Assembly (NCBI GenBank): GCA_017461345.1
Contig: JAFTYP010000021.1
Span: forward strand, 106,155-170,154
DNA from: Bacteroidaceae bacterium
Lineage (GTDB): Bacteria; Bacteroidota; Bacteroidia; Bacteroidales; Bacteroidaceae
DNA length: 64,000 nt
Reading direction: 5' to 3'
Program-made: the position numbers and the translations under genes
Shown here: piece after piece, positions 1 through 64,000 of the stretch
How positions within the stretch are numbered: position 1 is the stretch's first letter
Layout: each line of letters opens with the position of its first letter
Notes under the pieces: generated by a model
Databases searched by the model: none
What the model was told of the DNA's origin: nothing
The model's input: only the letters and a program-made list of their open reading frames with translations

Positions 1-1
1 C

Positions 2-1090
2 ATTGTTCAAGGCGACCAAGTAACCAGTACACGCAGCAATGTTACATACCAAGGTACTTATGGTTTAAATGCTAATGTCACGCTTTGGAATGGTGGCATT
101 AATCATATAAACATCAAAGCGCAAGAACTGCAAAACCAAATTACGGCCCTTGCTACAGAACAAAGTGAACTTACCATCCAAGAACAAATCGCCCAGTTAT
201 ATGTACAGATTATGTACACGAGGGAGGCCGAGAAGGTTAATGAACAACTACTTGCTACCGCGCAAAGCCAATACAACCGAGGTGTAGAAATGATGGCACA
301 AGGGCAAATGGCAAAAGCAGATGTCATACAACTTGAAGCACAACTGAATAGTGCTAAGTATTCTGTCATAAATAGCAAAACACAACTTGCCAATTACAAG
401 CGTCAACTCAAAGCCCTACTTGAACTTGACCTCAACACTCCTTTTGATATAACGGGTAACATTCCCACAGACGAACAAGTTTTATCACTCGTGCCAAGTG
501 CACAAGAAGCCTATTCTAAAGCACTTGAGATGCGGCCAGAAATTAAGAGCGCCGAACTAAGTATTGAAGCGGCCAATATGCAGCTTGATATTGCGAAACG
601 TGGATTCCTTCCTACCATTGGCGCCAGCGCAAGTCTCGGAAGCAACCACTCTACAGGCAGTAAGAATGGATGGGGAGAACAAATGAAGACCAACCTAAAC
701 ATGAGTGCCGGCATAAACTTTAGCGTACCTATCTTTGACAACCGACGCAACATGACAAATGTCAAAAATGCAAAATTGCAACAAGTTACTTCAAAACTTG
801 ATTTACAAGATAAAAAAAACACACTATCCAACACTATTGAACAGTATTGGCTCAACGCAAACAATGGACAGCAAAACTACATTGCTGCAAAAAGTCGTGC
901 GAAAAGCCAAAAAGCAAGTTATGAGTTATTAAACGAGCAGTTCCAAAACGGATTGAAAAACACCGTCGATGTATTGCAAGGACGTGACAACGTCATCAGT
1001 GCAGAACAAGACATGCTACAGAGCAAGTACATGGCATTACTATATATACAACTACTTAAATTCTATACTGGCGAAAAATTAGAATTGTAA
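2..1090 (+). CDS. TolC-family outer-membrane efflux protein (5' end outside window)
   Basis: C-terminal 362 residues of an outer-membrane factor of the TolC type, the trimeric exit duct of a tripartite export pump. The frame is open from base 2 and the true start lies before the window. What is visible is a run of long Q/N/A/K-rich amphipathic helices (periplasmic barrel), a short strand segment with GASASLGS near base 625, and a second helical half ending in the motif NTVDVLQGRDNVISA common in this family. It ends 36 bp before an adaptor lipoprotein gene and is the first visible gene of a four-gene export operon on the same strand. The family is secure; the exported substrate is not readable from sequence. 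Confidence 0.9.
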   Translation: MVQGDQVTSTRSNVTYQGTYGLNANVTLWNGGINHINIKAQELQNQITALATEQSELTIQEQIAQLYVQIMYTREAEKVNEQLLATAQSQYNRGVEMMAQGQMAKADVIQLEAQLNSAKYSVINSKTQLANYKRQLKALLELDLNTPFDITGNIPTDEQVLSLVPSAQEAYSKALEMRPEIKSAELSIEAANMQLDIAKRGFLPTIGASASLGSNHSTGSKNGWGEQMKTNLNMSAGINFSVPIFDNRRNMTNVKNAKLQQVTSKLDLQDKKNTLSNTIEQYWLNANNGQQNYIAAKSRAKSQKASYELLNEQFQNGLKNTVDVLQGRDNVISAEQDMLQSKYMALLYIQLLKFYTGEKLEL

Positions 1091-1126
1091 ATCTTCGAAC
1101 ATACCATACATTTCATAACATATAAG

Positions 1127-2302
1127 ATGAAACACCAAACAATCATCAAAGCTACCATGCTGACAGTAGTACTAGCCATTGCTAGCAGCTGCGAGAAAGG
1201 ACTAGAATTTACCTATATTGAAGAGGAGGCAGCAGTACAAGACGTTACTACAAGCGTAACAGCAACGGGCACGATCGAACCCGTTACAAGCGTGGATGTC
1301 GGCACACAGGTTAGTGGCATCGTTAGTAAACTTTATGTTGACTATAATAGTGTCGTTAAAGCAGGAGACGTTATTGCCGAATTAGATCGCACCAATCTCA
1401 TAAGTGAATTGAGTAGCGCACAGGCAAATCTAAAGAGTGCGCAAAGCGACCTTAACTACCAAAAAACCAATTATGAACGATATCAAATACTGTATGACAA
1501 GGGATTGATTTCCGCAAATGACTACGAACAAGCGCGCCTCTCATACATTAAAGCACAACAGACGGTAACACATCATAAAGAAAGCGTCAAAAAAGCGCAA
1601 ACCAATCTTGGATATGCCACGATTACAAGTCCTATAGATGGAGTTGTTCTGAAGAAAGAGGTAGAGGAAGGCCAAACGGTTGCATCAAGTTTCAACACAC
1701 CTACTCTTTTTACAATTGCACGTGATTTAACTGATATGCGAGTAATTGCCGATGTTGACGAAGCAGACATAGGCGAAGTTAAGGAAGGGCAACGTGTCAA
1801 ATTCACTGTTGACGCATTTCCCAACGACACATTCCATGGAACCGTCACACAAGTTCGCCAGCAAGCAACGACAGAGAGCAATGTCGTAACCTATGAGGTC
1901 GTAATCAGTGCACCAAATCAAGACCTTAAGTTAAAGCCTGGTCTTACAGCCAATGTCGTAATCTATACTCTTGAAGTTCCCAACGTCCTTGCCATCCCGA
2001 GTAAAGCCCTTCGTTTCAAACCAAGCGAAGCGATGCTCAATAAAGGAGAAACAATCATCGATACCGATAATCCTGTGAAAGTATGGACAAAAGAAGGCAC
2101 AAATCTTAAAGCCATAGCAATACAAACTGGTGTCACAAATGGGACGTTGACACAAGTTACAAATGGACTACAAGCCGGAGCCAAAATCATCACAGATGTA
2201 CAAAGCAATATCGGCGAAATGATGGACAGTCAACAGCAAAACAGCAACCCCTTCATGCCCAGACCTCGGAATAGGAACCAAAACAAAGACAAAAAGAAGT
2301 AA
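1127..2302 (+). CDS. MacA-like periplasmic adaptor lipoprotein
   Basis: Membrane-fusion (HlyD/MacA-type) adaptor linking an inner-membrane ABC transporter to the TolC duct. The 391-residue product starts with a lipoprotein signal (lipobox ASSC, Cys22). A biotinyl-lipoyl-like half motif (VDVGTQVSGIVSKLYV, about residues 55-75) is followed by a coiled-coil hairpin of about 90-155, the second lipoyl half (TITSPIDGVVLKKEVEEG) and a beta-barrel domain. The C-terminal tail is rich in Q, N, R and K. Its stop codon overlaps the ATG of the ATPase gene (TAATG), which suggests translational coupling. The neighbours make a MacA-type role more likely than an RND adaptor role. Substrate unknown. Confidence 0.9.
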   Translation: MKHQTIIKATMLTVVLAIASSCEKGLEFTYIEEEAAVQDVTTSVTATGTIEPVTSVDVGTQVSGIVSKLYVDYNSVVKAGDVIAELDRTNLISELSSAQANLKSAQSDLNYQKTNYERYQILYDKGLISANDYEQARLSYIKAQQTVTHHKESVKKAQTNLGYATITSPIDGVVLKKEVEEGQTVASSFNTPTLFTIARDLTDMRVIADVDEADIGEVKEGQRVKFTVDAFPNDTFHGTVTQVRQQATTESNVVTYEVVISAPNQDLKLKPGLTANVVIYTLEVPNVLAIPSKALRFKPSEAMLNKGETIIDTDNPVKVWTKEGTNLKAIAIQTGVTNGTLTQVTNGLQAGAKIITDVQSNIGEMMDSQQQNSNPFMPRPRNRNQNKDKKK

Positions 2303-3060
2303 TGGAAAAGAAGGACAGAAAGGTAGTCATCGAACTGCAGGACGTTCGTCGAGAATTCCATGTCGGCAGTGAAGTGGTGAAGGCACTTCGAGGTGTTAGT
2401 TTTAAGATACACGAAGGCGAGTTCGTCACCATCATGGGTACGTCTGGTTCCGGCAAAAGTACACTGCTAAATCAACTGGGCTGTCTTGACACACCTACCA
2501 GTGGCGAGTATATTTTGGATGGTGTGCCTGTTCGCAAAATGCGTCGCAGCGAAAGAGCAATTCTTCGGAATCGGAAAATAGGTTTTATTTTCCAAAATTA
2601 CAACCTGCTTGCTAAAACAACCGCAGTAGAGAACGTCGAATTGCCTCTCATGTACAATAAAACATACAACGCCCATCAGCGAAGAGAAGCCGCCATCAAA
2701 GCATTACAGGCTGTAGGACTCGGAGACCGCCTTGAACATAAAAGCAATCAGATGTCTGGTGGGCAGATGCAACGTGTGGCCATCGCAAGAGCATTAGTAA
2801 ACAATCCTGCTGTCATTCTTGCCGACGAAGCGACGGGAAACCTTGATACACGTACCTCATTTGAGATATTATGTCTTTTCCAGGAATTGCACCGTCAAGG
2901 CCGTACTATCATCTTCGTCACCCACAACCCGGAAATAGCACAATATAGTAGCCGGAACATCATGTTGCGCGACGGAAAGATACGCGAGGATGCAATAAAC
3001 AATAATATCCTTTCTGCAGCAGAGGCATTGGCTGCATTGCCCAAGACAAACGACGATTAA
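2302..3060 (+). CDS. MacB/LolD-type ABC transporter ATP-binding protein
   Basis: Cytoplasmic ATPase of a MacB/LolD/FtsE-type exporter, 252 residues. Walker A is GTSGSGKST at residues 46-54, the Q-loop glutamine is in FIFQNYNLL (Q98), the ABC signature MSGGQMQRVAIARAL begins at residue 151, Walker B is VILADE at 171-176, followed by a D-loop (GNLDTRT), and the H-loop histidine is H208 (FVTHNP). The start overlaps the adaptor stop by one base. In E. coli MacB the ATPase and permease are one polypeptide; here they are two genes 2 bp apart. Confidence 0.95.
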   Translation: MEKKDRKVVIELQDVRREFHVGSEVVKALRGVSFKIHEGEFVTIMGTSGSGKSTLLNQLGCLDTPTSGEYILDGVPVRKMRRSERAILRNRKIGFIFQNYNLLAKTTAVENVELPLMYNKTYNAHQRREAAIKALQAVGLGDRLEHKSNQMSGGQMQRVAIARALVNNPAVILADEATGNLDTRTSFEILCLFQELHRQGRTIIFVTHNPEIAQYSSRNIMLRDGKIREDAINNNILSAAEALAALPKTNDD

Positions 3061-3062
3061 TT

Positions 3063-4286
3063 ATGAGCATCACTAATCTACTTAAAGTTGCAATAACGGC
3101 GATATTGAGTAACAAGTTCCGCTCTTTCCTGAGTATGCTTGGCATTATCATCGGTGTTGCTGCCGTTATCATCATGATGGCCATAGGACAAGGTTCTAAA
3201 CAAAGCATACGAGCCGACCTAAGCAAAATGGGCACGAATCTGCTTACTATACGACCTGGAGGCGAAATGCGAGGAGGTGTACGTTTGGATCCTTCGGCAA
3301 TGCAGACTCTCAAAATTGAGGACTACGAAAGCATTCTCAGCGATGCCAAACTCATTACACATGTCAGCCCCGAAGTAACAAGCAGTGGGCAAGTCATCTA
3401 TGGAGCAAAGAACACCAACAGCACAATGTACGGTGAAAGTCCAGACTACATGACTATCAAACTCTGGGACATCAAGAGCGGAGATTGTTTTACAGAAGAA
3501 GATGTCATAAAGAGTGCGAAGGTCTGCATTGTCGGCACTACGATTGTCAAGGAACTCTTTGGCAGTGAAGATGCCGATTGTATCGGCAAAATCATTCGCT
3601 TCAAGAGTATTCCCTTTCGTATTGTAGGCGTCCTCAAATCAAAAGGTTACAATAACTGGGGTATGGACCAAGACAATGTGATGATTGCTCCATATACTAC
3701 CGTAATGAAGCGTATTGCTGCACAAACCTACTTCAGCAGTATTGTTGTCAGCGCCCTGGCTGAAGAATTGAGTGACGAAGCCATTGAAGAAGTGACACAA
3801 ATACTGCGACGCAATCACAAATTGAAGGAAGATGTGGAGAATGATTTCACTATTCGTTCGCAAGCGGAATGGATGGAGACCATGTCATCCACGATGGATA
3901 CGATTACCATTATTCTTGTTGTTGCAGCAGCATTTTCATTGCTTGTGGCAGGCATCGGCATCATGAATATCATGCTGGTAAGTGTTACGGAACGAACCAA
4001 AGAGATTGGCTTGCGCATGAGTGTTGGTGCAAGAGGCATAGACATCATGAGCCAATTTCTTATTGAAAGCATAATGATATCGCTAACGGGAGCCTTACTT
4101 GGCGTAGCACTCGGTTATGGTGGCAGTTGGCTGGCAAGCAATCTTTTCATGTTGCCAAGCAGTGTGCCATTCTGGAGTGTGGGCTTGAGTTTCTGCATCT
4201 GTGCTTTTATCGGAATATTTTTCGGATATGTTCCTGCACGAAAGGCTGCTCTCATGGACCCCATCGAAGCAATAAGATACGAATAA
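3063..4286 (+). CDS. MacB/FtsX-type ABC transporter permease
   Basis: Inner-membrane permease partner of the preceding ATPase, 407 residues. It has the MacB/FtsX layout: one N-terminal membrane segment (about residues 17-42, with the family motif SFLSMLGIIIGVAAVI), a large periplasmic domain of about 240 residues (MacB_PCD-like), then three membrane segments near residues 280-305, 330-355 and 370-395. The conserved ERTKEIGLRMSVGA coupling helix follows the second segment and DPIEAIRYE closes the protein, both hallmarks of this permease family. It completes a TolC-MacA-MacB mechanotransmission-type exporter that would move peptides, lipids or toxic compounds from the periplasm outward (family inference). 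Confidence 0.94.
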   Translation: MSITNLLKVAITAILSNKFRSFLSMLGIIIGVAAVIIMMAIGQGSKQSIRADLSKMGTNLLTIRPGGEMRGGVRLDPSAMQTLKIEDYESILSDAKLITHVSPEVTSSGQVIYGAKNTNSTMYGESPDYMTIKLWDIKSGDCFTEEDVIKSAKVCIVGTTIVKELFGSEDADCIGKIIRFKSIPFRIVGVLKSKGYNNWGMDQDNVMIAPYTTVMKRIAAQTYFSSIVVSALAEELSDEAIEEVTQILRRNHKLKEDVENDFTIRSQAEWMETMSSTMDTITIILVVAAAFSLLVAGIGIMNIMLVSVTERTKEIGLRMSVGARGIDIMSQFLIESIMISLTGALLGVALGYGGSWLASNLFMLPSSVPFWSVGLSFCICAFIGIFFGYVPARKAALMDPIEAIRYE

Positions 4287-4298
4287 AACTATATAATT

Positions 4299-4949
4299 AT
4301 GAAAAAGAACATTCTATTTGCAGCACTTCTTTGTTTGCCACTTCTCCTAATGGCACACAAGGACGACAAGAATCCCAAGTATCTGCTTGGAGCAGTGCCT
4401 GAGGTGGACGGTGTCGTAACCTTCCAAAAGAACTTCAGTGTTACGGATAAGAACGAGCAACAGATTTATGATGTCATGCTCGCCTACATCAAGAACTCCC
4501 TTATCGGCAACGCCATCCAGTTCCCGAAGTCCGAGTACACTCGCATCACTTCCGAGGAAAAGGAGAACGGCACCATCGTGGCTCGCGTTGACGAGTACAT
4601 GACCTTCCACAAGATGTTCCTCAGCCTGGACCGCACTCGCTTCCGTTATATGCTGTCGGCCAGCGTAAAGGGACAGAAGGTAAGTCTCATCATCACGCAG
4701 ATTTCATATTATTATAACGAAGACATGGACGGCAAGAATGGCGTACACTACAGAGCCGAAGAGTGGATTACGGACAAAGCAGCCGTCAACAAGAAAGGCA
4801 CAAAACTTTATCCGCGTAGCGGAAAGTTCCGTCGTTTAACTGTGGACCGCGTACAGAATATCTTCGAAGGCTTCATGGATGCCCTCTCCACAATGGAGGT
4901 TGAGGAACAGGTCATCACGAAGAAGAGAAAAGGAATTGTAGAGGAATAA
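4299..4949 (+). CDS. DUF4468-containing envelope protein
   Basis: Predicted exported protein of 216 residues with a signal peptide (residues 1-19, ending LLLMA) and a DUF4468-type domain over roughly residues 30-125; the phrases VTFQKNFSV and ITSEEKENGTIVARVDEYMTF are characteristic of it. DUF4468 proteins are common in Bacteroidetes and have no established function. It begins 12 bp after the permease gene and ends 6 bp before the next gene, so it may share their transcript. The C-terminus is basic (KKRKG). A link to the exporter is suggested only by position. Confidence 0.75.
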   Translation: MKKNILFAALLCLPLLLMAHKDDKNPKYLLGAVPEVDGVVTFQKNFSVTDKNEQQIYDVMLAYIKNSLIGNAIQFPKSEYTRITSEEKENGTIVARVDEYMTFHKMFLSLDRTRFRYMLSASVKGQKVSLIITQISYYYNEDMDGKNGVHYRAEEWITDKAAVNKKGTKLYPRSGKFRRLTVDRVQNIFEGFMDALSTMEVEEQVITKKRKGIVEE

Positions 4950-4955
4950 ACAGCC

Positions 4956-5696
4956 ATGAATGCCCGACTCTTATTGCTATGCATGCTCATGCTTACGGCT
5001 ATTGATGCCCTAAGCCAGTGCAAATACTGCAACTCATACGAGGACTTCGTCAATGACAAGTGGCAGCCGTTGGATACCCTCTACAGCAAAAAGCATGGGA
5101 AAGGCTATGTGTTTCTGTGGGGAGTAGGCGGCTATAAACTGACCACGGGAGACAAGGCTACCGACGCGACGGTGAAGAAATCTTTTGCTGTGATGCAAGG
5201 AAACAATCTCTTCGTAAATGGTCATAGGCTGAAGTGCGGCAAGCAGAGTATGGGTAAAGGCTTCTGCAAGGCCGCCCGCATCAACCGTTACAACATCATC
5301 TTCACAAGCAATATCGTGCCAGCCGACATCAACTCCTCGCAGTTGGCGGGAGGTATGGCGGCTACATTTGGAATGATGGCAGGGCAAGGAGGAGCAATAG
5401 GCGGAGCTGTAGCAGGCTTAGCTGGAGGCATAATCGGTGGCACGATGGGAGGTATGCAAGCAGTCACTTCTCTGAAGAACCCTGTATGTCACATCATTGC
5501 CCCTTCTGCCGACGACGAGAAGCAGACCGCCATAGTGCCTATCGACGACAAACTTATGGATAAGTTCCTCTTGAGCCGTAACCTCACGAAACTGCACGAA
5601 AAATACTACGCAGAGAAGGACAAGGACAAACGTATGCAAGCCAGCCGCGTCATCCCCATCCTCGAAAAAGCAGGCATCATCATGGCAGAAGAATAA
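4956..5696 (+). CDS. Exported hypothetical protein with glycine zipper
   Basis: Unrecognised 246-residue protein. It has a signal peptide (cleavage likely near ALSQ, residues 18-21) followed directly by a Cys pair (CKYC, residues 22-25). A glycine-zipper segment at about residues 131-168 (GQGGAIGGAVAGLAGG core) could form a membrane-associated helical hairpin like those of OmpA-linked or Rcs-type glycine-zipper proteins. The C-terminus is charged and soluble-looking. It lies 6 bp after the DUF4468 gene and is probably co-transcribed with it. The zipper suggests an outer-membrane or envelope location; no enzymatic motif is visible. Confidence 0.7.
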   Translation: MNARLLLLCMLMLTAIDALSQCKYCNSYEDFVNDKWQPLDTLYSKKHGKGYVFLWGVGGYKLTTGDKATDATVKKSFAVMQGNNLFVNGHRLKCGKQSMGKGFCKAARINRYNIIFTSNIVPADINSSQLAGGMAATFGMMAGQGGAIGGAVAGLAGGIIGGTMGGMQAVTSLKNPVCHIIAPSADDEKQTAIVPIDDKLMDKFLLSRNLTKLHEKYYAEKDKDKRMQASRVIPILEKAGIIMAEE

Positions 5697-5723
5697 CAGG
5701 CCTTCGTGTCCTTAATAAATATG

Positions 5724-5755
5724 AACAATAAACTATAAATTATAAACTGTAAACT
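5724..5755 (+). repeat. Short AT-rich tandem repeat before the GH43 gene
   Basis: Imperfect tandem copies of a 7-8 base motif (ataaact, ataaatt, ataaact, gtaaact) end directly at the ATG of the GH43 gene. Similar AT-rich heptamer runs stand before acrB-like and lptD genes in this window. Function is unknown; they may simply keep the translation start unstructured. Confidence 0.4.
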
Positions 5756-6739
5756 ATGAAAACAAAACTGTTTCTCCTTGTCCTTGCTTTAGGCTGTATT
5801 GCCGGCACGGCTGATGCGAAGAAGAAGAAAACCAGTGGCAATCCTATTTTCACCGGTTGGTATGCCGACCCCGAGGGTGCGGTTCTCGACGGTAAGTATT
5901 GGATTTTCCCCACTTACAGTGCGCCTTACGACCAGCAACTTCACTTCGACGCCTTCTCCAGCAAAGACCTTGTGAACTGGACGAAGCACGAGAATGTCAT
6001 CACCAAGGCAGACATTCCTTGGCTGAAACGTGCTCTTTGGGCTCCTTCCATTATCGAGGCTAACAACAAGTTCTACCTTTTCTTTGGCGGCAACGATGTG
6101 CACGAAGGCGAAATTGGCGGCATCGGTGTTGCTGTAAGCGACAAGCCCGAAGGCCCCTACAAAGATGCTCTTGGCAAGCCACTCATCAATGAAATCGTAA
6201 ACGGAGCACAGCCAATAGACCAATTTGTCTTCCGTGACGATGACGGCCAGCACTATATGTTCTACGGTGGATGGAGGCATTGCAACGTCTGCAAACTGAG
6301 TCCCGACCTCCTTTCCATCGTCCCCTGGGAAGACGGCCAGAAGTTCCACGAGATAACACCTTGCAAAGAATACGTGGAAGGTCCCTTCATGCTGAAGAGA
6401 AACGGCAAGTACTACTTCATGTGGAGCCAGGGAGGCTGGACCGGTCCCGACTACTGTGTGGCATACGGCATCAGCGATTCTCCTCTGGGCCCCTTCGAAC
6501 TCAAGGGCAAAATCCTGCAGAGAGACGAAAGCATCGCTCGCGGAGCCGGCCACCACAGCGTTATCCAAGTGCCAGGCAAGGACGAGTACTACATCGTTTA
6601 CCACCGTCGTCCCCTCAACGAAACCGACGGAAACCACCGTGTTACCTGCATCGACAAACTCATCTTCAACGAAGACGGAACCATCGCTCCCGTGAAGATG
6701 ACCTTCGAAGGCGTCGGCAAAAGCAAAATCAAGAAATAA
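5756..6739 (+). CDS. Glycoside hydrolase family 43 protein
   Basis: Predicted exported glycosidase of 327 residues with an N-terminal signal peptide (residues 1-21, cleavage near ADA). The five-bladed beta-propeller signature of GH43 is clear. The likely catalytic acids are D38 in WYADPEG (base), D155 in QPIDQFVF (pKa modulator) and E208 in YVEGPF (general acid), plus the conserved ALWAPSI motif. Members usually act on arabinofuranosides or xylosides; a few are beta-galactofuranosidases, so the substrate is uncertain. No SusC/SusD pair is nearby, so this is not a classical polysaccharide-utilisation locus. A 22-bp repeat array follows the stop codon. Confidence 0.88.
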   Translation: MKTKLFLLVLALGCIAGTADAKKKKTSGNPIFTGWYADPEGAVLDGKYWIFPTYSAPYDQQLHFDAFSSKDLVNWTKHENVITKADIPWLKRALWAPSIIEANNKFYLFFGGNDVHEGEIGGIGVAVSDKPEGPYKDALGKPLINEIVNGAQPIDQFVFRDDDGQHYMFYGGWRHCNVCKLSPDLLSIVPWEDGQKFHEITPCKEYVEGPFMLKRNGKYYFMWSQGGWTGPDYCVAYGISDSPLGPFELKGKILQRDESIARGAGHHSVIQVPGKDEYYIVYHRRPLNETDGNHRVTCIDKLIFNEDGTIAPVKMTFEGVGKSKIKK

Positions 6740-6760
6740 CAACTCCAAAACATCAGCATA

Positions 6761-6850
6761 CCTATTTGCCCGAAAAGGTTAACCTAATTGGGCAAATAGG
6801 TTAACCCTTATAGCAAGAATGGTTAACCTAATTCAACAGAAAGGTTAACC
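6761..6850. repeat. 22-bp periodic array A (four GGTTAACC units)
   Basis: The 8-bp palindrome GGTTAACC occurs at 6777, 6799, 6821 and 6843, exactly 22 bp apart each time, with 14-bp linkers that are only loosely alike. The first two copies are also bracketed by a perfect 11-bp inverted repeat (6761-6771 and 6790-6800, cctatttgccc/gggcaaatagg). The array fills the gap between the GH43 stop and the nth start. It is not a terminator (no T-run) and not a CRISPR array (8-bp repeats only). Confidence 0.9.
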
Positions 6851-6884
6851 ATTTTTTGAAGCAACACACTCCCCTCCCAAAACA

Positions 6885-7568
6885 ATGACTCGCAAACAGT
6901 TATATCGCGAAGTAGCAACATACTTCCGCCAGGCAATGCCGGATGCAAAAACAGAACTGCACTACGGCAATCCATTCCAACTGCTCGTAGCCGTCATCCT
7001 CAGCGCACAATGCACCGACAAGCGCATCAACCTCGTCACCCCAAAACTCTTCGAAGACTATCCCAATGCCGAAGCAATGGCTTTGGCCACACCGGAAGTC
7101 ATCTACGAATACATCCGTACCGTCTCCTACCCCAACAACAAAGCCAAACACCTCGTCGAAATGGCACGAATGCTGTGGGAGAAACACGGCGGAGAAGTAC
7201 CGCAAGACCCGAAGCAACTGACCGCACTGCCCGGCGTCGGACGCAAAACAGCCAACGTTATACTGAGCGTCGTCTGGGGCGAAGCAAGGATGGCAGTCGA
7301 CACCCACGTCTTTCGCGTAAGCCACAGACTGGGACTCGTACCAAAAACCTGCACCACACCATACTCCGTAGAACAAACACTCACCAAACATTTCAGCAAA
7401 GAAGAAATCCCCGACGCACACCACTGGCTCATCCTCCACGGCCGATACACCTGCACCGCCCTTCGGCCCAAGTGCGACAAATGCGGACTCCGCCACCTCT
7501 GCAAAGCCCATAAAACACCACTGCACAAACAAACTGCCATACCACACACAAGCGAAGCAAAAAAGTAA
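6885..7568 (+). CDS. nth: Endonuclease III (DNA glycosylase/AP lyase)
   Basis: Base-excision-repair enzyme that removes oxidised pyrimidines and nicks the abasic site. The 227-residue product carries the helix-hairpin-helix LPGVGRKTAN (about 115-124) with the catalytic lysine K121, the catalytic aspartate D139 in AVDTHVFR, and four cysteines for a [4Fe-4S] cluster in the classical C-x6-C-x2-C-x5-C spacing (C190, C197, C200, C206). Full length with a short basic tail. It stands alone between repeat array A and the pgk promoter; no obvious own -7 box is seen in the short gap upstream. Confidence 0.97.
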   Translation: MTRKQLYREVATYFRQAMPDAKTELHYGNPFQLLVAVILSAQCTDKRINLVTPKLFEDYPNAEAMALATPEVIYEYIRTVSYPNNKAKHLVEMARMLWEKHGGEVPQDPKQLTALPGVGRKTANVILSVVWGEARMAVDTHVFRVSHRLGLVPKTCTTPYSVEQTLTKHFSKEEIPDAHHWLILHGRYTCTALRPKCDKCGLRHLCKAHKTPLHKQTAIPHTSEAKK

Positions 7569-7579
7569 ACCAATAAAAC

Positions 7580-7610
7580 TTGCACATTTCATAGAAATGT
7601 CGTACCTTTG
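7580..7610 (+). promoter_or_regulatory. Bacteroidetes-type promoter of pgk
   Basis: A -7 box TACCTTTG (7603-7610) and a -33 TTG (7580-7582) separated by 20 bp match the Bacteroidetes consensus. They lie about 60 bp before the pgk start, beyond the nth stop. Confidence 0.7.
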
Positions 7611-7669
7611 TGGCGGAATAACATTAAGAAGATTACAAAACAATAAACAACAATATAACACATTACATT

Positions 7670-8938
7670 ATGACTTTCAATGAGTATAACTTTGCCGGCA
7701 AAAAGGCAATCGTGCGCGTTGACTTCAACGTACCCCTGAACGAGAATGGTGAAATTACCGACGACACACGCATCCGTGGCGCACTTCCCACACTGAAGAA
7801 GATTATCGCCGACGGTGGCGCAGCAATCATCATGAGCCACATGGGCAAACCCAAAGGCAAGGTAAACCCCAAATTCTCACTCGGCCAAATTCGCGCTGCC
7901 GTAGAAGAAGCACTCGGCTGCCCCGTAGCCTTTGCCCCCGACTGCGCTAAAGCACAAGACGCAGCCAAAGCCCTGAAGATGGGCGAAGCACTCCTGCTCG
8001 AGAACCTCCGCTACTATCCCGAAGAGGAAGGCAAACCCGTAGGCATCGACAAAGAAGATCCCGCCTACGATGAAGCCAAGAAGGCAATGAAGGAAAGTCA
8101 AAAAGAATTCGCAAAAACACTGGCAGCCTATGCCGACTGCTACGTAATGGATGCCTTCGGCACAGCACACCGCAAGCACGCCTCCACAGCAGTCATCGCA
8201 GACTACTTCGACGCCGACAACAAGATGCTCGGCCTGCTCATGGAAAAAGAAGTAACTGCTGTCGACAACGTACTCTCTAACATCAAACGCCCCTTCGTAG
8301 CAATCATGGGCGGCTCCAAAGTGAGCACCAAGATAGGCATCATCGAAAACCTGCTGAGCAAGGTAGACAAACTCATCCTTTGCGGTGGCATGACATACAC
8401 ATTCTCCAAGGCTCACGGTGGCGAAATCGGTGCCTCAATCGTTGAACTCGACAAACTCGACGTCGCTCTCGAAGTAGAAAAGAAGGCAAAAGAAAACGGC
8501 GTAGAACTCGTTTTGGGCGTAGACAGCGTTTGCTGCACCGGCTACGATTTCGGCAACTTCTGCGTAAAACCCGGCGCACAAGTGAAGGTGTTCCCCTCAA
8601 ATGCCATCGAAGAAGGCTGGGACGGATTGGATGCCGGTCCAGAAAGCCGTGTGAAGTTTGCCAACGCCATCAAGGGCGCAAAGACAATCCTCTGGAATGG
8701 TCCTGCCGGATGCTTCGAGTGTGACGAATTCACAGCAGGCAGCAAAGCCGTAGGCGAAGCCATTGCAGAAGCAACAGCAGAAGGCGCATTCTCCCTCATC
8801 GGCGGTGGCGACAGCGTAGCATGCTGCACCAAATTCGGTTTGACCGACAAGGTTAGTTACATCAGCACAGGCGGTGGTGCACTGCTTGAGGCTATCGAAG
8901 GCAAAGTACTTCCCGGTGTTGCAGCCATTAAAGGTTAA
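7670..8938 (+). CDS. pgk: Phosphoglycerate kinase
   Basis: Glycolytic enzyme transferring phosphate from 1,3-bisphosphoglycerate to ADP, cytoplasmic. The 422-residue chain shows the N-terminal VDFNVPLN substrate loop, SHMGKPKG, the [12 protein letters not shown] segment, the ADP site around GGSKVSTK, the NGPAGCFE motif and the C-terminal GGGDSVACC phosphate loop with the terminal STGGGALLE. Full length. It has its own promoter (7603) and is preceded by nth. The genome copy looks intact and highly conserved. Confidence 0.98.
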
Positions 8939-8962
8939 ACCATCGGCCACTTTCTTTGAACA

Positions 8963-9862
8963 TTGAAACAAACACTACTGGCAATTATAGCCACCATCAT
9001 GCTGGCCTCCTGCTCCGAGCGACAGGAGGCCATGCAATTTAAGGCTGACAGTTTAAGCATTGATACTACTGCATTGCGCATCGCTGTCATGCCCACCATG
9101 AGTTGCTTGCCTGTATATTATGCCGAACAAAGCGGGCTTGCAAACAAACTTGGCATGAAGATACAGTTGCTTCGCTATCAGGCCCAAATGGATATTGATA
9201 CAGCCATCCAACGCGGACACACAGACATTGCTTTCACCGACCTTATCCGCTGTACCAGATTAGCACAAGCAAAAACACCGATTAAACCGATCGTTTCTTG
9301 CGACGAACCTTTATCACTCATCTCACTCAAAACTAAACGCGTAAAGAAAATCAACCAGATGAAGCAACAAATGATTGCTTTAAGTCGCCTTTCAGCAACA
9401 GACTATTGGTGCGACCGCCTGCTTGATATTGCCAAAACGAACCATGATGACATCTATCGTCCACAAATCAACGATGTCCGTCTGCGTGCCGAGATGCTTA
9501 GACAGGGCCTTGTCGATGCAGCAATGATGAGTGAACCCTTTGCAACTTGGATGACGAAATTAGGACACAAACGCCTCTTTCTGTCGGATGGCAAACGGCC
9601 TTGGCTCTATGCATGGGCAAATGTCTCTGCCACACAGGCACAGCAAGAAGCCTTCCTCAATCTGCTGGATTCGGCTTTAATCTACATGGGGCAAGACGGA
9701 CAGGACGTTTTCGTACGCAACATTCTGAAGCAAGATTATCAACTTCCGCCTACATATGCCGATACTCTTGAACTCCTGCCCATCAAAATTCCTTCTTCCA
9801 TTCACCCTGACGACATAACGGAAGCCGAAAATTGGCTTAAGAAAAGGCAGACCAAGAAATAA
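8963..9862 (+). CDS. Orphan solute-binding-like lipoprotein (NMT1/SsuA-like fold)
   Basis: 299-residue predicted lipoprotein, start codon TTG, lipobox LASC with Cys17. After the signal the pattern LRIAVMPTMSCLPVYYAEQSGL followed by GHTDIAFTDL and GLVDAAMMSEPF resembles periplasmic substrate-binding proteins of the ThiY/SsuA/TauA class (type 2 two-lobe fold). No ABC permease or ATPase gene is adjacent: pgk lies 24 bp upstream and a TPR gene 65 bp downstream. It may serve a transporter encoded elsewhere or act as a ligand-binding lipoprotein. Ligand unknown; family assignment is by pattern only. Confidence 0.7.
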   Translation: MKQTLLAIIATIMLASCSERQEAMQFKADSLSIDTTALRIAVMPTMSCLPVYYAEQSGLANKLGMKIQLLRYQAQMDIDTAIQRGHTDIAFTDLIRCTRLAQAKTPIKPIVSCDEPLSLISLKTKRVKKINQMKQQMIALSRLSATDYWCDRLLDIAKTNHDDIYRPQINDVRLRAEMLRQGLVDAAMMSEPFATWMTKLGHKRLFLSDGKRPWLYAWANVSATQAQQEAFLNLLDSALIYMGQDGQDVFVRNILKQDYQLPPTYADTLELLPIKIPSSIHPDDITEAENWLKKRQTKK

Positions 9863-9927
9863 GTCATTTCGGCATAAGGGAATAGTTCCTTCATTCTCTT
9901 GATTCTTCATTCTACTGAAAACTGTAT

Positions 9928-12033
9928 ATGATTGACGCCAAAACTCTTCGTCTTATTATTCAAAACGGATTGCAAGCCTTTTCGCAAGGGCGTATTTTGG
10001 ACGGCATCGCCGCACTGAAATCGCTTCTGCCCTATTGTACTAACGAGACTGTGATCTGTGCTGACGCCGAGAGTTTGGAAAAGAATTATCACTATATGCT
10101 TTCTTTTCTGCGTGGCGGTGGGGATGATGGAAAGCGGAGTGAGGTACAGACAAAAATTCAGCGAAACGGCATTCATCTTATAGAACAAACAGGCAGAAAG
10201 ATTCGTCTGCACCTGAATGACGACCGATATTCCGAAGCCTTCCATCGGTTGCAGAGTGCATACGGCGAGCCTATGTCTGTTCTCTTTGAGAAATGGGACA
10301 GTCTGCTTACGCCAGAAGAGAGAAGCGATATTCAAGACGACCTCTTTGATTTGCTTTGGACATCGGGGTTTTGGACGCCACAGGATTTGGCTTCCTGGTA
10401 TGACTTCATAACGGAACAGCACGACATGGTGCAACAGCATTTGACCGGAGCGCTTTTTCTTTCCTTGTGGGAGCACTATGATGGGGAGAAGATGCAACTT
10501 CTTTACCTTTTGGCAGAAAGTGAATGCCGCCGAACTCACATTACGGCTGTTGCCTATCTGCTATTGCTCCGGTTAAGGCATAAAGAGGTAATATCGCAGA
10601 TGCCGCCACTCCCAGAATGTTGTCTGTCGAGGAAGAAACGGCTTGTTGCTGACACTTGTTACGAGATGCTGCTTATGCTTCTCTCCGAGAAGGACATGAA
10701 ACAGGAGTTGGAAGAAGCAGAGAGGCTCTCACAAGAAATCCTTTCTTCCAAAGACTCGCTCAATGCATCCAACATCAAGGCTATTGTGACGCTGAAGGCA
10801 CGCTACATGCGAAACCGGCTCCAACGAGGGCTCGATCCCAATTTGGCAAAAGCACCTTTGCTACATAGTTGCGAGTATCTGCGCCGTATAGCCCACTGGT
10901 TCTTGCCTTTCGACAAGAATCATCCGCTCTTCCAGTCGGTCATGATTGACGAGAAGGGCAACGAAAAGCAGAAACTTTCCACTCTTGTTGACTTTATTTT
11001 AGATTGCGATGTCGACAAGTTGGCCATGCTCTACCTCGTTTCAAACGACAAAGATTTCTCGAAAGCGGCTTTGCAATTAGACAACCAGGAGTTTCCCGAT
11101 TTGGAGAATGCCACTATTCCGGAGTATTCTCTGCGTTTTGTCATGCAAGACCTCTTCCGCTTTTTTGTACACTCGCCCTTGAGTTCACAACTCATCAATC
11201 CTTTCCGAGAGAAACTGACGCTGTTCGATTTCCCCGACCTTGCCAATCTTATTTCTGCCAACGAAAGCGTTGCATGCTGCGAACTGCTGATAGAATTAGG
11301 GCATCCCAGACAAGCCATTGCAGCACTAAACGGTGTCATCGAACGCGAAGGAGCCTCTGCTTCCATTCTACTCATGAAGGGCCAGGCGTTGAGTAATACA
11401 AAGCAATTAGCAGATGCCATCAGTTGTGCACGCAGTGCCGAACTTCTTGAGCCGGAAAACACCGACATTCTTGGGTTCCTCGCCCAATGCTACGGATTGC
11501 AGGGCCGCCACGAAGAAGTGCTCGAATACCTGCAGAAACTTGCCGAACTCATGCCCGAAGACAAGAGAGTACGTAAACTCATCCCGCTGACGATGAACAA
11601 GGTGGGCAGGAAAGAAGAAGCCCTGAAACTCCTCTTCAAACTGGACTACGAATCCACGGAAAACGACGAGGACTACGACGAGATACTTTCTCACATAGCA
11701 GACATTGCACTTTCTCTCGGCAAACTGGACATCGCAGAGCGATATACAGAGAAGGTATTGGAAAGGCTCGACGGCAAAGATGCCGATGCACTGCTCCGCA
11801 CTGGGCACATCAAACTCCTACAAGGAGACTGGAAAGGCTGTCTGGACAACTACGAACAGTTTGTGAACCTCTATTGCAAGCAGCACAACGGAGACATCAG
11901 TTCCGCTCTTTCACAGTGGAACAAAGACCGCGACATGCTCATAGGGAAAGGCATAAAAGAGTCGGACCTCCTGCTCATTCGCGACATCATAATAGCCGAT
12001 TCCGACAACTCAACACAGCAAGCACAATCATAG
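9928..12033 (+). CDS. Tetratricopeptide-repeat protein
   Basis: 701-residue cytoplasmic-looking protein without a signal peptide. The N-terminal 430 residues are helical with no family I recognise. The C-terminal part (about 440-670) has repeated helix pairs with TPR-like spacing, for example RQAIAALNGVIEREGASASI, ADAISCARSAELLEPENTDI and LGKLDIAERYTEKVLE. Such proteins are protein-protein scaffolds. It follows the solute-binding lipoprotein by 65 bp and is followed by repeat array B. No catalytic motif seen. Confidence 0.75.
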   Translation: MIDAKTLRLIIQNGLQAFSQGRILDGIAALKSLLPYCTNETVICADAESLEKNYHYMLSFLRGGGDDGKRSEVQTKIQRNGIHLIEQTGRKIRLHLNDDRYSEAFHRLQSAYGEPMSVLFEKWDSLLTPEERSDIQDDLFDLLWTSGFWTPQDLASWYDFITEQHDMVQQHLTGALFLSLWEHYDGEKMQLLYLLAESECRRTHITAVAYLLLLRLRHKEVISQMPPLPECCLSRKKRLVADTCYEMLLMLLSEKDMKQELEEAERLSQEILSSKDSLNASNIKAIVTLKARYMRNRLQRGLDPNLAKAPLLHSCEYLRRIAHWFLPFDKNHPLFQSVMIDEKGNEKQKLSTLVDFILDCDVDKLAMLYLVSNDKDFSKAALQLDNQEFPDLENATIPEYSLRFVMQDLFRFFVHSPLSSQLINPFREKLTLFDFPDLANLISANESVACCELLIELGHPRQAIAALNGVIEREGASASILLMKGQALSNTKQLADAISCARSAELLEPENTDILGFLAQCYGLQGRHEEVLEYLQKLAELMPEDKRVRKLIPLTMNKVGRKEEALKLLFKLDYESTENDEDYDEILSHIADIALSLGKLDIAERYTEKVLERLDGKDADALLRTGHIKLLQGDWKGCLDNYEQFVNLYCKQHNGDISSALSQWNKDRDMLIGKGIKESDLLLIRDIIIADSDNSTQQAQS

Positions 12034-12055
12034 CCAATAGACAGTCCGAAAAATA

Positions 12056-12129
12056 GGTTAACCATTTCAGTAATAATGGTTAACCTTTCCAATCATAATG
12101 CTTAACCATTCCGGCAATAAAGGTTAACC
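12056..12129. repeat. 22-bp periodic array B (four GGTTAACC-type units)
   Basis: Units at 12056, 12078, 12100 and 12122, exactly 22 bp apart. Three are GGTTAACC; the third is GCTTAACC. The linkers are more alike here (attTC..taataat, tttCCaatcataat, attCCggcaataaa), so the fuller unit is GGTTAACC + attycnnnaataat. Lies directly after the TPR gene stop. Confidence 0.9.
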
Positions 12130-12296
12130 ATTTTCCACGACCTCACCACAAGAATTGCCCGACAGCCTCTGCATACGAAACACATTTGCACAATCGCGCA
12201 CTTAAAAATTCTTAAAAACGGAACCCAAAAGGAAAAATGAACAAATCAAAATGCCTTTTTGACTATGGGGGCTCTCGTCGTTTCGATATTTTTTCG

Positions 12297-12304
12297 TACC
12301 TTTG
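12297..12304 (+). promoter_or_regulatory. -7 box of the RND efflux operon
   Basis: TACCTTTG, the most frequent -7 form in this window, about 104 bp before the adaptor ATG. No good -33 TTG is seen at the usual distance, so the promoter may need an activator or use a weak -33. Confidence 0.5.
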
Positions 12305-12407
12305 CAGCCGATTTTCAAGCAAAAAGGAAAACAATATCCCCACCCGACAGTTTCCCAAATTTCTGACAACAACAAAAAGCAAATAACCAAACAATTTATA
12401 TAACTGT

Positions 12408-13535
12408 ATGAAAACTCTATCAACTCTCTTAACGATTATGTCATTGACAGCAATGGCATTACTGAGTTCCTGCAGCGGTAAGAAGCAGCAAGGCGCCATG
12501 CCCACACCCACCTTCAAAACCGGCAAGGTAGAAAGACAAAACATCACACTCACACAAAAGTATTCAGCGACAATCCGCGGACGCCAGGACATCGACGTCT
12601 ACCCACAAGTAGCAGGCACCCTGCAAAAACTCTGCGTTACAGAAGGACAGAAGGTAACAAAAGGTCAAACCCTCTTCATCATCGACCAAGTTCCCTATCA
12701 AGCAGCACTGAACACCGCAGAGGCAGCACAAAAAGCCGCCAATGCCGCCCTCGCTACTGCACAACTGACCTACGACAGCAAGAAGAGACTCTTCGACCAA
12801 CAAATCATCAGCGACGTCGAACTGCAAACAGCAAACAACAACCTGCTCACCGCCAAAGCACAAGTGGCACAAGCCGAAGCACAAGTTGTCAACGCACGCA
12901 ACAGCCTCAGTTACACCGTAGTGAAGAGCCCCGCCAATGGCGTCGTAGGCACCCTCCCCTATCGCCAAGGAGCACTCGTAAGCAGTGCAATGCCACAACC
13001 CCTCACCACCGTCTCCGACAACAACGAGATGTACGTATACTTCTCAGTTTCCGAAGCACAGTTCCTGCAAATGGTTCGTAGCAACAACAATATAGAAGAA
13101 ACCATCGCATCCATACCCGAACTGACACTGCAACTCGTGGACGGCAGCGAATACGAACACAAAGGCAAAGTAGAATCAGCCAGTGGCGTAGTGGACCGCA
13201 ACACCGGTTCAGTACAACTGCGTGCCGCATTCACCAACCCCAACCACATCCTTCATTCCGGTTCTACCGGCAATGTAATCCTTCCCGCCGAATACAAAAA
13301 CGTAATCGTCGTTCCCACCACTGCCACCGTACAGTTGCAAGACAAGTACAAAGTGTTCGTCGTAGACAAAGACGGCATTGCACATAGCCAAATCATAAGC
13401 ATCATGCCCCAGACAAACGGCAAGCAATACATTGTAACAAGCGGCCTCAACGGCGGCGAAGAAATCGTCAGCGAAGGCGCCGGCATGGTCAAAGAAGGCC
13501 AGAAAGTAAAAAATATAGAATATTATATAAATTAA
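12408..13535 (+). CDS. RND efflux periplasmic adaptor lipoprotein (AcrA/MexA type)
   Basis: Membrane-fusion subunit of a tripartite RND drug pump, 375 residues. Lipobox LSSC gives Cys22. It has the AcrA order: lipoyl half (DVYPQVAGTLQKLCVTEGQ), alpha-hairpin about 90-150 with many AQAEAQVVNA repeats, second lipoyl half (YTVVKSPANGVVGTLPYRQG), beta barrel, and membrane-proximal domain ending near KEGQKVKN. First gene of an adaptor-pump-outer-membrane operon; the pump starts 55 bp downstream. Confidence 0.94.
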   Translation: MKTLSTLLTIMSLTAMALLSSCSGKKQQGAMPTPTFKTGKVERQNITLTQKYSATIRGRQDIDVYPQVAGTLQKLCVTEGQKVTKGQTLFIIDQVPYQAALNTAEAAQKAANAALATAQLTYDSKKRLFDQQIISDVELQTANNNLLTAKAQVAQAEAQVVNARNSLSYTVVKSPANGVVGTLPYRQGALVSSAMPQPLTTVSDNNEMYVYFSVSEAQFLQMVRSNNNIEETIASIPELTLQLVDGSEYEHKGKVESASGVVDRNTGSVQLRAAFTNPNHILHSGSTGNVILPAEYKNVIVVPTTATVQLQDKYKVFVVDKDGIAHSQIISIMPQTNGKQYIVTSGLNGGEEIVSEGAGMVKEGQKVKNIEYYIN

Positions 13536-13554
13536 AAACACAAGAAGCGAAAGA

Positions 13555-13588
13555 AATTTTGAATTTTGAATTTCTAAATTTTGAATTC
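13555..13588 (+). repeat. AT-rich heptamer repeat before the RND pump gene
   Basis: Four imperfect copies of an aattttg / aatttct heptamer end 2 bp before the pump ATG. It resembles the runs before the GH43 and lptD genes. It may keep the start codon accessible; no protein site is recognised. Confidence 0.4.
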
Positions 13589-13590
13589 TA

Positions 13591-16500
13591 ATGAAAGGTA
13601 ATATCTTCATAAAGCGCCCCGTGATGGCCATATCCATAGCCATCATGATAGTCTTTGTCGGAGCCATCAGTTACTTCTCACTGCCGATGGAATCGTACCC
13701 CGACATCGCACCTCCAACGGTCAGCGTCTACACCACCTACGTCGGAGCAAGTGCCGACGCCGTAATGAATGCCGTTATTCAACCACTCGAAGAAAGCATC
13801 AATGGCGTAGAAAACATGCTCTACATGACTTCTACTGCAACCAATGCCGGCTCTGCCACCATCAATATCTTCTTCAAGCAAGGCACAGATCCCGACATGG
13901 CAGCCGTCAACGTACAGAACCGCGTATCAAAAGCACAAGGCCTGCTGCCCTCCGAAGTAACACGAATCGGTGTGCAAACGCAGAAACGTCAAACATCCTT
14001 CCTGCAAATTGACGCCCTCACTTGTACAAACGGACAGTACGACGAAACATTTCTCGCCAATTACCTTGACATCAACGTCATTCCACGAATCAAACGACTC
14101 GAAGGCGTAGGCGATGTCACGCTGTTGGGCGGAACATATTCGTTGCGCATCTGGATGAAGCCGGACGTAATGGCACAATACAAAGTAATGCCCGACGACA
14201 TTACAGCCGCATTGGCAGAACAGAACCTGGAAGCCCCTGCCGGACAATTAGGCGAAAAGCCCATTAACGGCAACCACGGATTAGCCGTACAAAACGTCTT
14301 CCAATACACACTGAAATATAAAGGACGTCTGAAAGAAGTTACAGAATTTGAAGACATCGTCATTCGTGCTAACGAAGATGGCAGCGTTCTCCGCTTGAAA
14401 GATATTGCGTCCGTTGAACTTGGCGCTGCCAGTTATGCCTTCCATGGTGAAACTAATGGCCGAGAAGGTGTGCAATTCCTTTGCTTCCAACTTGCCGGTG
14501 CTAATGCAAAAGAAACCAACGACCGCATAACGGCTCTGCTTGATGAAATTTCCGAAGAACTTCCTGAAGGACTCGAATTCGTCAGCATGATGTCGAGCAA
14601 CGACTTCCTGCTTGCTTCTATAGCAAACGTAGAAGAAACACTCATCGTGGCAATCTTCCTGGTTGTTCTCGTTGTATATTTCTTCCTCCAAGACTTCCGA
14701 GCAACCATCATTCCCTCTATTGCTATTATTGTTTCGCTCGTCGGCACCTTTGCATGCATGGCACTCGCCGGTTTTACACTCAACCTGCTTACGCTCTTTG
14801 CCCTGGTACTTGCCATCGGTACGGTTGTGGATGATGCTATCGTTGTAGTAGAAGCCGTACAAGCCAAGTTCGATGCAGGATACACAAGCCCCTACGAAGC
14901 CACAAAAGATGCAATGAATGATGTAACAATGGCCGTTATTTCTTGTACACTTGTCTTCATGGCCGTGTTCATCCCTGTAAGTTTCATGCCTGGAACCAGT
15001 GGTATCTTCTATACGCAATTTGGTGTCACCTTGGCAACATCCGTCGGCATATCTTGCATTTGTGCCCTCGTGCTTTGCCCTGCCCTTTGTGCAATGATGA
15101 TGAAACCCGCCAACGAAGAACGTCGTAAAGGTTTCTTTGGCACAATCAACTATCGCACACGCTTGGCATACGAGGCTACATACAACGCTCTGCTCAACAA
15201 GTATTGCCATCTGTTGCGCCGTCTCGTAGGCCGTCGTGCCCGCTACGTGGTTAGTTTCGGCGCGCTTGCCATTGCCATCATTGCTGTACTCTTCTTCACC
15301 AAAAACCTCCCACAAGGTCTTGTTCCACAAGAAGACCAAGGTGTTTGCATGATGAACGTAAGTGGTGTACCCGGTAATAATGTTGCTTCTACATACGACA
15401 TCTTAAATCGTGCAGAAGAAATCGTTAAGGAAATACCTGAAGTTGCACAGCGGAGTAAAGTGGCTGGCTATGGATTTATGTCCGGACAAGGTTCAAGTTA
15501 TGGCATGATGATTCTAAAACTCAAGCCATGGAACGAACGTCGTTATGGATTCTGGCATCCCATTGACAATTTCATGTCAACTTCATCAATGGTTGCCAAT
15601 GCGAAACTCAACGCACGTCTTTTGTCTGAAATTCCCGATGCGCAATGCTTCGTCTTTGAACCAGGCATGATTCCCGGATACGGAATGGGCGGCATCGAAC
15701 TCCAGTTGCAAGATAAGACGGTTGCAGCAGATAAGGAAATCTTCTACAACTACACTCAGGAATTCCTGGCAAAACTCGGCCAACGTCCTGAAGTAGGTCG
15801 TGCTGTGAGCACCTATGCCCGTAATTTCCCACAGTATCGTGTTACGGTCGATGCAGCACAATGTAAACGTGCAGGCCTCAGCCCTGCTGCTGTACTCAGC
15901 GCATTGGGAAGTTATTGTGGTGGTGCATATGTCAGCAACATGAACCAATTCTCAAAGGTTTACCGCGTCATGTTGCAATCTGCTCCAGAATATCGTATGA
16001 CAGAAGCAGACCTTGCTAACATGTTTGTACGTAATGGTTCCGAAATGGCTCCCCTCAGTCAGTTCATTAAGTTGGAACAGGTTGTAGGTCCTGAAATCGA
16101 CACTCGCTTTAATCTCTTCAGTTCTATCTCTGTGAATGTTTCTGCAGCAACAGGCTATAGTAATACGCAAGTCATGGAGGCGATTCGTGAAGTTAAAGAG
16201 GAAGTGTTCCCCATTGGCTACGACTATGAATTTGGTGGCATGTCACGAGAAGAAGCACAAACCATCGGCAGCATTGATACATATCTTATATATGCTGTCT
16301 GCGTATTGCTTATCTTCCTCATTCTTGCATGTCTTTATGAGAGTTTCCTCATTCCGTTCTCTGTTATCTTCAGTGTTCCTGCAGGCCTTATGGGTAGTTT
16401 TGGCTTCGCATGGCTATGGAACCAAGGTTATGCCGCATTACCAATCATATTCCTTGGTCAGATAGAAAACAACATCTATCTGCAGACAGGTGTTATCATG

Positions 16501-16896
16501 TTGATTGGTCTGCTTGCAAAAACAGCAATTCTTATTACGGAGTTTGCTCTGGAGCGCCGCAGAAAAGGTATGGGCATTGTAGAAGCGGCCTTTGCTGCTG
16601 CCGAAGCACGTTTGCGTCCAATCCTGATGACGGTATTAACCATGATCTTCGGTATGATTCCTCTTGTACTTGCAACGGGTGCAGGTGCCAATGGTAACCG
16701 CACCATTGGTTTAGGTGTCATCGGTGGCATGACAGTTGGCACAATTGCCATCCTCATCACAGTGCCTCTCTTCTTCATCATCTTCGAGTGGCTACAGGAA
16801 CGTATCCGTCCTGTAATGCACGAGGAGGTTGACCAACAATTCCTCAAGGAACTTGAACGTTCGAAGAAAGAAAAGCAGGAGGCGCAAGAAGCATAA
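13591..16896 (+). CDS. RND multidrug efflux pump, HAE1 family (AcrB type)
   Basis: Inner-membrane proton-driven pump, 1101 residues, with twelve expected membrane segments and two large periplasmic loops. Typical motifs are PVMAISIAIMIVFVG at the start, YPDIAPPTVSVYTTYVGASA, the proton-relay acid pair in GTVVDDAIVVVEAVQAK, the lysine in GLLAKTAILITEFALERR and the C-terminal RPILMTVLTMIFGMIPLV. Length is slightly above the usual 1030-1050 owing to loops and a charged tail. Second gene of the efflux operon; the outer-membrane gene begins 19 bp after its stop. Likely exports hydrophobic drugs, detergents or bile salts (family inference). Confidence 0.96.
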   Translation: MKGNIFIKRPVMAISIAIMIVFVGAISYFSLPMESYPDIAPPTVSVYTTYVGASADAVMNAVIQPLEESINGVENMLYMTSTATNAGSATINIFFKQGTDPDMAAVNVQNRVSKAQGLLPSEVTRIGVQTQKRQTSFLQIDALTCTNGQYDETFLANYLDINVIPRIKRLEGVGDVTLLGGTYSLRIWMKPDVMAQYKVMPDDITAALAEQNLEAPAGQLGEKPINGNHGLAVQNVFQYTLKYKGRLKEVTEFEDIVIRANEDGSVLRLKDIASVELGAASYAFHGETNGREGVQFLCFQLAGANAKETNDRITALLDEISEELPEGLEFVSMMSSNDFLLASIANVEETLIVAIFLVVLVVYFFLQDFRATIIPSIAIIVSLVGTFACMALAGFTLNLLTLFALVLAIGTVVDDAIVVVEAVQAKFDAGYTSPYEATKDAMNDVTMAVISCTLVFMAVFIPVSFMPGTSGIFYTQFGVTLATSVGISCICALVLCPALCAMMMKPANEERRKGFFGTINYRTRLAYEATYNALLNKYCHLLRRLVGRRARYVVSFGALAIAIIAVLFFTKNLPQGLVPQEDQGVCMMNVSGVPGNNVASTYDILNRAEEIVKEIPEVAQRSKVAGYGFMSGQGSSYGMMILKLKPWNERRYGFWHPIDNFMSTSSMVANAKLNARLLSEIPDAQCFVFEPGMIPGYGMGGIELQLQDKTVAADKEIFYNYTQEFLAKLGQRPEVGRAVSTYARNFPQYRVTVDAAQCKRAGLSPAAVLSALGSYCGGAYVSNMNQFSKVYRVMLQSAPEYRMTEADLANMFVRNGSEMAPLSQFIKLEQVVGPEIDTRFNLFSSISVNVSAATGYSNTQVMEAIREVKEEVFPIGYDYEFGGMSREEAQTIGSIDTYLIYAVCVLLIFLILACLYESFLIPFSVIFSVPAGLMGSFGFAWLWNQGYAALPIIFLGQIENNIYLQTGVIMLIGLLAKTAILITEFALERRRKGMGIVEAAFAAAEARLRPILMTVLTMIFGMIPLVLATGAGANGNRTIGLGVIGGMTVGTIAILITVPLFFIIFEWLQERIRPVMHEEVDQQFLKELERSKKEKQEAQEA

Positions 16897-16915
16897 TAAC
16901 AATAAGTATTATATT

Positions 16916-18292
16916 ATGAAAAAGATATTTTCCATCGTCATTGCAGGTATGCTTCTTGGCTCCTGTGGACTATACAAAAACTATGAGCGTCCGTCCGACA
17001 TCATTACAGATGGCATATACGGCGAAATGCAGACCGCCGGCGACAACAGTCTTGGCGACCTTGGATGGCGCGACATCTTCACAGATGCCAATCTGCAGGC
17101 ACTTATTGAACGAGGTTTGAAGCAAAACTCCGACATGAAGAATGCCGAACTTCGCATCAAGGAGGCTGACTATGCACTGCAATGTGCCAAGCTTGCCTAC
17201 ATTCCCAGCTTCTACTTCAATCCCAGCGGTTCTATTAGCCGTCCTTGGGATCCATACGACAGATCCAGTTTCACGGCAAGCAAGTCCTACGCTTTGCCTG
17301 TTACCATGAGTTGGCAGATAGGCAGCATCGGCTCGTTGCGCAACACGAAGAAGAAGGCCGAAGTGTCTCGCGAACAACTTCGTAATGCAAAGCAGGCCAT
17401 CCAGGCACAACTCGTTGCCAACATTGCTGCCATATATTACAACCTCTGCATGTTCGACGAACAACTGGCTCTGACTCGCCAGACAGAACAGAACTGGGGC
17501 AAATACTTGCAGATGCAAAAGCAACTCATGGATGCCGGTCAGTCCAACACCGCTGCCGTTGCAAGCATTGAGGCAACATATTACAGCATCTCAACCTCTA
17601 TCGTATCACTTGAAGACAACATCCACAGTCTTGAAATTGCGCTTAGCACACTCATCGGCGAGACATTCAGTCACGTACAACGCAGTTCGCTGGCATCGTT
17701 CAAGACACCGGGTGTTATCGGAACAGGCTTGCCCATCAGCATTCTGGACAGACGCCCCGACGTGCGCAATGCCGAACTCATACTGGCTTCTGCATTCTAC
17801 GACAAGAACATCGCCCGCAGCAATTTCTTTCCACAGATTAGCATTTCTGCTACCGGACAGTACACAAATTCTGCAGGTTCGGTCATCAACCCCGGTGTTA
17901 TGATAGGGAATGCCCTTGCCAACCTGGCACAGCCTCTTTTCCAGAATGGCCAAATCCGTGCGCAGTACAAGATTTCGAAAGCCGAATTGGAGATTGCCAC
18001 CAACGACTTCAAGCAAGCAATTCTTGCTGCAGGCAACGAAGTACAGAAAGCCATGGACGACATCCACGTGGCAAACGACATGCAGGTTTTGATTGACAAA
18101 CAGGTAGAAGCACTGAATCGTGCACTCGATGCCACACAACAACTCTACCAGAACACCGGTACAAACTACCTGAATGTCATCACTGCCCAGAACTCGTTGC
18201 TCAGTGCCCAGATGAGCCAGATCGGCAATCGCATGGACGCTATCAATGCAACAATCAACCTCTATCAGGCTCTTGGCGGCGGTGCAGAATAA
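16916..18292 (+). CDS. RND efflux outer-membrane lipoprotein (OprM/NodT family)
   Basis: Outer-membrane factor of the RND pump, 458 residues from ATG 16916. An in-frame extension back to 16829 would overlap the pump gene and lacks a signal peptide, so I reject it. The lipobox LGSC gives Cys17. NodT-type features are the tandem TolC repeats: FTDANLQALIERGLKQNSD, then YIPSFYFNPSG, and in the second half LPISILDRRPDVRNAELILA and YLNVITAQNSLLSAQ. Together with the two genes upstream it forms a full tripartite pump. A strong terminator follows. Confidence 0.95.
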   Translation: MKKIFSIVIAGMLLGSCGLYKNYERPSDIITDGIYGEMQTAGDNSLGDLGWRDIFTDANLQALIERGLKQNSDMKNAELRIKEADYALQCAKLAYIPSFYFNPSGSISRPWDPYDRSSFTASKSYALPVTMSWQIGSIGSLRNTKKKAEVSREQLRNAKQAIQAQLVANIAAIYYNLCMFDEQLALTRQTEQNWGKYLQMQKQLMDAGQSNTAAVASIEATYYSISTSIVSLEDNIHSLEIALSTLIGETFSHVQRSSLASFKTPGVIGTGLPISILDRRPDVRNAELILASAFYDKNIARSNFFPQISISATGQYTNSAGSVINPGVMIGNALANLAQPLFQNGQIRAQYKISKAELEIATNDFKQAILAAGNEVQKAMDDIHVANDMQVLIDKQVEALNRALDATQQLYQNTGTNYLNVITAQNSLLSAQMSQIGNRMDAINATINLYQALGGGAE

Positions 18293-18340
18293 TAGCATGC
18301 AACACACCAACTACTGAAAAGCAAACACACACCCAATAGA

Positions 18341-18390
18341 AAGAAACCCTTCCCCGTATGCTCCGGCATTGGGAAGGGTTTCTTGTTTTT
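18341..18390 (+). terminator. Intrinsic terminator of the RND operon
   Basis: Perfect 14-bp stem (18341-18354 with 18371-18384, aagaaacccttccc), 16-base loop, then gttttt. It follows the operon stop by 48 bp. Confidence 0.92.
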
Positions 18391-18501
18391 GTACGTCAAC
18401 AATCTGCGCCAGTACCTTAAAATCTCACAAGGGCCATCCATCTGCCCGAAACGAATCGGAAAAAACCTTACAACTTGCCGACGGTAAAAGTTTTCTCTCA
18501 A

Positions 18502-18602
18502 AACTATACACGTTAAATCGCCAAACCATACACGTTAAGTCAGCCAACTTAACACGTTAAAACGACCAACTAAACACGTTTACTTTGCCGACTTCACGTG
18601 AG
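18502..18602. repeat. 22-bp periodic array D (CACGTTAA units)
   Basis: ACGT centres at 18510, 18532, 18554 and 18576 are exactly 22 bp apart; a fifth, in CACGTG, follows after 20 bp at 18596. The core is CACGTTAA in the first three units, CACGTTTA in the fourth and CACGTGAG in the last. Linkers carry the shared phrase gCCAAaC/gCCAAcT. On the opposite strand the unit reads AACGTGTATAGTT, the same as units in arrays E and H. Confidence 0.88.
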
Positions 18603-18850
18603 TATTTTGAACGCAAATCAGGCACAAAACACAAACCACTGATTACCATTGCGTTGCTCCCTCCTTTCAAGATTACTCAATCCTCGCAGATGAAGGCCTG
18701 CCGTAAAACATTCATTGTCTGGAAATAGAGAAGGACATCCCCGAGGTACTCGGAAAGATGTTGACAAATACACACCATCCAACAACGCGGACATCTCTGA
18801 AAAGGAACTATTGTCGGCAGAAACGAGCATCTCCAAAATGCGGTTGAAAC

Positions 18851-18893
18851 AAAAAAGCGAGGCTGCTTGTATCGTTCAACTACAGGCAGCCTC
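18851..18893 (-). terminator. Intrinsic terminator of the GH92 gene
   Basis: On the minus strand an 8-bp GC-rich stem (gaggctgc/gcagcctc, 18886-18893 with 18859-18866), extended inside by tacag/ttgta, is followed by gcTTTTTT (18851-18856). It is 39 bp past the GH92 stop. Confidence 0.85.
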
Positions 18894-18931
18894 TACTATA
18901 TGGACTATTTTTGTTCTGTCCGACGAAACGG

Positions 18932-21259
18932 TTATGGTTTCTTCGACATTGTCAGATTCAGTGTACCACCATTGGTAACATCGGAGAATTTGATGCTTCC
19001 GGCCTTGCTCTTCTTGCCATTGATAAGTTTAGAAGGCTTTACGTAGATGTTCTTTTTGCTGTTGTTCTTGGCTGTGATAACAAACTCCTCGCCTTTGAAA
19101 TAGTCGGGATTGAGTTTGATGGTCACCTTGTCGAAAATGGGACTGCCGATAGAAAATTTCGGTTCCGGAGAGGTAAGTCCGTCCACAGCAAAGAGTCCGA
19201 TGCTTGCCAACACATACCAAGAGCCAAGTTGTCCCTGGTCTTCGTCCTGACCATAGCCGTAGCCATGGATGCCATCGGTGCCATAGAACTCGTCGCAGAT
19301 AGCACGTACCCACTTCTGTGAGAGGTCGGGGCGGCCGCTATGATTGAAGAGCCAAGAGATGTGCAGACAAGGCTGATTGCCCTGATTGTAGTAAGTACGA
19401 AGTCCTGCAAAGGCATCAATCTCCTTACCGCCCGAGAAGATTTGGGGCTGTGAGGCAGTGAAGATGTCGTTCAAACGCTTGTTGAATTCGTCCTCACCAA
19501 CTTTCTTGATGAGTTCTTCGGGCATATGGGGGACATAGAAGGTGTACTGAACGGCATTGCCTTCCTGGAATCCACGCCAAACTTGCATGGGGTCGAAGTT
19601 TGCAATGAACTCACCGTTGCGCAGACGTGGGTGCATATAACCGGTCTTTTCATCGAAGATGCGCTCCCAACCACGAGCCATCCACATCAGTTTATCGTAG
19701 TCCTGTGTCTTGCCGAGACTCTTTCCGAGCATGGCTGTGGCATAGGCAGAGAAAGCATATTCCAGGGTGTGAGAGCCAGAGAAGTAGAAGTCCTCGCCAC
19801 GTTCGCCGAGTTCTTTGTGCGGAGCATAGCCAAGTTCCACGAAGTCAGCAGTGTCGTCCTTGCCTGCTCCCAACGGTCTGTTCTTACCATCCATTTCATT
19901 CTTGAGGCAGGCTTCGTAAGCAAGGTCGAGGTCGAAGTCGCGGATGCCGCACTGGTAGGCAGCATCTATCATGAGAGGCAACTGATTGGTGCCAACACCC
20001 GAAACGAATTTCGAGTTGGCAAGACCATCGGCAAGCCAGCCGCAATCCTTGTATTGCTGGAGTGTGGAAGAGACGAATTCCGAGAGATGTTCCGGGTAAG
20101 CCAAAGCCCAAAGTTGCGTCAGATTCCACTGTCCGCCCCACATTGCGTCGGTGTTGAACATGCGATATTTAGGCTTGCCACCTTCCATTGGCACCTGGCC
20201 GATGGTTCCGTTATGCTTGGGATATGCACCATTCACATCACTCATTACGCCTCTGCCGAGCAGAGCATGGTAAAGACCGGAGTAGAACTTCTTGAGATCG
20301 TCCTGATTATTGCCTTCCACAACGATTCTGCCCAAAGCCTTTTCCCAAGCCTTCTGCGATGCTGCTTTGGCGTCGTCGAAACTCACACCGGTTGCTTCGG
20401 CCTTGAGGTTGATGCGAGCATTCTGTACGGAGGTATAAGAGATACCTACCTTCACGGTAATCTGCTCATCCTTTCTTGTGTTGAAATCAAGATATGCTCC
20501 TGCACCTATGCCGTGTGCGTAGGTTTGACCCTCACTCACTTTGTCGCCATTGAACACACCGCCCTTGGTGGGTTTCTTGTCGACGATGGCAGAGAAGTAG
20601 ATGCGCTGATCGGCACCTGGCTGGTATTTCTTGATGTATTCGGGCAGTGTAACAACCCAACCCTCGACGCTTCCGTCTTCGTTAATCCATACTTCAGAGT
20701 CTTTTACCTTGCCACTCTCGCCTTGCTGATGACCGATGTCGAAGATGAGGTGCGAAGATTTTGATTCGGGGAACGTGAATCGCAGATAGGCAACACGGTC
20801 GGTGGCAGTGACTTCGGCATTGATGTTGTAGTCCTGCAGCATAACCTGATAGTAGCCTGCCGTTGCATACTCCTGGTCGTGGGTGTAGGCTGAACGGTAA
20901 CCCTTAGGGCCTGTTCCGTCGGGATTGCCGGGGAGGGTGCGCAACTGGCCTGTAGAAGGGGCTACGGTGATGCCGCCTACCTGGAACTCATGGGTGCAGA
21001 CAAAGCCTTCGATGCTGGTGTCGCGATAGTCATAACCCGTAGCCTGCCAGCCATCGGCGTTGCCCAAAGAGCCATTGGTAGAAGGGCCTGGCTTGGCCAT
21101 ACCGAAAGGCATGGAACCCGGTGCAAAGTGGAAAGAACGGCAGTGAGCCGTACCAATACGAGGTTCAACGTACTGAACCAATGACTGAAAAGTCTGTGCT
21201 TCCGCTCGCAAAAAAGCACAAGAAGCGAGAAGCACGAGTGAAAGAAATCCTTTTTTCAT
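18932..21259 (-). CDS. GH92 family glycosidase (alpha-1,2-mannosidase type)
   Basis: Predicted exported calcium-dependent mannosidase, 775 residues, signal peptide 1-22 (ends AEAQ). GH92 hallmarks are VQYVEPRIGTAH at the N-terminus, PFGMAKPGPS, GFVCTHEFQVGG, then the (alpha/alpha)6 domain with LLGRGVMSDVNGAYPKHNG, MWGGQWNLTQLWALAYP, the acidic region KDDTADFVELGYAP, and the late GYGQDEDQGQLGSWYVLASIGLF and EFVITAKNNSKKN motifs. It releases mannose from N-glycan-like alpha-mannosides (family knowledge). It lacks a neighbouring SusCD pair. A -7 box lies 35-42 bp upstream. Confidence 0.93.
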   Translation of the reverse strand: MKKGFLSLVLLASCAFLRAEAQTFQSLVQYVEPRIGTAHCRSFHFAPGSMPFGMAKPGPSTNGSLGNADGWQATGYDYRDTSIEGFVCTHEFQVGGITVAPSTGQLRTLPGNPDGTGPKGYRSAYTHDQEYATAGYYQVMLQDYNINAEVTATDRVAYLRFTFPESKSSHLIFDIGHQQGESGKVKDSEVWINEDGSVEGWVVTLPEYIKKYQPGADQRIYFSAIVDKKPTKGGVFNGDKVSEGQTYAHGIGAGAYLDFNTRKDEQITVKVGISYTSVQNARINLKAEATGVSFDDAKAASQKAWEKALGRIVVEGNNQDDLKKFYSGLYHALLGRGVMSDVNGAYPKHNGTIGQVPMEGGKPKYRMFNTDAMWGGQWNLTQLWALAYPEHLSEFVSSTLQQYKDCGWLADGLANSKFVSGVGTNQLPLMIDAAYQCGIRDFDLDLAYEACLKNEMDGKNRPLGAGKDDTADFVELGYAPHKELGERGEDFYFSGSHTLEYAFSAYATAMLGKSLGKTQDYDKLMWMARGWERIFDEKTGYMHPRLRNGEFIANFDPMQVWRGFQEGNAVQYTFYVPHMPEELIKKVGEDEFNKRLNDIFTASQPQIFSGGKEIDAFAGLRTYYNQGNQPCLHISWLFNHSGRPDLSQKWVRAICDEFYGTDGIHGYGYGQDEDQGQLGSWYVLASIGLFAVDGLTSPEPKFSIGSPIFDKVTIKLNPDYFKGEEFVITAKNNSKKNIYVKPSKLINGKKSKAGSIKFSDVTNGGTLNLTMSKKP

Positions 21260-21293
21260 AGAATATTATATAAATAATGTGTATGTCTTGGTG

Positions 21294-21301
21294 CAAAGAT
21301 A
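21294..21301 (-). promoter_or_regulatory. -7 box of the GH92 gene
   Basis: TATCTTTG on the minus strand, 35 bp before the GH92 ATG. No convincing -33 TTG at the standard distance. Confidence 0.5.
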
Positions 21302-21389
21302 GTACTTTTTCCGAGAAAAACCACCCTCGCAGACCAACTAATTGCAAAAAGGTGGGAAACCAGATGCCACAGGCATATACAAAAATAAT

Positions 21390-21463
21390 GGTTAACCTAT
21401 CTACAGATAATGGTTAAGGATTCTGCCGATAATGGTTAACCTTTTCGGAAATAATGGTTAACC
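21390..21463. repeat. 22-bp periodic array C (four GGTTAACC-type units)
   Basis: Units at 21390, 21412, 21434 and 21456, exactly 22 bp apart. Three are GGTTAACC; the second is GGTTAAGG. Each unit is preceded by ataat, as in array B. The array starts 9 bp beyond the flippase stop codon and lies upstream of the GH92 promoter. Confidence 0.9.
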
Positions 21464-21471
21464 TTTTTAAA

Positions 21472-22989
21472 TCAACGCCTGAACCTGTCGAACAGACTCC
21501 TTACGAGCGACGAGCGACGAGCAAGACGGCTGATGCTCAACGAGGCCGATGCTACAAAGGCAATACCACCTATCGTGTACTTCTCTACTGCCGACGGAGA
21601 TACCACATAGCAATACTCCACAGCCGTCAGCAGACAAACAAATTGGCCAAGGCAAAAAAGTGCTGTGCTGCGACGAAGCCTGAAACCATAACGGAAATGG
21701 CAATAAAGGTAATAAATTACCACATCGTACAAAGCACCTATCGAGAACGCAATGCCTGCACCTATAAGTCCGAAAGCACTGTAACACGCCCAGAAAAGCA
21801 GACTGAACAGCAACACATAGCAAACCTCCAGCAGCAAATATGCAATGCTGTGCCCCTTCGCCAAAATGCTATATGCCATAGGCAACGACACACAACGCAG
21901 GAAAACATAAAAGACGGAAAGCGTGGCCATACCCGTAACAACCAGGAATTCCTCCACATAAAGCAGTTGCAAAACCATTGGCATGAACATGACAAGCAAC
22001 ACAAGGAAAGGCGTAATGATGAGCGTACAGACATCTATCTGCTGATTGATGGTGTCGTTCATACGCAATCTGTCGCTATTGACAGCCGACAATCTTGGGA
22101 AATAATCAGACTCTAACGCCAGGAAGACAAGCCCCGAATAACCAATCATCAATGCCCAAGCCGCATTGTAATACCCCAACTCCTGCATCGAATGGGAAGC
22201 AAGGATGATGACCGGGATAAACATCTGCAAACCGGCATTGGAAAGATTGGCAAGCACATACGGAATACCTATCTTTATAAGCGGCAGCCCCTCCCTGAAA
22301 ATCCGACCCGAAAACGGACGCACCTTATACGGCACCAAACGAAGCGAGAAAAAGAAATGAACAGCAGCCGACAAGAAGCCACAGGCAATCAATCCCAAAA
22401 TAACACCCCGAACACCGAACAACAAGTAAACAGGAATGGTGCAGAACAACGTCCCCAAAGCAATAACCGTCTCTATCAGAGCCACCTTACGCACTTGACG
22501 CAAGCCCTTCAGGATGGCACATTCTCCCTCCGCAACAATGTGACTCAAAGCCACAAGCGAAGCAAGCATCACCACAGGCCAGCGCGTCCAATCATGTTCG
22601 AAAAAGAAATAACTGATGACAGGCGAAAAAAACAAACAGATAAGCACCGACAAAAAAGCCGACCACAACACCCAAGTGCGGATGACCATCACCTGATGCT
22701 CAATCTCCTCCGCCGTGCCATTCTCGAACAATTCACTGGTTCTGCGCGTCGCATTCAACGGAATTCCCATATTACTGGCATTGCTCAAGAACTCGGAAAC
22801 AGAGGTATAAGCAGACAAAAGACCTACCCCCCATGCACCGATAATGGCAGCCGTAAGTTTCCTTCGCACAATACCCACAAGCATCTTCAATCCCTGCACG
22901 CCGCCAAAGACACCCGTGTACTTCAAAACATGATCGTAAGAAGTATCGTTCGCTTCTGCACTATGAAGATTCTTAAGTTTGCTCATCAA
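21472..22989 (-). CDS. Polysaccharide flippase (Wzx/MATE-like O-antigen translocase)
   Basis: Inner-membrane lipid-linked oligosaccharide flippase of the MOP superfamily, 505 residues and about 12-14 hydrophobic segments spread over the whole chain. The N-terminal phrase GVFGGVQGLKMLVGIVRRKL and the pattern WGVGLLSAYTSVSEFLSNASN fit O-antigen translocases. It is divergent from a glycosyltransferase gene 107 bp away, and the two probably act on the same surface glycan. The last 50 bases of the gene lie close to repeat array C, and the C-terminus is short and Arg-rich. Glycan unknown. Confidence 0.87.
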   Translation of the reverse strand: MMSKLKNLHSAEANDTSYDHVLKYTGVFGGVQGLKMLVGIVRRKLTAAIIGAWGVGLLSAYTSVSEFLSNASNMGIPLNATRRTSELFENGTAEEIEHQVMVIRTWVLWSAFLSVLICLFFSPVISYFFFEHDWTRWPVVMLASLVALSHIVAEGECAILKGLRQVRKVALIETVIALGTLFCTIPVYLLFGVRGVILGLIACGFLSAAVHFFFSLRLVPYKVRPFSGRIFREGLPLIKIGIPYVLANLSNAGLQMFIPVIILASHSMQELGYYNAAWALMIGYSGLVFLALESDYFPRLSAVNSDRLRMNDTINQQIDVCTLIITPFLVLLVMFMPMVLQLLYVEEFLVVTGMATLSVFYVFLRCVSLPMAYSILAKGHSIAYLLLEVCYVLLFSLLFWACYSAFGLIGAGIAFSIGALYDVVIYYLYCHFRYGFRLRRSTALFCLGQFVCLLTAVEYCYVVSPSAVEKYTIGGIAFVASASLSISRLARRSSLVRSLFDRFRR

Positions 22990-23007
22990 AGAAATACATT
23001 AGGGTTG

Positions 23008-23015
23008 CAAAGATA
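23008..23015 (-). promoter_or_regulatory. -7 box of the flippase gene
   Basis: TATCTTTG on the minus strand, 18 bp before the flippase ATG, in the divergent region shared with the glycosyltransferase gene. Confidence 0.5.
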
Positions 23016-23059
23016 CAAATAAAATCAATTTACATACCACGCAATTCATATTTATTTTA

Positions 23060-23067
23060 TACTTTTG
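23060..23067 (+). promoter_or_regulatory. -7 box of the glycosyltransferase gene
   Basis: TACTTTTG, 29 bp before the glycosyltransferase ATG. It forms a divergent pair with the flippase promoter. Confidence 0.5.
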
Positions 23068-23096
23068 CGTTAGAATTGACAAAAGGCAAATCGTAA

Positions 23097-24104
23097 ATGA
23101 CAAATCTCCAAGAACTCATCTCCGTCATCGTGTGCACCTACAACCAACAAAACACCATCGGACGGACACTCGACAGCATCCTGTCACAAGAATGCCATTT
23201 GCCTTTTGAAATTATCATCGGCGAAGATTGTTCAACAGACAACACACTCGCCATCTGCAAACAATACGAACAGAAACATCCCAACGTCATTCGTGTCATC
23301 GCAAACCCTTCAAACAAAGGCTTCGTCCGGAACTACTTCGACTGCCTTCGCGCATGCAAAGGCAAATACATTGCCGACTGTGCCGGCGATGACTTCTGGA
23401 TAGACAACAGAAAACTTGAGGACGAATCAATTATACTCGAGAAAGACCCAAACATCGGCATAGTCCATACCGATTGGCTCCGCTATAACGAAGACACCAA
23501 AAAACTGTCCTTCCCCGGGAAAGCCCAAAACACCCAGACCAAAGTCGATGGGAGAAGTCTGCTGACAGCCATTCTCACGCCAGACTCCCGACCTGCCATT
23601 CACCTCTGCACATCTCTCTTTCGCAACAAATGGATACAAAAAGCCATGCAACAATACCCGCAGTTCTTTGACCCACAAGCATACCAATGCGAAGATGTCC
23701 AAATAGCCTTCTTCCTCGCTCACATGGGCAATGTTGCCTGGATAAACAAGCCTACCCTCGCCTACTCCTGTGGCAAACACACCATTTCCAACCCCGACAG
23801 CGAAGAAAAACAATTCCTTTTTTGGGCAAATGCCACTAAACTTTCCTACGACCTGGCGCAGTCATTCAACCTGAAAGACACGCAACTTGACATCTTCTTC
23901 CAAGCACGTATTCACAAACTCCTGATGCACGCCTTCCGCAGCGGAAAACCTTCATTGCGAACAAAGGCCATAAAGATGCAACAGGAAATGAAGATTGACA
24001 ACAATCGCCAAATACGTTTCAGCAAAATTCTCCTATTCCCTGGCATTTGGCAGGTGATGCGTTCCTTCAGAAGCATCATTAAATCCACAAAAACACAAAA
24101 TTGA
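23097..24104 (+). CDS. Family 2 glycosyltransferase
   Basis: Cytoplasmic GT-A fold transferase using a nucleotide sugar, 335 residues. It opens with SVIVCTYNQQNTIGRTLDSIL (nucleotide-binding start of GT2), followed by EIIIGEDCSTDNT and the metal-binding acid cluster in DCAGDDFW near residue 95-102. The C-terminal part has no membrane segment. Divergent partner of the flippase. It probably adds one sugar to a surface polysaccharide or glycan; donor and acceptor cannot be read. Confidence 0.9.
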   Translation: MTNLQELISVIVCTYNQQNTIGRTLDSILSQECHLPFEIIIGEDCSTDNTLAICKQYEQKHPNVIRVIANPSNKGFVRNYFDCLRACKGKYIADCAGDDFWIDNRKLEDESIILEKDPNIGIVHTDWLRYNEDTKKLSFPGKAQNTQTKVDGRSLLTAILTPDSRPAIHLCTSLFRNKWIQKAMQQYPQFFDPQAYQCEDVQIAFFLAHMGNVAWINKPTLAYSCGKHTISNPDSEEKQFLFWANATKLSYDLAQSFNLKDTQLDIFFQARIHKLLMHAFRSGKPSLRTKAIKMQQEMKIDNNRQIRFSKILLFPGIWQVMRSFRSIIKSTKTQN

Positions 24105-24135
24105 ACTTTTAGGAAGAAAAAACTCCTTCGTATGC

Positions 24136-24165
24136 TTGCAGAATAGGGAAAAAGTTGTACCTTTG
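24136..24165 (+). promoter_or_regulatory. Promoter of the ribosomal protein operon
   Basis: -33 TTG (24136-24138), 19-bp spacer, -7 TACCTTTG (24158-24165). The best promoter match in the window; it gives a leader of about 140 bases before rplM. Confidence 0.75.
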
Positions 24166-24171
24166 CGAGCC

Positions 24172-24311
24172 GATTATTATCAAGGGGTTTCCTAAAACCC
24201 TTATGGAGCGTGTGAATAGTTCGTCTCTTTGGCCTGAACGAACGGTTCGTGAATCGCCCATAAAAAAGAGAAATAAACTAGGTAGAAACAAAAACAAAAG
24301 TAAAACAAAGA
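24172..24311 (+). promoter_or_regulatory. Candidate structured 5' leader of rplM-rpsI
   Basis: The leader holds a hairpin AAGGG..CCCTT (24182-24186 with 24198-24202, extended by TTT/AAA) and a set of competing pairings. ACGAAC at 24238-24243 can pair with GTTCGT at 24219-24224, or part of it with TTCGT at 24246-24250, but not both. Such alternatives are typical of autoregulated ribosomal-protein leaders. I cannot match it to a named family. Confidence 0.4.
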
Positions 24312-24773
24312 ATGGATACTTTGAGCTACAAGACCATCTCGATGAACAAGGCTACCGTAAAGAAAGAATGGGTCGTAGTTGACGCTACTGACCAGGTTCT
24401 CGGTCGTCTCTGCACAAAGGTGGCAAAATTGCTGAGAGGCAAGTACAAGGCAGAGTTTACTCCTCATGTAGATTGTGGTGACAATGTCATCATCGTAAAC
24501 GCTGACAAGATTATCATCACTGGTAAGAAGATGACTGACCGCACATACCTGTCATACACAGGTTATCCCGGCGGACAGCGTGCAACAAATCCCGCCACAA
24601 TTTTGGCTAAGCCCAATGGTGCAGACAAGTTGCTTCGTCGTGTAGTTAAAGGCATGTTGCCTAAGAACAAACTTGCAGATCAACTGCTCGGCAATCTCTA
24701 CATCTATGGTGGTGCAGAGCATCAGCAGCAGGCACAGAGCCCCAAGGCTATTGACATTAACCAGTATAAATAA
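24312..24773 (+). CDS. rplM: 50S ribosomal protein L13
   Basis: Large-subunit protein, 153 residues. It carries the L13 core WVVVDATDQVLGRLCTKVAK, the HVDCGDNVIIVNADKI strand, YLSYTGYPGG and VKGMLPKNKL. The N-terminal MDTLSYKTIS extension is usual in Bacteroidetes, which supports this start over the internal ATG at 24342. It is first in an rplM-rpsI pair, with rpsB and tsf following on the same strand. rpsI starts 9 bp after the stop. Confidence 0.98.
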   Translation: MDTLSYKTISMNKATVKKEWVVVDATDQVLGRLCTKVAKLLRGKYKAEFTPHVDCGDNVIIVNADKIIITGKKMTDRTYLSYTGYPGGQRATNPATILAKPNGADKLLRRVVKGMLPKNKLADQLLGNLYIYGGAEHQQQAQSPKAIDINQYK

Positions 24774-24782
24774 TCAGCAAAC

Positions 24783-25178
24783 ATGGATACGAAATACATA
24801 GCTAATGCGCTGGGCCGTCGTAAGTGCGCCGTAGCCCGCGTCTATGTCAGCGAAGGTTCTGGCAAGATTACTATCAACAAGCGCGACCTTACCGAGTATT
24901 TCCCCAGCACCATCCTGCAGTTCGTGGTAAAACAGCCTTTGACTCTGCTTGATGTTGCCGAGAAGTACGACATCAATGTTAACCTCTATGGTGGCGGTTA
25001 CACCGGCCAATCACAGGCTTTGCGTCTGGCTATTGCCCGCGCTCTTGTAAAGATTAACGCAGAGGACAAGAAGGCACTTCGTGCAGAAGGCTTCATGACA
25101 CGCGACAGCCGCGAGGTCGAAAGAAAGAAGCCCGGACGTCCAAAGGCTCGTCGTCGCTTCCAGTTCAGCAAGCGCTAA
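24783..25178 (+). CDS. rpsI: 30S ribosomal protein S9
   Basis: Small-subunit protein of 131 residues, ATG start. Typical segments are NALGRRKCAVARVYV, NLYGGGYTGQSQALRLAIARAL and the basic C-terminus GRPKARRRFQFSKR, whose tail reaches the P-site tRNA. It is co-transcribed with rplM, 9 bp upstream. A 164-bp gap with alternative pairings separates it from rpsB. Confidence 0.98.
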   Translation: MDTKYIANALGRRKCAVARVYVSEGSGKITINKRDLTEYFPSTILQFVVKQPLTLLDVAEKYDINVNLYGGGYTGQSQALRLAIARALVKINAEDKKALRAEGFMTRDSREVERKKPGRPKARRRFQFSKR

Positions 25179-25220
25179 TTGCTGCATAACAGACTGGATT
25201 GCACAAGACTGTTTAGCATC

Positions 25221-25290
25221 TAAATCTGCATGACTCCCTATATACATTATATATTATATATATGCAGAGGACTACTTGCAGATTGATTCT
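25221..25290 (+). promoter_or_regulatory. Candidate leader or attenuator before rpsB
   Basis: CTGCA at 25226-25230 can pair with TGCAG at 25263-25267, which closes a long AT stem (tatata/tatata), or as AATCTGCA (25223-25230) with TGCAGATT at 25277-25284. The two pairings exclude each other. No clear -7 box is seen in the gap, so regulation of read-through from rpsI is possible. Confidence 0.35.
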
Positions 25291-25342
25291 AACACAAAAG
25301 AATTAACAAAGAAAGTAAACAACACAAACAAACACAAAAACA

Positions 25343-26140
25343 ATGTCAAGAACAAATTTTGATACACTATTGGAGGCCGGATGTCACTTCGGCCACCTCA
25401 AGAGAAAGTGGAACCCCGCTATGGCTCCTTACATCTTCATGGAGCGCAACGGCATTCACATCATCGACCTTCACAAGACTGTTGCTAAGGTTGACGTGGC
25501 TGCTGAAGCCCTGAAGCAGATTGCCAAGAGCGGCAAGAAGGTTCTCTTTGTTGCTACCAAGAAGCAGGCCAAGCAATGCGTTGCCGACCTCGCCACCTCT
25601 GTAGGCATGCCCTACGTTATTGAGCGTTGGCCCGGCGGTATGCTCACCAACTTCCCCACAATCCGCAAGGCTGTGAAGAAGATGACAAATATCGACAAGT
25701 TGTTCGCAGACGGCACATTCAACAACCTTTCCAAGCGTGAGGTTCTGCAGGTAAGCCGTCAGCGCGCAAAACTTGAAAAGAACCTTGGTTCTATTGCCGA
25801 CCTTAATCGTCTGCCCTCTGCTCTCTTCGTTATCGACGTAATGAAGGAACACATTGCAGTACGTGAGGCAAATCGTTTGGGTATTCCCGTTTTCGGTATC
25901 GTTGACACAAACAGCAATCCCGACAACATTGACTTCGTTATTCCCGCAAACGACGACGCAAGCAAGAGCATCGAGGTAATTCTTCAGGCTTGCTGCGCTG
26001 CCATCAACGAAGGTCTTGAAGAGCGTAAGGTTGAGAAGGCAGACAGCGAGGCTGCTGCTGAGCAGGAAGACCAGCCCGTAAAGAGAGGTCGTCGTAACGG
26101 CAAGGCACGTGAGGAAGAAGCAACTGAAGTTGCTGAGTAA
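25343..26140 (+). CDS. rpsB: 30S ribosomal protein S2
   Basis: Small-subunit protein, 265 residues. It starts SRTNFDTLLEAGCHFGHLKRKWNPAM, the canonical S2 opening, with RWPGGMLTNFPTIRKAV, the LPSALFVIDVMKEHIAVREA motif and PVFGIVDTNSNPD. The C-terminal 40 residues are an acidic, E/A/R-rich tail common in Bacteroidetes S2. It precedes tsf by 44 bp in the usual rpsB-tsf order. Confidence 0.98.
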   Translation: MSRTNFDTLLEAGCHFGHLKRKWNPAMAPYIFMERNGIHIIDLHKTVAKVDVAAEALKQIAKSGKKVLFVATKKQAKQCVADLATSVGMPYVIERWPGGMLTNFPTIRKAVKKMTNIDKLFADGTFNNLSKREVLQVSRQRAKLEKNLGSIADLNRLPSALFVIDVMKEHIAVREANRLGIPVFGIVDTNSNPDNIDFVIPANDDASKSIEVILQACCAAINEGLEERKVEKADSEAAAEQEDQPVKRGRRNGKAREEEATEVAE

Positions 26141-26184
26141 TCCTTGCATAAACATCATTAACACACTAAAAAGACATTCATACT

Positions 26185-27177
26185 ATGGAATTTACAATGA
26201 ATGACATCAAAAAGCTCCGCGAAGTAACGGGTGCTGGTCTGGCAGACTGCAAAAAGGCTCTGGCAGAAAGCGACGATATGGACGGTGCTATTGCATACCT
26301 GCGCAAGAAGGGTCAGGCTGTTGCTGCAAAGCGCAGTGACCGTGAAGCTGCTGAAGGTTGCGTACTTGTTAAGGCAGAGAATGGCTTCGGTGCTATCATC
26401 GCCTTGAAGTGTGAGACAGACTTCGTTGCCAACAACGCAGACTTCGTTGCCTTGACTCAGGATATCCTGAATGCCGCAGTTGCAGCCAAATGCAAAACTT
26501 TGGAAGAGGTATTGGCATTGCCTATGGGTGACAGCACTGTTGCTGAAGCAGTTACTGCTCGCAGCGGTATTACCGGCGAAAAGATGGAACTCGACGGATA
26601 CTGCACCATCGAAGGCGAATACATTGCCACCTACAACCATATGAACCGCAATGGTCTTTGCGCTATTCTTGCTTTGAACAAGGCTGTCGAGGACGAATCA
26701 ATCGGCAAGAACATTGCCATGCAGATTGCAAGTGCTGCTCCCGTTGCTATCGACGAGAATGGCGTACCTCAGAGCGTAAAGGATAACGAGTATGCTGTTG
26801 CCATCGAGAAGTCTAAAGCAGAGCAAGTGCAGAAGGCTGTTGAGGCTGCCATCAAGAAGGCTGGTTTCAACCCCGCTCACTTCGACAGCGAGGAACACAT
26901 GGAGAGCAACCAGACAAAGGGTTGGATCACCGCTGAAGATGTTGTTAAGGTGAAGGAAATCATCGCAACAGTTTCTGCAGAGAAGGCTGCTAACCTCAAC
27001 GAGGCTATGATTCAGAACATCGCTAAGGGTCGTTTGAACAAGTTCCTCAAGGAGAACTGCTTGATGAGTCAGGAGTACATTTGGGACAAGAATCTCACTG
27101 TAGATTCTTACCTCAAGAGCATCGACAAGGAACTCACTGTAACCGACTTCAAGCGTTTCACTCTGCGCGCTGAATAA
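26185..27177 (+). CDS. tsf: Elongation factor Ts
   Basis: Nucleotide-exchange factor for EF-Tu, 330 residues. The N-terminal UBA-like helix motif KKLREVTGAGLADCKKALAE and the TDFVANNADF core loop are diagnostic. It is longer than E. coli Ts (283) because of a C-terminal insertion in the second half typical of Bacteroidetes. Last gene of the ribosomal cluster; a terminator follows 27 bp after the stop. Confidence 0.98.
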   Translation: MEFTMNDIKKLREVTGAGLADCKKALAESDDMDGAIAYLRKKGQAVAAKRSDREAAEGCVLVKAENGFGAIIALKCETDFVANNADFVALTQDILNAAVAAKCKTLEEVLALPMGDSTVAEAVTARSGITGEKMELDGYCTIEGEYIATYNHMNRNGLCAILALNKAVEDESIGKNIAMQIASAAPVAIDENGVPQSVKDNEYAVAIEKSKAEQVQKAVEAAIKKAGFNPAHFDSEEHMESNQTKGWITAEDVVKVKEIIATVSAEKAANLNEAMIQNIAKGRLNKFLKENCLMSQEYIWDKNLTVDSYLKSIDKELTVTDFKRFTLRAE

Positions 27178-27203
27178 GCACATTAGCAAAACACCAAATA
27201 ATG

Positions 27204-27243
27204 AGAGAGGGTCATACGGATAAGTATTGCCCTCTCTTTTTTT
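27204..27243 (+). terminator. Intrinsic terminator of the ribosomal operon
   Basis: Stem AGAGAGGG (27204-27211) with CCCTCTCT (27230-27237), followed by an uninterrupted run of T to 27243. Confidence 0.9.
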
Positions 27244-27343
27244 ATTTCTCCAACTATATATAAGACTATTTTAGTCCACAGAAAAGACCGCCGACAAGGC
27301 GTATTACTTAAGATTACTGTCATTCTTGAAAAATGCGGTATAA

Positions 27344-27449
27344 AACTTCTGCAGAGAACTTTGCAATTTACTCCAGAGAAGTTAGCAATTTACTCCAGAG
27401 AAGTTGGCGAACTTAACGTGTATAGTTGGGCAAACGAACACGTCCTGTA
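27344..27449. repeat. 22-bp periodic array E (mixed CTGCAG and AACGTG units)
   Basis: Cores begin at 27349 (CTGCAGAG), 27371 (CTCCAGAG), 27393 (CTCCAGAG), 27415 (AACGTGTA) and, degenerate, 27437 (AACACGTC), each exactly 22 bp apart. Flanking arms are AACTT or ATTTA on the left and AAGTT or TAGTT on the right. The 9-bp joins carry agcaa, tGGCg or gGGCAaac. Two different core types alternate within one register. Confidence 0.88.
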
Positions 27450-27511
27450 CGAAAACATCATGTGAGAGTATTTTTGTTTGCATTAAACCCCTAATTCTAA
27501 ACTATTCTTCG

Positions 27512-27519
27512 TATCTTTA
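27512..27519 (+). promoter_or_regulatory. -7 box of the FAH-family gene
   Basis: TATCTTTA, ending only 8 bp before the ATG at 27528. If used, the transcript would be nearly leaderless. Confidence 0.45.
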
Positions 27520-27527
27520 CGCCCAGT

Positions 27528-28169
27528 ATGAAGATATTTGGTATAGGAATGAATTATGCAGCACACAATAAAGAACTGCAAAATTCGTTATTAAATATAG
27601 AGGATGTTTCTGCACAGCGAAAGCAGCCTGTTGTCTTCACGAAAGCAGACTCTGCCCTACTGACAGATGGCCGGCCATTCTTTATTCCGTCTTATACAAA
27701 ACAATGTGAATATGAGACAGAACTTTGCGTACGCATCAACCATCTCGGGCGAAGCATTCCCGAACGTTTTGCGTATCGCTACTACGACGAAGTAACCGTT
27801 GGAATCGATTTCACTGCTCGCGACCTGCAGGAGAGATTTCGACAGGAAGGTCTTCCCTGGGACCTCTGCAAAGGTTTCGATGGCAGTGCTGCTGTAGGGA
27901 GATGGATGCCTCTGAAGCATTTCGGCAAAGATGTTCAGAATTTACATTTCCATCTGCTCCGAAACGGAGAACAAGTGCAGACGGGATGTACGGCAGACAT
28001 GTTGTTCGGAGTCAACAAGTTGGTGAGTTTCATCAGCCAGTTCTTCACACTCAAAACGGGCGATATCATCTTCACAGGAACTCCGGCAGGCGTAGGTCCT
28101 GTCAACATTGAAGACCACTTGGAGGGATACTTGGAAGGAGAAAAAGTTCTGGAGTTCAACGTAAAATAA
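27528..28169 (+). CDS. Fumarylacetoacetate hydrolase family protein
   Basis: Cytoplasmic FAH-superfamily enzyme, 213 residues, acting on C-C bonds of small keto acids (acylpyruvate hydrolase, oxaloacetate decarboxylase or isomerase types; the reaction cannot be chosen from sequence). It carries the metal-site motif YETELCVRI, GIDFTARDLQ, the substrate segment LPWDLCKGFDGSA and the C-terminal TGDIIFTGTPAGVGPV. The early IGMNYAAHNKEL replaces the usual G.NY..H. Full length for the short FAH form. It is followed by porU 64 bp downstream, probably by chance. Confidence 0.9.
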   Translation: MKIFGIGMNYAAHNKELQNSLLNIEDVSAQRKQPVVFTKADSALLTDGRPFFIPSYTKQCEYETELCVRINHLGRSIPERFAYRYYDEVTVGIDFTARDLQERFRQEGLPWDLCKGFDGSAAVGRWMPLKHFGKDVQNLHFHLLRNGEQVQTGCTADMLFGVNKLVSFISQFFTLKTGDIIFTGTPAGVGPVNIEDHLEGYLEGEKVLEFNVK

Positions 28170-28233
28170 TGTCTCCAACAATTCGTTCCTCAACTTAGGA
28201 GAAATAATAAAAACGCAAACAGTCACACAGTAC

Positions 28234-31200
28234 ATGAAACGACTTTTCACAATATGCCTGATGCTGATGGTGCTGATGCAATACATCAATGCCCAGCAGG
28301 AAAAGGGACTTAGTTTTACCAGCCTCGACTGGGAGGAGATGAAGATAGACTCCGTACTGCCCGTCTATACGGAAGTAGTACCGTTGAACACCGATTATCG
28401 TCTTCACTCCTACACTGTTTCGCTCCTCTACCCCGAATATGCAGCACTCAGCAGTAAAGAAGCACAAGTGGCCGAACGTTTCGACAGCCTTCTGAGTGAA
28501 ACCATTGATGTAGAGACCTTTGTTGGTGTGGAACGAAGGAAAGGGTTGCTTGACATTTCCTTCATACCCATACGAAAAAATGCAGGCAAATACGAGAAAC
28601 TCATCAGCGCACAAATAGTCATCAATGCCAACCGGAACGGCAAGCAGAATGCTCCCATTACGAAAATTGCCGAGAAAGACCGCTATGCTGCAAACTCCAA
28701 ACTGGCAACCGGCATGTGGGTAAAGGTAAGCATAACAGAAGATGGACTCTATCAATTCTCGCGTGCCACACTCAAAAAGATGGGTTTCACTAATCCGGAC
28801 AATGTTCACCTATACGGATATGGTGGCCATCTGCTGTCCGAGCATGTGTTCTCTGGCACACACCACGACGACCTTGTAGAAGTGCCACTCTATTATAATG
28901 CACAGACAGACAGCTGGCTTTTCTGGGGCAATGGCCTCATCTATTGGCAAGAAGACACACGTATCAGCAACACCTATGCCAGACAAGCCTGCTACTTCCT
29001 TACGCAGGAAGACAAGCCTTCGCAATTAGAGACCATCGCTTCATCCAGATATGAACCGAAGCATAATGTCTATACCACGAGGGCACATACTCTTTACGAA
29101 AAAGACGAAGAGGCATGGTTCTCTGTCGGACGTCATCTTTTCGACAAAGAAGACTATGCAAAAAACAACTCACACAGATATACACTCTCTGCCATCGACC
29201 CCGTTGAGAACGGAAATCTAACTGTGGTCTTCACAGCCTCCGGCCCTACATCAAACAGAGTTAACATCAATTTTAACGACACTGTTCCTTTTTCCTTTGT
29301 CGTTGCAGGAAACAGCGACGAATATATTAAAGCCACCGAAGCAAAACGAACCTATGAACTTGATACTCTGTTTGAAGGAGGAACACCTGCTAACATCAAC
29401 GTACACATCCGCTCCGAGGCGGGCAAAAGAGCACGATTAGACTATCTTTCATACAGTTACGACCGCAAACTCAGTGTAACGACAACCAACTACATTGAAT
29501 TTCGTTCTACCGAAAACGCTGTCACCGCTTTCAATATCGAAGGTTCAAACGTAAAGGTAATCCGCACAGGAAAAGTCGGCCAAAAAGATGCCCTCATCGA
29601 AGGGATACAGAATGGGAACAATTACCGCATCTGCGTTGACGATGGCAGACAGCACTTTGTAGCATTCAATCCTGCAGCCACGTTCCCGGAACCAACCATC
29701 GTTGGTAACGTCGAGAACCAAAACCTGCATGCCCTCGATAGCCTCGACATGGTTATCATCATCCCCACCAGCGGCAAATTGCTCTCCGAAGCACAACGTC
29801 TGGCAGACGCACATTTGCAATACGACGGTTTAAGAGTGGGCATCGTTCGTGCAGACCAAATATACAACGAGTTCTCCAGTGGCACACCAGACCCCACTGC
29901 CTACCGCCTCTTCATGAAGATGCTTTACGACAAGGCCAAGAACCCTGACGTTGCTCCACGCTATCTTCTGCTCATGGGCGACTGCGCCTGGGACAACCGA
30001 ATGCTTTCTGGTGCATGGATAAACAAAAGTCCCGACGACTATCTCCTTTGCTACGAAAGCGAAAACAGTTTCAGCGATACCAAGAGTTATGTTATGGAAG
30101 ACTACTTTGGTCTGCTTGATGACAACGAAGGTTTTGAAATCATACGTGAGAAAAGCGACATAGGCATCGGCCGATTCCCCGTCACACGCCCTGCTGAAGC
30201 CAAAATCATGGTGGACAAGACCATCACATATATGAGCAACAGAAATGCTGGCTCATGGAAAAACCTTGTTTACTTCCTCGGCGACGACGGAGATAAAAAC
30301 AGCCACATGAGGTATGCCAACAATGTCGCAGAGAATACCATCTCACTTTATCCGGACATCGAAGTCCATAAAATCATGTGGGATGCATACACCCGCGTTA
30401 GTTCACCAAACAGCAACACCTTCCCCGAAGCCACAAAACAGATAAAGAAGCAAATGAACGAAGGTGCACTCGTCATGAACTATACCGGACATGCCGGCAC
30501 ACACGCTTTCAGCCACGAGAACGTATTGCTGCGAGAAGACTTTGAAACAAATAAATGCACACAGTTACCTCTGTGGGTAACATGTGCTTGCGATGTAATG
30601 CCTTTCGACTCGAATACTGAGAACATCGGCGAGAGCGCAGTCCTCAATCCCAATGGCGGTGCTCTGGCATTCTATGGTACTGCACGTACGGTCTTTGCAA
30701 GCCAGAACTATCACATGAATCGATACTTCATGCAATACCTCTTCTCGCGCAGAACAGGCAAAAGCAACGAACGCAACCGCATAGGCGATGCAATACGATT
30801 GGCAAAGAACAGCATCATCAGCGATAATAAAGAATCCGGATACACAGAGAACAAGTTACAATACGCTCTGCTTGGCGACCCGGCTCTCACCATAGGCAAT
30901 CCCACACAAAAGATTGTTGTGGACAAAATAAACGACCACGACGTGAATGGCAATTCCATCCCCCTCAAAGCAGGCGAACATGTAAGGTTGTCCGGACATA
31001 TTGAGCGAGAAGACGGCACGACAATGACAGACTTCAATGGCATAATCCATACACGTATGTTTGACAGTAAGGAGACCATCGTCTGCCTCAACAACGCAGG
31101 AGAAGACACCGAGCCATTTGTCTTTACAGAGCAGAACATTCTGTTACACGAATCGCAAGACAGTGTTCGAGCCGGTTTGTTCAGCAAAGAATTTATCATC

Positions 31201-31998
31201 CCCATCGACATTAACTTCAGCAATCAAGAAGGACGATTTGTCTTCTATGCCATCAACGATGCAGGAAACATCGAAGCAAACGGACATAACGAAGACATCC
31301 CCCTGGGTGGCATTGTGGACAATACAGACTTCGACAAAGACGGTCCTCAAATCTATGCTTACCTCAACAACGAGGAGTTCCAGAATGGTGGCACAGTGAA
31401 TGCCACACCACTCTTCGTGGCACAACTTTCAGATGCAAGTGGCATCAGTTCCAGCGGCAACGGCATTGGCCACGACCTCTCACTTTGCATCGATGGCAGA
31501 AGCGACCTCACATATAACATCAACGAATACTACTCAAACGAGTTTGGCGACTTCACAAAAGGAACTGTTGCCTATAACATTCCCACACTCACGAATGGAG
31601 CACACAGTCTTACATTCCGTGCATGGGACGTACTGAACAACACCAGTCAGATACAACTTGACTTCGTTGTTGACAACACCATGGCAACAGACATCCTGCA
31701 CATGGTGGCAAGCCAAAACCCAGCAACCACGGGTACGAACTTCATGATAAGTTACGACCTTCCCGGCAGTGAATGCGACTTCATCGTAGAGGTCTTCGAT
31801 TTCTCCGGCCGTCGCATATGGATGCACGAAGAAAATGCAAGCGAGCCAAACGGTGTTTACAGCGTTGCATGGAATTTAACAAACGGAGCCGGCTCAAAGG
31901 TTGGTTCAGGAATCTACCTTTACCGCTGCAGTGTAAGGTGTGGAGATAGCAAATGGACCACAAAGGCACAAAAAATTGTGGTATTGAACAATAAATAA
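28234..31998 (+). CDS. porU: Type IX secretion system sortase PorU
   Basis: Cell-surface C25 (gingipain-like) cysteine protease/sortase that removes the C-terminal sorting domain of type IX cargo and attaches it to A-LPS. 1254 residues with a signal peptide ending NAQ. Likely catalytic residues by alignment with gingipains are H753 (NYTGHAG) and C786 (VTCACD). The N-terminal prodomain-like region is followed by the caspase-like core (about 470-830), Ig-like segments and a C-terminal sorting-domain-like end (GSGIYLYRCSVRCGDSKW). PorU keeps this domain in known systems. The porV gene follows 26 bp downstream. Confidence 0.93.
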   Translation: MKRLFTICLMLMVLMQYINAQQEKGLSFTSLDWEEMKIDSVLPVYTEVVPLNTDYRLHSYTVSLLYPEYAALSSKEAQVAERFDSLLSETIDVETFVGVERRKGLLDISFIPIRKNAGKYEKLISAQIVINANRNGKQNAPITKIAEKDRYAANSKLATGMWVKVSITEDGLYQFSRATLKKMGFTNPDNVHLYGYGGHLLSEHVFSGTHHDDLVEVPLYYNAQTDSWLFWGNGLIYWQEDTRISNTYARQACYFLTQEDKPSQLETIASSRYEPKHNVYTTRAHTLYEKDEEAWFSVGRHLFDKEDYAKNNSHRYTLSAIDPVENGNLTVVFTASGPTSNRVNINFNDTVPFSFVVAGNSDEYIKATEAKRTYELDTLFEGGTPANINVHIRSEAGKRARLDYLSYSYDRKLSVTTTNYIEFRSTENAVTAFNIEGSNVKVIRTGKVGQKDALIEGIQNGNNYRICVDDGRQHFVAFNPAATFPEPTIVGNVENQNLHALDSLDMVIIIPTSGKLLSEAQRLADAHLQYDGLRVGIVRADQIYNEFSSGTPDPTAYRLFMKMLYDKAKNPDVAPRYLLLMGDCAWDNRMLSGAWINKSPDDYLLCYESENSFSDTKSYVMEDYFGLLDDNEGFEIIREKSDIGIGRFPVTRPAEAKIMVDKTITYMSNRNAGSWKNLVYFLGDDGDKNSHMRYANNVAENTISLYPDIEVHKIMWDAYTRVSSPNSNTFPEATKQIKKQMNEGALVMNYTGHAGTHAFSHENVLLREDFETNKCTQLPLWVTCACDVMPFDSNTENIGESAVLNPNGGALAFYGTARTVFASQNYHMNRYFMQYLFSRRTGKSNERNRIGDAIRLAKNSIISDNKESGYTENKLQYALLGDPALTIGNPTQKIVVDKINDHDVNGNSIPLKAGEHVRLSGHIEREDGTTMTDFNGIIHTRMFDSKETIVCLNNAGEDTEPFVFTEQNILLHESQDSVRAGLFSKEFIIPIDINFSNQEGRFVFYAINDAGNIEANGHNEDIPLGGIVDNTDFDKDGPQIYAYLNNEEFQNGGTVNATPLFVAQLSDASGISSSGNGIGHDLSLCIDGRSDLTYNINEYYSNEFGDFTKGTVAYNIPTLTNGAHSLTFRAWDVLNNTSQIQLDFVVDNTMATDILHMVASQNPATTGTNFMISYDLPGSECDFIVEVFDFSGRRIWMHEENASEPNGVYSVAWNLTNGAGSKVGSGIYLYRCSVRCGDSKWTTKAQKIVVLNNK

Positions 31999-32024
31999 GG
32001 CTCTTGCGTAGTTATAATAGAGTT

Positions 32025-33200
32025 ATGAAAGCACACAGAATCATTCTTATCCTGCTACTTGTTGTATGTAGCGCAGGAACAGTCTTGGCACAAGACAAGC
32101 AAAATATGTTCAACCCGGTGAACACAAGTGTCACCTCATTAGCCATTGCACCTGATGCAAGAGGCGGCTCCATGGGCGATATTGGTGCAGCAACAGAAGC
32201 CGACATCTATTCACAGTATTGGAACCCTGCAAAATATCCCTTCAACATTGCCCGTGCAGGTGTTGGTATCAGTTATACACCATGGCTGCGCAAACTGGTA
32301 AGCGACATCAATCTGGCAAACCTGACTGGCTTCTATCGCATTGGCGACTACAGTGCCGTACACGCTTCCTTGCGTTACTTCAGCCTTGGTGAAGTTTATC
32401 TTTCAGACATGGAAGATATGACTATCAAGCCATACGAGATGGCGATCGATGCCGGTTATAGCCGTATGTTGAGTGAGAATTTCTCAATGGCCGTCAACTT
32501 GCGCTTCATACTCTCCGACATCAAGTACGACTACACTGCCGAAAGCAGTGCCGGCAAGGCTTTTTCTGCCGACATTGCCCTCTACCGTTTGGGCTACTTT
32601 ATGGCTGGCAACCGTGAGTGCAGTTTTGGATGGGGTATCAATCTTAGCAACATCGGTTCGAAGATTTCATATGGTGGTAGTGATAACTCCGAATTCATCC
32701 CGACAAACCTTCGTCTCGGTATGAACCTGACAATCCCCTTCAACGAATACAACAAATTCAGCATTGCCGGAGATATAAACAAACTTCTCGTGCCTACCTA
32801 CCCAAAACAAGATGAGGGCGAAGCAGACAACGACTATGAAGATAGAGTGCAAAAGGATTATTACGATGTTTCTTCCATTGCAGGTATCTTCAAGAGTTTC
32901 GGCGATGCTCCCGGTGGCTTCAAGGAAGAGATGCAGGAGATTCAATGGAGTCTTGGTTGCGAATATACCTACAACGACCGTTTTATGCTACGTGCCGGTT
33001 ATCACCACGAAGCAGAAAACAAGGGTAACCACAAGTACTTCACTGTCGGTGCAGGCTTCCACATGAGTGTTTTCTCGGTCGATGCTGCCTATGTATTCTC
33101 TACAGCACAAACCAATCCTCTGGACCAAACCATGCGTTTCTCACTCGGTTTCGACCTGGACGGCATGCGCGACCTCTTCGGTAAGATGAGAAGAAGATAA
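32025..33200 (+). CDS. porV: Type IX secretion outer-membrane protein PorV (LptO)
   Basis: Outer-membrane beta barrel of the FadL-like fold that shuttles type IX cargo to PorU. 391 residues from ATG 32025, which gives a clean signal peptide (KAHRIILILLLVV, cleavage after VLA). An upstream TTG at 32004 would add seven residues and spoil it. The family motif PDARGGSMGDIGAATEAD with SQYWNPAKY is clear, and the chain ends in a barrel-type strand. Pairing with porU is the normal attachment-complex arrangement. The other Por/Spr genes are not in this window. Confidence 0.92.
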   Translation: MKAHRIILILLLVVCSAGTVLAQDKQNMFNPVNTSVTSLAIAPDARGGSMGDIGAATEADIYSQYWNPAKYPFNIARAGVGISYTPWLRKLVSDINLANLTGFYRIGDYSAVHASLRYFSLGEVYLSDMEDMTIKPYEMAIDAGYSRMLSENFSMAVNLRFILSDIKYDYTAESSAGKAFSADIALYRLGYFMAGNRECSFGWGINLSNIGSKISYGGSDNSEFIPTNLRLGMNLTIPFNEYNKFSIAGDINKLLVPTYPKQDEGEADNDYEDRVQKDYYDVSSIAGIFKSFGDAPGGFKEEMQEIQWSLGCEYTYNDRFMLRAGYHHEAENKGNHKYFTVGAGFHMSVFSVDAAYVFSTAQTNPLDQTMRFSLGFDLDGMRDLFGKMRRR

Positions 33201-33230
33201 AATACATTTACCATTTAGCCATTTACTATT

Positions 33231-33238
33231 TACTTTTG
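33231..33238 (+). promoter_or_regulatory. -7 box of ispF
   Basis: TACTTTTG, 77 bp before the ispF ATG. The -33 is weak. Confidence 0.4.
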
Positions 33239-33315
33239 AGTTATTTACAGGAAGTAATGACGAAATCTGCAAAAGCAATAAATAGTAAATCGTTAATCAT
33301 AAAATTGTAAATAAA

Positions 33316-33795
33316 ATGATACGGGTTGGCTTTGGTTTTGATGTCCATCAGTTAGTCGAAGGACGTGAATTGTGGTTGGGTGGCATTCGCCTAGAGCACT
33401 CGCTGGGCTTACTCGGACACAGCGATGCCGATGTTCTCATTCATGCCATCTGCGATGCCTTGCTGGGTGCAGCCAATATGCGCGACATTGGTTACCACTT
33501 CCCCGACAACAGTAACGACTTCCACAACATAGACAGTAAGATTCTACTCGGCAAGACAATCGAACTGATTGCAACCAAAGGCTATACGGTAGGCAACATC
33601 GATGCCACCATTTGTGCCGAACGTCCGAAGTTGAAAGCACATATTCCCGAGATGCAAGCATGTTTGGCAGAAGTGATGGGCATTGACATCGACGACATTT
33701 CCATTAAGGCTACAACCACCGAGAAACTTGGCTTTACCGGCCGCGAAGAAGGCATTTCGGCTTATGCCACAGTGCTCATCGAACGTCATGCGTAA
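33316..33795 (+). CDS. ispF: 2-C-methyl-D-erythritol 2,4-cyclodiphosphate synthase
   Basis: MEP-pathway enzyme that cyclises CDP-ME 2-phosphate to MEcPP, cytoplasmic trimer, 159 residues. The metal ligands are in GFDVHQL (D9, H11) and the later conserved H in HSDADVLIHAICDALLGA; the signature KATTTEKLGFTGREEGI is exact. Full length. An acyltransferase gene begins 12 bp after the stop, so the two are likely co-transcribed, although no functional link is known. Confidence 0.97.
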   Translation: MIRVGFGFDVHQLVEGRELWLGGIRLEHSLGLLGHSDADVLIHAICDALLGAANMRDIGYHFPDNSNDFHNIDSKILLGKTIELIATKGYTVGNIDATICAERPKLKAHIPEMQACLAEVMGIDIDDISIKATTTEKLGFTGREEGISAYATVLIERHA

Positions 33796-33807
33796 GCAGT
33801 CCTATTC

Positions 33808-34833
33808 ATGAAGGAACGCATCGGGTATATTGACCTTGCTAAGGGTTTCTGCATCCTACTTGTTGTCTTGGACCATGTTGCCAACGAAGGTTACTTCTGG
33901 AGTGGCAACTATCCGCTGAATGAAGTCTTCGACCAGATGCGCATGCCGCTCTACTTCATCCTTTCCGGACTTTTCTTCAAAGAGTATAGCGGTGGCCTCC
34001 GGGAGTTTATCACTCGAAAGACAAACAAGATTCTCGTTCCCTATCTTTTCTTTATCCTCTTATACCGAGCGATAACCTGGTTGGTTCAGAACTATACCGA
34101 CTTTGCATCGACGGGGACAAACATCGCCGGAATATGGGGACCTTTGTGGTTCCTGCGCTGCCTTTTCTTTATGAATGTCATCTTTGCCTTGGCACACTAT
34201 GCAATCCACCGACTTGCAGGCACGCCTATCGTCGGGGAAATTCTTATGGCTATCTGCATGTTCGGCGTTGGTGTTGCCGGCTATCATGTGGGGAACTGGC
34301 ATTTGAACTTCGGGACGGCATTGACTTGTATGCCACTCTTTTGGTCGGGTTATTTCCTGAACAAAAAGTTGCATCTGCTGGAAATGAACATCAAGCGGGG
34401 CTGGGCTCTGAGTATATCTGTGCTTCTGTTTGTAACGATACATTTCCTATACATGGGCGACAATTACTTTTACAGCAACACCTACAGCAGTCCTCTGCCG
34501 CTTCTCTACGTCTCCGGCTTGGCAGGTTCAATCGCCATCCTGCTCATAAGCAGCGTTATCCGCCGGTTGCCCATTGTCTCGTATGTGGGTCGCTACTCGA
34601 TTATCATACTTTGCACGCATCAGGTCATCATAACCCTCCTCGTTGCGGCAAAGCATTTCCTGCCGGAGATGTACCGGCAAACCGGCTTGACAGAAAGCCT
34701 CATCTTCTTTGCTATCACCGTCGGCATTTCTATTCTCTGCTGCCGTCCGCTGAAGAAATACTTGCCTTGGTTTACGGCTCAAAAAGATTTGATTAAAATA
34801 CCCTGCAGTGATGTTGACGAATTTCTGCAGTGA
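33808..34833 (+). CDS. Acyltransferase family 3 membrane protein
   Basis: Integral inner-membrane acyltransferase (OafA/NodX-like fold), 341 residues and about ten membrane segments. The family opening YIDLAKGFCILLVVLDHVAN contains the histidine thought to be catalytic, and RMPLYFILSGLFF follows. Such proteins O-acetylate or otherwise acylate surface sugars. Repeat array F begins inside the reading frame at 34803: the last ten codons and the TGA stop are made of repeat units. The C-terminal tail after IKIPC is therefore probably not native to the fold. Confidence 0.88.
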   Translation: MKERIGYIDLAKGFCILLVVLDHVANEGYFWSGNYPLNEVFDQMRMPLYFILSGLFFKEYSGGLREFITRKTNKILVPYLFFILLYRAITWLVQNYTDFASTGTNIAGIWGPLWFLRCLFFMNVIFALAHYAIHRLAGTPIVGEILMAICMFGVGVAGYHVGNWHLNFGTALTCMPLFWSGYFLNKKLHLLEMNIKRGWALSISVLLFVTIHFLYMGDNYFYSNTYSSPLPLLYVSGLAGSIAILLISSVIRRLPIVSYVGRYSIIILCTHQVIITLLVAAKHFLPEMYRQTGLTESLIFFAITVGISILCCRPLKKYLPWFTAQKDLIKIPCSDVDEFLQ

Positions 34834-34886
34834 TGTTGGCAAACTTCACTGCAGAAGTTGACGAACTTCACAGGAGAAGTTTGCAG
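34803..34886. repeat. 22-bp periodic array F (CTGCAGTG units)
   Basis: Cores at 34803 (CTGCAGTG), 34825 (CTGCAGTG), 34847 (CACTGCAG, the reverse complement of the first two) and 34869 (CACAGGAG), each exactly 22 bp apart; right arms ATGTT or AAGTT. The first one and a half units are inside the acyltransferase reading frame, and the array ends just before the converging GH92 stop. Confidence 0.9.
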
Positions 34887-34892
34887 ACTACT

Positions 34893-37184
34893 TTAGTAAC
34901 CATCGGAAGTCAAACTGTACGGAGCATCCTTCTTGGCTATTCCCAATTGCTTGTTCGGCTTGTCAGACATCTGTAAAGAGAGTGTTCCACCAGAAACCAG
35001 TTCCTTGTAGGTGATATAGTTGCGTGTAATAGACTGACCGTTCAGGCTGCGTTCGGCGACATAGACATTCTGTTTCGAATTGTCCTTTGCCTCAATAACG
35101 AACTGCTTTCCGTCTTCCATTGTGATGGTTGCCTTACGGAAGATGGGACTTCCGAGCACATATTGGTCTGTTCCAGGCGTAACTGCATAAAGGCCTAACG
35201 CAGAGAGAACATACCACGACGACATGCCACCTTGGTCCTCATCACCAGGGAAACCATCGGGCGTACTGTTATAGAGCCGCTCCATTATCTGGCGAACCCA
35301 GTACTGCGTCTTCCATGGCTGACCCGCATAACTGTAGAGATATGGCATATGTTGAATGGGTTGATTGCCGTGAGCATACTGTCCCATACCCGCGATCTCC
35401 ATCTCCGTCATCTCGTGAATCTTGCCGCCATACCATCCGGGCTTAATTGTGCTGGGTTGCGAAAAGACGCTGTCCATCTTCTCCACAAAGGCTTCGTCAC
35501 TGCCAAAGAGGTCGATAAGACCCTGAACATCGTGGAAAACGCTCCATATATAATGCCATGCATTGCCTTCGGTGTACGGTCCGCCCCACACAAGAGGGTC
35601 GAAAGGCTCCATGCTCCACCTGCCGTCCTTACCTCTTCCTCTGAAGAATTTCGTCTCAGGGTCCCAAAGGTTCAGGTAGTTGCGAAGCACTCTTTCGAAT
35701 ATCTTCTCGTAAAATGTATTGCCACACGAGCGGGCAAGTTTCCAAGCGCACCAGTCGTCGTAGGCATATTCGAGTGTTTGAGTAACACTTCCATGCGACT
35801 CAGGGAAGGTGACATAACCCAGTTGCCAGTACTCTTTCCAACCTGCTCTTCCGTTCGCACCACCTAATGGGCCTTTGTTCATAGCCTCGTGAGCATATGC
35901 AGCCAATGCAGAATCTGGGTCGAAAGAATGTATGCCTTTTGCCCAAGCATCAGCTAAAAGCGAGATACTATGGTTGCCACACATGCCTCCGGTCTCGCCT
36001 GGGCAAGACCATGCAGGCAACCATCCGAACTGCTTTTGCGCATCGAGAAGGGCTTGCATGTAATGACCTTGCTGCGTAGGGTGCAGAATGTTGGTCAAAG
36101 GGAACTGACTTCGGAAGGTATCCCAAAAGCCGTTGTCAGTCAGCATATAGCCGTCGTAAATCTTTCCGTCGTAAGGACTATAGTAATAAGGCGTGCCGTC
36201 CGACCTGATTTCATAGAACTTGCGGGAGAAAAGGTTCGCGCGAAAGAGGCAACTGTAAAAGGTTCGCATCTGTTCTTCAGTGCCCCCTTCGACCTTTATA
36301 CGGTTGAGCAGAGCATTCCACGTCTTGAAGCCACGTGCCTTTGTCTGTTCCAACTTTCGGTCCGCGCCAAGTTCCGATTGCCAGTTCTGCCAGGCCTGTT
36401 CTTCGGAAATATAGCTACTTGCAGCTCTCGCCTGCACCTTACTGCCCGGACGGAACTTGAGGTAACAGCCATAACGCTTGCCCTTGCCGTCCTTCTCTTG
36501 CGGAAACGTTTGCTTCTGCTCCCCTTCCCAAATGCCATAATCGAGTATTGGCTGGTCGAACTGAACGACGAAATAGCAGCGGAAGTTCTCGCTGTGATTG
36601 ACGAAACGATGATTGTTAACCCATCCCGTAACCTGCCTCTTCTCAGGATTTACATGGATTTCTGACTGATCTGTATAGCCGTCAATAACCAAATAGGCAT
36701 CGTCCTTCTTGGGATAAGAGAAACGCAAGTGAACACCTCTCTCTGTAGGCGCCATCTCTGTCTGAATGCCGTTATCGAAGGTTACACTATAGTAATGGGG
36801 CTGCCCGACTTCGTTACAATGGCAGAAGCTTGCGCCTCGCTTATCGGGATCAACTTCCAGCGTGCCCGTTTCTGGAAAGAAAGTATAGACAGCATAGTCG
36901 CTAACCCAGGGCGAAGGCTGGTGGCTCTGACCGAATCCTCTGATTTTGTCGGACTCATAAAGATACTTAAATCCCTCGCCGTTGGGTCCCGTCTGAGGCG
37001 TCCACATGTGCTGACCATACGGCATAGCCGTTGCAGGGAAGGTGTTGCCGTGTGAAAGACCGAAGTTCGAATGAGTGCCTTGCAGAGTATTTACATACTG
37101 AACTAAATCCGATTGGCTGGCTGCCTCAACGAACAATAAACTCGACAAGAGAACAAAGAAAAAAGAAAAATATCGGCTGCCCAT
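34893..37184 (-). CDS. GH92 family glycosidase, second copy
   Basis: Predicted exported mannosidase-family enzyme, 763 residues, signal peptide 1-23 (ends EAAS). GH92 features are DLVQYVNTLQGTHSNFGLSHGN, the domain-linking MRTFYSCLFRANLF, MLTDNGFWDTFRSQFP, EYAYDDWCAWKLARSCG, and the late GDEDQGGMSSWYVLSALGLY and FVIEAKDNSKQNVYV motifs. It is clearly not a recent duplicate of the GH92 at 18932: the N-terminal halves differ strongly. An MFS transporter gene lies upstream on the same strand, so uptake of released sugar is possible (inference). Confidence 0.92.
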   Translation of the reverse strand: MGSRYFSFFFVLLSSLLFVEAASQSDLVQYVNTLQGTHSNFGLSHGNTFPATAMPYGQHMWTPQTGPNGEGFKYLYESDKIRGFGQSHQPSPWVSDYAVYTFFPETGTLEVDPDKRGASFCHCNEVGQPHYYSVTFDNGIQTEMAPTERGVHLRFSYPKKDDAYLVIDGYTDQSEIHVNPEKRQVTGWVNNHRFVNHSENFRCYFVVQFDQPILDYGIWEGEQKQTFPQEKDGKGKRYGCYLKFRPGSKVQARAASSYISEEQAWQNWQSELGADRKLEQTKARGFKTWNALLNRIKVEGGTEEQMRTFYSCLFRANLFSRKFYEIRSDGTPYYYSPYDGKIYDGYMLTDNGFWDTFRSQFPLTNILHPTQQGHYMQALLDAQKQFGWLPAWSCPGETGGMCGNHSISLLADAWAKGIHSFDPDSALAAYAHEAMNKGPLGGANGRAGWKEYWQLGYVTFPESHGSVTQTLEYAYDDWCAWKLARSCGNTFYEKIFERVLRNYLNLWDPETKFFRGRGKDGRWSMEPFDPLVWGGPYTEGNAWHYIWSVFHDVQGLIDLFGSDEAFVEKMDSVFSQPSTIKPGWYGGKIHEMTEMEIAGMGQYAHGNQPIQHMPYLYSYAGQPWKTQYWVRQIMERLYNSTPDGFPGDEDQGGMSSWYVLSALGLYAVTPGTDQYVLGSPIFRKATITMEDGKQFVIEAKDNSKQNVYVAERSLNGQSITRNYITYKELVSGGTLSLQMSDKPNKQLGIAKKDAPYSLTSDGY

Positions 37185-37211
37185 AAGTTCGTTATTTAAT
37201 TACTACGGTGA

Positions 37212-37282
37212 AGTTGCCAAACTATACACGTTAAAATGGCAAAGTTCACACGTTAAGTTTGGCATTTTAACGTGTGAACTTT
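37212..37282. repeat. 22-bp periodic array G with an inverted last unit
   Basis: Units AACTATACACGTT (37220-37232) and AAGTTCACACGTT (37242-37254) are 22 bp apart. A third unit, AACGTGTGAACTT (37269-37281), is inverted relative to the second. The second and third form a perfect 15-bp stem (37242-37256 with 37267-37281) with a 10-base loop, followed on the plus strand by T residues. Lies between the MFS and GH92 genes, both on the minus strand. Confidence 0.85.
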
Positions 37283-37332
37283 TTATGCATAATACGTCGC
37301 CTGATTATCAGCGACATATAGTATGGAGTATT

Positions 37333-38940
37333 TTACTTGATATTCGGCTCCTCAAGACCAAGACCCTTCTTCCTGTCGACAACCTTCAGCACAAAGCCGA
37401 GCAACAGGGCAGCGACTCCCAACAAGGCCAACATTACAAGCGGTGCAGTATAGTCGAACTTCGTGGGGTCGGTAACACCGGGATTTGTAGCATCGAGCAC
37501 CTTGCCAATAAGCATCGGGAAAAGCCACAGACCAATGTTCTGAATCCAGAAGATAAGCGCATAAGCCGAGCCTATCACCTTGGCATCAACCAGTTTTGGC
37601 ACTGAAGGCCACAATGATGCAGGCACAAGCGAGAAACTGGAGCCAAGCACAAGAATGGTAACATAGGCAATAACTGCACCACCTACTGCAGAATCTCTGA
37701 ACAATGGCAACACGAAAGCAAAGGTCAAGTGGCAGAAGATGAGTAACAACGAGCCTAAAATAAGCATCGAAGCCGCCTTGCCCTTATGGTCGACATAAGA
37801 ACCGAGAATCGGGGTAATCAGCACAGCCAACAGTGGGAAAACAGCAAAAATACTCTCAGCAGACTGTCGCATGTAACCCATATAGCAGTAGGCAACAAGT
37901 GACAGGATGCTGATGCCAAGCAATCCATACTTCATGTTGGACTTCTTCTGGAAGTTGCTGGCAAACCCTGCAGCCGCAACAACGAGCATGATGACATACT
38001 GAACAATGGTGACATCAGGCTTTGCCCAGAACGAATCTGCATCGGGAGCCACCAGAGTAAGATTGCACTGAAGCATGTTCACAGCATATTTCTGGAAGGG
38101 GAAGATTGCACTGTAGTAGAGAACACAAAGCAATGCCACAAGCCAGAAACCGCTGGAAGCAAGAATCTGTCCGAGGTCACTAATCTTGAATGGGTCGTCC
38201 TTCTCTTCCGCCTCACCCGTCTGTGCATCGAGTTTTCTGTCCATAAAGAAATAAACAACCATCATGATAAGGGCAATACACATCAAGACAACGCCAAAGG
38301 CTACCGAGCGAGACACACTGACCTGACCACCCAAACGAGCAAAGAAAGGCGAGAAAATCATACACGTTGCCACACCAAGACGTGCCAAAGCCATCTCCGA
38401 ACCCATTGCCAAAGCCATTTCACGGCCCTTGAACCACTTGACGATTCCGCGAGAGACAGTAATACCTGCCATCTCACAGCCACAACCGAAAATCATGAAA
38501 CCCGTGGTAGCAAACTTTGCAGAAGCAGGCATCCCCTCATAAAACGGCGATACACCCAACTCCTCAAACAAAGGTATGTAGTTCAAATTGTTTGTAAACC
38601 ATGCCTCCAAACCACTGCCAACGAAGCCATCGCTCACAGCATACCACTTGATGCAAGCACCAAAAAGCATAAGCGCTGTAGAGAGAAGCATCGTAAAACG
38701 AACACCCATCTTGTCGAGGATAATGCCGGCAAAGATAAGGAAGAAAGCAAAAACGTTGAGGAACACCTCAGAACCCTGCATCGTGCCAAAGGCAGTAGAG
38801 TCCCAACCACGTGTCTCCTGCATCAAATCCTTGATGGGAGAAAGAATGTCCATAAAGATGTAACTGCAGAACATGGCAAGTGCCAAAAGCAGCAAAGCAG
38901 TCCAGCGCATGCCGGCACTGTCGCGAAGAGTCTTTTCCAT
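37333..38940 (-). CDS. Major facilitator superfamily transporter
   Basis: Inner-membrane transporter of 535 residues with about 12 membrane segments. MFS motif A between segments 2 and 3 appears as AGIILDKMGVRF, and MILGS/DHKGKAASMLIL marks the second half. A charged loop of about 45 residues (AQTGEAEEKDDPFKIS) lies between the two halves. The substrate is not readable; proximity to GH92 suggests a sugar, but other organic solutes are possible. The gene stands 42 bp downstream of an S9 peptidase gene on the same strand. Confidence 0.85.
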   Translation of the reverse strand: MEKTLRDSAGMRWTALLLLALAMFCSYIFMDILSPIKDLMQETRGWDSTAFGTMQGSEVFLNVFAFFLIFAGIILDKMGVRFTMLLSTALMLFGACIKWYAVSDGFVGSGLEAWFTNNLNYIPLFEELGVSPFYEGMPASAKFATTGFMIFGCGCEMAGITVSRGIVKWFKGREMALAMGSEMALARLGVATCMIFSPFFARLGGQVSVSRSVAFGVVLMCIALIMMVVYFFMDRKLDAQTGEAEEKDDPFKISDLGQILASSGFWLVALLCVLYYSAIFPFQKYAVNMLQCNLTLVAPDADSFWAKPDVTIVQYVIMLVVAAAGFASNFQKKSNMKYGLLGISILSLVAYCYMGYMRQSAESIFAVFPLLAVLITPILGSYVDHKGKAASMLILGSLLLIFCHLTFAFVLPLFRDSAVGGAVIAYVTILVLGSSFSLVPASLWPSVPKLVDAKVIGSAYALIFWIQNIGLWLFPMLIGKVLDATNPGVTDPTKFDYTAPLVMLALLGVAALLLGFVLKVVDRKKGLGLEEPNIK

Positions 38941-38982
38941 TTACAATTTAACGATTTATTATTTACTACTTTATTTGCTATT

Positions 38983-41199
38983 TCATTCTCGGTTCTCTGC
39001 TCCCAAAGAAGAGTCAGAGGCAGTATTCAGCCACTTGTCGAGCCATGCAAAATAAGTCCTCTGCCAGAGAATACCATTCTGTGGTTTGAGCACCCAGTGA
39101 TTCTCGTCGGGGAAGATGAGCAACTGAGCCTCTATGCCTCTCATACGAGCCGCATTGAAAGCACTCATACCCTGCGTTGCATTGATGCGATAATCCTTTT
39201 CGCCATGTATGCAAAGAATGGGTGTATCCCACTTGTCAACAAAACGATGTGGGCTGTTCTCATAGGTGCGACGTGCCCTTTCTGTTTGGCCCTTATTCCA
39301 ATAGGCATCATCATACTCCCAGTTAGAGAACCAGTTCTCCTCTGTCTCGGTGTACATCGCCTCAAGATTGAAGGCACCATCGTGAGCAATAAAGCATTTG
39401 AAACGACCTTCGTGATGACCAGCAAGGTAATAAACAGAGAAGCCTCCAAACGAAGCACCAACGGCAGCCAAACGGTCCTTATCCACATACGGAAGGTTTT
39501 CGACAGCATCGTCAATGGCAGACATGTAGTCCTTCATGCACTGTCCGGTCCAGTCACCACTTATCTCTTCCAACCATTCCTGGCCGAATCCGGGCACGCC
39601 TCTGCGATTAGGAGCAATCACCACATAACCCTGCGATGCCATAATCATAAAGTTCCAACGATAACTCCAGAACTGTGACACGGCACTTTGCGGTCCGCCT
39701 TCACAGAAAAGCAACGTTGGATACTTCTTTGAAGCATCGAAATGAGGAGGCAAGACAACCCACGTGAGCATCTCCTTTCCGTCGGTTGTTTTCACCCAAC
39801 GTTGTTCTACAGTAGGCTTCGCCATTTGGTCGAGGATGTCCTTATTGACTTCCGTAATCTGCACAACCTTTGTCTCGGCAATGCTGTCGCCAGGAGTCAC
39901 CAGATAAAGGTCGGAAGGTTCTATAAAACTATGGCGTTCAGCCAAAAGCAAAGTGTTGCTAATCACCTGCAAGGAACCAAAGTCTGCCATATCCCTGGTA
40001 AGTTGTTTAACCTCACCCTTCAAATCGGTCTTGTACAGATTCTCGGTACCATGCCAAACACCTATGAAATATAATGTATAAGAGTCCGGTGCCCAACCAT
40101 AATCGTCAACACTGGAATCGAATGACTCGGTAACGTAGGACTTCGTTCCCTCCTTCAAATCATAAATACAAAGACGGTTGCGATCGCTTTCATAGCCATC
40201 TCTCTCCATTGACAACCATGCCAAATAGCGTCCGTCGGGAGAGAACTTCGGGTTGGTATCGTAGCCGACGTTATAGTCCGCTGCTTGTTGGTTAACACCC
40301 TGAGTACTGAACGATTTTGTTGGCTCGACGGCTGGAGCCTGATAGTTGGCAGGCTTACAGAGATTTCTTGTTTCCTTAGTTTCAATATCATAAAGGAAAA
40401 TATCGGAGTCGGTAGAGATGCTGTAAGCAAGTCCGGTCTTCTTGCGACAAGTATAAGCAATCTGTTTGGAGTCAATGCTCCATGCTAATTGTTCCATACC
40501 TCCAAATGGTTCCATTGGACACTCATAAGGCTCTCCCTCAAGTATATCCTGCATGTCTGAGGCAATCTTATCACCATCTACAACAGCCACAAAAGGATGT
40601 TGAATGCTCTCTACATAATGGTCCCAATGGCGGTACATCAAATCGTTCACCACACGACCGGTCGCATAGGGTAAATCTTCTGGGTTCTCTTGAATAATCT
40701 CATTGAAGTCGATGCTCTTCAAAAGAATAACTTTCTTGCAATCCGGAGAGAACATAAAACCTTCCACCTTGCCATCGGTCTGAGACATCTGCTTACGTTT
40801 GTCGCCATTTACAGACATCATCCACACCTCGCCTCCTTTAAGGAAAGCAATGGTTTCGTTGTTCATCCATTGAGCATCGGTCTCATTGTCTGCGTCCGTC
40901 GTCAGTTGACGCTGTTCGGTTCCGTCGGCATTCATCATCCAAAGAACCTGATGACTCTTGTTGTCCTTAACACTGTAATAGCCCATCTGGAAAACAATGT
41001 GCTTACCATCAGGCGAAGGCTGATATGCGCCTATACGGCTCATTGCCCAAAGTGCTTCGGGTGTCATCACATCACTTTCGAGTTGTATGGTTTGCCTCTC
41101 TATGTTCACCTCGTTATTCTCTTTCTGTACACCACAAGCGGTACATAACAAGACCGCTGCGCCAAAGATTGCTTTTAACTTCATATTGACTCTAAACAT
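38983..41199 (-). CDS. S9 family prolyl oligopeptidase-type lipoprotein
   Basis: Serine peptidase of the prolyl-oligopeptidase (DPP/acylaminoacyl) family, 738 residues. The N-terminal signal carries a possible lipobox (LLCTAC). A beta-propeller domain (about 50-430; repeats like SPDGKHIVFQMG and SPDCKKVI) precedes an alpha/beta-hydrolase domain with nucleophile GASFGG, acid D in HGEKDYRI and H in DENHWV. It cleaves short peptides at the cell surface or periplasm (family inference). An alternative start is the ATG five codons later (41184), which fits a signal peptide better. yidC ends 3 bp upstream. Confidence 0.9.
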   Translation of the reverse strand: MFRVNMKLKAIFGAAVLLCTACGVQKENNEVNIERQTIQLESDVMTPEALWAMSRIGAYQPSPDGKHIVFQMGYYSVKDNKSHQVLWMMNADGTEQRQLTTDADNETDAQWMNNETIAFLKGGEVWMMSVNGDKRKQMSQTDGKVEGFMFSPDCKKVILLKSIDFNEIIQENPEDLPYATGRVVNDLMYRHWDHYVESIQHPFVAVVDGDKIASDMQDILEGEPYECPMEPFGGMEQLAWSIDSKQIAYTCRKKTGLAYSISTDSDIFLYDIETKETRNLCKPANYQAPAVEPTKSFSTQGVNQQAADYNVGYDTNPKFSPDGRYLAWLSMERDGYESDRNRLCIYDLKEGTKSYVTESFDSSVDDYGWAPDSYTLYFIGVWHGTENLYKTDLKGEVKQLTRDMADFGSLQVISNTLLLAERHSFIEPSDLYLVTPGDSIAETKVVQITEVNKDILDQMAKPTVEQRWVKTTDGKEMLTWVVLPPHFDASKKYPTLLFCEGGPQSAVSQFWSYRWNFMIMASQGYVVIAPNRRGVPGFGQEWLEEISGDWTGQCMKDYMSAIDDAVENLPYVDKDRLAAVGASFGGFSVYYLAGHHEGRFKCFIAHDGAFNLEAMYTETEENWFSNWEYDDAYWNKGQTERARRTYENSPHRFVDKWDTPILCIHGEKDYRINATQGMSAFNAARMRGIEAQLLIFPDENHWVLKPQNGILWQRTYFAWLDKWLNTASDSSLGAENRE

Positions 41200-41202
41200 G
41201 TT

Positions 41203-43062
41203 TTATTTGCGACCACGGGCTTGCTGTTCCTGCTGCATCTTCTGCAATGCCTCGAGTCGTGCCTGAAGACCAGACATTTTCTTCGGATCGTTCTTATGTT
41301 GCTCACGATAAGCCTCAAGACTTGCCAAAAGTTTTGCGTCGTCTGTTGACCAACGCAAGTACCACATAGTAATGATACTGAGCAAACCTGAAACGAAATA
41401 ATAGTAACTCAAACCGCTACTGTAGTTATTGAACATGAAGAAGAACATCAAAGGCATGAGATACATCATCCACTGCATCATCTTCATCTGTTGTGCTTGC
41501 TCGCCAGTGAACTGGTTCTGCTGTTGGCGCATTGATATCCATGTATTGATGAGGTTCGTTGCACTAAAGAGGAGACAGAAGATGCTGAGGTGATTTCCTA
41601 TCAGCCAAAGGTCTGCATCCCAACGGATAAGGTCGTCGTAAGCGCTCAAGTCGTCTGCCCAAAGGAAACTCTCACCACGAAGGTCGATGGCATTTGGAAT
41701 GAAGTTGAACAAAGCCAACCAGATTGGCATCTGTATGAGCATTGGCAGACAACCACCCATTGGGCTAACGCCATACTGGCTATAAACCTGCATCATTGCC
41801 TGCTGCTTCTGCATTGCTTGGTCGGGATTAGGATATTGTTTTGTTATTTCGTCGAGTTTCGGTTTAAGGACACGCATCTTTGCGCTGCTCATGTAACTCT
41901 TCTTCTGTGTTGGCCAGACTATGATTTTAACAATCACTGTCAAGAGCAACAGCACGATACCCATAGGCAATCCCATTGCCTTGAGCCAGTCGAAGATATA
42001 AAGGATTGACCAACGGTTGATGAAACGGAAGAAAGACCAGCCCAGATAAACAAGTTCGTCAAGATCTGCATCCGAGCCATAGGCCGTCATCTTGCTGTGT
42101 GACTGAAGGACATGGAAGTCATTCGGGCCAAGATACATCTGCAAATGAGTGGCATCCTTTCCTGTCGCATCAAACGGAACCTGGAAAGAAGCCTCGTATC
42201 GTTTTAAATAATCCTTCTCGTCGGGAAGTTGTGTTGTTGAGAGCGATGCCTGTGTCATTGGCTGAGAACCTATGAGGACTGCACTGAAGAACTGGTTCTT
42301 GAAAGCGATCCATTCCAATGCTTCTTCTGGTTTCTTACTCTCGTCGCTCGTCTCACTGAGTTGCTTGACACTTTTTTCCTGACGTTTATATGTAAGCGAA
42401 CTGTAACGGTTCTCGAAGTCTGCACCCTTCTCCTGTTGAGGAATACGTGCAACCCATTCAACAAGAAGATTGCTTGCTCCAGGCATTGCCATTCCTTCCA
42501 TTCCTTCGCTAACGATTTCCATGTCGAGCATATAAGATTCAGGACGGAGCGTATAACGAACCTGTAATTGCTTTCCTCCTTGCTCTGCAACAAACATAAC
42601 GGAAGAATCTGTCTGTTCTGCAACATTGAAACAGAGGTCGGCAAGACAGAGATTCTGCTGTTTGAGGGGCAATGTCAGTCGCATCGAAGCGTCTTCCTTG
42701 CCAAGAATAACAACATCGCCTTCTCTGCGACGGCTCTTATAACCAATAATCTCGGCATCTTCTACGACGGCACCCTTGCTATTGATGCCGACCTTTACCT
42801 TTTCGTTCTGAAGGAGTACGCGCTGTCCTTCGCCTGCAAATTGTGAGAAGAAAAGAGTACTGCTATCGGGAGTAACTGAAGTTGTGGTAAGCACTTGGCT
42901 GTTTGCCTGCTCTGCTTCTGCCTGCTTTTGCTGTTCTACGGCAGCGATGCTGTCTCTTTGTGCCATTGCCTTCAGTTCTTCGGAACTGGGCTGGCTGTAC
43001 CAACTGAAACCGATGACAACGAGTGCAATGAGAATAAATCCTGTAATTGTATTCTTATCCAT
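41203..43062 (-). CDS. yidC: Membrane protein insertase YidC
   Basis: Oxa1-superfamily insertase placing proteins in the inner membrane, 619 residues. Long form: one N-terminal segment (TGFILIALVVIGFSWY), a large periplasmic beta domain (about 30-345), and the insertase core with RWSILYIFDWLKAMGLPMG, KKSYMSSAKMRVLKPKLDEI, SPMGGCLPMLIQMPIWLALF and a C-terminal Q/R-rich tail. Full length for Bacteroidetes. It shares a divergent promoter region with the DUF3078 gene and may be co-transcribed with the S9 peptidase 3 bp downstream. Confidence 0.97.
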   Translation of the reverse strand: MDKNTITGFILIALVVIGFSWYSQPSSEELKAMAQRDSIAAVEQQKQAEAEQANSQVLTTTSVTPDSSTLFFSQFAGEGQRVLLQNEKVKVGINSKGAVVEDAEIIGYKSRRREGDVVILGKEDASMRLTLPLKQQNLCLADLCFNVAEQTDSSVMFVAEQGGKQLQVRYTLRPESYMLDMEIVSEGMEGMAMPGASNLLVEWVARIPQQEKGADFENRYSSLTYKRQEKSVKQLSETSDESKKPEEALEWIAFKNQFFSAVLIGSQPMTQASLSTTQLPDEKDYLKRYEASFQVPFDATGKDATHLQMYLGPNDFHVLQSHSKMTAYGSDADLDELVYLGWSFFRFINRWSILYIFDWLKAMGLPMGIVLLLLTVIVKIIVWPTQKKSYMSSAKMRVLKPKLDEITKQYPNPDQAMQKQQAMMQVYSQYGVSPMGGCLPMLIQMPIWLALFNFIPNAIDLRGESFLWADDLSAYDDLIRWDADLWLIGNHLSIFCLLFSATNLINTWISMRQQQNQFTGEQAQQMKMMQWMMYLMPLMFFFMFNNYSSGLSYYYFVSGLLSIITMWYLRWSTDDAKLLASLEAYREQHKNDPKKMSGLQARLEALQKMQQEQQARGRK

Positions 43063-43138
43063 GATGTTTTATGTGTTTTCTGCTGATTTGTTTCAACCTA
43101 AACGGCAACAAACGTGCCTTTTGTATATTACGGGCGAG

Positions 43139-43146
43139 CAAAGTTA
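43139..43146 (-). promoter_or_regulatory. -7 box of yidC
   Basis: TAACTTTG on the minus strand, 76 bp before the yidC ATG, divergent from the DUF3078 promoter. Confidence 0.45.
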
Positions 43147-43189
43147 TAAAAAAGTTCATAGTTCATGGTCTTAGTTCGCATTTATTTTG

Positions 43190-43197
43190 TACTTTTG
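43190..43197 (+). promoter_or_regulatory. -7 box of the DUF3078 gene
   Basis: TACTTTTG ending 16 bp before ATG 43214. It overlaps the codons that an earlier start (43187) would use, which supports the later start. Confidence 0.5.
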
Positions 43198-43213
43198 CAC
43201 AAAATTGGGAGAA

Positions 43214-44557
43214 ATGAAGCGTTTAATAATACTTTTCTGTATCTGCACGATGGCTTTGGATGCTTATTGTGCATCACAAACAGAAAACGAAGAAATAATA
43301 ACAGAAAGAAGCGACTCGGTGACCAATGCGGTTACCGACTCAATTTCTTTAGTCGACAAGTATCTTGCCATTATTGATACGTTGGCAAAAGAACGCGATG
43401 TACTTAACGCTACGACAACGCCGTCCACACCCAATGCCTATTACTATCAACTTCTTTCTCCTCCTGCTCTTTATCAATCATCGCTTCAGCAAATGATGAG
43501 CGAGACGGACACTTCTTGTCCCGACCCTCAACTTCAGCGGCTCTATGCCTCGCGAAGAGCCTTGTCCTCTCTTTATACCGATGCTCCTTGGCTGGTTACA
43601 CAGACAGAAAGCGACATCATGGGGCAGGCGAGCATCCGAGACGACGTGAACGAGATTCTGCAAAGTTCCGACAAACTGGCCGACAAGGTGGTCGATTCCA
43701 AACTGACGCCTGAAATAAACGAACCGGTGGAAGTCATTACACGCAGACCAAACTTCTGGAAATTCTCGGGTGATGTTTCGTTACAATTCGTTCAGAACTT
43801 CTTCTCCGACAACTGGTACAGAGGTGGCGAGACGAACGTCACCGGCAACCTTAACATGACATTGAGGGCGAACTACAACGACCAGCGCAAGATAAGTTGG
43901 GACAATGAAGTGAATATTCAGTTGGGTTTCCAAACGACGAAAAACGACGAAAAACGTTCCTTCCACCCTTCGCAAAACCTGCTGCGCTACACCACCAATG
44001 CCGGCTATAAAGCATGGAAGACTCTTTCCTACTCTTTGCAGGTCATCATGCAGACTCAGATTGCTCCCAATGTTCAAAGGAATAGCGACAAGGTCAACTC
44101 CAAGATTCTTTCCCCCCTTGAAGTAACCGTTGCCCCGGGTATGAAGTGGAATTTTGCTGCCGGCAAGAAGAAACAGTTCACAGGCCAACTCAACGTGGCT
44201 CCTCTTGCCATGAAGGTTCTCTATGTCCACGACGACGACATCGTAAAGAATTATGGCCTTGAGGAAGACACACACAGCAAGTTCACTTTCGGTCCTAACG
44301 TCACACTGAACACACGATGGCAGATATGCAAGCAGATTTCATGGTCGAGCCGCATATATTGGATGAGCAACTTCGAGTATAACATTCTGGAATGGGAGAA
44401 CACCATCGACTTTTCCGTTACAAAACTCATCAACACTCAGCTGTATCTCTATCCGCGTTTCGACAACAGCAACGAAGGCTATCGCAAAAAAAGTCGCTTC
44501 GACACATACTTCATGTTCAGGGAATTCCTCAGCCTTGGCTTGAAATATAACTTCTAA
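43214..44557 (+). CDS. DUF3078 outer-membrane-type protein
   Basis: Predicted exported protein of 447 residues from ATG 43214 (signal peptide ending DAYC/ASQ). The earlier in-frame start at 43187 is disfavoured because it overlaps the promoter. A low-complexity segment (residues 20-110) precedes a beta-rich DUF3078 domain from about 175 (WKFSGDVSLQFVQNFFSDNW) to the C-terminal aromatic strand LSLGLKYNF, as in outer-membrane barrels. Function unknown; Bacteroidetes-specific family. The following engB gene starts 57 bp later. Confidence 0.82.
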   Translation: MKRLIILFCICTMALDAYCASQTENEEIITERSDSVTNAVTDSISLVDKYLAIIDTLAKERDVLNATTTPSTPNAYYYQLLSPPALYQSSLQQMMSETDTSCPDPQLQRLYASRRALSSLYTDAPWLVTQTESDIMGQASIRDDVNEILQSSDKLADKVVDSKLTPEINEPVEVITRRPNFWKFSGDVSLQFVQNFFSDNWYRGGETNVTGNLNMTLRANYNDQRKISWDNEVNIQLGFQTTKNDEKRSFHPSQNLLRYTTNAGYKAWKTLSYSLQVIMQTQIAPNVQRNSDKVNSKILSPLEVTVAPGMKWNFAAGKKKQFTGQLNVAPLAMKVLYVHDDDIVKNYGLEEDTHSKFTFGPNVTLNTRWQICKQISWSSRIYWMSNFEYNILEWENTIDFSVTKLINTQLYLYPRFDNSNEGYRKKSRFDTYFMFREFLSLGLKYNF

Positions 44558-44614
44558 CTCTTAAACCAAAAACACTGCTTCACGGAGGACAGGAGCGAGT
44601 TGAAAAGGAGTCTC

Positions 44615-45208
44615 ATGATTATCAAATCTGCCGAATATACCATTAGCAGTGCCCGCGTGGACCAATGTCCGCAGGGAGAACTGCCCGAATTTGCTTTCAT
44701 CGGTCGAAGCAACGTTGGCAAATCGAGCCTCATCAATATGCTGACGGGCAAAACTCATTTGGCCAAAACCTCCGCCACACCTGGCAAGACGGTCCTCATC
44801 AACCATTTCCTTATCAATGGGAACTGGTATCTGGTGGACCTTCCCGGCTATGGTTATGCACGCAGAGGCATGGGGCAACGGGAACAGTTTCAGCAGATGA
44901 TAAGCGGCTATATCCTGCAGCGGCCACAAATGATGAACCTCTTTCTGCTCATCGATTCACGACACGAGCCACAACGCATCGATTTGGAGTTCATCGAGTG
45001 GCTGGGAGAGAACAGCATCCCGTTTAGCATCGTTTTCACGAAAGCCGACAAAATGTCGCGAGGCAAACTCGCCGCAAACATCAGACTCTACCTCAATACG
45101 CTTTCCAGGCAATGGGAAGAACTGCCGCCATACTTCGTGACAAGCAGCGAAACAAGGCAAGGCAGAGAGGAAGTTCTTGACTGCATCGAGGCAATCATGC
45201 GAGGTTAG
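44615..45208 (+). CDS. engB: Ribosome-biogenesis GTPase EngB (YihA/YsxC)
   Basis: Small GTPase needed for 50S subunit assembly, 197 residues from ATG 44615. A TTG at 44600 would add five residues, but AAGGAG (44605-44610) just upstream of the ATG and the family start [10 protein letters not shown] favour the ATG. The G motifs are complete: GRSNVGKSS (G1), the G2 threonine in SATPGKT, DLPGYG (G3), TKAD (G4) and TSS (G5). One of the few genes here with a visible Shine-Dalgarno. Repeat array H follows about 100 bp after the stop. Confidence 0.97.
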
Positions 45209-45302
45209 CATTGTCACGAAAAACACCCTTTTACTTTCTTTTTGTCACTTCGATTCCCGACGCCATACGGCACAAAATAGAACGGAAAACAGGAAAGAAA
45301 CA

Positions 45303-45391
45303 GGCTTCACAAGAGAAGTCTGCCGACTTAACGTGTATAGTTTGACAACTTCACGTGTGTAATTTGACAACTTCACGTGTGTAGTTTGGCA
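45303..45391. repeat. 22-bp periodic array H (CACAAGAG, AACGTG and CACGTG units)
   Basis: Cores at 45308 (CACAAGAG), 45330 (AACGTGTA), 45352 (CACGTGTG) and 45374 (CACGTGTG), all exactly 22 bp apart. Right arms are AAGTC, TAGTT, TAATT and TAGTT. The joins carry TGACAACTT or TGCCGACTT. Shares the AACGTGTATAGTT unit with array E. Confidence 0.9.
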
Positions 45392-45430
45392 AAATTCCTC
45401 AACTGATTACCCCACAAAAAGCGCAAAATA

Positions 45431-45460
45431 ACCCGACTTTCCACTCGAAATCGGGCTTTT
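45431..45460. terminator. Possible bidirectional terminator
   Basis: Stem CCCGA (45432-45436) with TCGGG (45451-45455), extended by TTT/AAA across one bulged base, followed by cttttcccc on the plus strand and by ttatttt on the minus strand. Weaker than the other terminators in the window. Confidence 0.45.
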
Positions 45461-45652
45461 CCCCTATCGTCGACATATCGGCCAAAGTATAACTCCCACA
45501 GCCTCAGCGGACTAACAAATTAACATTTCCTTGCGAAAATCCGTACCCCCGTACAGGACATGAAATCCAAAGGCATTCTCCCCGTTCCACAACAAAGCAG
45601 AAAGTAAGCAAAACCGACCTTGTGGCTTACATTTTGTCAGACAGAAAATGCC

Positions 45653-48424
45653 TTAATACCACTCCACATTAGTGCCATAAGAACTCTGCTTCTTCCAACG
45701 GAGAGCATCGGCAAGCGTACCGGCCTTCGCGGCAAATACGAAGTTGAAACTTGTGTAAGGCGAAATAACCATACTGCACGACATGGAGAAACAATGGAGG
45801 TCGCGAGCCAACGACACGGTTGTCATGCTGAGTTTCTTATAGTTGAAGTCATAACCCGACGAGAAGTTAATGTTCCAGCCCTCGGATATACGGACATTTC
45901 CGGAGAAGTTGAGCGTCTGAGTGAAACGGTAAGGATAACGCATTCGTTTGGGATTGATCTCTGCGCTTGTGTCCTCACGCATCGAAATACCATAACTCAC
46001 AGAAAGACTCCAAGGCATCTGGAACTTGAGATAGCCGTCGGCATCCACCTCGGCAGAAGAACTTTCCTCGGCACCCTTCATGCTCTTCTTGCGCTCGGGG
46101 TCGAGATTCTGCATCGTAGGATCCGTTTCATCGTCGTCCATATCCTCGTCGTCCGAACTGCTGCTACTGCTCAACCGACTCGAAACCTTATCCCTAAAGC
46201 CAAGCCATTTCTTCAGAGTCTGATTGTTGAAGGTGTACGAAATGTTCTGACTCATACCCTGAAAACGTCCAAAACGTCCTCTTCCCCACTCCGTATGGTC
46301 GCCTACAATGACGTTGCCGTTCTTGTCGAACTCGTAAGCATAAGTAGCAAACACGGCATTCATGGAGAAGGTATAACTCTTGGTAAGTTTGAGACGGAGG
46401 CGCATATTAAGGTCACTCCACGGCTTTCGCTTGGCTGCCATGTTGTAACTCATAGAAAGACCGAACTCATCAATAAGGCTTATTTTCTTCATTCCCGTCG
46501 TATCCTTGTCCGACCTAACCTTCATTTCCAGGTTGTTCGAAAGGTCGAACTGCACACTACCCGTCATTGCACTGGGCGCCGTGCCATAGGTTCCGCCACT
46601 GAACGGAGAATAAGTGACAGTGGAAACCTGTCCGTTGGCATCCGTCCGGACATAAGTATCATAGAAACCCCACCTCGGAGTACTGAAGTCCGGAGCATAA
46701 CTGAACGTAACAGCAGGCGTCATCATGTGACGAATTGTCTGTATCTTCTTGCCGCCAAACCAAGGCGCAGGCGTATAGAAACCATAAAGTTTCGTATTGG
46801 CACTCAACGACATACTGAAGTTATAGACGTTGTAGAAACCCTGCAATGTATCGCGCTTCACCCTGCGATTCTCCTCATCCCACGACTGCATGACCTTGGT
46901 GGTGTACATACGGTCCACAAATGTAAAGCCGGGAGTAACATTGATATACTTGAATATAGGGAAACTGGCATTGATGGGTATCTGGTGGCGCATACCGTTA
47001 CGCCAATCCTTCACCAAACTACTCTTAAAGAGAAGATTTTCCTTTGTGTTGATGCTATTTGTGAGCGAACCGGAGTAACTCATGCCAATCTTCTCGTACC
47101 AACGTTCCTTACCAGCAGTCTTCTTTCGCTTGAAAGGATAGAATCGGTTGAGTTGGATATTGAGGTTAGGCAATGTAACAGACAGACTGCTGTCGCGCAT
47201 GTTCTGGGAAAGGTTGAAAGTACTGCTTAATGTCAAACCGATATCAGGGAATGATTTGCTGTAAGAAATACTGCTCGTGCGCGTACTCTGCGTGTAACTT
47301 TCCGGATTATACATGCTGACCAGATTATTACGCTCGTAACTGCTGGTGGCAAAGTTCACGCTGGCAGAGAAAGACTGCGTAGGATTTGCCTTCGGGTCTT
47401 GCCTGTGACTCCACACAACCTTAAAACTCTTTGATATTGCGAAGTCAGGCATATTCTTCTCGCCCGTCTGCGTGTACTGATAACTCAAAAAGAGGTTACC
47501 GTTGAAACGATAACGCTTTCTGTAATTGGATTGCAGAGAAAGTGCCCACGAACCCTTCGTATATATCTCGCCCAACACCTTGGCGTCAACGTAGTCATTG
47601 AAAGCAAAGTAATAACCACCATCGCGCAAATAGAAACCTCGCGATGTTTCGTCGCCATAAGAAGGCATGATAAAACCACTGCTATATTTGCTCTTGAAAG
47701 GGAAAAAGCCATAAGGAATAGCCAACGGCAACGGGATATCCTCCACAACAAGATAAGTCGGACCGAAAACAATATCCTTGCCAGGGCGCATCTTGGCCCT
47801 CGTCATGTTGAGATAGAAGTGAGGATGCTCGGCATCACACGTAGAGTAAAAAGCCTTCTTTACATACATCGTGCCGCTGCTGTCACGTTTGCCATCCATA
47901 CTCTTCATGAAGCCTTCGCCCTGCTGAGTATAGACATTCGAGATGAAAGCCTTGCGCGTCTTGAAGTTATAACTCATGCTGTCGGGTTCATACTCATCCT
48001 GTCCCTGCCGGAAAAGCGGTTTCCCCGTAACGTTTCCTACTGAGTCGGTACGACCTGTGGCATGCACCAAACTGCTATCAATAGAAATCCTGATAATGTC
48101 CGCCTCTAATTCCAGATTCTGATAATTAACCTTGCTGGCACCATAAAGATTGGCACGAGAACGGGCATAGTCAAAGGTGATTGAGTCCTCTGCAGAATAA
48201 CTCACAGGCATATCAAGAGAACTCTTGCTGCGCGATGCTGTATCTGCGGAAAGCGTATCCTGCATTGTAGTATCAGGCTGAATAGCATGAGCAGAAAGCG
48301 ACACGCTGTCAGTACGAAGCGAGTCACTAACATCCAACAGAAAGACATTTCCTCCCACAGGACGAGCCATCAGCGATGCCCAAAAGTAACACGCTGTCAA
48401 TATCAATACTATCCTTGCCTTCAA
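45653..48424 (-). CDS. lptD: LPS-assembly protein LptD (Bacteroidetes type)
   Basis: Outer-membrane barrel that inserts LPS into the outer leaflet. About 923 residues from TTG 48424. The frame is open further upstream to TTG 48460, but a -7 box (48450-48457) occupies those codons and there is no ATG, so I prefer the later TTG, which starts a clean signal peptide (KARIVLILTACYF). An OstA-like N-terminal domain (ADIIRISIDSSLVHATG, SYNFKTRKAFISNVYTQQGE) precedes the barrel with ENIPLP-like VEDIPLPLAIPYGFFPFKS. An acidic D/E/S patch lies near SSSSDDEDMDDDE. Start uncertain within 36 bp. Confidence 0.88.
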   Translation of the reverse strand: MKARIVLILTACYFWASLMARPVGGNVFLLDVSDSLRTDSVSLSAHAIQPDTTMQDTLSADTASRSKSSLDMPVSYSAEDSITFDYARSRANLYGASKVNYQNLELEADIIRISIDSSLVHATGRTDSVGNVTGKPLFRQGQDEYEPDSMSYNFKTRKAFISNVYTQQGEGFMKSMDGKRDSSGTMYVKKAFYSTCDAEHPHFYLNMTRAKMRPGKDIVFGPTYLVVEDIPLPLAIPYGFFPFKSKYSSGFIMPSYGDETSRGFYLRDGGYYFAFNDYVDAKVLGEIYTKGSWALSLQSNYRKRYRFNGNLFLSYQYTQTGEKNMPDFAISKSFKVVWSHRQDPKANPTQSFSASVNFATSSYERNNLVSMYNPESYTQSTRTSSISYSKSFPDIGLTLSSTFNLSQNMRDSSLSVTLPNLNIQLNRFYPFKRKKTAGKERWYEKIGMSYSGSLTNSINTKENLLFKSSLVKDWRNGMRHQIPINASFPIFKYINVTPGFTFVDRMYTTKVMQSWDEENRRVKRDTLQGFYNVYNFSMSLSANTKLYGFYTPAPWFGGKKIQTIRHMMTPAVTFSYAPDFSTPRWGFYDTYVRTDANGQVSTVTYSPFSGGTYGTAPSAMTGSVQFDLSNNLEMKVRSDKDTTGMKKISLIDEFGLSMSYNMAAKRKPWSDLNMRLRLKLTKSYTFSMNAVFATYAYEFDKNGNVIVGDHTEWGRGRFGRFQGMSQNISYTFNNQTLKKWLGFRDKVSSRLSSSSSSDDEDMDDDETDPTMQNLDPERKKSMKGAEESSSAEVDADGYLKFQMPWSLSVSYGISMREDTSAEINPKRMRYPYRFTQTLNFSGNVRISEGWNINFSSGYDFNYKKLSMTTVSLARDLHCFSMSCSMVISPYTSFNFVFAAKAGTLADALRWKKQSSYGTNVEWY

Positions 48425-48449
48425 ACCAGTGCCTAATAGTTCCAAGTTG

Positions 48450-48457
48450 CAAAGATA
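48450..48457 (-). promoter_or_regulatory. -7 box of lptD
   Basis: TATCTTTG on the minus strand inside the 5' extension of the lptD frame. Just upstream lies a run of AATTCTT heptamers (48461-48489) in the spacer toward any -33. Confidence 0.5.
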
Positions 48458-48460
48458 CAA

Positions 48461-48489
48461 AGAATTTAAGAATTAAGAATTAAGAATTT
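48461..48489. repeat. Heptamer tandem repeat upstream of the lptD promoter
   Basis: Four near-perfect copies of aattaag / aatttaag (AATTCTT on the lptD strand) sit immediately 5' of the -7 box. A change in copy number would alter the distance between -7 and -33. Confidence 0.55.
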
Positions 48490-48528
48490 GGATTAACTTC
48501 CTATAAAGCGGCCTTTTTTAATACTTTT

Positions 48529-49062
48529 CTACCCAAAACGTGCCATCCAGGCCTTGAATACTTCAATTCCTTCACCTCCAAATTTCTCAAGACTTCGGAT
48601 TGCCTGCTCCGGAGTTTTCTCTACGCCCGGACGTGTCTTGGAAAAGAATTTGTCGGCATAGCATATAATTTGTTCTTCAATGCTCTGCGGTGTGAAATCC
48701 TGATGAGGCAAAGGAAGATTCTGTCTTTCTATTTCGATTGCCGTCAGTCCGGTTCCTGTATGACGTTCCGCAATGCGTGCATGCATATAAAGCCCCTCGC
48801 TGCGTAAAATCTCTGCTCCGAGAACGCCATGGCGAATATAAGGCTCCGTGCCATAACAAAATATAGAGGGAGCATCAACCCTTACCACACCTATATCGTG
48901 AAGCATCGCACCTTCCCATATCAGTTTCTCGTCCGCCTTCAGTTCCGGATGTTCTTTCGCTACACGCAAAGCCCGATTTGCCACATCACGACTGTGGCGA
49001 CACAAGACCTCCTCCAACTGTGCGTTACCTTGACAATACTTCAGTATTATTTCTTCAACCAT
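48529..49062 (-). CDS. HD-domain phosphohydrolase-like protein
   Basis: Cytoplasmic 177-residue HDIG-type protein from ATG 49062 (an earlier TTG at 49083 is disfavoured). Metal-binding residues are the H in HSRDVANRAL, the HD pair in AMLHDIGVVRVDAP and a downstream HGVLGAEIL and ERHTGTG segment. The family hydrolyses phosphate bonds of nucleotides or related compounds, substrate unknown. Lies 68 bp from the lptD frame on the same strand and divergent from the DUF1846 gene. Confidence 0.85.
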   Translation of the reverse strand: MVEEIILKYCQGNAQLEEVLCRHSRDVANRALRVAKEHPELKADEKLIWEGAMLHDIGVVRVDAPSIFCYGTEPYIRHGVLGAEILRSEGLYMHARIAERHTGTGLTAIEIERQNLPLPHQDFTPQSIEEQIICYADKFFSKTRPGVEKTPEQAIRSLEKFGGEGIEVFKAWMARFG

Positions 49063-49107
49063 TCCGAATCTTATTTGGGGCAAAATTACTAAATAATTGG
49101 CAATACG

Positions 49108-49140
49108 TTGTCAGGAGTTCAGAGTTTTTTCGTACATTTG
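49108..49140 (+). promoter_or_regulatory. Promoter of the DUF1846 gene
   Basis: -33 TTG (49108-49110), 22-bp spacer, -7 TACATTTG (49133-49140), 30 bp before the ATG. Confidence 0.6.
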
Positions 49141-49170
49141 CACATTGAATTGTAAAATAACTGTTATAAG

Positions 49171-50634
49171 ATGAAGTACGGATTCGATAACGACAAGTAT
49201 ATATCCATTCAGTCACAGCATATTCAGGAGCGCATCGCACAGTTCTCCGGCAAACTTTATCTGGAACTTGGCGGCAAACTTTTCGATGATTATCATGCCA
49301 GCCGAGTATTGCCCGGCTTTCAGCCCGACAGCAAACTGCGCATGTTGCAGCGACTGAGTTCATCAACGGAGATTGTCATTGTCATCAGTGCTCTCGACAT
49401 CGAAAAGAATAAGGTACGCCAAGATTTGGGCATCACCTACGATGAAGATGTTTTGCGTCTGCGTTCCGAGTTTCAAAATCGTGGATTCCTGGTAAATGGA
49501 GTTGTCATCACTCACTATAACGGACAAGGCAGTGCCACCATTTACCGCAAACGTTTGGAAAATCTCGGCATCCGTACATATTATCATTACAACATTGAAG
49601 GCTACCCCAACAATGTGCAATTCATAAATTCCGACGAAGGTTTCGGTCGAAACGATTATGTCGAAACGACACGTCCTCTCGTCATCGTCACTGCCCCGGG
49701 TCCCGGCTGTGGAAAGATGGCAGTTTGTTTGAGTCAACTATACCAAGAACGCAAACGAGGTGTAGAAGCCGGATATGCAAAATTCGAAACCTTCCCCGTC
49801 TGGAACCTACCCCTGAAGCACCCTATTAACATTGCCTACGAATCAGCCACAGCAGATTTAGGTGATGTGAATATGATAGACCCATTCCACATGGATGCCT
49901 ACAACAAGGTTGCCATTAATTACAACCGCGATGTAGAAATCTTCCCTGTGCTTAATGCTCTCTTCGAAGGTATCTACGGTGAATGTCCCTACAAGTCTCC
50001 TACAGATATGGGAGTCAACATGGTGGGATTCTGTATTTGCGATGACGAAATATGTCGGCAAGCAGGCAATAACGAAATCATTCGTCGCTACTATACGGCC
50101 CTGAATAGAATGGCTGAAGGCGCATGTAATGAAGCCGAAGTAAATAAGATTGATTTGCTCCTTAAACAAGCCAAAATCAGCACCGACAACCGTCGAGTGA
50201 CAGTAGAAGCACGTCTTAGGAAGGAAGAGTCGGGAGTTCCATCATCGGCAATCGAACTCGAAGACGGAACAATCATTACAGCAGCATCATCGCCATTGCT
50301 CGGTACAGCAGCATCGCTCCTGCTCAACGCAATGAAACATTTAGCCGGCATTGACCACGAGTTGAAACTTATTTCACAAGATTTCATAGAGCCTATCCAA
50401 CATACCAAAATTGAATATCTTGGCGGACGTAACCCACGTTTGCATACAGACGAAGTTCTTGTAACCCTCAGCGTACTGAGCCGACAAGACGAGAACTGCC
50501 GCAGAGCACTTGCCCAACTACCAAGTTTGGCTGGCTTGCAAGCACACTCCACTATTATGCTTGGCGAAGTGGATAGAAAGATATTCAAAAAGTTGGGTAT
50601 CGACCTTACGTGCGATCCTGTAAGGAAAAACTAA
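49171..50634 (+). CDS. DUF1846 (UPF0371) family protein
   Basis: Cytoplasmic protein of 487 residues, full length for UPF0371. It starts YGFDNDKYISIQSQHIQERI, has EIVIVISALDIEKNK, a P-loop-like glycine segment APGPGCGKMA, the AYESATADLGDVNMIDPFH core and KIEYLGGRNPRLHTDEVL near the end. The function of the family is not established; the P-loop-like sequence suggests nucleotide or phosphate binding. Single-gene unit with its own promoter and terminator. Confidence 0.88.
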   Translation: MKYGFDNDKYISIQSQHIQERIAQFSGKLYLELGGKLFDDYHASRVLPGFQPDSKLRMLQRLSSSTEIVIVISALDIEKNKVRQDLGITYDEDVLRLRSEFQNRGFLVNGVVITHYNGQGSATIYRKRLENLGIRTYYHYNIEGYPNNVQFINSDEGFGRNDYVETTRPLVIVTAPGPGCGKMAVCLSQLYQERKRGVEAGYAKFETFPVWNLPLKHPINIAYESATADLGDVNMIDPFHMDAYNKVAINYNRDVEIFPVLNALFEGIYGECPYKSPTDMGVNMVGFCICDDEICRQAGNNEIIRRYYTALNRMAEGACNEAEVNKIDLLLKQAKISTDNRRVTVEARLRKEESGVPSSAIELEDGTIITAASSPLLGTAASLLLNAMKHLAGIDHELKLISQDFIEPIQHTKIEYLGGRNPRLHTDEVLVTLSVLSRQDENCRRALAQLPSLAGLQAHSTIMLGEVDRKIFKKLGIDLTCDPVRKN

Positions 50635-50644
50635 AACATAAATC

Positions 50645-50675
50645 AGAAGCGCTCTTGGAGCGCTTCTTTGCTTTT
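50645..50675 (+). terminator. Intrinsic terminator of the DUF1846 gene
   Basis: 10-bp stem agaagcgctc/gagcgcttct (50645-50654, 50658-50667) with a TTG loop, then T-rich sequence. It also faces the converging ClC operon. Confidence 0.85.
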
Positions 50676-50691
50676 CGTCAAAAAGGTTTTA

Positions 50692-52476
50692 TTAGTCATT
50701 CGAGAAGTCAGCAAGGACCTGACGATAGACTGTCAGCACTGAACTTTTACGGATAAATCCTACAAAAATACCTTCTTCGTCAACAACAGGCAGTGTCCAT
50801 GCGCCAGTCTTGTCAAATACACTGACCACAACATCCATCGAATCGTTCACAGAAAGCAGGGCTTTCGGCTGCGTCATAAGTTGCGACACCGTGAAATTCC
50901 TGTGCAATTCTGTACGGAAAATAAGATGACGGATATCGTCTAAATAAACAGCGCCAACAAACTGCATCTGCTTATTCACGACAGGGAAAACATGGTTCTT
51001 GCTGTTTGAAACTTGAGTAGCGACATCACCCAAGTTCATGTCAGAGTAAAGAACCTTGTCATAATGCTGTATCACGCTATCCATGCTCATCAAAGTAAGA
51101 ACTGAACGATCGGTATGATGAGTGAGAAGTTCTCCACGTTGAGCCAATCGGATAGCGTAAATGCTATGAGGCTCAAAACACTTTATCGTAAGGTATGAGC
51201 CTACGGATACTATCATAAGCGGCATAAAGAGGGCATAGCCGCCTGTAAGTTCTGCAATAAGAAAGATACCTGTCAGAGGAGCATGCATCACACCGCTCAT
51301 AAGTCCACACATACCCAACATAGCAAAGTTACGCTCTGGGATATCGAAACCTAACACGTCGTACGTGTTCCAAAGACGACAGAAGATAAAACCGCAGACA
51401 CATCCCAGGAACAGACTGGGTGCAAATATTCCACCACAACCGCCACCGCCATTGGTTGCAGTAGAAGCAAAAACCTTGAATATTACTATCAAAAACAGAT
51501 AAACAAGCAGATAATTACTGCCATAGAATAGAGAACGGTCCATTGCCGTATCCCAATCTGCCTGCCCATTTCCGTTAAGCAGAAGCGTAATGAGGTCATA
51601 ACCTTCACCATAAAGTGACGGGAACAGATATATCAGCAAACTCAGCATAACCGCCCCAAAAAGAAATCTTCTGTAACGTCCTTGCAACTTGCGGAAAACG
51701 TTCTCAAGAAAACTCATGGTCCGGGTAAAATATAGAGCCACTAATCCACATACAATACCCAACGCGATGTAAGCGGGAATACGGTCTACTGTAAAAGCAT
51801 CTTGAAGGTGAAACTCGAAGATGGGATTTGTGCCAGATACTGCAAAGGTAAGTCCTGCTGCTGTAACACTCGTTACGAGCAATGGCAGCAAACTTGTCAT
51901 TGTCAAATCTATCATCAGGACCTCAAGGACAAAGACGAGGCCTGCTATCGGAGCCTTGAAGATGCCTGCCACAGCCCCGGCTGCGCCACAACCGACAAGA
52001 AGCATCATGTATTTATTGCTCAGGCGACAGAGTTTTCCAAGGTTGCTACCAATTGCACTGCCAGTGAGAACAATAGGCGCCTCTGCTCCCACACTTCCAC
52101 CAAAGCCGATGGTAATGGCAGAAGCGACAATAGAGGTCCATGTATTATGGGGCTTGATGCGACTTTGTTTGCGGGCTATGGCAAATAGAATCTTAGTTAC
52201 ACCATGACCTATATCATCCCTCACAATATAACGGATAAACAGCATTGTCAGCCAGACACCGACAACAGGATAAACCAAGTAAAGCCAGTTGGAACTCGTT
52301 GCGGCAAACTCGTGCGTCAGTAGAACTTCTATTTGCTCAATAAGCCATTTCAAGAGCAAACCCGCAAGAGCAGTAAAGATACCTACGAGCAAACTTATGA
52401 ACAGAACAAAGTTCCTGTCGCTGAGATGCCTGCGACGCCAACGAAGAAGGAATGCTATGAGTTTCCTGTGATTCAC
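50692..52476 (-). CDS. ClC-type chloride channel/antiporter with CBS pair
   Basis: Inner-membrane voltage-gated-chloride-channel family protein, 594 residues, start codon GTG. Selectivity-filter segments are GHGVTKI (about 90-96), GSVGAEAP with the gating glutamate E132, and GGIFAPSLFLG. About ten to twelve membrane helices are followed by two CBS domains (about 445-590), which often bind adenine nucleotides. It ends a five-gene minus-strand operon: its start lies 2 bp after the YrdC-family stop. Moves chloride or similar anions, possibly coupled to protons. Confidence 0.92.
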   Translation of the reverse strand: MNHRKLIAFLLRWRRRHLSDRNFVLFISLLVGIFTALAGLLLKWLIEQIEVLLTHEFAATSSNWLYLVYPVVGVWLTMLFIRYIVRDDIGHGVTKILFAIARKQSRIKPHNTWTSIVASAITIGFGGSVGAEAPIVLTGSAIGSNLGKLCRLSNKYMMLLVGCGAAGAVAGIFKAPIAGLVFVLEVLMIDLTMTSLLPLLVTSVTAAGLTFAVSGTNPIFEFHLQDAFTVDRIPAYIALGIVCGLVALYFTRTMSFLENVFRKLQGRYRRFLFGAVMLSLLIYLFPSLYGEGYDLITLLLNGNGQADWDTAMDRSLFYGSNYLLVYLFLIVIFKVFASTATNGGGGCGGIFAPSLFLGCVCGFIFCRLWNTYDVLGFDIPERNFAMLGMCGLMSGVMHAPLTGIFLIAELTGGYALFMPLMIVSVGSYLTIKCFEPHSIYAIRLAQRGELLTHHTDRSVLTLMSMDSVIQHYDKVLYSDMNLGDVATQVSNSKNHVFPVVNKQMQFVGAVYLDDIRHLIFRTELHRNFTVSQLMTQPKALLSVNDSMDVVVSVFDKTGAWTLPVVDEEGIFVGFIRKSSVLTVYRQVLADFSND

Positions 52477-52478
52477 GT

Positions 52479-53057
52479 TTACTTCCTGATTATTTGAATT
52501 TGTCCGTCGAGTCCCAACTTGATGATTTGACTGGGTTTGCTCTTGCTGAGGTCATTCTGACGAGACAACATAATATAATCCACACCTTTTTTTATCTCTT
52601 CGGATATTTCGGCAAAGCAAGACGGAGAGGGGGCTCCGCTGATGTTCGCACTTGTGCTGACGATGGCACGCTCGTAGCGATAGCAAAGTTCGTGACTGAT
52701 GTTCTCCCTTGTCACTCGAATCCCTACGCTGCCATCTTCAGCAATGAGACTTGGTGCAAGATTGACTGCTCCGTCGAGAATGAGAGTAAGTGGCTTTTCC
52801 GCAAACTCCACTAAATCCCAAGCAACATCTGGAACTTGTCGCAAATACCGTTGCATACGGTTGGCACTGTCCACAAGACATATCATTGCCTTGCTGTCCT
52901 CGCGCTGTTTGAGTTGGAATATGCGGCGAACTGCTTCCTCATTGGAAGCATCGCAGCCAATACCCCAAATCGTATCAGTCGGATATAGGATAAGACCACC
53001 TTTACGCAAAGTCTGTACGGCAGTCTTAATGTCCTCTGCTATTTGTTTTTGAGTCAT
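52479..53057 (-). CDS. L-threonylcarbamoyladenylate synthase (Sua5/YciO/YrdC family)
   Basis: Enzyme for the first step of tRNA t6A modification, making threonylcarbamoyl-AMP from threonine, bicarbonate and ATP, 192 residues. It matches the YrdC fold: LYPTDTIWGIGCDASNEEA, the RED-SKAMICLV stretch (KQREDSKA), GIRVTRENIS and the C-terminal STSANISGAPSP. It has no C-terminal Sua5 domain, so it is the short TsaC-like form. It lies 4 bp downstream of prfC and 2 bp upstream of the ClC gene in one operon. Confidence 0.93.
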   Translation of the reverse strand: MTQKQIAEDIKTAVQTLRKGGLILYPTDTIWGIGCDASNEEAVRRIFQLKQREDSKAMICLVDSANRMQRYLRQVPDVAWDLVEFAEKPLTLILDGAVNLAPSLIAEDGSVGIRVTRENISHELCYRYERAIVSTSANISGAPSPSCFAEISEEIKKGVDYIMLSRQNDLSKSKPSQIIKLGLDGQIQIIRK

Positions 53058-53061
53058 CTTA

Positions 53062-54636
53062 TCAGAATTCGCTTGTAAAGTGGAATCTTATATGTTCAAA
53101 ATCTTGTTGAGCCATTTGCAGGACATAACCCGAATCGGCAAGGAAAACATCTCTACCTTCTCTGTCGCGGGCCATATACTGATGCTTACGCTTCTTGAAT
53201 GCCTCGAGTTCACTTTCATAACCGGGCATTGCTTCCACCCAACATGCCTTATACAGGCTTATTGGTTCCCAGCGACACTTTGCACCATATTCGTTCTCGA
53301 GGCGATACTGAATAACCTCAAACTGCAATTGGCCGACGGTGCCTATGACCTTACGATTATTGAACTGATTGATGAAAAGTTGTGCTACACCTTCGTCCAT
53401 AAGTTGGTTGATGCCTTTCTCCAGTTGTTTGGTTTTCATCGGGTCGGCATTCTCGATGTACTTAAACATCTCGGGAGAGAAGGAGGGAAGGCCACGATAG
53501 TGCAGTTTCTCGCCTTCGGTAAGTGTGTCGCCTATCTTGAAGATGCCATTATCGGGCAAACCTACAATATCACCTGGCCATGCCTCATCGATGGTCTCCT
53601 TGCGTTGTGCCATGAATTGCGTAGGGCTGGAGAATCGGAGCGTCTTGCCTTGGCGGACATGCAGATAAGGTGCATTTCGAACGAACTTGCCTGAACAAAC
53701 CTTACAGAAAGCGATACAAGAACGATGATTCGGGTCAATGTTTGCCGTTATCTTGAAGATGAAACCCGTAAATTTAGGTTCGTCGGGGGTAACAGTTCTC
53801 TCTTCTGCCTTTGTCGGGCGAGGATAAGGAGCAATCTGGACAAAGCAATCGAGTAGTTCCTGGACGCCAAAGTTATTGAGAGCAGAACCGAAGAAAACGG
53901 GAGCAACATCAGCATCAAGATAACTTTGCACGTTGAATTCTGGATAAACACCATCCACGAGTTCGAGGTCCTCACGGAGTTTTTCAGCATCTTGTTCCCC
54001 TACTCGGTCGTTCAGTTCCTGGCTATTGATGTCAACCTCCACTTTTTCTGTCACCTTCTGTTTGTCGGGGGTGAAAAGGTTGAGGTTCTGTTCGTAGATA
54101 TTATAGACACCTTTGAATCTCGCACCCTGGTTGATAGGCCAAGAGAGAGGACGCACACTGATTTGCAATTCTTCTTCCAACTCGTCGAGAAGGTCGAAAG
54201 GATCTCTACCTTCACGGTCCATCTTGGTGATGAAGATGATAACGGGAGTTTTGCGCATACGGCAGACTTCCATCAGTTTTCTTGTCTGTGTCTCCACGCC
54301 TTTTGCGCTGTCAACAACGATGATTGCACTATCGACAGCAGTCAGAGTGCGGAAGGTGTCTTCGGCAAAGTCCTGGTGACCGGGTGTGTCGAGAATGTTG
54401 ACTTTATAACCTTCATAGTCAAACTCCATCACGGAGGTTGTCACACTAATGCCACGCTGCTTCTCGATTTCCATCCAGTCGCTCGTGGCACTCTTGCGTA
54501 TCTTGTTACTTTTGACAGCACCTGCCACCTGTATCTGGCCACCGAAAAGCAACAATTTCTCGGTGAGGGTTGTCTTACCGGCATCGGGATGCGAGATAAT
54601 GGCGAAGGTGCGTCTGCGTTCTATTTCACTTACCAT
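53062..54636 (-). CDS. prfC: Peptide chain release factor 3
   Basis: Translational GTPase that recycles RF1/RF2 after termination, 524 residues. It has the G-domain motifs [12 protein letters not shown] (G1), RGISVT (G2), DTPGHQDF (G3) and TKMDRE (G4), with the RF3-specific [18 protein letters not shown]. The domain II/III part ends [18 protein letters not shown]. Full length. Third gene of the minus-strand operon, after DUF4924 (32 bp gap) and before the YrdC gene (4 bp gap). Confidence 0.97.
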
Positions 54637-54668
54637 TGATTATTATTCAAAATATATAAATTCAAATA

Positions 54669-55190
54669 TCAAAATTGCTTCGTCTTTTCTTCTCCGAGAC
54701 GGAGCAGCTCGCTGATAGGTTGGAGGGCTGCTTGTGTTCCTGCCGAAAGGTCCTTACCCTGCATGCGGAGCAATGTGGCTCCATAGAGGGCATCTATGCA
54801 GTTCTCCATCTCGTGCTTTTCCTTATTGTTGCCTTGCGAACGGAGAGTCACAATGTGTGGCAGTGCTTTATAGTAAGCCGTCTTGTATGCCTGCTCCTCG
54901 CCGTCCTCAAGAAGTTCGCGATGATGGTCTTCCATGAGGTCGATGGTGTTCTGCACTACACGAATATGTCCGGTCTGTTCCTTTCCTTCCTCGCGCATCA
55001 TTCGTGCAAGAGACTCATACCATTCCTTTGCTTGCTGCAACTGTGTGTCGTCATAACCGAATCGAGGCAGATATTCTGCGGCGATGCGTTCGGCATCAAG
55101 CCCGTAAGCACGCACCAAATCTTCTGTCTGATACATGTATATTAGGTAAGCGCTGACACTTTGACTTCTGAGTTTCTGTGCTATGAACAT
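54669..55190 (-). CDS. DUF4924 family protein
   Basis: Cytoplasmic helical protein of 173 residues, typical of a Bacteroidetes family without known function. It starts MFIAQKLRSQSVSAYLIYMYQTEDLVRA and continues with helices rich in E, K, R and L (about 40-170). No catalytic motif or membrane segment. It begins 6 bp after the LysE-type gene stop, so it is in the same operon as the exporter and release factor. Role unknown. Confidence 0.7.
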   Translation of the reverse strand: MFIAQKLRSQSVSAYLIYMYQTEDLVRAYGLDAERIAAEYLPRFGYDDTQLQQAKEWYESLARMMREEGKEQTGHIRVVQNTIDLMEDHHRELLEDGEEQAYKTAYYKALPHIVTLRSQGNNKEKHEMENCIDALYGATLLRMQGKDLSAGTQAALQPISELLRLGEEKTKQF

Positions 55191-55196
55191 ATTTCT

Positions 55197-55844
55197 CTAT
55201 CTGAATAGCGTATAAATCAATCCCACCGATGACGCCACCATTACCAAAAGGCCAAGCAGGCGGTTGAGCAGACTGATGGTGTTCATGTCGAATCGGGAAC
55301 CAAGTTTATTGAGGGCGGTTGTCAAGCAGAGCCACCAAACTATTGCACCCACGAAGACTCCTGCATAGCCTATTGTCTGTTCTGCCGGATGGTCGGGCAC
55401 GACGAAACCGCAACGGGCAAAGAGAGCAAGAAAGAGGAAGACGATGAGCGGATTGCTTGCCGTTATGGCCAAACCTGTGAACATATTGTGCCAGAAACTG
55501 CCCACCTTCCCGCTCGACTTGTGGGGTTTTGTAGGTTTCACGAAATAGGTGTATGCGCCAAAGAAGAAGAGCATGATGCTGCCCAGTATCTTAAGGCACA
55601 GAACAGTTGTGGGACGTTCTATGAAGTCCATCACGAAACTCATGCCCAAGCCCGTCAGCATGGCATAGATAAGGTCGCTCAGTGCAGCGCCCAATCCTGT
55701 AGCAAAGCCATACCAACGCCCTTTGTTGAAGGTTCGTTGAACAGTCAGCACCCCTACAGGTCCCATAGGTGCGCTTGCCACTATTCCCACCACCATACCT
55801 CGCACCGCAAGGTCTATGGCGTTGACAGATTCAATCCACATCAT
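55197..55844 (-). CDS. LysE/RhtB family exporter
   Basis: Inner-membrane amino-acid exporter of the LysE family, 215 residues and six expected membrane segments. The family motif near the start GIVASAPMGPVGVLTVQRTFNKG is the LysE pattern (G-P-G..), with WYGFATGLGAALSDLIYA following and NPLIVFLFLALFARCGF later. Substrate cannot be chosen. First gene of the minus-strand operon; a -7 box lies only 8 bp from its ATG, so its transcript may be nearly leaderless. Confidence 0.88.
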   Translation of the reverse strand: MMWIESVNAIDLAVRGMVVGIVASAPMGPVGVLTVQRTFNKGRWYGFATGLGAALSDLIYAMLTGLGMSFVMDFIERPTTVLCLKILGSIMLFFFGAYTYFVKPTKPHKSSGKVGSFWHNMFTGLAITASNPLIVFLFLALFARCGFVVPDHPAEQTIGYAGVFVGAIVWWLCLTTALNKLGSRFDMNTISLLNRLLGLLVMVASSVGLIYTLFR

Positions 55845-55852
55845 TTCGGGCG

Positions 55853-55860
55853 CAAAAGTA
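55853..55860 (-). promoter_or_regulatory. -7 box of the LysE-prfC-ClC operon
   Basis: TACTTTTG on the minus strand ending 8 bp before the ATG, so the leader would be a few bases long. Confidence 0.5.
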
Positions 55861-55897
55861 CGAAAAAAAGTTCATAAGTCATAATAATTCCCTCTGC

Positions 55898-55931
55898 TTG
55901 ATACTTTACTCTTCATTTTTTTATATATTTG
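55898..55931 (+). promoter_or_regulatory. Promoter of the ROK kinase gene
   Basis: -33 TTG (55898-55900), 23-bp spacer, -7 TATATTTG (55924-55931). About 73 bp before the ATG. Confidence 0.6.
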
Positions 55932-56004
55932 TGCAGAAAAACGTCAGACAACGACGTTAACAAATTACGCTAACCATTAACTCATAAATTCATAAACTAA
56001 AACA

Positions 56005-56988
56005 ATGGACAAATTGAAACCCTATGTAATTGGTGTGGACCTTGGTGGTACCAACACCGTGTTCGGAGTAGTAAACGCTCGTGGCGAAGTTGTAGCAGAG
56101 AACAGCATCAAGACGCAGCAGTACAAGACGGCTGAAGAGTTCGTCGAGGCAGGCGTGGCTTGCATGAGGCCTCTGTTGGAGCAGATTGGCGGTGCCGACC
56201 AGGTTCAGGGCATGGGCATCGGTGCTCCTAACGGCAACTACTACAATGGCACCATCGAGTTCGCTCCCAACCTTCCCTGGGCACACGACGGCATCATTCC
56301 TTTGGCTAAGATGTTCAACGAAGCCACAGGCATTCCCGTTAAACTCACCAACGACGCCAATGCTGCCGCAATGGGCGAAATGGCATACGGTGCTGCACGT
56401 GGCATGAAGAACTTCATCGTCATCACTCTCGGCACAGGCGTTGGCAGTGGTATCGTCATCAACGGCCAGTTGGTATATGGCAGCGACGGCTTTGCCGGCG
56501 AACTCGGTCACGTTGTAATGGACCGCACAGAGAAGGGTCGCAGTTGCGGTTGCGGCCGCACAGGTTGCCTCGAGGCATACTGCTCTGCCACTGGTGTAGC
56601 GCGTACTGCTCGCGAGATACTTGCCACCACCGACCGTCCTTCTTTGCTTCGCGACAAGCCTGCCGAAGAAATCGAGTCGCTCGACGTAAGCATTGCAGCA
56701 AGCAAGGGTGACGAAGTGGCTAACGAAATCTTCCAGTTCACAGGCAAGATGCTGGGTGAGGCTTGTGCCGACTTCGCAGCCTTCAGCAGCCCCGAAGCCT
56801 TCATCTTCTTCGGTGGTCTTTGCAAGGCAGGCGACCTCATCATGAACCCCATCAAGGAAGCCTACGACAATGCCGTTCTGAAAATCTTCAAGGGCAAAGC
56901 CAAGTTCCTTGTTTCCGGCTTGATGAATGCCAACGCAGCCGTTCTGGGTGCAAGTGCATTGGGCTGGGAAGCAGCAAACGAGAACTAA
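56005..56988 (+). CDS. ROK-family sugar kinase (glucokinase type)
   Basis: Cytoplasmic ATP-dependent sugar kinase, 327 residues. It has the ATP phosphate loop GVDLGGTNTVFGVV, the second glycine loop GTGVGSGIVING, the substrate motif NDANAAAMGEMAYGA with the catalytic Asp, the EXGH motif GELGHVVM and the zinc-binding CGCGRTGCLEAYCS. The pattern fits bacterial glucokinases more than transcriptional ROK repressors (no helix-turn-helix). Own promoter and terminator, so a single-gene unit. Confidence 0.94.
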   Translation: MDKLKPYVIGVDLGGTNTVFGVVNARGEVVAENSIKTQQYKTAEEFVEAGVACMRPLLEQIGGADQVQGMGIGAPNGNYYNGTIEFAPNLPWAHDGIIPLAKMFNEATGIPVKLTNDANAAAMGEMAYGAARGMKNFIVITLGTGVGSGIVINGQLVYGSDGFAGELGHVVMDRTEKGRSCGCGRTGCLEAYCSATGVARTAREILATTDRPSLLRDKPAEEIESLDVSIAASKGDEVANEIFQFTGKMLGEACADFAAFSSPEAFIFFGGLCKAGDLIMNPIKEAYDNAVLKIFKGKAKFLVSGLMNANAAVLGASALGWEAANEN

Positions 56989-57013
56989 ACGAAGAACATC
57001 CCATTCCATACAA

Positions 57014-57050
57014 AAGCCTCTCCCTTTCTGCTTGGGGAGAGGCTTCTTTG
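57014..57050. terminator. Bidirectional terminator between the ROK kinase and a minus-strand gene
   Basis: 11-bp stem AAGCCTCTCCC/GGGAGAGGCTT (57014-57024 with 57035-57045), followed by ctttgt on the plus strand and ttttg on the minus strand. The T-runs are short. Confidence 0.7.
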
Positions 57051-57072
57051 TATGTATATTAACAGGTTTGTT

Positions 57073-58167
57073 TTATCGTCTTTCTACGAGTTTCTTTTCC
57101 CCACCCTCGATATAGATGCCTCGCGCTGGTTTATCGAAGAGTTGTCTGCCTTGCAAGTCGTAGAGTCCCGCTGGCGAAGAAAGAATTTGTTGGTTACGTA
57201 AAGACGTCGGATTACCAGCCATACATTCCAGTTCCACCGTCTTATTGTAAAGTTGAACCTGATACGTTCCTTTCTTGAAATTTGATATGCGCGCTTCTAT
57301 GTTGTAGTTGCTGAAGCAATCCACATCAGCTAAAGAGTAGGTCTTGAAAGAAATATTGTCTCCCTCCAGCACACAAGCAGCATAGGGCTGCAATGCGCAG
57401 GACGTGCGAAGCCAACCCCACACTCGAAGCGTATCGCCCAAAAACTCTGCGTTCAAGTTGGTTGGGGCGGTACTCCACGCTTGATATGCCTCCCACTCCT
57501 CGTCTGTCTCAATTTCACCGCCTTCCCATTTTGCTTCCGAAAAGTCCATGTCTGCAGTCTTGACATACTGATTGTTGGGATAGAAACAATAGCAGAAGAA
57601 GTCCGAACCATCTGTGTCTTCATCTGTATCGTATCGAGGACTCGTCAACAGATATATTTGTTTGTAACAATCGTTTGCACGCATAATGCCTGTATAGACA
57701 GAGCCAACCCCCTCCATCCAAACATCGCGTTTCCCCTCCTCGTTCCGGAGTTCTATCAGGCGCAGAATTCTGTTGTTCGCCAAAGTGTCGCGTACATCGG
57801 TCACTCGGTATTCCTCTCCATTGTAGGTGTCGGCAAAGGTGTCACCCTGTTCCAAACCAAAATCGAATAACAGATGTTCCGAATTGGTCCTGGTGTCATA
57901 ACAAAAGAATTTTGTTCCGTCTTGTCGGAGCAGGAGAAAGGACTCCTCATATTTGTTTCCTTCGAAATAAGCCGAATACCGCCAATACCTTTGTTCGCCC
58001 AACATAACATCCTGATGCGGTTCAATGTATAGTGTCTCATATAGCCCTTCTGGTGTAACCACGAAATAGGTTCCCTGAAAGTTTGCAGCAACGTTCGAGT
58101 CCTCTTTTGCAATGCCAATAGCGTTACATAAGAAAAGCAGTAGGAATATCAGCAAAGTTGATTTCAT
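57073..58167 (-). CDS. Secreted protein with a possible C-terminal sorting-type tail
   Basis: Unrecognised 364-residue exported protein; signal peptide ends AIGIA. The body is beta-rich with paired phrases such as YEESFLLLRQDGTKFFCYD. The last 35 residues (GLYDLQGRQLFDKPARGIYI then GGEKKLVER) resemble the C-terminal domains of Bacteroidetes surface or type IX-secreted proteins; PorU and PorV in this window would be the machinery for such cargo. No enzymatic motif. Its promoter spacer carries a 13-T homopolymer. Confidence 0.72.
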   Translation of the reverse strand: MKSTLLIFLLLFLCNAIGIAKEDSNVAANFQGTYFVVTPEGLYETLYIEPHQDVMLGEQRYWRYSAYFEGNKYEESFLLLRQDGTKFFCYDTRTNSEHLLFDFGLEQGDTFADTYNGEEYRVTDVRDTLANNRILRLIELRNEEGKRDVWMEGVGSVYTGIMRANDCYKQIYLLTSPRYDTDEDTDGSDFFCYCFYPNNQYVKTADMDFSEAKWEGGEIETDEEWEAYQAWSTAPTNLNAEFLGDTLRVWGWLRTSCALQPYAACVLEGDNISFKTYSLADVDCFSNYNIEARISNFKKGTYQVQLYNKTVELECMAGNPTSLRNQQILSSPAGLYDLQGRQLFDKPARGIYIEGGEKKLVERR

Positions 58168-58217
58168 ACAATAAGTTTTTAATGGTTATATATTTTTAGG
58201 TTATACAAAAGTCCGCC

Positions 58218-58242
58218 CAAATGTAATGCTTTTTTTTTTTTT
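58218..58242 (-). promoter_or_regulatory. -7 box with an adjacent homopolymer spacer
   Basis: On the minus strand the -7 TACATTTG (58218-58225) of the secreted-protein gene is preceded, 4 bp away, by a run of 13 A (58230-58242 as T on the plus strand). The tract lies where the -33/-7 spacer should be. No convincing -33 is visible. Confidence 0.5.
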
Positions 58243-58331
58243 ACACACCAGACTTCAAAGAATTATTTTTTAATCCATTGAAAAAGAAATCATTCTTTTC
58301 ATCCTCAGGGATAAGACACAAGGCAAAAAAT

Positions 58332-58442
58332 AACCTCTCAAAAGAAGTTTTGAAAACTCTCTAGAGAACTTCGCCAACTTCTGCAGAGAAGTTGCCCGAC
58401 TTCTCTGCAGAAGTTGGGCAATTACACACGTGAACTTTGCCG
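58332..58442. repeat. 22-bp periodic array I (five units, CTGCAG and CACGTG types)
   Basis: Cores at 58337 (CTCAAAAG), 58359 (CTCTAGAG), 58381 (CTGCAGAG), 58403 (CTCTGCAG, the reverse complement of the previous) and 58425 (CACACGTG), each 22 bp apart; right arms AAGTT or AACTT. The clearest case of units in both orientations. Confidence 0.9.
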
Positions 58443-58554
58443 GAAGGACTGCAGGGTGATCATCCGCCTGCAACAAAACCTCAAAAAGAGAACGGCTCGA
58501 ACCATTGCCGCCAAACTTTTTTCGGGCGGAGATACAGCGATTTCATCGGTTAGT

Positions 58555-61500
58555 TTACCACACTCCCCAAAGCAGTGTGCCATCGGCTGACTGTCCCTCT
58601 GCATCGATGCTCAAACTTGTCTGACGCGAGTTGTTATAGAACGTGATGTTGGCTTCTCCGTTCTCGTCCAGTTGAAGATTGGGATTCCAATACAAAGTCC
58701 TGCGATAGTCCTTCTGTCCCTCCGGCAACTTGTGCTGGCTATAGTCGGGATGATAGAACTCGGCAGATGTGCTATAACCGTCCATTAGTATATAACGGTC
58801 TCTGTAAGTAACACGCCTTGTGTCGTCGAGGAAGCGATGCAGATCAACAACCACTTCGGGCTGGTCTGCTCCATAGAATAGGTTGCTCCCCTCCTTTCGT
58901 GGTGAGTAGTCGGTATAGACATACACCTTGTCGAGATTTTCCAAATGGTTGTACTTGAGTTGTTCTTCTTTTACCTGAATACTGTTCACGTAAATGGTCC
59001 TGCCGTCCCATCTCCTGCTTGCGCTGATATTGCCTTTTTCCTGTCCCATGTCGCCAACAAGCAGTCGGCAGAGGATGTCGCTGAACGACCAGGAACCGGC
59101 AAAGAAGGCGGAAGTAAATCCTGCATCCACCAACTGATTGTATGCATCGTAGACATCCATCACGACAGCGGGTTTCGTCAGGTCAACCTTCCGAAGAATC
59201 CTTCGTCTTGCCTTTACCTGAATTTCACGAAGACTGGTCACATCATCAACTCTTGTTCCATCAGAGCGTACATTGTCGTCCTTCGACATAAACGTCTGCT
59301 GGTAGTATTCGAATGGTTTGACAAAACGCGGATAGCATCTGTGTACCCTTATGCTGTAGTCGGCCCATTCATTGGCATCTGGCAGTAGCCATTGGTGAGA
59401 CGTTTTCCATCCATGCTCATTGCCTTTCCTACGCTGCTTCTCTTTTTTCTTCTCGTCTTTCTCAGTTGCTTTAGCGAGGTTTTCGAGGCTTGACGCAGCC
59501 AAGTGCATGAAACAATACCCTCCGAAGTGCGGAGCCTGAATGCTGAACTTACCGTCTTCCCCCACCGTTATGTCTCCATAGACAGGCGGAGAACCTGGCT
59601 GAACAAACTCTGCGTGAAGATGTGTCTTCTTGCCGGGCTCGTTAAGATATTCCACATCATATGTTTCGCCCCTACGGCTCACTTTGGTGCGATCTTTACC
59701 GTCAGCAGTTTTCTCTACGTACGTATCTGTTTGCAACCAAAGCGGTATGGGACATTCAAAAGTCGCTTTCATGCTACCATCCACTTCAAAATAGAAGCCA
59801 TCCTCTTGGTCGAGCGAAGTATATCTATTGACCTCGCCAGTGATTATCTGCGACTTCTCGTAAGGCTCTACAATCTTTGGCCCACTGATGCCGAAGCGTC
59901 GCCATCCTTGCACCATAAGCAAGAGGTCGAGGTGATGTCGGTGTTCTGCATCGTCCTTCTCGAAATAGTAACCAGGATTCTCTACGAAGCCCTTGATGTG
60001 ACTGGACAAGAGCATCTCAGTCATGATGTTGCCATTGTCGTAGATGAGGTCGCTCGAGACATTATCCCTTACAGAAACGGAGAGAGGAGTGTTCGCCTGT
60101 CCTCGCACTTTCAGAGATACTCGTTCAAGAGGCTCATAACTTTCTTTCATTCCAAATATCTGCAGAGGAGCATCCATTTGTTTATGGACAAAGACAAGTC
60201 TGTCTGACAGAATGTGTCCCTTTCTCGTTAACGTAAGTTGGGCAACACCGGCAGGCAGGGAGTCCTTGCTTACTGTAATGGCATTACCTTCGAGAGGAAC
60301 CTGCATTCGTGGTCTGCCACAAGTAGTGACCAAAAGCAGGATGGAGTCTCCTTCAGTACCTTTTATGTCAATATCTGCCTTGACGGAAGAGTCGTCCTGC
60401 TGAACCTTCATGGCAACTCCTGATGGGAGAATGTCGGGAAGAGAAACCCTTGTCGCTTCCCCCGCCTCCTCTTCAAAGATTGCTTTGTATTTGCTATCCT
60501 TTTGCAGGCAAAGTTCCAAGCACCCTCTTCCTCTGTTCTCGGTGGTGGCAGAAGATATGGTATCGCCCATCTCGTCCAGCACAAAGAGTTTGCCTTCAAC
60601 ATACTTGCCTTCGCCGTCCTTTGCTTCGAACGCTACTCTCTGACGGCTTCCGCCTATCAAGTTACCGCCCTCTGGGAACAAGGAAACGATAGGTTTCTTT
60701 GAAATCTTCTCTGGAGCATAGTCTCTGCGAAGAGGGCGAACCGTCATGTCCCGATAGTACTCGCCAGGCTCTACGGGTTTATCATAAACAGGAAACACAC
60801 GGCTATATAATTTGTCATAATCCACGAAGTACTCCTCGGCATATTTTTTCTTCAAGAACCACCGGTGCATATACTTGTCGTGTGGATGCTCTTTCCTGCC
60901 GAAGTTGAGTTGCCAACGTGTATAGGCCCTTAGTTCAAAGAAACCAGCATAGAGCGTATCTTCAAGGCAAAAACTACTGTTCGCTTGACCATCCTTCAAA
61001 CGAAGTACTTGCCTTTCCACAAGATAACCGTCTTGGTTGAGTAACTCAACATAAAGCACTTCGCTGAGATCAGTCGGTTTCCCCGTATCACTTCGCTGGA
61101 CATAAGCCTTGTAGAAAATGGTGTCGCCCAAAAAGTAGCAAGTATTGTCCATATGGACGAACACCATTTCCTGTGGGATAGTCTTATCGGAAGGCATAGA
61201 ATGCTCCGCCTGAGGATTTGCAGTTTCGGATTTCTCAAAGATATCGTAAACTTCTGGCAGACTTTTGCTTGACAAGTTTCCGTCTATTGGCTCTCCAAAA
61301 GCAACACGCTCTTCTTCTGCGGTTCGTTTAACGATATCGTATTGAGCCCACATTGTGGAGTCGTAGCCGGCATCTTCTATTACATCAATAATGTTATCTC
61401 CCACACAACCTGAAGATTCGGCTAGTAGATTGTCATCTTGGACATTAAACATTAGGAGTCTATATTGCAGTAAGTCGTTCCCTCCCTCAATGGCAAGGTT

Positions 61501-62445
61501 GTTAACCGCCGGATATCCGTTAGTATAGTTGTAGCACACGTGAAATTTGATTGCATTAGGATTGCGCTGGAAATTATAAATCATATAGGCATTGTTCACA
61601 TTCCCCTCGAAACGTAACAAGCGAAACGTCTTTGCATCACAGTATGCAACTCCTGTGATATTACGCCTTTCTTCCAAATATCTTGTATGCCATTCTGCAC
61701 GGTCTATATCCTTCCATTTAAAGTCTATGCGGTATAGTTTTTCGTTGTCATTGCCGAATAGTGTTTCTATATTAATATCATAGTACTTTTTGGCCATAGA
61801 AAGGCTGTAAAGTGGCTTGATTGCTGCCTCCCAATAGTCACTCATAAAACCACCTGGGCCTATTTCAGCCATTTTCTGTATATTGGTAAAATAAAGACCC
61901 ATTCTGCTTGAATTACCCTCTGAATTCTTACCATATATGCCACCGAATGTTTCCATTTCACGAAGATTTGAGGCAGAGAGTGCAGCCATGAAACACTCTA
62001 TCAAGTTACTATCCCACTTATCTTTCATCCACGTACGCATGAAATAGCCCTGTCTCTCGGTCTTATGCTTCGAAAAATCATGCTTTAGATTATTTATTAC
62101 ATGTTTCACGATAGCCCATTCGTCTATCGGTACTACCACGACTTCCTTCAAGTTTCGCGTATATGGTTTCAGTTTAACAACTCGAGGCACATCGACAGCC
62201 CTCAGAATCTGTCTCTCATAACCCACATAACTGAAAATCAAGGTATCTTCATATGCCGCTGAAAGGCTGAAATTGCCTTCTGTATTGCTCAGAGTTCCGC
62301 TAGCAGTAGTTAGGTGAATACTGGCATAAGGTAATGGTTCTCCTGTCTCTGCATCCTTGATCTGACCTTGAAGCGTCAAGTTCTGTGCCACAATCAGAGG
62401 CGAGTAAACAAACAAAAGCAGAATGAGAGACAGAACTTGACGCAT
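58555..62445 (-). CDS. Large secreted multidomain protein with a carboxypeptidase-like N-terminus and MG2-like domain
   Basis: 1296-residue exported protein with signal peptide (ends IVAQ). A carboxypeptidase-regulatory-like (CarboxypepD_reg) domain, residues about 24-95, matches those that precede TonB-dependent receptors. A macroglobulin-like (MG2) segment follows near 430-530 (FVHMDNTCYFLGDTIFYKAY), then further beta domains and a plug-like stretch about 1095-1190 (VTSLREIQVKARRRI). The C-terminus ends with YRRTLYWNPNLQLDENGEAN. There is no outer-membrane barrel, so it is not a normal TonB receptor. I know such chimeras in Bacteroidetes but no established function. Confidence 0.75.
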   Translation of the reverse strand: MRQVLSLILLLFVYSPLIVAQNLTLQGQIKDAETGEPLPYASIHLTTASGTLSNTEGNFSLSAAYEDTLIFSYVGYERQILRAVDVPRVVKLKPYTRNLKEVVVVPIDEWAIVKHVINNLKHDFSKHKTERQGYFMRTWMKDKWDSNLIECFMAALSASNLREMETFGGIYGKNSEGNSSRMGLYFTNIQKMAEIGPGGFMSDYWEAAIKPLYSLSMAKKYYDINIETLFGNDNEKLYRIDFKWKDIDRAEWHTRYLEERRNITGVAYCDAKTFRLLRFEGNVNNAYMIYNFQRNPNAIKFHVCYNYTNGYPAVNNLAIEGGNDLLQYRLLMFNVQDDNLLAESSGCVGDNIIDVIEDAGYDSTMWAQYDIVKRTAEEERVAFGEPIDGNLSSKSLPEVYDIFEKSETANPQAEHSMPSDKTIPQEMVFVHMDNTCYFLGDTIFYKAYVQRSDTGKPTDLSEVLYVELLNQDGYLVERQVLRLKDGQANSSFCLEDTLYAGFFELRAYTRWQLNFGRKEHPHDKYMHRWFLKKKYAEEYFVDYDKLYSRVFPVYDKPVEPGEYYRDMTVRPLRRDYAPEKISKKPIVSLFPEGGNLIGGSRQRVAFEAKDGEGKYVEGKLFVLDEMGDTISSATTENRGRGCLELCLQKDSKYKAIFEEEAGEATRVSLPDILPSGVAMKVQQDDSSVKADIDIKGTEGDSILLLVTTCGRPRMQVPLEGNAITVSKDSLPAGVAQLTLTRKGHILSDRLVFVHKQMDAPLQIFGMKESYEPLERVSLKVRGQANTPLSVSVRDNVSSDLIYDNGNIMTEMLLSSHIKGFVENPGYYFEKDDAEHRHHLDLLLMVQGWRRFGISGPKIVEPYEKSQIITGEVNRYTSLDQEDGFYFEVDGSMKATFECPIPLWLQTDTYVEKTADGKDRTKVSRRGETYDVEYLNEPGKKTHLHAEFVQPGSPPVYGDITVGEDGKFSIQAPHFGGYCFMHLAASSLENLAKATEKDEKKKEKQRRKGNEHGWKTSHQWLLPDANEWADYSIRVHRCYPRFVKPFEYYQQTFMSKDDNVRSDGTRVDDVTSLREIQVKARRRILRKVDLTKPAVVMDVYDAYNQLVDAGFTSAFFAGSWSFSDILCRLLVGDMGQEKGNISASRRWDGRTIYVNSIQVKEEQLKYNHLENLDKVYVYTDYSPRKEGSNLFYGADQPEVVVDLHRFLDDTRRVTYRDRYILMDGYSTSAEFYHPDYSQHKLPEGQKDYRRTLYWNPNLQLDENGEANITFYNNSRQTSLSIDAEGQSADGTLLWGVW

Positions 62446-62465
62446 TTGATAAGGATTATTGTGTA

Positions 62466-62494
62466 CAAAGATACATTTTTTTTGATTAGTTCAA
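62466..62494 (-). promoter_or_regulatory. Promoter of the 1296-residue protein gene
   Basis: On the minus strand -33 TTG (62492-62494), 18-bp spacer, -7 TATCTTTG (62466-62473), 20 bp before the ATG. Confidence 0.6.
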
Positions 62495-62551
62495 GAAGAT
62501 TCTTGAAAAATCATCTATCAACTTGTTATTTATAAGGCAACTTATATAATA

Positions 62552-63070
62552 TCAGTTATAAAATGAACCTGGGATATTAAAATATTCAGACACATTGAAT
62601 GTATCAATAACATTACCACTTCCATCAACAAGGTTTACTGTTCCTGAAATTCTAACCCTATAATTTCCTTCCCATGATGCATTTAGAGGTAATCCCACAT
62701 TATTGGTTGCTACATATAATGCTGCACTTACACTTGGCTTATTTAAAGCTGAGAAATATCCCGCACCCCATGCAACTACGAGTTCTAATCCCACTCCCCA
62801 GCCCACCGGTCGATAAGTCACTTGTCCTTCTCTTAAATATCCGTTTCCACAGCCACAACCAGAACCAGAACCAGAACCGCAGCCGCAGCCTGAACTAGAA
62901 CCGCTACCGCAGCCGTCACAGTCATCACTACTCAAGATCCCATTGCTATTATAATAATAGATTTTCCCATTATACAAAACATGACCGCCGTGCCATTTCC
63001 CCATCGTGTGTATATTCTGATACTCTTCGTAGGTGTAGGGGTTTGAGAAAGTTCCTTTTTCGTTAGCCAT
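62552..63070 (-). CDS. Small protein with an NPYT-type N-terminus and Cys-Gly/Ser-Gly linker
   Basis: Unrecognised 172-residue protein without an ordinary signal peptide. It has an N-terminal module (TFSNPYTYEEYQNI, then GKWHGGHVLYNGKIYYY), a linker with all six cysteines (residues 51, 54, 62, 64, 72, 74) in repeated GCGCGSGSGS pattern, and a beta-type C-terminal domain (about 82-172). The GG at residues 28-29 could be a double-glycine cleavage site. Lies 31 bp after the unrecognised gene upstream, so probably co-transcribed. Composition is AT-rich for this window. Confidence 0.7.
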   Translation of the reverse strand: MANEKGTFSNPYTYEEYQNIHTMGKWHGGHVLYNGKIYYYNSNGILSSDDCDGCGSGSSSGCGCGSGSGSGCGCGNGYLREGQVTYRPVGWGVGLELVVAWGAGYFSALNKPSVSAALYVATNNVGLPLNASWEGNYRVRISGTVNLVDGSGNVIDTFNVSEYFNIPGSFYN

Positions 63071-63101
63071 AATAATAAATTTTAAATTGTTAATAATTAA
63101 A

Positions 63102-63968
63102 TTACTTGTTTATCAATAAAAGCCCGCTGTTTATTAGATACTTTATGTTTTGATATGCAAATCTCCGAAATGGTTCTGGAACATTTCTGGAGTGATGACA
63201 TATCTCCATTATTATCCATTTTTTAAGTTCGCTCACTCGTATTATAGTGTTTCTCACATATGACAAAGTCCTAAAACTTGTTGACTCCAGTGGTACCACA
63301 TCCAGTCTATCTTGTCGCAAGGAGGGATATATCGCTATATGGCTGAGAGGGAAATTACATTCGCATCTTAACTCTTTTCTTAATGCATCTTTATGGTTTT
63401 CTGAGATATTCATAGGTACTTCAAACACTGACAGACCTGTTGCGCATTTAACATAAAAATCACATTCTTCCATTTCATCAGTTAAAGGAGATGTTAGGAC
63501 TTTTTGTATCCCCTCCTGTAACATAACATCAACGTTCACCGTTGCTGCTGACGACATTTTTTTGACAATAAATCTTTCAAAACCAGGGAGAATATTATAA
63601 ATTATATTATTTATTGGTACTGAACCACATGCAAGACTATTGAATTTGTTCTTGGGGTTAATCGATTCGAATATACGCTTTACATGATTGGGATAATGTG
63701 TTAGCATAAATCTTTCAAAGGAGTTAATAATTTGCGGATTCCTTTTATGCCCCCCTAACAAATGCAACAGTTTATCGTTACCAAAGTTACTGAAATTACA
63801 AAACTCCTGTTTGGTATAACCTTCATCACATATTGCACGCCCCATAATACTAGCAACTCCCCTTTTATGGAAATCAGATAGAACAGCAAAAATAACTTGT
63901 TCGAAGAATACATTACAGTCTATGAAAGACTGACTATATCTGCTGTCGTTCATCTTATTATCATCCAT
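63102..63968 (-). CDS. Unrecognised protein, 5' end probably outside window
   Basis: Product of at least 288 residues with no family I recognise. The frame stays open past the ATG at 63968 to the window end (HQYCQEVIRF before the ATG), so the true start may lie further upstream. It has mixed helical character, several Cys (for example CDEGYTKQEFCNF and CECNF) and no membrane segment or signal. A/T-rich codon use differs from the neighbours, suggesting transfer. The stop lies 31 bp before the Cys-Gly protein gene. Confidence 0.6.
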   Translation of the reverse strand: MDDNKMNDSRYSQSFIDCNVFFEQVIFAVLSDFHKRGVASIMGRAICDEGYTKQEFCNFSNFGNDKLLHLLGGHKRNPQIINSFERFMLTHYPNHVKRIFESINPKNKFNSLACGSVPINNIIYNILPGFERFIVKKMSSAATVNVDVMLQEGIQKVLTSPLTDEMEECDFYVKCATGLSVFEVPMNISENHKDALRKELRCECNFPLSHIAIYPSLRQDRLDVVPLESTSFRTLSYVRNTIIRVSELKKWIIMEICHHSRNVPEPFRRFAYQNIKYLINSGLLLINK

Positions 63969-64000
63969 AAAGCGAATGACCTCCTGACAATATTGATGAA

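Follow-up and report, generated by a model that had tools for sequence, protein, structure and literature searches.

Several families of dispersed palindromic DNA sites each serve a dedicated protein, namely parS for ParB, NBS for Noc, and matS for MatP, and are mostly single sites. The arrays described here, in contrast, hold about four sites each at 22-bp spacing, with an array every few kilobases. According to two reports, REP and BIME elements are clustered, extragenic imperfect palindromes that are present in high copy, species-specific, and mostly located in unidirectional or convergent gaps; BIMEs additionally serve as binding sites for gyrase and IHF (PMC2817692, PMC3733652). BrickBuilt, a MITE of Porphyromonas gingivalis, is described as a 23-nt tandem unit (consensus AGAYCATARTATCCTCTCRTRTG) with a leader and a tail with inverted ends, occurring in 19 copies in one strain and varying in repeat number between strains (PMC4596501). 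The stoperators of cluster A mycobacteriophages give a single DNA-binding protein numerous scattered binding sites, and their consensus shifts with the repressor among relatives; they are asymmetric, predominantly transcription-oriented, and located in phage genomes (PMC6550527).

The arrays share features with each of these systems. As in REPs, they are extragenic imperfect palindromes in high copy with a preference for gene 3' ends; however, they differ in their fixed 22-bp register, their approximately four units, their even spacing, a class I core that is not maintained as a hairpin, and the lack of a G-U excess. They resemble BrickBuilt, another tandem repeat found between genes in Bacteroidales with a unit of roughly two helical turns, although their period is 22 and their consensus is different. 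Like stoperators, they are numerous and dispersed, but they are dyad-symmetric, follow a 22-bp register, and show no consistent orientation bias. A search of openly available journal papers found no description of these arrays.

Array architecture and copy number

The window is a 64-kb stretch of DNA from a Bacteroidaceae bacterium; its source is an uncultured gut bacterium. Reading the letters array by array confirmed nine intergenic arrays in the window (Table 1), all at the positions given in a preliminary description. Autocorrelation at lag 22 recovered all nine, and the other lags from 5 to 79 yielded 0-3 clusters each, with the exception of 44 (a multiple of 22), which yielded seven. Tandem Repeats Finder assigned a 22-bp period to seven of the nine (B, C, D, E, F, H, and I). 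The 22-bp start-to-start register was kept throughout, including in the two arrays that had been described as exceptions: the 20-bp step reported for array D is absent, and the inverted unit of array G lies in register.

Table 1. Positions, classes, and surroundings of the nine arrays in the window
Array	Position	Class	Cores or centres	Surroundings
A	6777..6850	I	four GGTTAACC cores at 6777/6799/6821/6843; all steps 22 bp	3' of GH43-like gene, 5' of endonuclease III-like gene
B	12056..12129	I	four cores at 12056, 12078, 12100 (GCTTAACC), 12122; steps 22 bp	3' of TPR gene 9928-12033
C	18475..18610	II	CACG/CGTG centres	convergent gap
D	21390..21463	I	four cores at 21390, 21412 (GGTTAAGG), 21434, 21456; steps all 22 bp	
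E	27330..27435	II	cores CTGCAG/CTCCAG and ACGTGT	
F	34795..34900	II	CTGCAGTG/CACTGCAG cores	convergent gap
G	37215..37283	II	centres CACG 37227, CACG 37249, CGTG 37271; inverted unit in register	
H	45299..45412	II	CGTG centres	convergent gap adjoining LptD-like gene
I	58331..58445	II	centres CTAG, GCAG, CTGC, CACG	3' of - strand gene 58555-62445

At least two core classes were found among the nine arrays, class I with GGTTAACC and class II with AACTT-CACG/CTGC-AAGTT, both part of a genome-wide set. The proposed geometry of an 8-bp core, arms of about 5 bp, and joins of about 4 bp held for class I (8, 5, and 4 bp), in which it was backed by the composition of 57 linkers and by substitution rates; class II was less clean. 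Class I unit number peaked at four (19 of 28 arrays). The idea that bound proteins would sit on one face of the DNA survives only in part: the two-turn register fits the later evidence, but at 10.5 bp per turn a 22-bp step amounts to 2.1 turns, which rotates each site by ~34 degrees relative to its neighbour, and the sites therefore do not strictly share one face. Array F overlaps the 3' end of a + strand ORF (33808-34833), and a separate hairpin terminator sits between the upstream stop and array E. A search of the window against Rfam at the gathering threshold placed no family on any array, the only match being the L13-Bacteroidia leader at 24185-24255.

The arrays are thus confirmed, and the phenomenon extends well beyond what the preliminary description reported. 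In 464 kb of the window's genome, GGTTAACC occurred 74 times against 4.4 expected, and exact GGTTAACC pairs no more than 80 bp apart were separated by 22 bp 25 times, by 23 bp once, by 44 bp 15 times, and by 66 bp 10 times. The pattern GGTTAACC-N13-15-GGTTAACC was found at 113 places in the whole assembly and its reversed control pattern at none. When periods of 15-40 were allowed, 22 was the period of 34/35 dyad-symmetric arrays in the window's genome (G000) and of 35/35 in a sister genome (G012). The dyad-symmetry filter was passed by 34 of 54 lag-22 arrays in G000 and 35 of 48 in G012; some lag-22 matches are not true arrays (e.g., the coding-like C1:110165), and a detection threshold of 26 brings in extra chance matches. 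Extrapolation gave ~240 arrays per genome. Viral spread of the arrays was also considered and rejected, as the class I pair GGTTAACCWTTN8AAWGGTTAACC, a stricter pattern than the one used on the whole assembly, had no exact match in viral_contigs.

Conservation among relatives

We mapped 34 of the 54 arrays of G000 to G012; the other 20 were unmapped partly for want of a matching stretch in the comparison, and array C could not be placed in the sister, in which the gap is much longer and contains other arrays. Twenty-nine mapped arrays were gap-free between the sisters, two more differed by exactly one 22-bp unit, and the remaining three had gaps of 1, 2, and 17. Substitution rates were taken from the 17 mapped arrays of class I. 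Their cores were constrained, with differences at 14/512 sites (2.7%, with a mild bias, because a unit was counted if either genome, or both, had a GGTTAACC-like core there), their arms differed at 54/470 sites, and their 4-bp joins were free, with differences at 56/188 sites (30%); the flanks of the 34 mapped arrays differed by 14.6%. The length and cores of array A were unchanged in the sister, and two units of array E had a different core. As G000 and G012 are sisters, they are not independent.

The symmetry of class I units depended on the offset, being 73-91% at offsets 1, 2, 4, 6, and 7, 51-59% at 3 and 9, and 18-32% at 5 and 8. Compensation between the sisters was assessed in the 17 class I arrays and 10 class II arrays. 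None of 10 double changes across class I cores was compensated, and three compensated changes were found across the class I join. Class II, which is more hairpin-like, showed five compensated double changes across cores and one across joins, some of which came from whole-unit core switches. Sense-strand mismatches in all tandem arrays comprised 237 G-U and 239 A-C, that is, no G-U excess. RNA folding of the nine window arrays was erratic: A, B, F, G, and I folded far better than shuffles, and the other four were without clear stability over shuffles (z = -1.4, -1.4, -0.3, and -0.2). Folding, the mismatch counts, and class I compensation thus gave no consistent support for an RNA-level function, and these results suggest that selection acts on double-stranded DNA.

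Among 61 genomes, the class I pair pattern was present only in the window's genome and one sister. Nevertheless, 22-bp arrays occurred in all 12 loci of related species, 11 of them with other cores, and in seven of the 12 an array lay behind the same TPR gene as array B, six of these with other cores. Lag counts in the 12 loci were 31 at lag 22, 10 at 8, 8 at 21, and 7 each at 14 and 16; two loci had a close array pair within one gap (L016, 18608 and 18716; L024, 2848 and 3231). In farther members of the genus, arrays were fewer and 22 bp was not the dominant period; it was the period of 8/34 symmetric arrays in the rest of the genus and 3/14 in other genera of the family. The test of enrichment and of relatives that the preliminary description proposed was run: the register was enriched in this genome and present in its near relatives, but sparse farther out in the genus. 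The interpretation offered there is, overall, partly supported. The shared geometry and differing letters among near relatives suggest docking sites for a chromosome-organising protein.

Genomic placement and spacing

The arrays lay between coding regions, mainly in convergent gaps and directly downstream of genes, with a median spacing of ~6 kb. Gaps of at least 100 bp in G000 contained an array in 11/22 convergent, 30/81 tandem, and 6/31 divergent cases; since genes were called with a home-made caller, gene starts are uncertain, as are three arrays assigned to gene interiors and some of the divergent cases. In tandem gaps, 26 of the 30 arrays were nearer the upstream stop. With respect to the direction of transcription, class I sites showed a slight excess of one orientation (20 vs 14 in G000; 24 vs 16 in G012) and class II sites leaned the opposite way (8 vs 11; 4 vs 10). 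Transcription-oriented sites were rejected because the leans are weak and opposite between the classes.

Array-bearing gaps were more evenly spaced than a random choice among real gaps, with array pairs inside one gap merged or counted at most once. Neighbouring array-bearing gaps less than 3 kb apart numbered 4 in G000, against 12.8+-2.4 in simulations, and 6 in G012, against 13.2+-2.3. The evenness recurred in species with other cores, in which 0/13 spacings were less than 3 kb, against 5.3+-1.6 simulated; these 13 spacings came from loci in which two or more gaps held an array (19 of 53 gaps). For single stretches, the proportion of simulations with a spacing CV at or below the observed value was 24% (C1), 12% (C10), 6% (window), and 6% (G012 C19), and less than 0.5% in the other three. 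Avoidance of recombination between like arrays was rejected as the cause, as neighbours of different class were not closer: 2/20 and 1/13 were close, against 4/28 and 8/31 of the same class, as raw counts without simulation in which every non-class I array was taken as class II.

Candidate roles of the arrays

Judging from sequence, the reading that fits best, and that we consider about as likely as not, is that sequence-specific protein dimers dock on these arrays and that the role is architectural. Each array would offer about four dyad-symmetric sites to one or more dimeric DNA-binding proteins, and bound dimers may touch their neighbours, and so bind cooperatively, at the fixed 22-bp distance of about two turns; the class I site would consist of RDAAWGGTTAACCWTTHY and then 4 unconstrained bp. 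The constrained dyad core, the free but length-fixed joins, and the lack of any sign of RNA-level selection agree with protein bound to DNA in a register of two turns. Since the arrays are evenly spread along the chromosome, an architectural role is the likeliest, and they may anchor or insulate chromosome or supercoil domains. The letters of the sites would turn over between species as the specificity of the protein drifts and the sites follow, with the geometry and many positions persisting. We counted against architecture the preference for convergent gaps and gene 3' ends, as expected of transcription-linked elements. Because class II cores resemble parS, ParB was tried as the sole candidate binder and was rejected; ParB_N matched once in G000, as a single-copy gene.

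More tentatively, the ~240 arrays per genome may constitute a chromosome-spacing system, in which an array usually holds four dimer sites on a two-turn lattice of 88 bp and the arrays recur near-regularly every few kilobases, the code being rewritten between species and the geometry and many positions kept. Such rewriting would imply rapid co-evolution of a nucleoid protein with its full complement of sites. If true, such genome-wide, evenly spaced docking arrays would be a natural experiment on the co-evolution of a nucleoid protein with hundreds of sites, and would help to show what determines the size of chromosome domains in Bacteroidales, an order in which, to our knowledge, little is known of chromosome organisation.

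It is rather unlikely that the arrays are operator-like, acting locally at gene ends to insulate transcription or block it (as a roadblock or in a stoperator-like manner), with even spacing as a by-product of operon layout. The sequence-specific core, the preference for convergent gaps and upstream stops, and the slight orientation of class I sites agree with this explanation; however, spacing was even against a random choice among real gaps, the polarity lean was weak and reversed in class II, at least two arrays called divergent were retained in the sister, and 17 of 75 tested gene ends had a hairpin terminator between the stop and the array.

We regard it as improbable that the arrays are REP/BIME-like mobile repeats, disseminated by a transposase and maintained as hairpins of RNA or single-stranded DNA, and filing them under REP/BIME is not supported. 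They are palindromic, clustered, and species-specific and favour unidirectional and convergent gaps, as REPs are reported to do (PMC3733652, PMC2817692), and class II units include some compensated changes. However, the Y1/RAYT transposase family PF01797 had no match in G000 or G012, both incomplete assemblies (72.75% and 86% complete); across the genus, 22/61 genomes matched at E<=0.001 and 17 above the cut-off. The REP tag GTAG or CGTC at the palindrome end was absent from the class I consensus (57 linkers; class I only). Class I is unpaired at offsets 5 and 8 and uncompensated in its cores, G-U equals A-C, and random insertion would not give a fixed register and even spacing.

Bidirectional intrinsic terminators or mRNA 3'-end protectors are a very doubtful explanation. 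A- and T-runs flank many arrays in G000 and G012, terminator-like folds overlap the array on 19/75 gene ends, strong terminator-like hairpins are slightly commoner with an array (0.71 vs 0.60 in convergent gaps; 0.46 vs 0.36 in tandem gaps), and five of the nine window arrays fold better than shuffles. Against this, the other four are not clearly more stable, the runs in tandem gaps have no sense-side bias (A-left 14 and T-right 10 of 30 in G000; 14 and 15 of 28 in G012), 33/75 gene ends have no terminator-like fold, and some arrays lie in divergent gaps.

A minisatellite within a MITE such as BrickBuilt, the Porphyromonas element of similar unit length mentioned in the preliminary description, is scarcely credible, and such a filing is not supported. 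Both are tandem, lie between genes in Bacteroidales, and have a unit close to two turns; however, the BrickBuilt unit is 23 nt with another consensus and its repeat number expands or contracts between strains (PMC4596501), whereas 29/34 mapped arrays keep their length here and class I peaks at four units.

Register and anatomy of the nine arrays

The nine window arrays that the preliminary description placed in a 22-bp register were borne out by inspection of the letters array by array and by a lag scan, an autocorrelation search for repeats at fixed distance. The scan returned nine clusters at lag 22 and 0-3 at each other lag from 5 to 79, except for seven at the multiple 44. Two exceptions that had been claimed were not found: the 20-bp step is absent from array D, and the inverted unit of array G stays in register.

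In class I, each 22-bp step comprises an 8-bp core, 5-bp arms and a 4-bp join; class II follows this layout less cleanly. The linker consensus of class I is RDAAWGGTTAACCWTTHY plus four free bases, mostly G/C (57 linkers). When single units are set aside, 28 class I arrays of the source assembly remain: 19 have four units, five have three, two have two and two have five. Dyads recur at 11-bp intervals: in 32 of 45 arrays of this genome, the centre with the next-best symmetry is 11 bp away from the top one. In class II units (for example, at 45299-45412) the inner palindrome (CACGTG, CTGCAG) is displaced by one base, to either side, from the outer AACTT/AAGTT dyad, so that every site has polarity. 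With the classes pooled, adjacent sites of the source assembly share polarity in 26 pairs and differ in 11. Rfam matched no family on any window array; its sole match in the window is tabulated.

Coordinates of the arrays and other features (window positions unless a locus is named; arrays by start; z, RNA-fold score)
Feature	Position	Description	z
A	6777	class I, four GGTTAACC-like cores	-8.3
B	12056	class I, four GGTTAACC-like cores	-4.2
C	18475	class II (a)	-1.4
D	21390	class I, four GGTTAACC-like cores	-1.4
E	27330	class II (a)	-0.3
F	34795	class II (a)	-4.2
G	37215	class II (a)	-3.4
H	45299	class II (a)	-0.2
I	58331	class II (a)	-5.5
TPR protein gene	9928-12033	5' of array B	
Array C region	18258-18921	0.66 kb between anchors; about 4.4 kb in the sister	
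L13-Bacteroidia ribosomal protein leader	24185-24255	RF03127	
CCAGAA-type tandem repeat	62850-62915	units of 6, 24 and 30 bp, within a predicted ORF	
Five-unit array	G000:C4:18088-18236	in L048, gap called divergent	
21-bp-register array	L105:9505-9613	dyad-symmetric, tandem; other genus/family member	
21-bp-register array	L144:16084-16195	as L105	
21-bp-register array	L148:17289-17390	as L105	
(a) Units near AACTT-8 bp-AAGTT; class II centres are CACG/CGTG or CTGC/GCAG, once CTAG.

Abundance in the genome and among relatives

Across the whole source assembly (2.07 Mb, 72.75% complete), GGTTAACC-N13-15-GGTTAACC occurred at 113 places and the reversed control pattern at none. In 464 kb (the window and 20 stretches of 20 kb) we found 54 arrays at lag 22 and at most five at any other lag from 15 to 40; after filtering for dyad symmetry, 34 of these remained, along with a single array of another period. 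GGTTAACC itself was counted 74 times against 4.4 expected; the counts for comparison words were 7 versus 4.3 (CCTTAAGG), 8 versus 7.2 (GGAATTCC) and 3 versus 9.8 (CCAATTGG). Extrapolation from the 54 in 464 kb would give about 240 arrays per genome, false hits counted in.

Among 61 genomes, only this one and that of its sister species carried the GGTTAACC pair. All 12 loci sampled with the TPR protein held 22-bp arrays (31 in total), with cores including TACATGTA, CCACGG/CCGTGG, GGCACGCC and TCGCGA; in seven, an array lay 0 to about 310 bp downstream of the TPR protein gene. The rest of the genus was sparser, with 14 arrays at lag 22 (493 kb, 11 of 27 stretches) and 12 at lag 21 under a stricter threshold; of 34 symmetric arrays there, eight had period 22 and seven period 21. 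Other genera of the family gave 12 at lag 22 (three symmetric) and 13 at lag 21 (four symmetric) in 392 kb, and other families of the order three at lag 22 in 512 kb.

Constraint on the arrays

Of the 54 arrays, 34 could be mapped to the sister genome: 29 aligned gap-free, two differed by one whole 22-bp unit, and three had gaps of 1, 2 and 17. Differences in 17 class I arrays fell at 14 of 512 core, 54 of 470 arm and 56 of 188 join sites, with mean flank divergence of mapped arrays at 14.6%. The join is free to evolve in sequence and fixed in length.

Class I core pairs matched in 73-91% of units at offsets 1, 2, 4, 6 and 7, in 51-59% at 3 and 9, and in 18-32% at 5 and 8, and none of ten double changes across cores was compensated. 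Because needed pairs at offsets 5 and 8 are mostly unmatched and double changes uncompensated, a hairpin reading of class I is disfavoured. Sense strands of tandem arrays showed no G-U excess (237 G-U versus 239 A-C mismatches). Five window arrays folded far more stably than shuffles and four not clearly so. Class II is more hairpin-like, with five compensated changes across cores besides whole-unit core switches. For class I, constraint at the DNA rather than the RNA level is well supported by these comparisons.

Two units of array E show a whole-unit core switch relative to the sister. The five-unit array in L048 has GCCACGCC-like units, and most units of its sister counterpart are GGCACGTT-like, indicating concerted change along the array. 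The L016 copy of the array C region holds two arrays with other cores; the difference among the three copies would be an insertion or replacement.

Spacing, gene context and interpretation

Spacing was compared with context-weighted random draws among real gaps (residual gap at least 60 bp for quoted counts), array pairs sharing one gap (L016, L024) counting once at most. In the source assembly, neighbours less than 3 kb apart numbered 4 versus 12.8±2.4 simulated, and none of 1500 simulations gave so low a count; the sister had 6 versus 13.2±2.3, a level reached in 2 of 1500. The weakest outcome over all cut-offs was 21 of 1500, for the CV evenness measure. Single stretches varied in the share of simulations at or below the observed CV (C1, 24%; C10, 12%; the window, 6%; C19 of the sister, 6%; the remaining three, <0.5%). 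At a looser threshold, median spacings were 5.9 kb in the source assembly and 5.6 kb in the sister, with 2 of 62 (both involving coding-like hits) and 1 of 46, respectively, below 2 kb. In other species' loci, 0 of 13 neighbour spacings were below 3 kb against 5.3±1.6 expected (0 of 2000 simulations). Sequence likeness is not what separates arrays, since different-class neighbours lay within 3 kb (2 of 20 and 1 of 13) no more often than same-class ones (4 of 28 and 8 of 31).

By home-made gene calls, and with only gaps of 100 bp or more counted, arrays occupied 11/22 convergent, 30/81 tandem and 6/31 divergent gaps in the source assembly, 10/14, 27/62 and 6/20 in the sister, and 4/6, 18/49 and 2/7 in other species' loci; the divergent hits include some that are not true arrays, and two divergent ones are kept in the sister. 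In tandem gaps the array was closer to the upstream stop in 26/30, 23/28 and 16/19 cases.

The best-supported reading is that the arrays are putative docking sites, two turns apart, for sequence-specific protein dimers serving chromosome architecture. We infer the binding protein and the architectural role; for class I there is good support at the DNA level. A rival is that the arrays insulate transcription locally. REP-like repeats are another: PMC3733652 and PMC2817692 describe a location bias that the arrays share, but the 22-bp register, even spacing and class I DNA-level constraint are not shared with REP elements, and no REP transposase domain was matched in the 86%-complete sister or in the 72.75%-complete source assembly. 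Terminators are a further rival. Among 75 gene ends a terminator-like hairpin lay before the array in 17, overlapped it in 19, followed it in 6 and was absent in 33, and A- and T-runs at array ends showed no bias toward the sense side. A MITE minisatellite is disfavoured, as BrickBuilt has a 23-nt unit, its own consensus and a variable repeat number (PMC4596501), unlike the 22-bp arrays. Ordinary Pfam families were matched by 19 of 20 scanned window proteins, mostly array neighbours.
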